A stretch of DNA of 31,305 bases from Cochliopodium minus (taxonomy: Eukaryota; Discosea; Himatismenida; Cochliopodiidae), in the NCBI GenBank assembly GCA_024220525.1, contig JAMYWO010000364.1, forward strand, positions 4,000 through 35,304, given 5' to 3'. The notes under the pieces were generated by a model. It ran no database searches. It was not told the origin of the DNA and saw only the letters and a list, made by a program, of their open reading frames with translations. Made by a program: the position numbers and the translations under genes. Below are positions 1-31,305 of this stretch, in pieces (within the stretch, counting starts at the first letter, position 1; the number at the start of each line of letters is the position of its first letter).

Positions 1-105
1 GAAGGAAGTGTTGTAGAAGAAAGTATTGTAGAAGAAAGTGTTGTAGAAGGAAGTGTTGTAGAAGGAAGTGTTGTAGAAGGAAGTGTTGTTGAAGGAAACA
101 TTGTT
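1..105. repeat. 15-bp tandem repeat encoding PSTTL units
   Basis: Seven consecutive 15-base units of the form gaaggaagtgttgta start at 1, 16, 31, 46, 61, 76 and 91, with a few substitutions. They encode the Ser/Thr/Pro stalk of the minus-strand protein. The array continues past the window edge, so its length is unknown. In-frame minisatellites like this often vary in copy number between strains. Confidence 0.9.
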
Positions 106-1343
106 GAAAAAGGAAGTAAATTAATACATTGAGTAACATTTCCATTTTGTTGAGCAACACAAAAACCAATCAGAAAGTAATTGGAAAAAGAATTCAAAAG
201 ATAATAACAATTTTGGACATTTGAAAAGTTTATTGCAACAACTCCTCCAGAATAATATCCAGAAATAGAATTGTAGGAGCTATTACAATTTGATACCGTC
301 CCACTGTTAAGATTATTACCACATATTCCCCCAGAAAAGGAGTTTGAAGATGAATTAGGTGAAGAGATTGTGTTGTTGTAAGATGAACAACCGGATATCG
401 CCAAATTATTATTGTGAGCGGAGATACCTCCCGAAAAAGAAGTAGAGGAAATTGTGTTATTAATAGAGGTGCAATTAGTAATAGTAGAGTCAATGATATC
501 TCCTGAAATACCGCCTGAAAAAGGAGCAGTTATCGAGTTGTTGTAAGAGGAACAATTTGAGATTAAACCAGAATAATAATTATCTCCACAAACCCCACCA
601 GAAATTGAAGAAGAAACTACAATGTTATTGTAAGAGATACAACCAGATATAGTATTTGAGAAACTATTATCAGCTGAAATTCCTCCCGCATATGAATTAA
701 TAGAAGAGTCGGTTGAAGTAAGAGTATTGTTGTAAGAGATACAATTTAAATTTATCGAAAAGATATCATTTCGACCAGCTATGCCTCCCGAATATGTAAA
801 AGAAGCATTTGAAGATTTTATTATATTGTTATTAGATCTACAATTTGATATCGTACCATTATTAAAATACCCACATATACCCCCATTATATGAAAATGAA
901 GAAAAATTTGAAGAAATGGTGAATCGAGAATTAGAAACACTGCATCCATCTATTAAACATTTAATACAATATCCGAAAAATCCTCCTGCGTAACTTATAT
1001 TTGTTGATTGGATGGTCATATTGATGATATTCACGTTCGAAACTATACATCCATTTCCATATTCAAATAATCCCAAATAATCAGTTATTCCTTGAGTGAT
1101 TGCCAAATTGATTATATAGAAATTATTCCCTAGCAATGTACCTCTAAAATTGCCAGTTGTTTGATTGCCAATTGGAAAGAAATTAATTACATTTATGCAA
1201 TCTAGATTATTTGTTATATTATAAACGACACTCGCATTATTTAAAATTATATTTTGCAAATCAATGCAAGATGAAATCGATATTGTTTGGCAATTTATCA
1301 TTCCTATCCAGAGGAAAAATACAATTAAATAAAAATTTTTCAT
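1..1343 (-). CDS. Secreted GLUG-type repeat surface protein (3'-truncated by window edge)
   Basis: An uninterrupted frame runs from an ATG at 1343 to the left edge (447 codons, no stop reached), after an in-frame stop at 1370-1368. It opens with a likely signal peptide (MKNFYLIVFFLWIGMINC, cut near Cys18). The body holds about nine repeats of roughly 35-45 residues. Each has a Gly-Gly core such as YSGGIAG, FSGGISG or FSGGICG, followed by an Asn/Ser/Cys stretch of the type SNCSSYNN. This matches the GLUG motif, which in known proteins forms right-handed beta-helix-like surface proteins. Many N-x-S/T sites suggest heavy glycosylation. After the repeats comes a Thr/Ser/Pro stalk built of 5-residue PSTTL units. 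Any membrane or GPI anchor would lie outside the window. An adhesin or cell-coat role is inference. No introns seen. Confidence 0.82.
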   Translation of the reverse strand, partial: MKNFYLIVFFLWIGMINCQTISISSCIDLQNIILNNASVVYNITNNLDCINVINFFPIGNQTTGNFRGTLLGNNFYIINLAITQGITDYLGLFEYGNGCIVSNVNIINMTIQSTNISYAGGFFGYCIKCLIDGCSVSNSRFTISSNFSSFSYNGGICGYFNNGTISNCRSNNNIIKSSNASFTYSGGIAGRNDIFSINLNCISYNNTLTSTDSSINSYAGGISADNSFSNTISGCISYNNIVVSSSISGGVCGDNYYSGLISNCSSYNNSITAPFSGGISGDIIDSTITNCTSINNTISSTSFSGGISAHNNNLAISGCSSYNNTISSPNSSSNSFSGGICGNNLNSGTVSNCNSSYNSISGYYSGGVVAINFSNVQNCYYLLNSFSNYFLIGFCVAQQNGNVTQCINLLPFSTMFPSTTLPSTTLPSTTLPSTTLSSTILSSTTLP

Positions 1344-1945
1344 TTGAATTTTTATAATTTCTATTGTTCACACCCAAAGGAAATATAAAGCAAATCATTT
1401 CATCCCCTCTTTTTGTTGTGTATTTAGAATTTCTTTTTTTGCCTTTATCCACAGTTCTCACAGTTGAAATAAGATGTTTTCTAAATTGAGGGAGATTTTT
1501 TAATTTATTGTTTATATTTTCCGTTTATTTTTTGAATTCTTTTTATTTGAACTTTTTAGGATATAATTCATCGAAGCTTTGGATATTCTTCTTTTCATCC
1601 ATTTTATTGTGAAATTGGTATAAAAAAGGTAATTTGTTGAATTGAGCCAAAAATATATGAAATAAAAATAAAGAAAAAGCCTAATATAAAATCAAATTTA
1701 CTTTCTTTATTTGAAACAATTCAACAATAAATTCAAATCCTCCTAATTGAAAAAAACAAAAAAAAAATAAAAAAGATAGAAGGGATTTTAAATTTTATAA
1801 AAAGCAATCACATAACGGCAATATACAAAATATATAAAACAAAAGAAAATCTATACAAAATCCTTTTGAATAATTGTTTTTTTTTTCACATTGATTGGAA
1901 GATAAATTTAAAACAAACAAATTTGAAAAATAAAATAAAATAAAA
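1344..1945. other. Divergent intergenic region
   Basis: About 600 bases lie between the starts of two divergent genes (GLUG protein on -, kinase-like gene on +), so both promoters must be here. The sequence is AT-rich with A and T runs. I see no recognisable element and no convincing ORF. Confidence 0.6.
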
Positions 1946-4900
1946 ATGATGGAATCATCAAGTAAAATGGTTGGGAAGAGCAATGAGAAATTGATCATAA
2001 TACCAAAACTGAATTTTTCAAAGAGAAATAATTTGTTATACGAAACACCTGATAATTCTCTCGAATTGTGCATCGATTCACCCACAAACTGTTCCCCTAT
2101 CAAAATCTCACCTATACAACCAAATAAACATACAAATAGTCTTCATACACCTCCCTATAAAATGGATGGGATAAAGGATGATGAATTGGATAACATCAAT
2201 TTCGATATGGACATCAATCTGTTGCAAAGCACTCCTCCCGAAGACAAATTAATGGAAAAGGAATTTAAAAAGCCAAAGGGAATTTCTTTTGCGCCAATTC
2301 CTCTAAATAACAATCAAGGTATAAAATTTGAAACAAAAAAAAAATATTTTGATTATATACATTGATATAAAATCTTAATTCTAAATTATCCCAAAGTGTT
2401 CACCCATTTATACATATAACAGAAAAAAGAAAGGGGATGTATTTTTTTAATTTATTATCATTTTGCTGAAAAAAATTAAAATTTGCCTTTAAAACAAAGT
2501 ATTATGTCAAAAAAAATTATTAAGAAAATATATTGCCTCAATATCTCCAAATTTAATCATCACCAAATAAACAAATTATTAAATAAAGAGCGAAAGATTT
2601 CTTCAAAAAAAAAAAAAAATTTTATCTCAACAATAATATGAAATATAAAAAGCAATATTTAAATATATGTTCCATTTGATCATATAATAGGTTGATATTA
2701 ATTAATCTAACAAATAATGTGGATACCATTGATCATTAATGTTGAGATATAAAATTGATTCAAATTATATTTCTCAAATATAATTCTCAAGAAGATTCAA
2801 TTCACAATATATCTTTTCTCATCAATCTAAATTCAATTTTCTCTTTAGATAATAATAATCATAAAAATAACGATGAACTTGTCACAAGAAAATTATCATT
2901 GGGTGAGGATTTCCTCAATGGCAATGGAAGATCTCTTCATACCAGCTCTCCCAGAGATAGGAAAAACTCGCCAGGTGATAGATGGAGCAATCTCAAGAAA
3001 AATTCGATCAAGCAAATCACCATCTTCCTCAAAGATATGGAGGATATGAAGAGAGGAAAGAATGATAGCAATGGTAAAAAAAATAAATCAAAAAAAAAAG
3101 AAAGATCAATCAATATCATCATTATAAAAAAACAAATGGATGATTATACATATCAATATATATCTTTGATATGAATTTATTAATTTGATTTAATATCGAT
3201 TTGGTATATTTAATTCATATTGATGCATTTCATACTTACAAAAAAAAAAAATATATATAAAATAAGATAATAATTTTCAAAAAGATAGAAATATAAATCA
3301 TATAATGTTCACCTTTGAAATCTTAAATTTTGTTTGCGTGGTTTTATTTCATTAAAGAGATGTTCAAAATATAATTGTTAAGTACTGATTCTATATTTAA
3401 AGAGAAAAATAAAATAAAATTAAAGATGATCTTATTCAAATGTATTAAAGTTGATTTTAATAAATAATTTCTTTCGATAATTTTTCTTTTTTTTTATTTT
3501 ATTTTTCTAATTTTTATTCCAATTAAAAGAGGACATAACACCCCTCAATATCAATGAAGAATTGTACAAACAAATACAGAACTGGGCATTATATTTTTTG
3601 ACCAAGGGAGACGCTCACGAGCCTCTTCGGAAAATCGACGAGATGGAGACTCACCATCTCACAAAAGATGAGAAAGTTTTAGTCATGAAACTCAAACTCA
3701 TCATCTCTTCAATTACCAGATTAGACGAATACAATGTAATTATTTATTTTAATTTTAGAATAAATTGGAATTTGAATTTTATTTTATTTTTTAATTTATT
3801 TTAAATTTCATTTATTTTTTAAAATTTTTAAATTTTATTATTTAGTTTAATTTTTAAAAAAAACATTTTTTTGATTATTATTTTTTTTTTAAATCATTTT
3901 TTAAATATCTAGAACATGATCAAAGAATGCCAAAAGAACAACGAAGATGCATACGAACTTGTCTCATCAAACCTTCCCCAAAGAAAAAACTCCGACGTAC
4001 CTTCCCCCACAAGCTCCCCCAGAATGATCTCCCCAAGACTTTCTCTCAAGTACAAAAGCATCAACATGCTTCCTTTCAGTCAAAGTCTGGATCAAAAATC
4101 TTTTCTGCTTTCCCTCAAAGAGTTTAAAGAAAAAAATAAAGAAGTAAAACGTTTTTATTTTAAAAATTTTCTTTCAAAACATTTTTGTTTGAATGAAGTT
4201 ATCAACAATTTTTTTTATTTTATTTTTTTATTTTTTTTGAATAAAGTTATCAACAATTTTTTTAAATTAATTTTTTGATTTTTTTTTCGAATTAATTTAT
4301 TCACAATTTTGTATATTTTACCATTTTAAAACTTTATATATTAATTTTTTTTTTAATAATAATTAATTATTTTTTTATTTATTAATTTTTTCCTAAAAAG
4401 CAGAACGAAGAGAAAAATTCAGATGATACAGTCACACTTTGCAGAACTTGTGAGACCTTCATCGAAAACAACATCTTCAAGGAACATACTAAAGTCTGTT
4501 CAGTTAAGAGCCAATACGATCTAAAAAGTCTCCGTGTTGATGAAGAAATTAAAAAAATCAGAACGTTTAAAATTTTTTTATTTTTTTTTTTTATTTTTTT
4601 TTTTATTTTTTTTTGAATTTTAATTTTTTTTTTTTAAATTTTTTTAATTTATTTTTTGTTTGAACTTTTTTCAAAAATTTTTTTTGTTAGTGAATTGAGT
4701 AAGTTCAAATTTGAGGAACTTTCTAGACAGAACATCTTCAGGCAAATTTTGAGCGACATCAATGCAGTTACTTTAATAAAGTAAAAATAATTATTTTTAA
4801 CTTTTAATTTTATTTGAAATTTGAAATTTTTTATTTGAAATTTAATTTTTTATATTTTTCAATTTTCTTTTATAAACTTATTATTTTTATTTTTATTATT

Positions 4901-5077
4901 TTTTAATTTATTTGATTTATTTAAAAAGTGCTGGTTTGGATGCTCCATCTAATTGCAATGTCGCCATACAAAAGATAACTTCCAACGTGAGATCGCTCAA
5001 ATCTGTTCCCCAAGAAATGATCCAATACATCAACCAAATCACATCTCTAGTAAAACATTCTATTTCAATTTTTTTTG

Positions 5078-5133
<56 letters not shown>

Positions 5134-5154
5134 ATTTTTTATTTTTTATTTTTT
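1946..5154 (+). CDS. MAST/IRE-like AGC kinase, N-terminal part (cut by assembly gap)
   Basis: Exons with matching phases: 1946-2318, 2849-3073, 3530-3735, 3913-4143, 4401-4564, 4691-4780 and 4929-5049. The last donor (5050) leads into a poly-T intron that ends at the N at 5155, so the 3' part is missing. About 470 residues are present: a low-complexity N-terminus with SPR/SP motifs (likely phosphosites), a helical segment near residues 205-300, then a C-x2-C-x11-H-x3-C zinc finger at C359, C362, H374 and C378. The finger and what follows it resemble the C2HC finger in front of the kinase domain of plant IRE and related MAST-like AGC kinases. The catalytic domain itself is not visible, so the family call rests mainly on the finger. 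The donor at 4565 (GTTTAA) is weak but fits the phase. Introns 1 and 2 are long (530 and 456 bp). The ATG at 1946 is followed directly by a second one. Confidence 0.5.
4191..4264. repeat. Short tandem duplication inside an intron
   Basis: The segment gaatgaagttatcaacaatt at 4191 recurs at 4239 with one change and a T-run after each copy (period 48 bases). It lies in the intron 4144-4400 of the kinase-like gene. It looks like a local duplication without known function. Confidence 0.6.
5080..5154. repeat. Low-complexity (ATTTTTT)n tract at a contig end
   Basis: Nearly perfect repetition of atttttt/attttt units fills the last 75 bases before the N at 5155. It lies within the intron starting at 5050. 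Such tracts are common in introns here, for example 22620-22745 and 28746-28860. This one probably contributed to the assembly break. Confidence 0.85.
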
Positions 5155-5155
5155 N
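5155..5155. other. Assembly gap (single N)
   Basis: One ambiguous base separates an intron poly-T tract from the last 22 codons of a beta-trefoil gene. The kinase-like gene stops here without its kinase domain, and the trefoil gene to the right has no start. A single N therefore stands for missing sequence of unknown length and not for a miscalled base. Confidence 0.85.
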
Positions 5156-5224
5156 GCTGATCCTAATACTTCTGTAAATCTTGCACAATCACCAAAAGAA
5201 TGGGAACAATGGACTGCAAACTAA
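5156..5224 (+). CDS. C-terminal tail of a six-repeat beta-trefoil (hisactophilin-like) protein
   Basis: Twenty-two codons and a TAA encode the end of the last repeat (key residues KEWEQWTAN, then stop). The DNA is identical to the end of the gene at 30563-31297. The rest of the gene is missing because of the N at 5155. It may be the tail of a separate copy, or the real continuation of that gene misplaced by the scaffolder. It is not evidence for a separate functional gene. Confidence 0.8.
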   Translation, partial: ADPNTSVNLAQSPKEWEQWTAN

Positions 5225-5232
5225 TCAATTCC
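5156..5232 (+). repeat. 77-bp sequence identical to the window end (copy 1)
   Basis: All 77 bases directly after the N match 31229-31305 exactly, and the match starts at the first base after the gap. See the partner entry and the finding on k-mer overlap. Confidence 0.95.
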
Positions 5233-5386
5233 CAATTTATTTTAATTTCTTTTCATTGAAAATAATATTAAAATTTTGAAAACTAATTTTAAAAGTTTTT
5301 TTCATTCATTATTTTTTTTTGATTAATGAAAATTTAAAAAATTGATTATAATTAACAATAAAAACAAAATATAATAATTTTAAAAT

Positions 5387-5472
5387 AAACGACACCGTAG
5401 CTTCGTGTTTAGTCTCCCACCATACTTAAACAGCTTGACTTTGCATAAATTCATCATGATTTGATCGTTAAT
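5387..5472 (-). pseudogene. 5S rRNA relic with internal deletion
   Basis: Read on the minus strand, about 86 bases follow the 5S rRNA plan. A 5' end with AACGATCAAATCATGATGAA resembles helix I, loop A and helix II. An AAGTCAAGC block matches box A of the internal promoter. The sequence TATGGTGGGAGACT resembles the conserved TGGGTGACC region of helix IV/V, and the end GGTGTCGTT can pair with the 5' AACGA. About 30 bases of the helix III region and the 3' strand of helix II are absent, so this is not a normal 120-base 5S. A 5S-derived short element is the alternative. The next gene on the plus strand, a beta-trefoil gene, starts about 330 bp away. Confidence 0.68.
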
Positions 5473-5806
5473 AACAACTTTTTATAAAAATAGCTCCACA
5501 AAACTATATAATAAAATAACTAACATGAGTTTAAATTCATCATTTGAAGGTTTAGTTGACGTTTTACATATTTGAAAGATCATGAAACTAATCAATCAAT
5601 TATTTTATTTATAGGCAAATTCTATTCATAATTTAAATTTAAATTTAATTAATAAATATTTGGATGAAATTTTTTTTGTTTGAGAATAAAGTTAGGTTTC
5701 ATCCAAAACAAAATAATAATAAATAATAAATTAAAAAAATTTTAAAATTTAAAAAAAAAAAAAAAACTTAACAAAACACTAAATAGTTATATCTTACCAA
5801 AGAAAA
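5473..5806. other. Intergenic region upstream of a beta-trefoil gene
   Basis: About 330 AT-rich bases lie between the 5S relic and the next start codon, with long A/T runs near 5640-5770. They presumably hold the promoter. I recognise no motif and no gene. Confidence 0.5.
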
Positions 5807-6544
5807 ATGTCACATATTGTCAATGGATTAAAAATTTCATTCAAAACTCATCATGGAACCTATCTCAGAGCAAACCAAAACAACACAGTGGATCAATCTC
5901 CACATTCAAAAGAGTGGGAGCAATGGACAGTTGAACAAAAAGGGAATCAAATCTGTCTGAAATCTCATCACGGCACTTATCTTAGAGCAAACAAAAATAA
6001 TACAGTGGATCAAGCACCACATTCAAAAGAATGGGAGCAATGGACAGTTGAACAAAAAGGGAATCAGATCTCATTGAAATCTCATCACGGCACTTATCTT
6101 AGAGCTGATAAAAATGGATCTTTTGATTTGGCACCACATTCTAAGGAATGGGAGACATATAATGTGGAAATACATGGGAATCATCTTGGCAATAGAGGCA
6201 TCATCAAATTAAAATCACATCATGGGAACTTCCTCCGTGCAAATCAAAACAACACTATTGATTTGGCACCACATTCAAAAGAATGGGAGCAATGGACCGT
6301 TGAATATGTCAGTGGTAATAAAATCTCTTTGAAATCACATCATGGAACCTATCTCAGAGCAAACCAAAACAATACAGTGGATCAATCTCCACATTCAAAA
6401 GAATGGGAGAATTGGAATGTTGAATATCATAATGGATCCATCGTTCTCAAATCTCATCATGGTACTTATCTTAGAGCCGATAAAAATGGATCTGTTGATT
6501 TGGCTCCACATGCAAAAGAATGGGAACATTGGTCCTTTAATTGA
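5807..6544 (+). CDS. Six-repeat beta-trefoil (hisactophilin/fascin-like) protein
   Basis: Intact single-exon gene of 245 residues. It consists of six repeats of about 40 residues, each with a core close to LKSHHGTYLRA, then N/D-rich and V-D-x-A/S-P-H blocks, then KEWEQWTVE. Hisactophilin and fascin build one beta-trefoil from three such repeats, so six repeats imply two trefoils. A longer linker (HGNHLGNRG) between repeats 3 and 4 fits this. Hisactophilin is a His-rich actin- and membrane-binding protein that senses pH, and the SHH motif in each repeat here is suggestive. Actin binding is inference. There is no signal peptide, so it is probably cytosolic. The start sits in A-rich context (agaaaaatg). 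It is paralogous to the genes at 6692 and 30563. Confidence 0.85.
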   Translation: MSHIVNGLKISFKTHHGTYLRANQNNTVDQSPHSKEWEQWTVEQKGNQICLKSHHGTYLRANKNNTVDQAPHSKEWEQWTVEQKGNQISLKSHHGTYLRADKNGSFDLAPHSKEWETYNVEIHGNHLGNRGIIKLKSHHGNFLRANQNNTIDLAPHSKEWEQWTVEYVSGNKISLKSHHGTYLRANQNNTVDQSPHSKEWENWNVEYHNGSIVLKSHHGTYLRADKNGSVDLAPHAKEWEHWSFN

Positions 6545-6691
6545 TGAGAAAACCATATTTATTTAGAATAAAAAAAAAAGGATTAAATTGTTTAAAAAAA
6601 TAGTTTGATTTGGGAATTAAAAAAGCCAACTTTATATTTAAAATTAAAATTCAAAATGCCAAAAATATTTACAAAAAAAAAAATTTAAAAA

Positions 6692-7974
6692 ATGACCAAT
6701 ATACAAGAAAAAATCAAAGATGGTGGAACCATTTCATTAAAATCACAAAATGGAGGTTACCTTTGTGCGAGTAACATAAACAAAGTAAGTATATCAACAA
6801 GATGTAATGAACAGGATCATTGGAAAGTAGAACAAGTAGGTGCATGTTCTTTTGCTTTTAAATCTATTCATGAAAAGTATTTGAGAGCTAATTGTAATGG
6901 TTCTGTTGATCTTTCTTTTGATCGGAGAGAACATGAAATTTGGATTGCAGAACAAAAGGGATCTGCTTTTTTTGCTTTCAAGTCTTGTTTTGGAAACTAT
7001 TTAAGATCAAACGATAATGGTGTTGTTGATCTCTTTTTACTTTGTCACACCAGGTATAAATTAATTCGATCATTATTTATTTATGAATTTATCTTTTTGA
7101 ATAACAATTATAAATCCTCAATTTTTGAGTATACTTTTTCCAAATTCACTTTTAATAAAATCTTTTTATTTCACTTAAAATTAAATTGTGAAGATTAAAA
7201 TTGTATTATTTATACTTAATTTCGTTGCATTTTACCTTTTTCATCAATATTTTAACTTAAATTTGAAGTGAATTGTGGTTGATTGAAGAAATTTCAGTGA
7301 ATTCAAGACATAATGAATATTATTCTTTCAATACACCTCATGATGAGCCATACATTCCTCTCTATCCAAGAGAATACCTAACACCCAACTATAATTGCGA
7401 TTATATTCAGTATCAACCAGTCAAAGCATTATCTTCATTACCACAATATCAAAATAAACCTCCCCAAAATGAGTATCAATCACCCACACGACCAACATCA
7501 TATGAATTACATCCACAAGGTAAAAAAAAAATGATTGTTTGAAAAAAATTTTGGCGCCAAAAAATTCATTTTTTTTTGAATTTAGTAAATCCAAACCTTT
7601 ACCTTCATAATGGAAGAATCGTTTCTCTTAAATCATTTCATGGAACATATTTGTCTGGAGATCAAAATATGACAGCTAATCTTTCGACATTCATTGGGGA
7701 ATGGGAGAAATGGAAAATAGAAACTCATCAAAACATTGATAACAAAACCAACATTTCTTTCAAATCTGTTCATGGGACTTATTTGAGAGCAGAATCAAGC
7801 AAAAAATTAATGTTGAGTTATGTTTGTGGTGAATTAGAAAGATTCTCCCCTGAATTTCACGATGGATATTTCAATTTCAAATCTTTTCATGGTACCTATT
7901 TAAGAGCTGAGACAGATTGTAAAGTCTCACTTGGTAAACATGCAAATCATTTTGAGCAGTGGATAATTAATTGA
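6692..7974 (+). CDS. Two-trefoil hisactophilin-like protein with proline-rich linker
   Basis: Exons 6692-7053, 7269-7519 and 7586-7974 join in phase to give 333 residues. The first exon holds two and a half diverged repeats (cores LKSQNGGYLCA, FKSIHEKYLRA, FKSCFGNYLRS). Splicing to exon 2 completes the third repeat: HTS-ELWLIEE parallels the REHEIWIAEQ end of the previous one. A linker of about 70 residues rich in Pro, Tyr and Gln follows, and then three more repeats (LKSFHGTYLSG, FKSVHGTYLRA, FKSFHGTYLRA). The result is trefoil, linker, trefoil. It is more diverged than the six-repeat paralogs next to it, and the His pair is mostly lost. The donor at 7054 (GTATAA) and the acceptor at 7268 (GAAG) are usual for this genome. 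Function is not shown; actin bundling is a family-based guess. Confidence 0.75.
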
Positions 7975-8436
7975 TAAATGCAAGTGAGGTTTTAGTCATT
8001 TGTTCTTATTTTTTTGATTGTGACAAATTAAATTGTAAATTTGGTTTCAAAATTTCTGAAATTGAAAAAATATTTAGTAATTTAGTATTAATGTTTGTTA
8101 TTTCAAATTTAAAGTCCATTTTCATTTATCAAAAAAATTTATGATCATCAAATTTTTGTCTAAATTTCTCCTTTATGATCTTATTATGATTTTTAGAAAT
8201 AAAATAGTTCTTATGAAATCCTCAAAAATTAAAAATGAAGAATTTGTGGAGTCAAATTAAATTTATATACCTTTTTTATAAAATCAAGACATCGCTTTCT
8301 TCCAAGATAAAAGCCTAAAATACGATTTTATTTTTTTTTCCAACGATCATATGAAATAAAATAAAAAAATAAAAAAAAAAAATCAAAATTCTATTTATTA
8401 CGAATTTTATCAACACCTAATCAATCATATAATTAA
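7975..8436. other. Intergenic region
   Basis: About 460 bases between two plus-strand genes. AT-rich, no ORF or RNA gene recognised. Confidence 0.5.
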
Positions 8437-9378
8437 ATGAAAATACAAAATACCAATGATAAAGTAATGGGAAGTATTATTATGGATAATGAAAAGATCG
8501 AAGACTTTAAGAGAAATAATTTGCTGGATATTTCACACATCCATCTCAATACAAAAGAGGATAATAATATTTTTGGTGAAGAAGAGACTCCGAACCAAAA
8601 TATAGGATTAAACTACTTTAGTAACATCTGCCATTCAACAACAGAAAATATAAGATCAATCTATTATTCTTATATGAAAAAACTTCCACAAAAATTTCCT
8701 GAAGTGACATATCAAGGTAAATAAATACTCACTTTTGATATAAATTCATCAAATAATCTTTTACAAGTCAACATTGATTTTGTTCAATATATATAATTCA
8801 AAAAGTGTTAAGACCAATTATTTTTTTTTACAATAAATTCATACCATAAACTTAATCATTACCTTTCTCCTTAATTATCAATTTAATTATTGAGGGTATA
8901 TAAATAAATTAATTCCTTAAACACAAAAGTCTGAAAAATAAAAAATATTTATTCAACTAAAATTAAATTAACTTTAAAAATAATAATAAATAATTAACTA
9001 AATTTCATAAGAAGATCTCCTTCTTTACAATTCATTTAACCAAAAAAAAAAAAGATTAAAATTCAAATAACTAATTCCTCCTTTTTTCTAGAATTCTCCG
9101 TGATAAAGCCGGGCTGGCTGTATAATCAAAAAAGAAACCTAAGAGTGACTGATGAGTTTCTGTTCAGATTGATTCCCGAATCCTCATTGATCAGATCAAT
9201 GAGACCCATCAAGGAGATAGAGAAGATCATCATCAGATCCAAGATCTTGTTTGAGATCCATTGGTCTGAGAAGGATCTCAAGAAGGACATTGATATCTAC
9301 GAGATTGGAAACATGGATTCCTTTTTCAAGGCTATCAGCAAGTACAATCATATCTTGATTGTTGACGAAAAAAAATGA
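8437..9378 (+). CDS. Small protein with possible PH/myosin-TH1-like domain
   Basis: Two exons, 8437-8716 and 9092-9378, join in phase (G plus AA gives Glu94) for 188 residues. The first exon is acidic and polar with no recognised domain. The second encodes a compact segment: the stretch RNLRVTDEFLFRL, basic strands (IKEIEKIIIRS), and a final helix (MDSFFKAISKY). The pattern 'R-x-L-x-V-T-D-x-x-L-F-R-L' followed by strands and a C-terminal helix resembles the TH1 domain of class I myosins and PH-like folds, which bind acidic phospholipids. This is a weak match by eye, so treat it as an unidentified protein with a possible membrane-binding domain. The exons differ in composition: exon 2 is richer in GC. 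The single intron is 375 bp and otherwise featureless. Confidence 0.6.
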
Positions 9379-9715
9379 GAGGAGATTTTTTTTTATATAA
9401 AAAAATGAATTATGATTTTTTTTTTTTCCTCTCTTTTCAACTTTTGTATAAAAAAAATTAATTTGTTTTTTCATAAATTGTAATTAAATTTTGTAAAAAA
9501 AAAAAGAAAAAAAAGAGTTTGGATTTGGTATTGATTGTAATGAAAAGAAAAATTTTATCAAACAAAGAAAAACAAAAAGAAACACAAAGATAGAGAAGAT
9601 AAAAATATAAATAATTTTATCTAAATAAATTATTCAAAAATACAACAAGAAAAATAATTAAAAAAAAACCAACAAAAAGCAACCACCAACAGAGAAAAAT
9701 GATCCTTTTTTATAT
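9379..9715. other. Convergent intergenic region
   Basis: About 340 bases between the 3' ends of two convergent genes. It is made of T runs on the left and A runs on the right, as expected for two 3' untranslated ends. No gene seen. Confidence 0.5.
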
Positions 9716-12700
9716 TTACTTTGAAATGATCTTCTTTTTGAGGAGCTTCTTTTCAAGTTCACTGAACTGAGAGGTTTTTTGGAATCGAGAAAAAGATTCG
9801 TTCATCAAAGATTGAATTTCAAACTTTGCTTGCTCAAAAGCTAATAAGAAAAAAAATAAAATTATTAAAACTAAAAAAAAATGAAATTTAAATTAATTTT
9901 GTTTACTTTCTTTAGATGGATTTTTTTCTAGTTCTTGCTCTATTTTGCTTCTAATTCTACCAGAAATGTTGATCGCTTGGGGAGCATCATTACGAATGAA
10001 ACGATTGAAGATTTGAGGGGCGATGAGATTCCTCCTTTTCTGTTTGACGAGAGTGAAAAATTTGATGGAAAAAATGTAAAACAAAAGAATCTCTTCACAA
10101 TGCTCATTGCGTAAAAACTTTAAAAAAGCTTTGATACACAAAGGATAATCTAGCCAAGTTTCATTGAAAGAAGTGAAATCAAAATCGCTCTTTTTGTGGT
10201 TTTTCTTTTCACTGCTGTCGGTGGAAGAAACGCGGGACTTGCTGCTGGTACGAGAATTTTTTTTTTTTTTGTACTTTGGAGATCCACGCGAGCTTCGAGG
10301 AGTTTCCTTAGAGACGCTTCGGTATTTGAGATAATCATACGAATGAGACTTTAATTGGTACTCCACTTCGAAATAGGCTTCGTCGTAAAGGTCTACTGGA
10401 AAATTGTTGGACAAAACGTTTTTCGAAATGCGTTTGGTGACCTCCAAGTTGACGGTGATCTCCGAAACGCCAAAGAGATTGGAATTTTGCTTGAAAATGA
10501 AGTTGTGGTAGATGTTTAGGCCGAGAAAACTTCTCTTGTTGTTCGAGATGGTGCTGCGGTACTCGGAGACTTGTTTCCAGAAATCGAGGATTTCAAAGGA
10601 ATACACAGAATGGAGGTAGTTCTCAAATTCCTTGGAATAATAGAGCAGATTGGTGTTTTCGATGCGACCGTTGACGCCACGAGGAGACAAGGACATTCTA
10701 TAAAAAACGTTGTTCAAAGAGTTTGTGTTTTCTTCTTCTGTTGAAAGCTTGCTTTCAGTAGTGTCCAATGCGGTGTGGTTGAAGAAAGATCTCGGACTGG
10801 TGTCACCTGAGTCGCTGTCCTCCGAAGCGATGAAAGAGTTCGTGTTGTTTTCGTTCACTTCGTTCATCCTCTTTTTCTCCATGATGTTGATCAATGGATT
10901 CAATGTGGTGGTAGACTTTTGTGACTTTAATTTCCCAAACTTTGTTTTGGGAAGATCAATGGTGAGACGTTGCAAAACTGCAGGTACTTTGTCTTCTTGT
11001 GTTACTTTAGTTTTCAAGGGTTCAGAGGAGAACATCTCCTTTTGCACTTCAAGTCCGTTTTCTTCCATTGCCTTTCTTTTGATCGCTTCTTTCATCCTTT
11101 CTTCTTTCAATTTGAGTGTCAGTTTGTCAAAAGATTCGAATGATTTTTGGTATTCTTCCCACTTTATGTCGTTCAACATCAACAACTTGTTGACCTTTTC
11201 GGATTGCTTGAGTCTGTCTTCCTTTCCCCTCTCTATTTTCTTTTTGAGTTTGTTTTCCCCAAAAAGAGGATTCCTCTTCACTTTGATAGAACTCTTCACC
11301 CCAACGTTCTTGATCTTGTCGAGATTAAGATTGGAAAGATCAACATTGTTATCCCCAAAAAGCTTTCTAACATTCACATTATTAGAAGGGTACTTCAGTT
11401 CTTGGCTCAATGAATTATGTGTTTCCTCTGCTTCCGAAGAACCATAAGCAGGAAAGAAAGAACTAGGTGAACGAGGAATGCCTCCATCTTTTCTTGGAGA
11501 AAGTTCTGAAGAAAACTCTATCGAAGGTTCGTGATGTTGTGTCAAAATTGGCTTCAAAATTTTTCCTCTGTCACTTGATCCAAAAGAAAACTTTCTTTGT
11601 GGTGCTGATCCTTCTCTCAAGTTCATTAATCTAGGAGAATCTTTGGCTTTAATTCTTCCAATGTGCCCAATGTTTTGAAGCTCCAACTTATTGTTCTCTA
11701 CGTCTTTTTTGAGTCTTCTTTCGTTAGGAGGCGATGTCAAGCTGGAGATATCTAGTCGCATCTTGTTGTAATCCTTTTCTATTTCCTTATTTTTTTGTGT
11801 ATCTCTTTCTTTTTCTTTCTTCTTGTTGATTCTATTGTTTTCTGGTGTGGTTTTTTCTTTTGTGTAGTTTTGTTTCAGTGGCTTGATCACATCCATCCTC
11901 AATGGAGATCCAAGTGATGTAAACTTTAGGTTTCTTGGAGAGGATCTGCTATAATGCTTTTCCTGCTCGTATAACTTCTTTGTATACTTGTTTGGCTTAG
12001 ATTTTATTTTGGAGCTCGTGTTAATCAATTCTTCCTTGTTATTCTTTTTTTTTACCACTGGAGATTTTTTGTGGAATTTGTCAATACTCTCCAGATCAAG
12101 CGATTTTACAACAGCCTTTGGGAATAATCCTTTTTGTTTTTGAATATTTCATTAATTTGTTTGAATATAATTTGGAAATCTTGGGTTTTCTATTGCGCAC
12201 ACAAAAATTTTTTATTTGTATTATATTGACTAAATTTTACTTTTATATCAACTAAAAATTTGGTATCAATTGATCAAATATTCCATTATATTCAAGAATA
12301 ATTTGACAAAATGGATAAATTTTACATTTTTTAAGTGAAAATAATTATTGAGATCGTTATAATAAATAAAATAATTCAAATATAAGGTGAATTTTTTGAT
12401 TGTGAGATAATGTTTTTAGGAAAAGTGGAAAGACCAATAAAAATTTTAAAATTTAATTTATTTTACCCTTTTGCCCAGAAAATACGCCTGTAAACCATCC
12501 ATTCTCATTCTTAGCAAGCACAGTGATGATATCTCCCTTATCGAATTTTAAATATTTGGATCCACCTACCTGGAATGGCTGAAGCGCTTGGACTATATCA
12601 ATTGGAACCCTATCATCCACTTTCTCTTCATGATCCCCACTCTTGTTTAATTTCTTCTTGCTGTTGAGGATACTACTAAGACTATGATGGGATTGTGATG

Positions 12701-13064
12701 AACTTATTTTATTTTTGGAACTTGGCAATCGAGAATTGCTTGGAGAGTTATTGATAGAATTCATCTTGAAGGAGTTCAAATTATCAGATCTATTTTTCTG
12801 CGTGAATAGGGATGCCAAATTTATTGTTGAATATCTTGTTGGGGCACTCTTTGATCTTGTACTATTCTTTTCTTTTGTCTTCACTTTCGATCTTGCTTGT
12901 CTTTTATCGTCTTTATTTCCCAAATTGATGTCATATTCTTTCAAATCGAAGAAATTTTTGCTATTAAATTTATTCAGATTGATTCTATCTTTGCTATTGA
13001 ACATTTTCTTTGTGTTTATAGAGAATAACTCTATATCTTCGCATGAATCCAGTATTGTTTCCAT
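9716..13064 (-). CDS. SH3 domain plus tandem RGS domain protein
   Basis: Exons on the minus strand: 13064-12467, 12129-9907 and 9840-9716, phases matching, 981 residues. The SH3 domain covers about residues 156-212 (ALQPFQ, then KFDKGDIITVL, NGWFTGVF and GLFP) and is split by intron 1 exactly at Gly200. A long polar region with SPR motifs follows, with a coiled-coil-like stretch near residues 505-565. RGS domain 1 lies at about 696-803 (FENYLHSVYSFEILDFW ... LYDEAYFEVE). RGS domain 2 lies at about 855-975 (FLKFLRNEHCEEILLFY ... TFEQAKFEIQSLM) and is completed only by the third exon. RGS domains speed GTP hydrolysis by G-alpha subunits and SH3 domains bind proline-rich partners, so this is likely a multivalent scaffold in G-protein signalling. 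Whether each RGS domain is catalytic cannot be told by eye. Confidence 0.82.
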
Positions 13065-13572
13065 TTTCTTGCAATAAATATTTATAATTCAAATCTACAA
13101 CTGTAAAAATGATGTTTTTCAATCTGAAAATATGTATTTCTCTCCTTTTCCCAATATTTTTTTATTTTTTTAAATATTTATTTTATTTTATTATATTTTT
13201 TATTTTTTGAAATACTGTTTATTTTTATTTTTCCATTCACATATTTTTACTAATTTTCAACTTTCTAAAACAAATTTTTGATTGCATTTGTAAATATTCA
13301 AGTCAATTATCAATATGTTTCAGAAATTTTCACAAAAAAAAACTAAAGAAATGTTGTCTATATTTTGAAGAAATAAATTGATCTCAAAATACTGGATTGT
13401 CCTCTAATTTGCTGACCAATTAAATTTAGAGGTGGAAAAAAAATTGGGAAATTAATTGAAAAATTCAATATTTTTCAGAATTGAATCTAAAGTGATTGGA
13501 TTATATCAATGAAATATAAATAGATTTCAAGATTCAAAAAAATCAATAATGGTGATTAAAAAATAAAAAAAA
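13065..13572. other. Divergent intergenic region
   Basis: About 500 AT-rich bases between the divergent starts of the SH3-RGS gene and the helicase gene. It must contain both promoters. No recognisable motif or gene. Confidence 0.5.
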
Positions 13573-16500
13573 ATGGAGAATGTGTCTGATAAAGATTCAA
13601 AGAAAAGAGCAAAAAAATTCTTCAAAAAGAAGAAAACAAAAAATAGATCAAAAGAAGCAAGAGAAGGGAAGAAAAATATACAAGATACTTACATCGCAAC
13701 ATTAAATTTGAGAATCGAGAATGAAAAGCCTCCAAAAGGGGTAATACAAAATAAAGATACTTTTTTGATTAGATGATTCAATATTAACCATATCTATCTT
13801 TCTTTAATCAGTCAAATCCTCTTGCATATGATTTTCAAGATAAAACAGATAAAAAAGAAGAAAATAACGAAAATGTTACTTATGCATCTGCAATCAACTT
13901 TACACAATTGCCCATTTCCAAAGCAACAAAGGAAGGATTGAAAAATGCAGGATATTTAAAAATGACAGATATTCAAAGAGCATCAATTCCTCATTCATTA
14001 GCAGGAAGAGGTAAAAATGATCATTTTAAAGAAAATATTGAGAAAAGATTTTTATATTTCTTTCTTTTTTCTTATTCGCTATAAAGATCTTCTTGGAGCT
14101 GCCAGAACAGGAAGTGGAAAAACATTGGCATTTCTTGTTCCTCTTTTGGAAAAGTTATTCAGATCAAAATGGAATGTGGATGATGGATTAGGAGCAATTG
14201 TAAGAATATTGAAGTTATAATTATCATTATCAAATAGGAAACATTTATATAGCAGTGGAATTATCATTTAAGGAAAAATAAACCATAAATCTGATATATT
14301 TCCAAGATATATTAAATTTTAACTTTTTATTTTGATTATATAATTTGATCAAATTTTCATTTCATTTATCAACATAATTTTTTTTTTCCTAACTATTTTT
14401 TGTTATTTAGGTAATTGCACCAACCAGAGAACTTGCAGTACAAATCTTCGAAACACTTGTGAAAATAGGGAAAAAGCACAACTTCAGCGCAGCCCTCTTA
14501 ATCGGAGGAAACGACTTTGACAGAGAAAAAAACAGAATAGACAAAATGAACATAATCATTTGTACTCCGGGAAGATTGTTACAACACATGGACGAGAACC
14601 CTTTGTTTAAAACCCACAATCTTCAGTTTTTGGTTTTGGATGAGGCTGACAGAATCTTGGATATGGGGTTTTCCAAGACTCTCAAGTCTATCCTTGACAA
14701 TCTCCCTGTTCAAAGACAAACTTTGCTTTTTTCAGCAACACAAACAAAATCTGTTAAAAAAATTTCAATGTTGAATATGAACGTAAAAAATAATTTTTTC
14801 TTTTCCTTTTACTCTTATTTTTTGTTTTTAATGTTTAATTATTCTAATTCTAAACTAAATTTTTTTAAAGTTTATTGATTATTTTTAGATAAATTTTATT
14901 TTATTTATTTCAATTCTAGGAACCAGAATATATTTCTGTCCATCAGTTTGAAGAATTCAGTACCCCAAAAAATTTGAACCAACAATATGTAATATGCGAC
15001 TTGGATCAAAAAATAAACGTTTTGTGGTCATTCATCAAGTCTTTTTCCAACAAAAAGATCATTGTTTTCTTTTCCACTTGCCAAGAAGTGAGATATTTTT
15101 ATAATGCTCTCAGAAAAATGTTAATTCCTTCCCAAGCTTTTTGTTTGCACGGAAAACAGTCGCAAGGAAAGAGATTGGACCAATACTATGACTTTAATCA
15201 AATGAAACAAAAGTCCATCATGTTTGCAACAGATATTGCATCAAGAGGATTGGTAAAAAAAAATAAAAAAAAAATTTACTTTAATATTTAATTTAAACAA
15301 AAATTTTTGTGAATATTTTTTTTTATTTCAACAAAAATTTTGAACATTTTTTTATTTTTAACTAGGACTTTGCTGATATAGATTGGGTGATCCAGTATGA
15401 TTGCTCAGTTGATGTCGAAACATATATCCATAGAGTAGGGCGTACTGCGAGATTCAACAAGGGAGGAAGTGCAATGCTGATGCTGCTTCCAACCGAAGTA
15501 AAGATGGTGGAGCTCCTCAAAGAAAAAGTTCCCATCACCCAAATAAGCGTCAACCCAAATAAACTGGTGGACACTCAACAAAAATTGGAAGCGATCATGT
15601 CAGAGTTCCCCGAAATAAAGTTGATGGCACAAAAGGTGGTGATCTCTTATCTCCGCTCTATCCATTTAAGCAAAAACAAAGAAATCTTCGATGTTCACAA
15701 GTTGGACTATGAATCTTTTGGGAGATCTTTGGGTTTGGTCAACCCTCCTGTTGTGCAGTTCAAGAAGGACAAGGTGGACAATCCTAAGAAAGACAAGAAG
15801 AACTATGCTTTGGAGGAGAAGCTCAGACAAGTCGATGAGCACGAAGAAAAAGTGAGGAAACATTATGAGCTGCAGAAAAAGGGAGGTGGGGACGATGCTC
15901 TTGTTCCTGTCAAGAGAAACGAGGAGGATGAAGAAAAGTTTGGGAACCAGAAAATCTCCAAAATTTTGAAGAGAAAGACCAACAGGGACAGTGACAAGAC
16001 TTTGAATCTTGATGATGAAGAGGAGGAAGACATTTTTCAGGTGAAGAGGTTGGATCATGATTTGGAGGAGAAGAATTTTAGTAATGTTGATGTTTCTTCG
16101 CTCAAAAGCAACTTTTTTGACAATGATTACAAAGTCAAGGATTTGCATTCTGAACAAACTTCCTTCATTAGTGGCGAGAGGCATGCTATGGAGGGTCAAG
16201 ACAAGGAAGATTTCGATATTGCCAAAGCCAAGAGAAAATACAACCGCCAAAAGAGAAGACAACGTGAGAAGGAGTTGGCTGAAGCTAGTTCTTCTAAGAA
16301 ATATCCTTCTGCCACTCTTGGTTATGATGATGGGGTTGAAGATTATGGAGATGAGGATGAGGAGGATCTTGGCTCTATTTCTTTGGATGAAGGTATGGAG
16401 GATCTTCCTTCGGAGGAACTTCAAAGGCTTTTGCTTGAAAAGTATGAGAGGAAGAAAGGATCCTCTGCTTCTAAAAACAAAGATGATCTTGATGATGATG

Positions 16501-16919
16501 ATGATCATTATGAAAATGAGGATTATTCTCCAAAGAATAAAAGCAAAAGAGAAAAAAGAGACAAAAAGAAGTCTTCCAAGAAGAAAAGAGACCCCCTTCC
16601 CAATGACTTTGATGATCAGTTCGAAAGAGATGATGATGTTGGCCAAGATGATGAAATCATCAACACTCCTTCCCTCAAAAAATCTTCCAGAAAGAAATCT
16701 GATCGCAAGAGAAAAAATGATGACATTAGTTCTCTTTCTTCCAACAGGGTTCCTTCCGAAAGCAAAAAATCAAGCAAGAAATCCAAGAAGAGCAAGAGAG
16801 AAAACAATTCTGATGATGTCAATCAGAAAGCAATTGAGAATCTTACCAAATCCAATCAGCCTCTTTCCTTGAATCAGCAAGAGGAGCTTGTTTTAAATCT
16901 CATTTCCAAAAGAAATTAA
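13573..16919 (+). CDS. DDX10: DEAD-box RNA helicase DDX10/Dbp4
   Basis: Six exons (13573-13740, 13812-14010, 14087-14199, 14411-14782, 14920-15252, 15366-16919) join in phase for 912 residues. Motifs in order: Q-motif region near 110 (TDIQ), Walker [10 protein letters not shown] (127-135), PTREL (164-168), TPGR, DEAD (237-240), SAT (268-270), [10 protein letters not shown] (about 387-396) and HRVGRTAR (417-424). Phrases such as [10 protein letters not shown] and the region after motif VI ([17 protein letters not shown]) are specific to the DDX10/Dbp4 branch. That helicase acts in the nucleolus in early 18S rRNA processing and release of U14 snoRNA. The C-terminus (from about residue 550) is alternating acidic and lysine-rich low complexity, typical of nucleolar proteins. 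The large antisense frame opposite it is a by-product of this codon bias. Upstream lies the divergent SH3-RGS gene. Confidence 0.93.
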
Positions 16920-17256
16920 AAAAAAAAAACCTTTTTTTAAATTAAAAAAAATCTATTTATTTTAATTTCCTATTTTCTTATTTTCTTTTTAAATCAAAGA
17001 TTTTTTGATTATCTCATTCATAAACTTATCAATATTTTTTTTCCTTTGTTAAATTCGAATTTCTTTAAAAAGAGCTCCGTCAGCTTTTTGTATTTTTTTA
17101 AACTGAATTACTTTAACTCAAAATAATAAAATCCAAATTTTTTTTTTTATATTCTTTTTTTTTTGGATTTGAACAAGATTTAAATATTAATTTCCACCTC
17201 TTTTTTTATTTTTTATTAATAAATTTTAAATTTAAAAAAAAAAAAAAGCTGAGAAG
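16920..17256. other. Intergenic region
   Basis: About 340 bases of mainly T- and A-rich sequence between two plus-strand genes. It holds the helicase 3' end and the promoter of the next gene. Nothing else recognised. Confidence 0.5.
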
Positions 17257-18305
17257 ATGAAGAATCAAAAAAGGAAAAAAGTGTTTAAAGCATGTGAATC
17301 TTGCAAAAAATTACATCGTAAATGTAATAATCACAGACCTTGTGATAGGTAAAAAAAAGTGTTCAAAAAAAATTATATTTCTCTTTCTAAATTTTTAAAT
17401 ATGAAATAAAGATGTAAGAAGAATAATAGGATGTGTATAGATAAAGAAAAGAAAGCAAAAATTAACGAAAATAAAAATTTAGACAATTTTTTATGTACTC
17501 GAGTATTGACCAAGGAACAAAATGATATCAATGGATTTCAATTGATAAAGAGATATAAATCAGAATTTGAGATAATGAAAGAAGAGGTGAAAAATCTTAG
17601 AAAGGAAATCACCAATTTAAATTTGCCCGATGATATTGACTTAGAACACTTTCTCTATCAATATAATCTGAGTAATTTTGAAATCCCAAAGGATTTTTTT
17701 TCTTATACTACTCGTAAATCAGGCACTATGTATATCTTTTCCAAGTTCAAGGATAATATCAGCCCAGAAGAATATCATACCAAAAATCTCGAAATAATAG
17801 ATCTGAGTGAAACATCTGCATTATCCTTTGGACGCATCCCATCACAAATGATTCACAAAGCATGCTACGAGTAAAAAAAAAAAAAATATATAATTATAAA
17901 TAATAATTTTTTGAATCTAAACTTTAAAGATTTTCAGTAAAGCACAATGATGAAATACTAAAATATTTTGCAAAAGTAAATGTTTTTTTAATTCGTTTTA
18001 TTGGATATTCTCCAAATATTAAAATTATAAAATCAGATCTTTAGTGTGAATTTTATTTATTCTCATAATTATTAAAAAAAATTAAGAGTATCTCCGATAA
18101 TTGCTTGAGCGAGATCAATTATATTCGAATCATAGAGTTTGCTAAAACTAGTGATGGAAAAACATTTGCTTTCGATACTAATTCTGCAATCATTTGTGAT
18201 AACAACCTGAAGCCCAAATTTTGTTTCTCATTTATTAAACAACTCAGTATTTTAGATGATACATTTGTCACTGATAATCTGAGACCAACAATAATCCCAA
18301 TGTGA
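17257..18305 (+). CDS. Zn2Cys6 (Gal4-type) PAS-like transcription factor, copy 1
   Basis: Four exons, 17257-17348, 17412-17870, 17930-17975 and 18087-18305, give 271 residues with matching phases. The Zn2Cys6 cluster has Cys at 13, 16, 23, 29, 32 and 39 (spacing 2-6-5-2-6) and is split by intron 1 between Cys29 and Cys32. A short coiled coil follows, with leucines around LRKEITNLNL. Then comes a PAS-like region (MYIFSKFKD, EIIDLSETSALSFGRIP), and a last conserved block ending LKPKF...DNLRPTIIP. Gal4-type clusters bind CGG-containing DNA. A Zn2Cys6-PAS order is known from the fungal ERT1/AcuK gluconeogenesis regulators, but regulation of metabolism here is only a guess. The exon of 46 bases and the AAAG acceptor are supported by alignment with the neighbouring paralog. 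The start was chosen as the first ATG in A-rich context. Confidence 0.83.
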
Positions 18306-18957
18306 AAGATCTATTATTTTGGGATTATTTTTTTTGTATTTTTAAAGAAATTATTAAAAAAAGAAAGTTTGTGAAAAACTTTATTATAATTCATTGAGAG
18401 GAGTTTTTTAAAATGTTAATTCCCTTCTTATGTTCAAATTGTTTTTTTTTTACTATCGATGGAAAATAATGGATTTAAGAAATAATTTAATTTTTTTTTA
18501 TTTTTTTAATGAAGATCTCCGTTCCCCTCCGTATATCTTTCATTTTTGGGATTAAATCTTAAACTTTATAGTTTATTTGATTAAGTATTCAAAAGCTTTC
18601 TGATTGTGGAGTGCAGAATTAAAGATAAAAAAATTTTTATTACAATATAAAATTTGTGTAATCAAAATTATTATAATTTTAATGAGTTCTTAGAGGATTT
18701 GTGAGAATCCTTTTTAATTTAGCAGCGGAATGCATTTTTTTTAAATTCTCCATTAAATTCCTTTATGACATTCACAGAATAATTTTAGGCATGGAAAGTG
18801 AAAAAGCATCCCAAAATAATAAAAATATTACTTGTACATGATTTTTAAAAATCAAGTGAGATGATAGCAATTATAATTTGATTTTAAATAAATTAATATT
18901 TAAATTAAACGATTATAAAATATAAAATTAAAAAAAAAAAATAATAAAAAAGAAAAG
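18306..18957. other. Intergenic region between the two Zn2Cys6 genes
   Basis: About 650 AT-rich bases with no ORF. A small hairpin (aggatt, loop tgtgag, aatcct) lies at 18694-18711 and is followed by TTTT. I cannot assign it a role. A GC-richer spot with two CTCCGT words lies near 18516-18533. Confidence 0.45.
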
Positions 18958-20079
18958 ATGAATACACATAAGAGAAAAAAGGTGAGAGCAGCATGTGAGA
19001 ATTGCAGAAAACTGCATAGAAAATGCGATGATCACAGACCATGTTCTCGCTGTATAAAGTACAAAAGAGAATGCACAGATATGCCCAAATCAAACACCAA
19101 AAAAAAGCTAGAGGGAAATAATTGTTCAGAGAGCTTTTCTATGAGAATTTTAACAGAAGAAAATAACAACATAAATGGATTCAAATTAATTAACTATAGA
19201 GGAAAATCAGAATATGAAATTTTGAAAGAGGAAGTTAAGATGTTGAAAAGGAATATAGATGAGATAGATAAGATGAATCTTCCAGATGATATAGATAAAT
19301 TTGATCCCATCGAATTATATCTCTATCAGAAAAATCATCAACTCCCACATCCAAGTATTCCGCCACTCACAACAAATCATCTCAATAGCAAAGCGGGATC
19401 AATGTACATCATATCCAAATTTAAAGATGAGATAATGCCAGATGAGTATAATAGTAAATTTATGACCATTATTGATATTGGAGAAATCATTTCTCTTATG
19501 TTTGGTTTTTCTCCACATCAAATTATTGGAAGTGAGTTGTATACCATTTCTCATAAATTTGATGAGCATGCTCTGAGACAAAATTCCAGGGTAAAAAAAA
19601 AAAAATTTTAAATCAAAATAGGAAAATAAAAAAAAAATAAATTATTTTTGCTGAAAAATAAAATAATAAAAAAATAAATATAAAATTAATTAAAAAAAAA
19701 AAAATTTGAAAATCATGAAATATTCTTCCTTTTGGATGGGAAAGAAATGAATTATAAAAATTATATAAGAACAATCCAACCATAAATTAATTAATATATA
19801 TATATTTTGTATTCAAAAATAATAAATGAAATATTTTTTTTTTTCTTTAAAAAAAAGAGAGTATTCGAAATTTGTAAATCAAAATTTAACTACTTCAGAT
19901 TGATATCATATGGAGAAAACAAAGAAGGAAAAATAATGGGAGTTGATTGTTCTTCTGTAATTTATTGTGATGACGATCTAAAGCCGAAATACTCAATGTT
20001 TTTTGTGAAACAAGTAATGGAAGTTGAAAGAGTCTTCATAAATGACGATTTAAGGCCACTCATGATTCCGTATTCTTAA
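18958..20079 (+). CDS. Zn2Cys6 (Gal4-type) PAS-like transcription factor, copy 2
   Basis: Two exons, 18958-19590 and 19858-20079, give 284 residues. The Cys positions (13, 16, 23, 29, 32, 39) equal those of copy 1, and the whole protein aligns with it: the NGF-L segment, the LPDDID block, the MYI-SKFKD PAS-like start, the FGFSP-Q-I block and the C-terminal LKPKY/DLRP block. The only intron lies at the same residue as the last intron of copy 1 (after HALRQNSR, aligned with EILKYFAK). Copy 1's first two introns are absent here. So the two arose by tandem duplication, followed by intron loss in this copy or gain in the other. The basic patch HKRKKVR just before Cys13 could serve as nuclear signal. 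Targets are unknown. Confidence 0.85.
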
Positions 20080-20270
20080 GAAAGAAATTTTTTTTTTCTC
20101 AAGATAATATATATTAATGTACTTTTTAAAAATATTTACTTTTCTACTTTGGTTTTTTTTTGTTGTATCTTTGCATATCTTGATCTATATTTTTATATCT
20201 TCACATTATATTAATAAACTAAACAGAATGAAAATTCATAGAAAATTCGAATTAATAATAAAAAAAAAAA

Positions 20271-22908
20271 ATGAATAAATATCAAATATTTACTTTCTTA
20301 TTTCTATCTCTGCTAATTGGTTTATCCAAATCAGCTGGATGCAATTCGAAAACACCATGTAAGTATAAAAATTCAATTGTATAAAAAAATAAATAAATAT
20401 TTTTAAATTAAGCATATGGAAACCCAAATAATTACCCTGTGAATAATTGGAATAACAATATCAAATTATATAATACAACCACAAATGGAAAATCAGTAAA
20501 AAAAAAAAAATATTTTTTTTTTTTCATTGTAAATTGAGAATTTATTTTTTTAATAAAGTATATTGTTACGGTCCCAAATGATGGAGGAAATTCTACATCT
20601 ACCTTTTTCATTGTAAGACAATTTTAAATATAAATATTTTTTTTTTTCAAAGTGAACAAAATTGATTAATTTTTGCTTGATTGTATATACTTTATATTAG
20701 ACACATCTTTATGGAACACCATATCAACAAGGTAAAATATTTAGAAATTTAGAAAAAATTTTTTTTTTATTGAGTACCTTAATATTTTTTTTCGCACGAA
20801 AGGATACGCTCATGGATCATTGTATAACAGTTTTTTGAAGGGTTTTATTTCAGATATATGGTCATATTTCGAATCACAGGTGGAAGAAGTGGTCAAATAT
20901 GTGTAATTTATCTTTTTTTCATTTTTTTTATTTTTTAATTTTTTTTTCTTTTGTTTTCAGTTAAATTATTTTTTCTCTTAATTTAAATTTTATCATCATC
21001 AAAGACCCAAATGGCTCGCGAAAATGATTGCAGATGTGGGATTGGATGTTGCACTAGATCTCACCTATGAAATCACCAAAGGATTCACCAACCCCATTTT
21101 CTACGAGGAGATCAAAGGTATCTCTGATTCAGCGGGTAAAAAGAAAAAGAGAAAAAAATTGATTAATTCAAAATTTTTTCAATTGGAAAAGGAATCGACA
21201 ACAAAATGTTGATCCGCATTCATATGATCGCAGGTAAAAAAAAAAACAATATTTATTTTCAAAATAATAATGTTTATTTTAATTTATATTATACAACAAA
21301 CAATAACAGGGCTCACTCAAGGAAAATGCAGGTAAAAATAAATCTTTTGAAAAAATTTTTTTTTTCTTTATCATTTTTTCTTTAATCTTATTTTTGATAA
21401 AGTATGTTGGGAGCTTGGGGAAATTCTTTGGATCCCAAATGGTCAGGAAAGTTACTCCAACTAAGGTAAATAATTAACGTAATATTTTCAAATTAATTTT
21501 TAATAATTTTTTTAAAATGTAGAGCATTAGACTGGGATATGGATGGTCCTTTTAGAAATTATGCATCTGTATATCGTCTTTCTTTCTTTCTTTTCAATTT
21601 TTATATTTCGTTCGTTTTGTGAGATATGATTTTTTTAAAAAAAAAATTTTTTTAAAAGGTAACAGTTTATCATCCTGTCAATTCGACATATGGTCATGCT
21701 TTCGTAATCTTTAAAAAAAATTCTTTGAAAAAAAATTCTTATTAAATGTCAAAAAAGTCAAATGTTGGATTCCCTGGATTTATTGGTGGATTGACAGGTT
21801 AACACACTTTTTTTTTAATTATAACTATTTTCTTAGAATAAATTTTATTGATAGGCGTTTCTGAAGCAAAGTTGGGTATTTCCGAGATTGGAGTTTATTT
21901 TTCTGACCCAAGTAATCATTAATTTTTTAACAAAAAAACATTTTTAAAGAAATTTTTTTTTTATAAAAGGTTTTGGAGAGGAAAGCAGAGCTGGTTTACC
22001 TTTCGTTTTTTTGTTGAGAGAAATCCTCCAATTTGATTATACTGGTAAATAAATTTTTATTATTTTTATTTTTATTTCATTTTTTTTTTTTTAAAATTGT
22101 TAGTTGATGATGCAATAAGCCGTATGGTTAATGCACCAAGAACTTGTGATCTGGTAAATAAAAATTGATAATTTTTTTTTCATCAAAATTTAAAAAAGTA
22201 ATCAATGATCATTTAGATATTGGGAGTTGGTGATGGAAAATTGGGTAATAAAATTTTTTGGACTGTTTTTTTAATTTATTTAAATAATTTTTAACAATTA
22301 TGATGTTTTTTTTTCTTACAAAGGAGTATTCAGGGGATTTGAGTATTCTTATTCAACCTTGAAAGTTTTTGATGACCAAAACATGGAACCTAACGAAGTA
22401 TGGCACCCAAGAATTCCTCAAGTAGTGTACTGGGGGATGGATTGGTAAATTTTTTAAATTTTTATTTTAATAATTTTTATTTTTTTTATTCTTTTCAAAA
22501 AAGGCTTTGTCCTGGATATGACATCGTTCTTTCTGGCCAAATTAACAAATACCACGGGAATTTAAGTCCCATGCAAGGGATTCAAAATATCTCTTCAGTT
22601 GAGCTTTCTGGTTAAAAAATTTCCCATTAATTTTTTTATTTTTTTATTTTTTTATTTTTTAATTTATTTTCTTTTTTTATTTTTTATTTTTTTGTTTTTT
22701 TGTTTTTTTATTTTTTTATTTTTTATTTTTTATTTTTTAATTTTTTTTTCTTGTAGGAAGTAACCATGTTGCCTATTATGACTTGACTGATCTCCACATG
22801 TACCTTTCTTTTGCTGCCGGTCACAATATTGGAGGATTAAAGGATGCTTATGATAGACAGTACACCTTCTTAGACTTGAATGCACTTTTTAATGAAACTT
22901 TAAATTAA
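20271..22908 (+). CDS. Secreted Ntn hydrolase (acid-ceramidase-like/C45 AAT family)
   Basis: Nineteen exons with consistent phases give 444 residues: 20271-20358, 20413-20495, 20559-20612, 20701-20731, 20803-20902, 21005-21135, 21192-21233, 21310-21331, 21403-21465, 21523-21568, 21659-21703, 21758-21797, 21855-21911, 21970-22044, 22104-22153, 22217-22244, 22324-22444, 22504-22610, 22757-22908. A signal peptide ends near Ser21-Ala22. The family core is clear: YGTPYQQGYAHG, CSMLGAWG, LQLRALDWD, NVGFPGFIGGLTGVSE, ARTCDL-like RTCDL, VYWGMDW and AYDRQYT. Cys183 in CSMLGAWG is the expected nucleophile exposed by self-cleavage. Such enzymes hydrolyse amide bonds; lysosomal lipid amidases and the Dictyostelium dcd1 proteins are likely relatives (from memory). 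Substrate unknown. The gene is far more intron-dense than its neighbours, with one exon of only 22 bases that carries the run-up to the catalytic Cys. Confidence 0.87.
22620..22745. repeat. Poly-T/(TTTTTTA)n tract inside an intron
   Basis: The intron 22611-22756 is almost wholly ttttttta-type repeats with a short run of ttttttg units in the middle. It is the longest of this gene's introns (146 bp). Low complexity only. Confidence 0.8.
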
Positions 22909-23044
22909 AAAGAAAAAAGTTTCATTCATTTTTTTTTTTTTATTTTTATTTTTTTATTTTTTTATTTTTATATTTAATATTAAAAAACTTGAAAAGATTT
23001 TTTTGAGTGAATCAATTTGAAATTCATACCATATAAAAGAAGAT

Positions 23045-24770
23045 ATGAATTTGCCTTTGTTTAGATACAATTTTAATTCAGAATCATGGGATGCTCATTA
23101 TTCATTTGAAGGAGATGGGAAAAATAAAATCCCTGATGAATTTAAATTGGCAAGCTATAATGTGTTGGTGGGTAAATGATAAGATACAATTTACAAATCA
23201 TCAAATATAAAAGAGAAATTTTATATTCACCGAATAAAAATTAATAACTCATTATTAGAATATGGATCAAATAGATAACATTCAAGATCTTTATATTGGA
23301 TTATGTTATTGAAAAGATTTATAAAGCTTATTTACAAAATATATTTGAAAAAATATTTATAGCTGAGTCAACAAACAATGAGAAATTTGGAGAAGTGAAT
23401 ATAGACGGATTGAAAGAAGAAAATGTGAAGATAAAAGAAAAAATAGAATTCATATTTAGAAAGGAGGAAGATAAAGAAAGAATTTTGGAGGAGATACTCA
23501 ATATGAATAAAGAATTCAACGAAGATGAAGTTTTATTGTCTTTGATGAAACACATTTCGAAAAAGAAAGAGGATTTCCAAAAAGGGATTTCGATTCTTCT
23601 TAAAGTGCAAAACAAAACAGAAAAAAAAGAAACGATACTAGATTCCATTCGAAAACTTTTTTTACATTTAATTTCAAATAAACTTTTTGATTTTGATGAA
23701 GAAAGTGTGGAAAATTTATCCTACTTGATAGATTTGTCGATTTCTCATGGAGTTTTCTCGAAAAGCGATGTTGAAGAAGTTGTTTTTGGAAAGGGAAAAG
23801 TAGCGATGCTAACTCAGTTACACTTGCTAAATTCTGAAGAAAGGTTTAACCAACAATTTAAAGAACTTGAAAAATTAAATGCGGATGTTATAGGTATATT
23901 AAATTATGAACTTTAATTTATTAATTTAATTTTTAAATTTATTTTTTTTTTACACAAAAGGATTGCAAGAAGTACAAATTGGATACATAAAGAGATTAAT
24001 ACAACAAAAATGGATAAAAAGGAATTATTTCATCAGTGACATTCCCAAAAGTGAAACAGAGCTTTACAATAGTGGTAATTTATATTTTTTATTAATTTTT
24101 TATTTTTTTATTTTTATTTATTAAAAAGGAAAAGTAAACGATTTCACTCACTATCCCTTTCTCCTTGTTCGTATTCCTTTCAAAAAACTTGAAAAACTAA
24201 ACTTGGGTCACAGATTCAACTTAAAATTGACTTTACATGATGATTTCCAGATAAACTGCGCTCACTTGAAAGCAGGTGATGGGTTTGTTGACGAAAGAAA
24301 AAAACAATTTGAAGAAATCATTTTATTTCAAAGCAACAATGATTTTTTAATTTTGGGTGATCTCAATATTCATAATGTCAATGACGAAAAAAACATTGAT
24401 TTTTTGAATCTTTTTGATTTTTGGGAAGAAACTAAACACAATGAAAACGAATATACTTTTGATTCCCAAAACAATTCAATTATCAAGACTATTTACTTTA
24501 ATTGGTTTTTATTTTTATTTTTAATTATTTTTTGTTTTGTTTTTTATTTTTTACCTTTTTATTTTTTATTTTTATTTTTCCTTTGAAAGTGAAAAAAGGA
24601 GAATGAGACTTGACAGAATTTTACACAGCAAAGAGTGTTCTTACAAAACTTCTTCTCCTGTTCAATTTTTTGCAAACAGACCATATTATGATGAAAAAAC
24701 AAAAAAATACAAAAACCCAAGCGATCACTTTGGAATAACAACAAATCTCAAGAAATTTAATCACAAATAA
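23045..24770 (+). CDS. EEP-family (endonuclease/exonuclease/phosphatase) phosphodiesterase with large insertion
   Basis: Exons 23045-23171, 23327-23893, 23961-24074, 24129-24504 and 24590-24770 give about 454 residues. EEP motifs appear in order: ASYNVL (Asn39), GLQEVQ (Glu235), CAHLKAG (His315), LGDLN (Asp347, Asn349), RLDRIL and SDHFG (Asp440, His441). These are the metal-binding and catalytic residues of the fold. TDP2-like or nuclease-like activity is possible and the substrate is not evident. Unusually, some 190 residues, mostly charged and helical, lie between the first Asn motif and the catalytic Glu, where about 30 are normal. Two splice sites are less sure. The acceptor at 23326 was picked because it alone keeps the frame from the donor at 23172. 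The donor at 24505 (GTTTTT) is atypical, with an alternative acceptor at 24598. No signal peptide. Confidence 0.72.
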
Positions 24771-24847
24771 TAAAAAAAACCAAAGAAATTTATTTTAAAA
24801 AAAAAATTAAAAAAAAATTAGATTCTTCTTTAAACAATAATTTAATT

Positions 24848-27125
24848 TTAATTTGGCAAAGGAGTATTGTAGAAATGCTTGTTTAAATGCACTTTAATTC
24901 CATTATTCTTTCCTCCATCACTCTTATGAACATTGGCAGAAATTTTTAAAGAATCTTCGGGAAGATTAGGGTTGAAATCAAATTGGATCATCAAAGTGGA
25001 TTCGTAAGCGAAATTGAAATCAAAAGAGGAAGCGCCTTGATTCGAATTGAGGAGCTCTTTACCCTCTATAGTGTTTTTCAAGTTTTTGGCTGCTGTAATT
25101 GATTGTTGGACAAATAGTGGATGGAACTTTGGAATGGGCTGTTTAATTAAAAAAAAATTTTGTTTGTGAAAATTTTTTTTTAAATAAAATATTAAAATAA
25201 AATAAAAAAAAATAATTTATTACGTGATCATTTTTTTCTGGAAGGAACATATCTGCATTCTCTCCAATCACAAAGACATCTTTTCTACCTTCCAACTGGG
25301 TGGTGTTGATGTTGGTGATGATCTGGTCATTTTCGTTGAAAAAAGGTTTGAGGTATTCATGTGGGCGTGATGGCCATGACCCAGATAAAAATATATCATA
25401 AGATTTCGATTTCTCCTCATCTATTTTTTTGATAAAGGTAATTTGATATTTTAAGTTTTAAATTAAATTTAAATAAATGTTTGATTTTATTGAATAAATT
25501 TTGTACTTAAAATGAGGGTTTCAAAAATTGATATCGCTCTCAATTTATTCATTTTAGCTCATACATTAAATTTGGATCATTTCGAATCTTTTGTAAACAT
25601 ACATGGAATTTTCATTTTATTTTATTAAGCAAATGGAATAACAAGAATTAAATTGAAATTAAAACAATAAAAAATTAAATATTTCACATTCTAATGAAGA
25701 TATGTTAATCTTGGAATAAAGAGTATCCAATTTTTTTTTATAAAATCATCAAAATGGATTTAAAGAATGATATCAATTATAACAATAATTTTCTTTAAAT
25801 CAATCTGATATAAATAGATCAATGAAAATTTGCTTCAAAGAAAGTTCTTAAAATTTTATTATCATTTATCATTTATCATTTATGCAAAATAGAAAGAAAA
25901 TTAAGATATTTTGTAAAGGAAATTTCTTTTTTTTACCCTTTTCTTTATAAATGATCTTCCTCTTTCTATAATCAATCTCTTTTATTTCGCAATTCGTCAA
26001 TAGCTTGATATCAAGTTCAAGAAGCCTCTTCTCGATGAATTCCTCCAGTTTCTTTCCAAATGCAGGATTGGGAGAGGAATAGGGGGTGAAGAATAGAAGT
26101 GTGATATCATCCTTTTTGTTAAGTTTGCTCAATAATTCCTCTATTGCAAAGATATATTCGAATGGGAGGAAGGGGCATTTATTTGTATGGGGTGAATTGG
26201 AGACCACTATCTTTCCCTTGTCCAATCTTTCGATCGCATTCAATACATGAGACCAATTATCGTCATATAAATTCAATGATCCTTTCAAAATTAAAATTTA
26301 CATTCACAATATGAAAATTGATCACATCATTATAATACAATGATAAAAATTGGGTTTATTTAATTTAATTGTATCGGGATCTAAAAAGAGTTTTTTTATA
26401 TTTGATCAAATATATTTTTCAATTTAGATCAGTGAGGCAGATACATTCATCATTATAGGTTATTTTGATTTTTTTTTTCAATTTTGGAGAGTATATATAA
26501 AAAGTTTAAAGATCTTTGAAATATAATCAAAATTATTATTTTATAATTATGAATCAAAATCAACATCTCAAGATCTGAATGTATATAGAATAAAAAATGT
26601 TATATTTTGTATAATTTTTTTTTAAAAATTGCATTTACCTTCTTTCAATCCTTTTATTCTTTCTGGTTGGAAGATATTATCTGATGAGATGACCAGATAA
26701 TCATAATACAACTTGGCAGCTTTGGTATAAATTTTTTTCTTCTCCTTATCGATCTCCAAGATCTCATCATGAACGAAATCAATGTTATCATATTTCAAAT
26801 TTTTATAATATCCTATAGAATCAAGCATCCCTTCCTCTCTCATCAAATTGTTGCCTATATAATATGGCCTATCTTCAATCACTGTCAAATCTATTTGCTT
26901 ATTATTAATAGATGATTGAATCTCCTCTATGAATCTCAACCCAGCATATCCTGCACCTAACAATACAACTTGCTTTCTATTCGGATCTTTTTCATAAACT
27001 CCTTTTTTGTTCTTTACTATCATTTTTTGTTTCTTGATTGTCAAATTGGTTTTTGGAACAACCAAATAGGATTCTAATGCATTTGATCCAACAACCTCGA
27101 TAATTATTTTATTTGTTTCTTGCAT
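24848..27125 (-). CDS. FAD-dependent oxidoreductase of SQR/FCSD-like type
   Basis: Minus-strand exons 27125-26639, 26281-25937, 25420-25224 and 25138-24848 join in phase for 439 residues. The first Rossmann motif is LLGAGYAG (residues 55-62), preceded by about 50 residues of uncertain role. The block KCPFLPFEYIFAIEELL (Cys198) corresponds to the KCxGxPxE region of sulfide:quinone oxidoreductases and flavocytochrome c sulfide dehydrogenases. VFVIGENAD (about 326-334) is the C-terminal FAD motif, with Glu in place of the usual Asp of 'IGD'. HPLFVQQSITAAKNL matches the following helix. The second redox Cys of true SQRs is absent, so sulfide oxidation is doubtful and an NDH-2/AIF-like role remains open. 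No transmembrane helix seen. Introns are 357, 516 and 85 bp; the 516-bp one contains an ATCATTT triple repeat near 25861. Its 3' end converges on the EEP gene, 77 bp away. Confidence 0.8.
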
Positions 27126-27804
27126 TTTTTTTTTTTTTTTTTATTATATTTTATTTACCATTGAATGAATCAGTTTTCAGCCCATCAAAACATTGAATTT
27201 TCTTCTAAAAACTTTCATTTCAATTGTCTTACAGATTTTTAAGGCTTTTCATACTACTGTTTTTAGAAAATTAAAAAAAATTTGTGTGATTCAAAAATTA
27301 AACTGGAAATGAACTGTTGAAAAGAGACAATTTAACTAATAAAAGATTAAAACACTTTGTTTATAAAGTTTTTTATTTTGATCTTAAAGGAATTTCTTTT
27401 AAATTTTAATTATATAAAAAATTTTTAAGATTAGAAGAGTTTTTCTTTTGGGACTCAACATTATCAAACAAGTTAAATCTTCTGGATGAAAAACTTCAAT
27501 AAAGAAGAACCATCATTCTACTTTTGAATATCAATAATGAACAACTAGCCTTTTTTTTTAAGAAATTCTTGAGATGGTGTTGAAATTTAAGAGATATCTT
27601 TAAATTATTAAAATTTTCGGATAATTTGAGATCTCTTTTTCAATTTTAATCTGAACATTATTTCTCAAAAATTCATCAAAATAAGCAAAAAAGAAAAAAA
27701 AATGAAAAACAAAAAACAACAAAAGTAAATCATACCATTCCAATATTTACTAATAATTTAACTTAAATTGAAATCTTTAATTAACCTTAAAATAATTTCC
27801 AGAA
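27126..27804. other. Divergent intergenic region
   Basis: About 680 bases between the divergent starts of the flavoprotein and eIF2 gamma genes. It must hold both promoters. A T-run lies directly upstream of the flavoprotein start (an A-run on its coding strand). No gene or RNA recognised. Confidence 0.5.
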
Positions 27805-29545
27805 ATGAATAAAACACTCAAAACTAACAAAGAAAACAATATTCTTAACAAACATTTCAATATGGACGAGAATATATCAATCAAAGAAAGCACATTGGAG
27901 ATGTCCTCGATCAATGCATTGACGTCAAATGTAATTAACAATCAACCAACAATAAATATAGGGATAATAGGACATGTTGCACATGGAAAATCGACAATAG
28001 TGAAAGCATTGACAGGAGTGCAGGTATAGAAGAAAAAAAATTTAAATTTTCTCATCAATTTCTCAAATTTTTTTTTTTTTTTTTAATAGACTTCAAAACA
28101 TAGCTCAGAAATGAAAAGAAACATCACAATGAAATTGGGATATGCAAATGCAAAGATCTATCAATGCAATAGATGTCCAATACCCAATTGCTATAAATCT
28201 TATGGATCAGAGATGACAGGAGAATTGAAATGCAAAGATGAAAGATGCGATGGAAAGCTCAATTTGATCAGACACATCTCCTTTGTAGATTGTCCAGGAC
28301 ATGAAATCTTGATGGCGACAATGTTATCGGGAGTATCAGTGATGGATGCGGCAATATTGGTGATAGCGGCCAACGAAAAATGTCCGCAACCTCAAACAGA
28401 AGAACATTTGGCAGCAATAGAATTAACTTCTTTAAAAAAAATCATAATCATCCAAACCAAAATAGACTTGGTTTCGCACAAGGAAGCGGTAGAGAGTTAT
28501 AAACAGATTATGGACTTTATTCAAGGGACCAAAGCTGAAGGATCTCCTATTATTCCTATTTCCGCACAACTTGGATTCAACATGGACGTTGTTTGTGAGC
28601 AGATGGTCAAACACATTCCTGTTCCTCATTGCTCTTCTTTTCTTGAGCCTCCTCGTATGTTTGTCATCCGTTCTTTTGACATTAACAAACCTGGTACTGA
28701 AGTAGATGATTTAAAAGGGGGTGTCGCTGGTAAACTTTTTTTAATTTAATATTATTTTTTTAATTTATTTTTTTTAATTTATTTTTTATTTATTTTTTAT
28801 TTTTATTTTTTATAAATTTAATAATAATTGATTAATTTAATTTATTTTATTTTTTATAAATTAGGAGGATCTTTGACACAAGGAATCTTTTCTTTGGGAG
28901 ACAAGGTGGAAGTGAAACCTGGCATAATTAGCCAACAGAAAGACGGAAGTTTTAAATGCACCACCATTTACACAGAAGTAAAGTCTTTGTCTTCAGACAC
29001 CAATAACCTTCAATTCTCGTAAAATAATTTTTTATTGTTTTGAGATTTTTTTAATTTCCATTTAAATATTTTCTTTTTTATAAATTTACATTTTTAATAA
29101 AATTTTTTTTTTTATATTTAAAAGTGTTCCAGGTGGATTGATTGGTGTTGGAACTAACATCGATCCTATTCTTTGCCGTGCAGACAATCTTGTTGGGCAG
29201 CTCATCGGAAAAGTGGGAACGTTGCCAGAAGTGTACGTGGAAATCGAAATCTGCTTCTTCCTTCTCAACAAACTTTTGGGTGTGGGGGAAGGTGAAAACA
29301 AGAAAGCTAAAATCAACAGACTTAGAAAGGGAGAAACTTTAGTTCTTAATGTTGGTTCTACTAATACTAAAGGTTTGGTTAAGGCTGTTTGTAAGGATTT
29401 GGCTATCATTTCTCTTCATTGTCCTGTTTGTTGTGAGGTCAACGAGAAGATTGCCATTTCTAGGGAGTTTGATAGACATTGGCGTTTGATTGGCTGGGGT
29501 GCTGTGCTTTGTGGTACTACTGTTGAGTCGGAGATTGATTTATAA
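27805..29545 (+). CDS. EIF2S3: Translation initiation factor eIF2 gamma subunit
   Basis: Four exons, 27805-28023, 28090-28729, 28865-29018 and 29125-29545, join in phase for 477 residues, the normal size. This subunit binds GTP and Met-tRNAi and delivers it to the 40S ribosome. Visible: G1 GHVAHGKST (56-64), a zinc ribbon with Cys99, Cys102, Cys121 and Cys126, G3 DCPGHE (140-145), the eIF2-gamma hallmark [17 protein letters not shown], and G4 as TKID (196-199). Domain II includes [13 protein letters not shown] and [13 protein letters not shown], and domain III has LLGV...[11 protein letters not shown]. The C-terminal IGWG region is present. G4 carries Thr in place of the common Asn of NKxD, a change also seen in Rho-type GTPases, so it need not impair GTP binding. 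Confidence 0.95.
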
Positions 29546-29790
29546 AGTGGAACGAGATGATGATTTTTGTATATAATTTTATTATTTAATAATTTTTAAT
29601 TAAATTAAAATGATTTTAAGAAAATTATTGGAAATTTTGTTTTCATATCACCACGCGCTAGTTTTTTTTGATTATATCAGGACTTTTTTTTCGTTGAATT
29701 TGATATTAAAATATTTTTAAAACCAATAGGATGTGAAACTAAATATAACTACCATATAATACCCCTCATGAGTACTGTTTAATTTTTTTT
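29546..29790. other. Intergenic sequence before the second gap
   Basis: About 245 AT-rich bases downstream of eIF2 gamma, ending in a T-run at the N. Nothing recognised. Confidence 0.5.
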
Positions 29791-29791
29791 N
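29791..29791. other. Assembly gap (single N)
   Basis: One N interrupts a 5S rRNA gene directly: 5S sequence begins on the next base, whereas a T-run lies to the left with no 5S 3' half. Missing sequence of unknown length is therefore likely here. Confidence 0.85.
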
Positions 29792-29859
29792 GCTCAATGA
29801 TGTTTGACTTCGCAGATCGAGACGGGATGCGGTATATTCATCATGATATGATCGTAACC
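29792..29859 (-). rRNA. 5S ribosomal RNA gene, 5' half (cut by assembly gap)
   Basis: Read on the minus strand from 29859, the sequence starts GGTTACGATCATATCATGAT and follows the eukaryotic 5S consensus: helix I, loop A with CATATCA, helix II 5' strand ATCATGATGA, then loop B/helix III with ACCGCATCCCGTC and GATCTGCGAAGTCAAAC. The helix II 3' strand CATCATTGAG pairs with ATGATG near the 5' side. GAAGTCAAAC covers the TFIIIA/box A start. The 3' half (loop E, box C, helix I 3' strand) is absent because the N at 29791 follows. One extra base appears in the helix III loop (GTCTCGATC against the common GTCTGATC), and AAAC stands for AAGC, so the copy may be slightly diverged. Multi-copy 5S explains the contig break. 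Confidence 0.85.
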
Positions 29860-30562
29860 AAAAGTTTAACAAAAAATAACACTCATAACAAATAAAATTG
29901 AAAAATGAAAAAAAAAAGATTTGAGTTTGGACAAAGTCTTTGAGATTTAAATTAATCAAAATAGATAAAAATCAAAATTTGGTCAGAAATGAAGAAATAA
30001 AAAATTTGATTATGAAACTTCTTTCAAATTTATTTTTTTGGAAATATGATTGTTTTTGAAATCAAAATTAAAATTATTTTCTTTTTTTTTTCTTTGATAA
30101 ACTCTTACATTCTTTCCAAATAATATTGTTTCTTTCTTTTCTCATATCCCAATTTCTCTTATTTCTTTGAAGTGATAAATTATTATCCATCAAATTATTG
30201 GGTGTAAAAATAAAATTAAAAGTTATTATTCCAAATCTCTTCATATCAAACAACAAGCTATCATAAAAATTAAAAATTTATCTTGTTTCCACTTTGATCA
30301 TTCAAAAACAATTTTTTTTTTTTAAATTTTTTTTAAGTGAAAAATATTTTCTCTTTTTCTTTTTGATATTTTAAAATTTTTTCTTTTGTTTTTTTTTTGA
30401 TCTTGTTCAATGGAAAACAATTGAATTTAAAATTTGTATTTTATTTGATTCACTTCAAACAGAAACAAAGAAAATAAAAATGAAAATAAAAATGAAAATA
30501 AAATTAAAAAAAAAAAAACCAAAAAACTTTTTCTATAAAATTAATAACCAACAAAATTAAAA
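29860..30562. other. Intergenic region between 5S and beta-trefoil gene
   Basis: About 700 AT-rich bases between the divergently placed 5S gene and the trefoil gene start. Near 30469-30502 a 12-base unit (gaaaataaaaat) occurs about three times. Minus-strand frames here are short and unconvincing. The trefoil promoter is presumably inside. Confidence 0.5.
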
Positions 30563-31297
30563 ATGTCTTACATTGCACATGGATTAAAAATTAACATCAA
30601 ATCTCATCATGGAAATTATCTGAGAGCAGATACAAATGGAACAGTAAACCTCACACAAGTACCAAAAGAATGGGAACAATGGACTGTTGAATTTGTTGGA
30701 AACAAAGTCCAACTTAAATCTCATCATGGAAACTATCTCAAAGCAGATAATAATGGAACAGTAAATCTCACACAAGTCGCAAAAGAATGGGAACAATGGA
30801 CAGTTGAATTTGTTGGAAATAAAGTACAATTCAAATCTCATCATGGAAACTATCTCAAAGCAGATAACAATACCAAAGTGGTTCTCACACAAGTTGCAAA
30901 AGAATGGGAACAGTTTTCAATTGAAGTTGTTGGAAGTAATTTGAATCATGGACGTAAAATCACTCTTAAATCTCATCACAATACTTTTCTGAGAGCAGAT
31001 ACAAATGGAAGTGTTAATCTCACACAAGTTGCAAAAGAATGGGAACAATGGACTGTTGAATTTGTTGGAAATAAAGTACAACTCAAATCTCATCATGGAA
31101 ATTATCTCAAAGCAGATACAAATGGAACAGTGAGTCAAACAAAAGTTGCAAAAGAATGGGAACAATGGACTGTTCAATATGTTGGAAACAAAATTCAATT
31201 GAAATCTCATCATGGAACCTATCTTAGAGCTGATCCTAATACTTCTGTAAATCTTGCACAATCACCAAAAGAATGGGAACAATGGACTGCAAACTAA
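30563..31297 (+). CDS. Six-repeat beta-trefoil (hisactophilin/fascin-like) protein
   Basis: Intact single-exon gene of 244 residues with the same plan as the gene at 5807: three repeats, a longer linker (VVGSNLNHGR), three repeats. Each repeat has a core close to LKSHHGNYLKADNNGTVNLT followed by KEWEQWTVEFVG. The repeats are closer to each other, in protein and DNA, than those of the paralogs: the DNA for KEWEQWTVEFVGNKVQ recurs three times with few changes. This suggests recent internal duplication or gene conversion. Two beta-trefoils are expected. Actin or membrane binding, as in hisactophilin, is inference. No signal peptide; A-rich start context. Its last 69 coding bases are identical to 5156-5224. 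Confidence 0.87.
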   Translation: MSYIAHGLKINIKSHHGNYLRADTNGTVNLTQVPKEWEQWTVEFVGNKVQLKSHHGNYLKADNNGTVNLTQVAKEWEQWTVEFVGNKVQFKSHHGNYLKADNNTKVVLTQVAKEWEQFSIEVVGSNLNHGRKITLKSHHNTFLRADTNGSVNLTQVAKEWEQWTVEFVGNKVQLKSHHGNYLKADTNGTVSQTKVAKEWEQWTVQYVGNKIQLKSHHGTYLRADPNTSVNLAQSPKEWEQWTAN

Positions 31298-31305
31298 TCA
31301 ATTCC
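31229..31305 (+). repeat. 77-bp sequence identical to 5156-5232 (copy 2)
   Basis: The final 77 bases of the window repeat the first 77 bases after the N at 5155 without a mismatch. The match stops exactly at the window end here and starts exactly at the gap there. Confidence 0.95.

Follow-up and report, generated by a model that had tools for sequence, protein, structure and literature searches.

Why should the closing bases of the window (the whole stretch of DNA that was analysed, 31,305 nucleotides) recur unchanged at the start of a contig inside it, and what does the recurrence say about the genome? Direct comparison within the window confirms both observations from which the preliminary description set out: bases 5156-5232 and 31229-31305 are identical at 77/77 positions, the first copy begins right after the N at 5155, and the second closes on the window's final base, 31305. 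Scaffold C359 (35,304 bases) itself terminates at window base 31305, so the edge at which the match stops is a true scaffold end, not one set by the choice of window. The limits of the exact match are thus contig boundaries precisely, at the start and at the end, as in an overlap of k = 77. The window holds a single N at 5155 and another at 29791, with no others; the contig between them (5156-29790) is called B below, and the one that follows (29792-31305) is called A. The features that define the repeat are these:

5155, single-N join; the left contig closes in simple ATTTTT repeats
5156..5232, plus strand, copy 1 of the overlap, 77 bases that open the 24,635-base contig B and include the tail of a trefoil gene (22 codons and stop)
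29791, single-N join with a dispersed repeat on its left and a partial 5S rRNA gene on its right
29792..31305, plus strand, contig A, with a partial 5S gene, a spacer, a complete trefoil gene and the 77-base overlap
31229..31305, plus strand, copy 2 of the overlap, 77 bases that close both the 1,514-base contig A and scaffold C359

By a hand estimate, chance would practically never produce an exact match of 77 bases, and the informative point is the coincidence of both match boundaries with contig ends. Among exact direct repeats of at least 25 bases in the window, the second longest has 42 bases. A search of the 44.65 Mb assembly (598 scaffolds) with the 77-mer gives nine matches, two of them exact (the two copies already described) and the best of the others 91% identical over query bases 20-77; no third exact copy was found in that search.

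A ceiling of 77 bases at contig ends

If the overlap is a residue of assembly, other contig ends should bear on it. We took 48 contig ends, of which 26 lie at 13 single-N joins, 21 are scaffold starts and one is a scaffold end. For each we recorded the greatest length over which the sequence, read inward from the end, matches any other place exactly, with self-matches removed by genome coordinates. Partners were sought within 264,753 of the 44,654,751 bases, so that values below 77 are lower bounds. The sample was drawn largely with queries from the window's own scaffold and is therefore enriched in 5S ends; it omits the starts of C594 and C359 and does not count N runs of 333 to 3,999 bases as joins.

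Exact sharing never exceeds 77 bases (0/48 ends), while among the 30 ends outside simple sequence 8 share exactly 77, so the reading as k = 77 is well supported. The eight ends make seven pairings: the pair 5156/31229 (counted twice), five within 5S genes, and one between C138 and C112. Five more of the 30 fall at 70 to 76 bases, and 17 have no partner of 60 or more in the 264,753 bases searched. Simple AT-rich sequence makes up the other 18 of the 48 ends, none of which reaches 77. A ceiling at 77, attained on several scaffolds, is the expected residue of a de Bruijn graph with k = 77.

We conclude, with a probability of about 0.93, that the 77-base identity is an overlap of a k = 77 de Bruijn graph, the residue of a SPAdes-type branch point and a by-product of assembly rather than biology. 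The value k = 77 is usual for SPAdes, which, on the usual reading of that number, may be the program behind this assembly. Overlaps of the SPAdes type have, like those seen here, a constant exact length and sit precisely where contigs end, at repeat edges; we found no difference between them and the case in the window. In a de Bruijn graph each link between contigs is given the length -k, i.e. an overlap of k, according to a passage of PMC7850483. The phrase "77-base overlap" was not found in the 12 papers listed out of 87 matches.

The boundary coincidence and the 77-base ceiling together bear out the claim that the contig starting at 5156 and the contig ending at 31305 are graph neighbours that share one 77-mer vertex. 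Contig A would terminate on this vertex and contig B begin on it, the two probably staying unmerged since the vertex carries at least one further edge, absent from the scaffolds compared. That A and B were left unmerged itself suggests a third edge. At the small end of the scaffold list the last scaffold, C598, has 10,038 bases, so shorter pieces seem to be omitted from the assembly. The overlap is visible here because A and B were scaffolded about 26 kb apart instead of being joined. SSPACE writes a single N for a negative gap. That a scaffolder does so is not stated in the portions of PMC4177539 and PMC8110574 that bear on the matter.

The start of contig A would likewise be a vertex, this one within a dispersed 5S rRNA gene. 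Two features describe it:

29792..29859, minus strand, 5S rRNA gene (Rfam), 5' part, truncated by the N
29792..29868, minus strand, left-end 77-mer of contig A, 68 bases of the 5S gene and 9 of flank

The left-end 77-mer is exactly common to a stretch of C13 that ends at C13:234546, and the two differ at the next base inward; being the same on C13 and then divergent, it marks the start of contig A as a branch point too. Contig A thus has a branch point at both ends, that on the right being the 3' end of a beta-trefoil gene. The partial gene at 29792-29859 scores 54.6 bits with Rfam (cut-off 38), the second half of its alignment lying across the N on another contig, compared with 97-99 bits for six 5S copies elsewhere in the assembly. 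The 5S genes are dispersed in this genome, with at least 18 over the cut-off among the 19 matches listed, and several are interrupted by N.

Order and copy number of the contigs

It had also been proposed that the trefoil gene at 30563 runs into 5233 and onward. This is plausible in view of the shared vertex and of the order of parts on scaffold C13, although the vertex alone is no proof of reads that cross it: a vertex with two edges in and two out permits A always to lead elsewhere, and so a common vertex does not prove that A and B adjoin. We judge the odds to be somewhat in favour of A lying directly to the left of B in the chromosome, which would give a cluster in the order 5S, trefoil 1, 5S relic, trefoil 2, trefoil 3. 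The features on which this order draws, besides those above, are:

30563..31297, plus strand, trefoil gene 1, 244 aa, Fascin domain family (Pfam, 104.6 bits, cut-off 23.1)
5389..5468, minus strand, degenerate 5S rRNA relic without pieces of 10 and 18 bases
5807..6544, plus strand, trefoil gene 2, 245 aa, 57% identical to gene 1
6692..7974, plus strand, trefoil gene 3, diverged and probably spliced, with putative exon limits
29647..29790, plus strand, opening 144 bases of a dispersed repeat that recurs on C112, C138 and C131 and is probably a mobile element

Contig B begins with a trefoil tail (from 5156), followed by 156 bases, the 5S relic (alignment score 81, where the highest among 200 simple shuffles is 32), trefoil gene 2 and the diverged trefoil gene 3; further genes on it encode eIF2-gamma, a DEAD-box helicase and an RGS protein. 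The comparison with C13 was made by BLAST with the low-complexity filter. Read on its minus strand, C13 presents two units within one unbroken contig. The first comprises a gene end that resembles the 77-mer and, 175 bases further on, a complete 5S gene. A spacer similar to that of A and a trefoil remnant containing stops lead to the second, in which a further gene end of this kind is separated by 174 bases from a 5S gene that an N interrupts and that lies, relative to the unit, on the same strand as the 5S in A. The relic in contig B stands 156 bases past the 77-mer, in the orientation seen on C13. Since C13 shows the arrangement in which a 5S gene lies on the opposite strand some 160-175 bases past a trefoil end, the sequence A then B is a natural one.

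The spacers between gene end and 5S are weakly alike. That of contig B scores 108 and 101 against the two C13 units and 109 against C55, narrowly exceeding the best of 300 dinucleotide shuffles (102 and 100 for C13, 100 for C55); a flank on C146, where a 5S was not detected, scores 88, with 2/300 shuffles as good. Alignment against shuffles gave no likeness of the spacer of B to C1, C84, C32 or a 35-base piece of C346. A clear homology of B past the 77-mer to the C13 flanks was considered and dropped, as those alignments took in part of the 5S gene. With spacer likeness weak once the 5S is set aside, the case for adjacency rests on order, orientation and spacing. Two further points count against it: with an ambiguity only 77 bases long, single reads of more than 79 bases should have crossed, and the scaffolder set A at the other side of B.

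The second of these is also a reason for taking the printed order as right, with the 77-mer present twice in the genome, so that some trefoil gene X at 5155 would run into B, and A, to the right of B, would lead into unassembled sequence. Several members of the trefoil family do have similar 3' ends, the tail with which contig B opens (22 codons and stop) demands some trefoil gene in front of it, and the third edge that probably exists, A and B being unmerged, fits as well. We nevertheless regard the printed order as unlikely, for it requires two genes with identical last 77 bases where the closest other 3' end is 91% identical (query 20-77), and its join from B across the N to A ties a dispersed repeat to a 5S gene, a place that is probably prone to misleading read pairs. 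Under the printed order the overlap would still reflect k = 77, with A and B not neighbours.

With A placed to the left of B, as we prefer, the join at 29791 would either have been made wrongly in scaffolding or mark a second occurrence of A. Each of the window's two joins falls within repeats, where read-pair scaffolding is likely to be least reliable. Two loci that carry the repeat found at the right end of B gave no Rfam match up to E = 1.

It had been suggested, too, that the unit 29792-31305 may be a collapsed repeat that also fills the gap at 5155, an idea that found no support in the assembly. Its attraction is that A is flanked by branch points at both ends, and that a unit occurring at both 5155 and 29791 would account at once for the graph link to the start of B and the scaffold link to its end. 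A near-identical second copy of the body of contig A was, however, not found in the assembly: the longest other match is 79% identical over query 664-1514 (about 850 bases), and higher identities are reached by the 5S end, by a 199-base piece on C13 (86%) and, outside the 5S end, by short AT-rich matches of up to 91%. The flank at 5233-7300 is also without a near-identical match, its longest being 69% identical over about 800 bases, with identities above 73% (up to 85%) confined to pieces shorter than 100 bases. We hold collapse to be improbable. Collapsed copies are by nature invisible in an assembly.

A true biological repeat of 77 bases, such as one left by gene conversion between two trefoil genes and ending at contig ends by chance, would draw on the likeness of trefoil family members at the 3' end, and would have to explain why both boundaries are contig ends and why six other contig ends share exactly 77 bases (five in 5S genes, one in the C138/C112 repeat). 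We think it very improbable; the ceiling over 48 ends led us to reject a chance repeat and a plain biological repeat alike. An arrangement B-A-B, in which a segment of about 26 kb forms a circle or a tandem duplication through exchange between trefoil genes with identical 3' ends, is conceivable because A follows B in the scaffold and the end of A equals the start of B, but can hardly be credited, since B has ordinary nuclear genes and a simple circle would merge A and B.

The trefoil cluster and the use of the draft

The importance of the overlap, an artefact over an ordinary tandem gene cluster, is confined to the use of the draft. What stands at 5156-5224, a tail of 22 codons, repeats how the gene at 30563 ends (the last 22 codons and the stop of trefoil gene 1 fall within the 77-mer) and is not to be counted as a gene of its own. 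The joins at 5155 and 29791 are unsuitable for synteny, and with many contig ends in simple repeats (18/48), 5S genes and other repeats, the single-N joins of this assembly call for caution in general.

That 5S genes can be linked to other gene families is already known, and the locus is an ordinary tandem trefoil cluster with 5S attached. Here, on C13 as in the window, trefoil copies have a 5S gene or relic between them that occupies the opposite strand. In Euglena a 5S gene is linked to the spliced-leader RNA gene, as a section of PMC2784804 describes. The Euglena unit differs in its partner, which here is a beta-trefoil protein gene, and the copies here are few, dispersed and partly decayed.

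Trefoil gene 1 scores above the Pfam cut-offs for FRG1, DUF569 and DUF7910 as well as for the Fascin domain. Its best PDB match is the glycoside hydrolase family 18 chain 7zoi (E = 2.6e-07), followed by hisactophilin 1hcd (E = 1.3e-05) and then by fascins (E about 8e-05). These Pfam and PDB matches would place its predicted product alongside the beta-trefoil proteins of the fascin and hisactophilin type, from which it appears to differ in having 244 residues with six SHH motifs, probably amounting to about two trefoils.

Contig joins and ends

Thirteen joins, each written with one N, were found in the assembly stretches examined, and no other short N runs were seen there. Simple AT-rich sequence occupies 18 of the 48 contig ends in these same stretches. 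One such simple-repeat end lies at window position 5154, and because likely coding exons (3511-5154, read by eye) extend into it, the gene to which they belong may be cut at that point. Two pieces of this interval gave no match to Pfam. Contig B, the piece of the window beginning at 5156, opens with the tail of a beta-trefoil gene and not with the rest of this gene. The following are ordinary nuclear genes of the window:

9893-12058, RGS protein
14459-16919, DEAD-box helicase whose C-terminal extension is of the SPB4 type
18958-19611, protein bearing a fungal-type Zn2-Cys6 domain
28111-28746, eIF2-gamma

A dispersed repeat at the right end of contig B

Window 29647-29790 is the beginning of a repeat that is dispersed and that probably represents a mobile element; L025 and L026 are further loci of it. 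Several hundred bases of this repeat are common to scaffolds C112 and C138, and a 77-mer identical to one in C112 runs up to the N at C138:1466. Two loci of the repeat searched against Rfam yielded no matches.

The trefoil family on other scaffolds

Five consecutive matches to the trefoil family at C81:71707-76213 represent further members, as do two fragments at C120:487-870. On scaffold C13, locus L017 (232350-235828, minus strand) carries units of a 5S rRNA gene plus a trefoil gene in tandem. Its trefoil copies are decayed, with stops and absent parts, whereas the complete 5S gene beside them still scores 99.1 bits.
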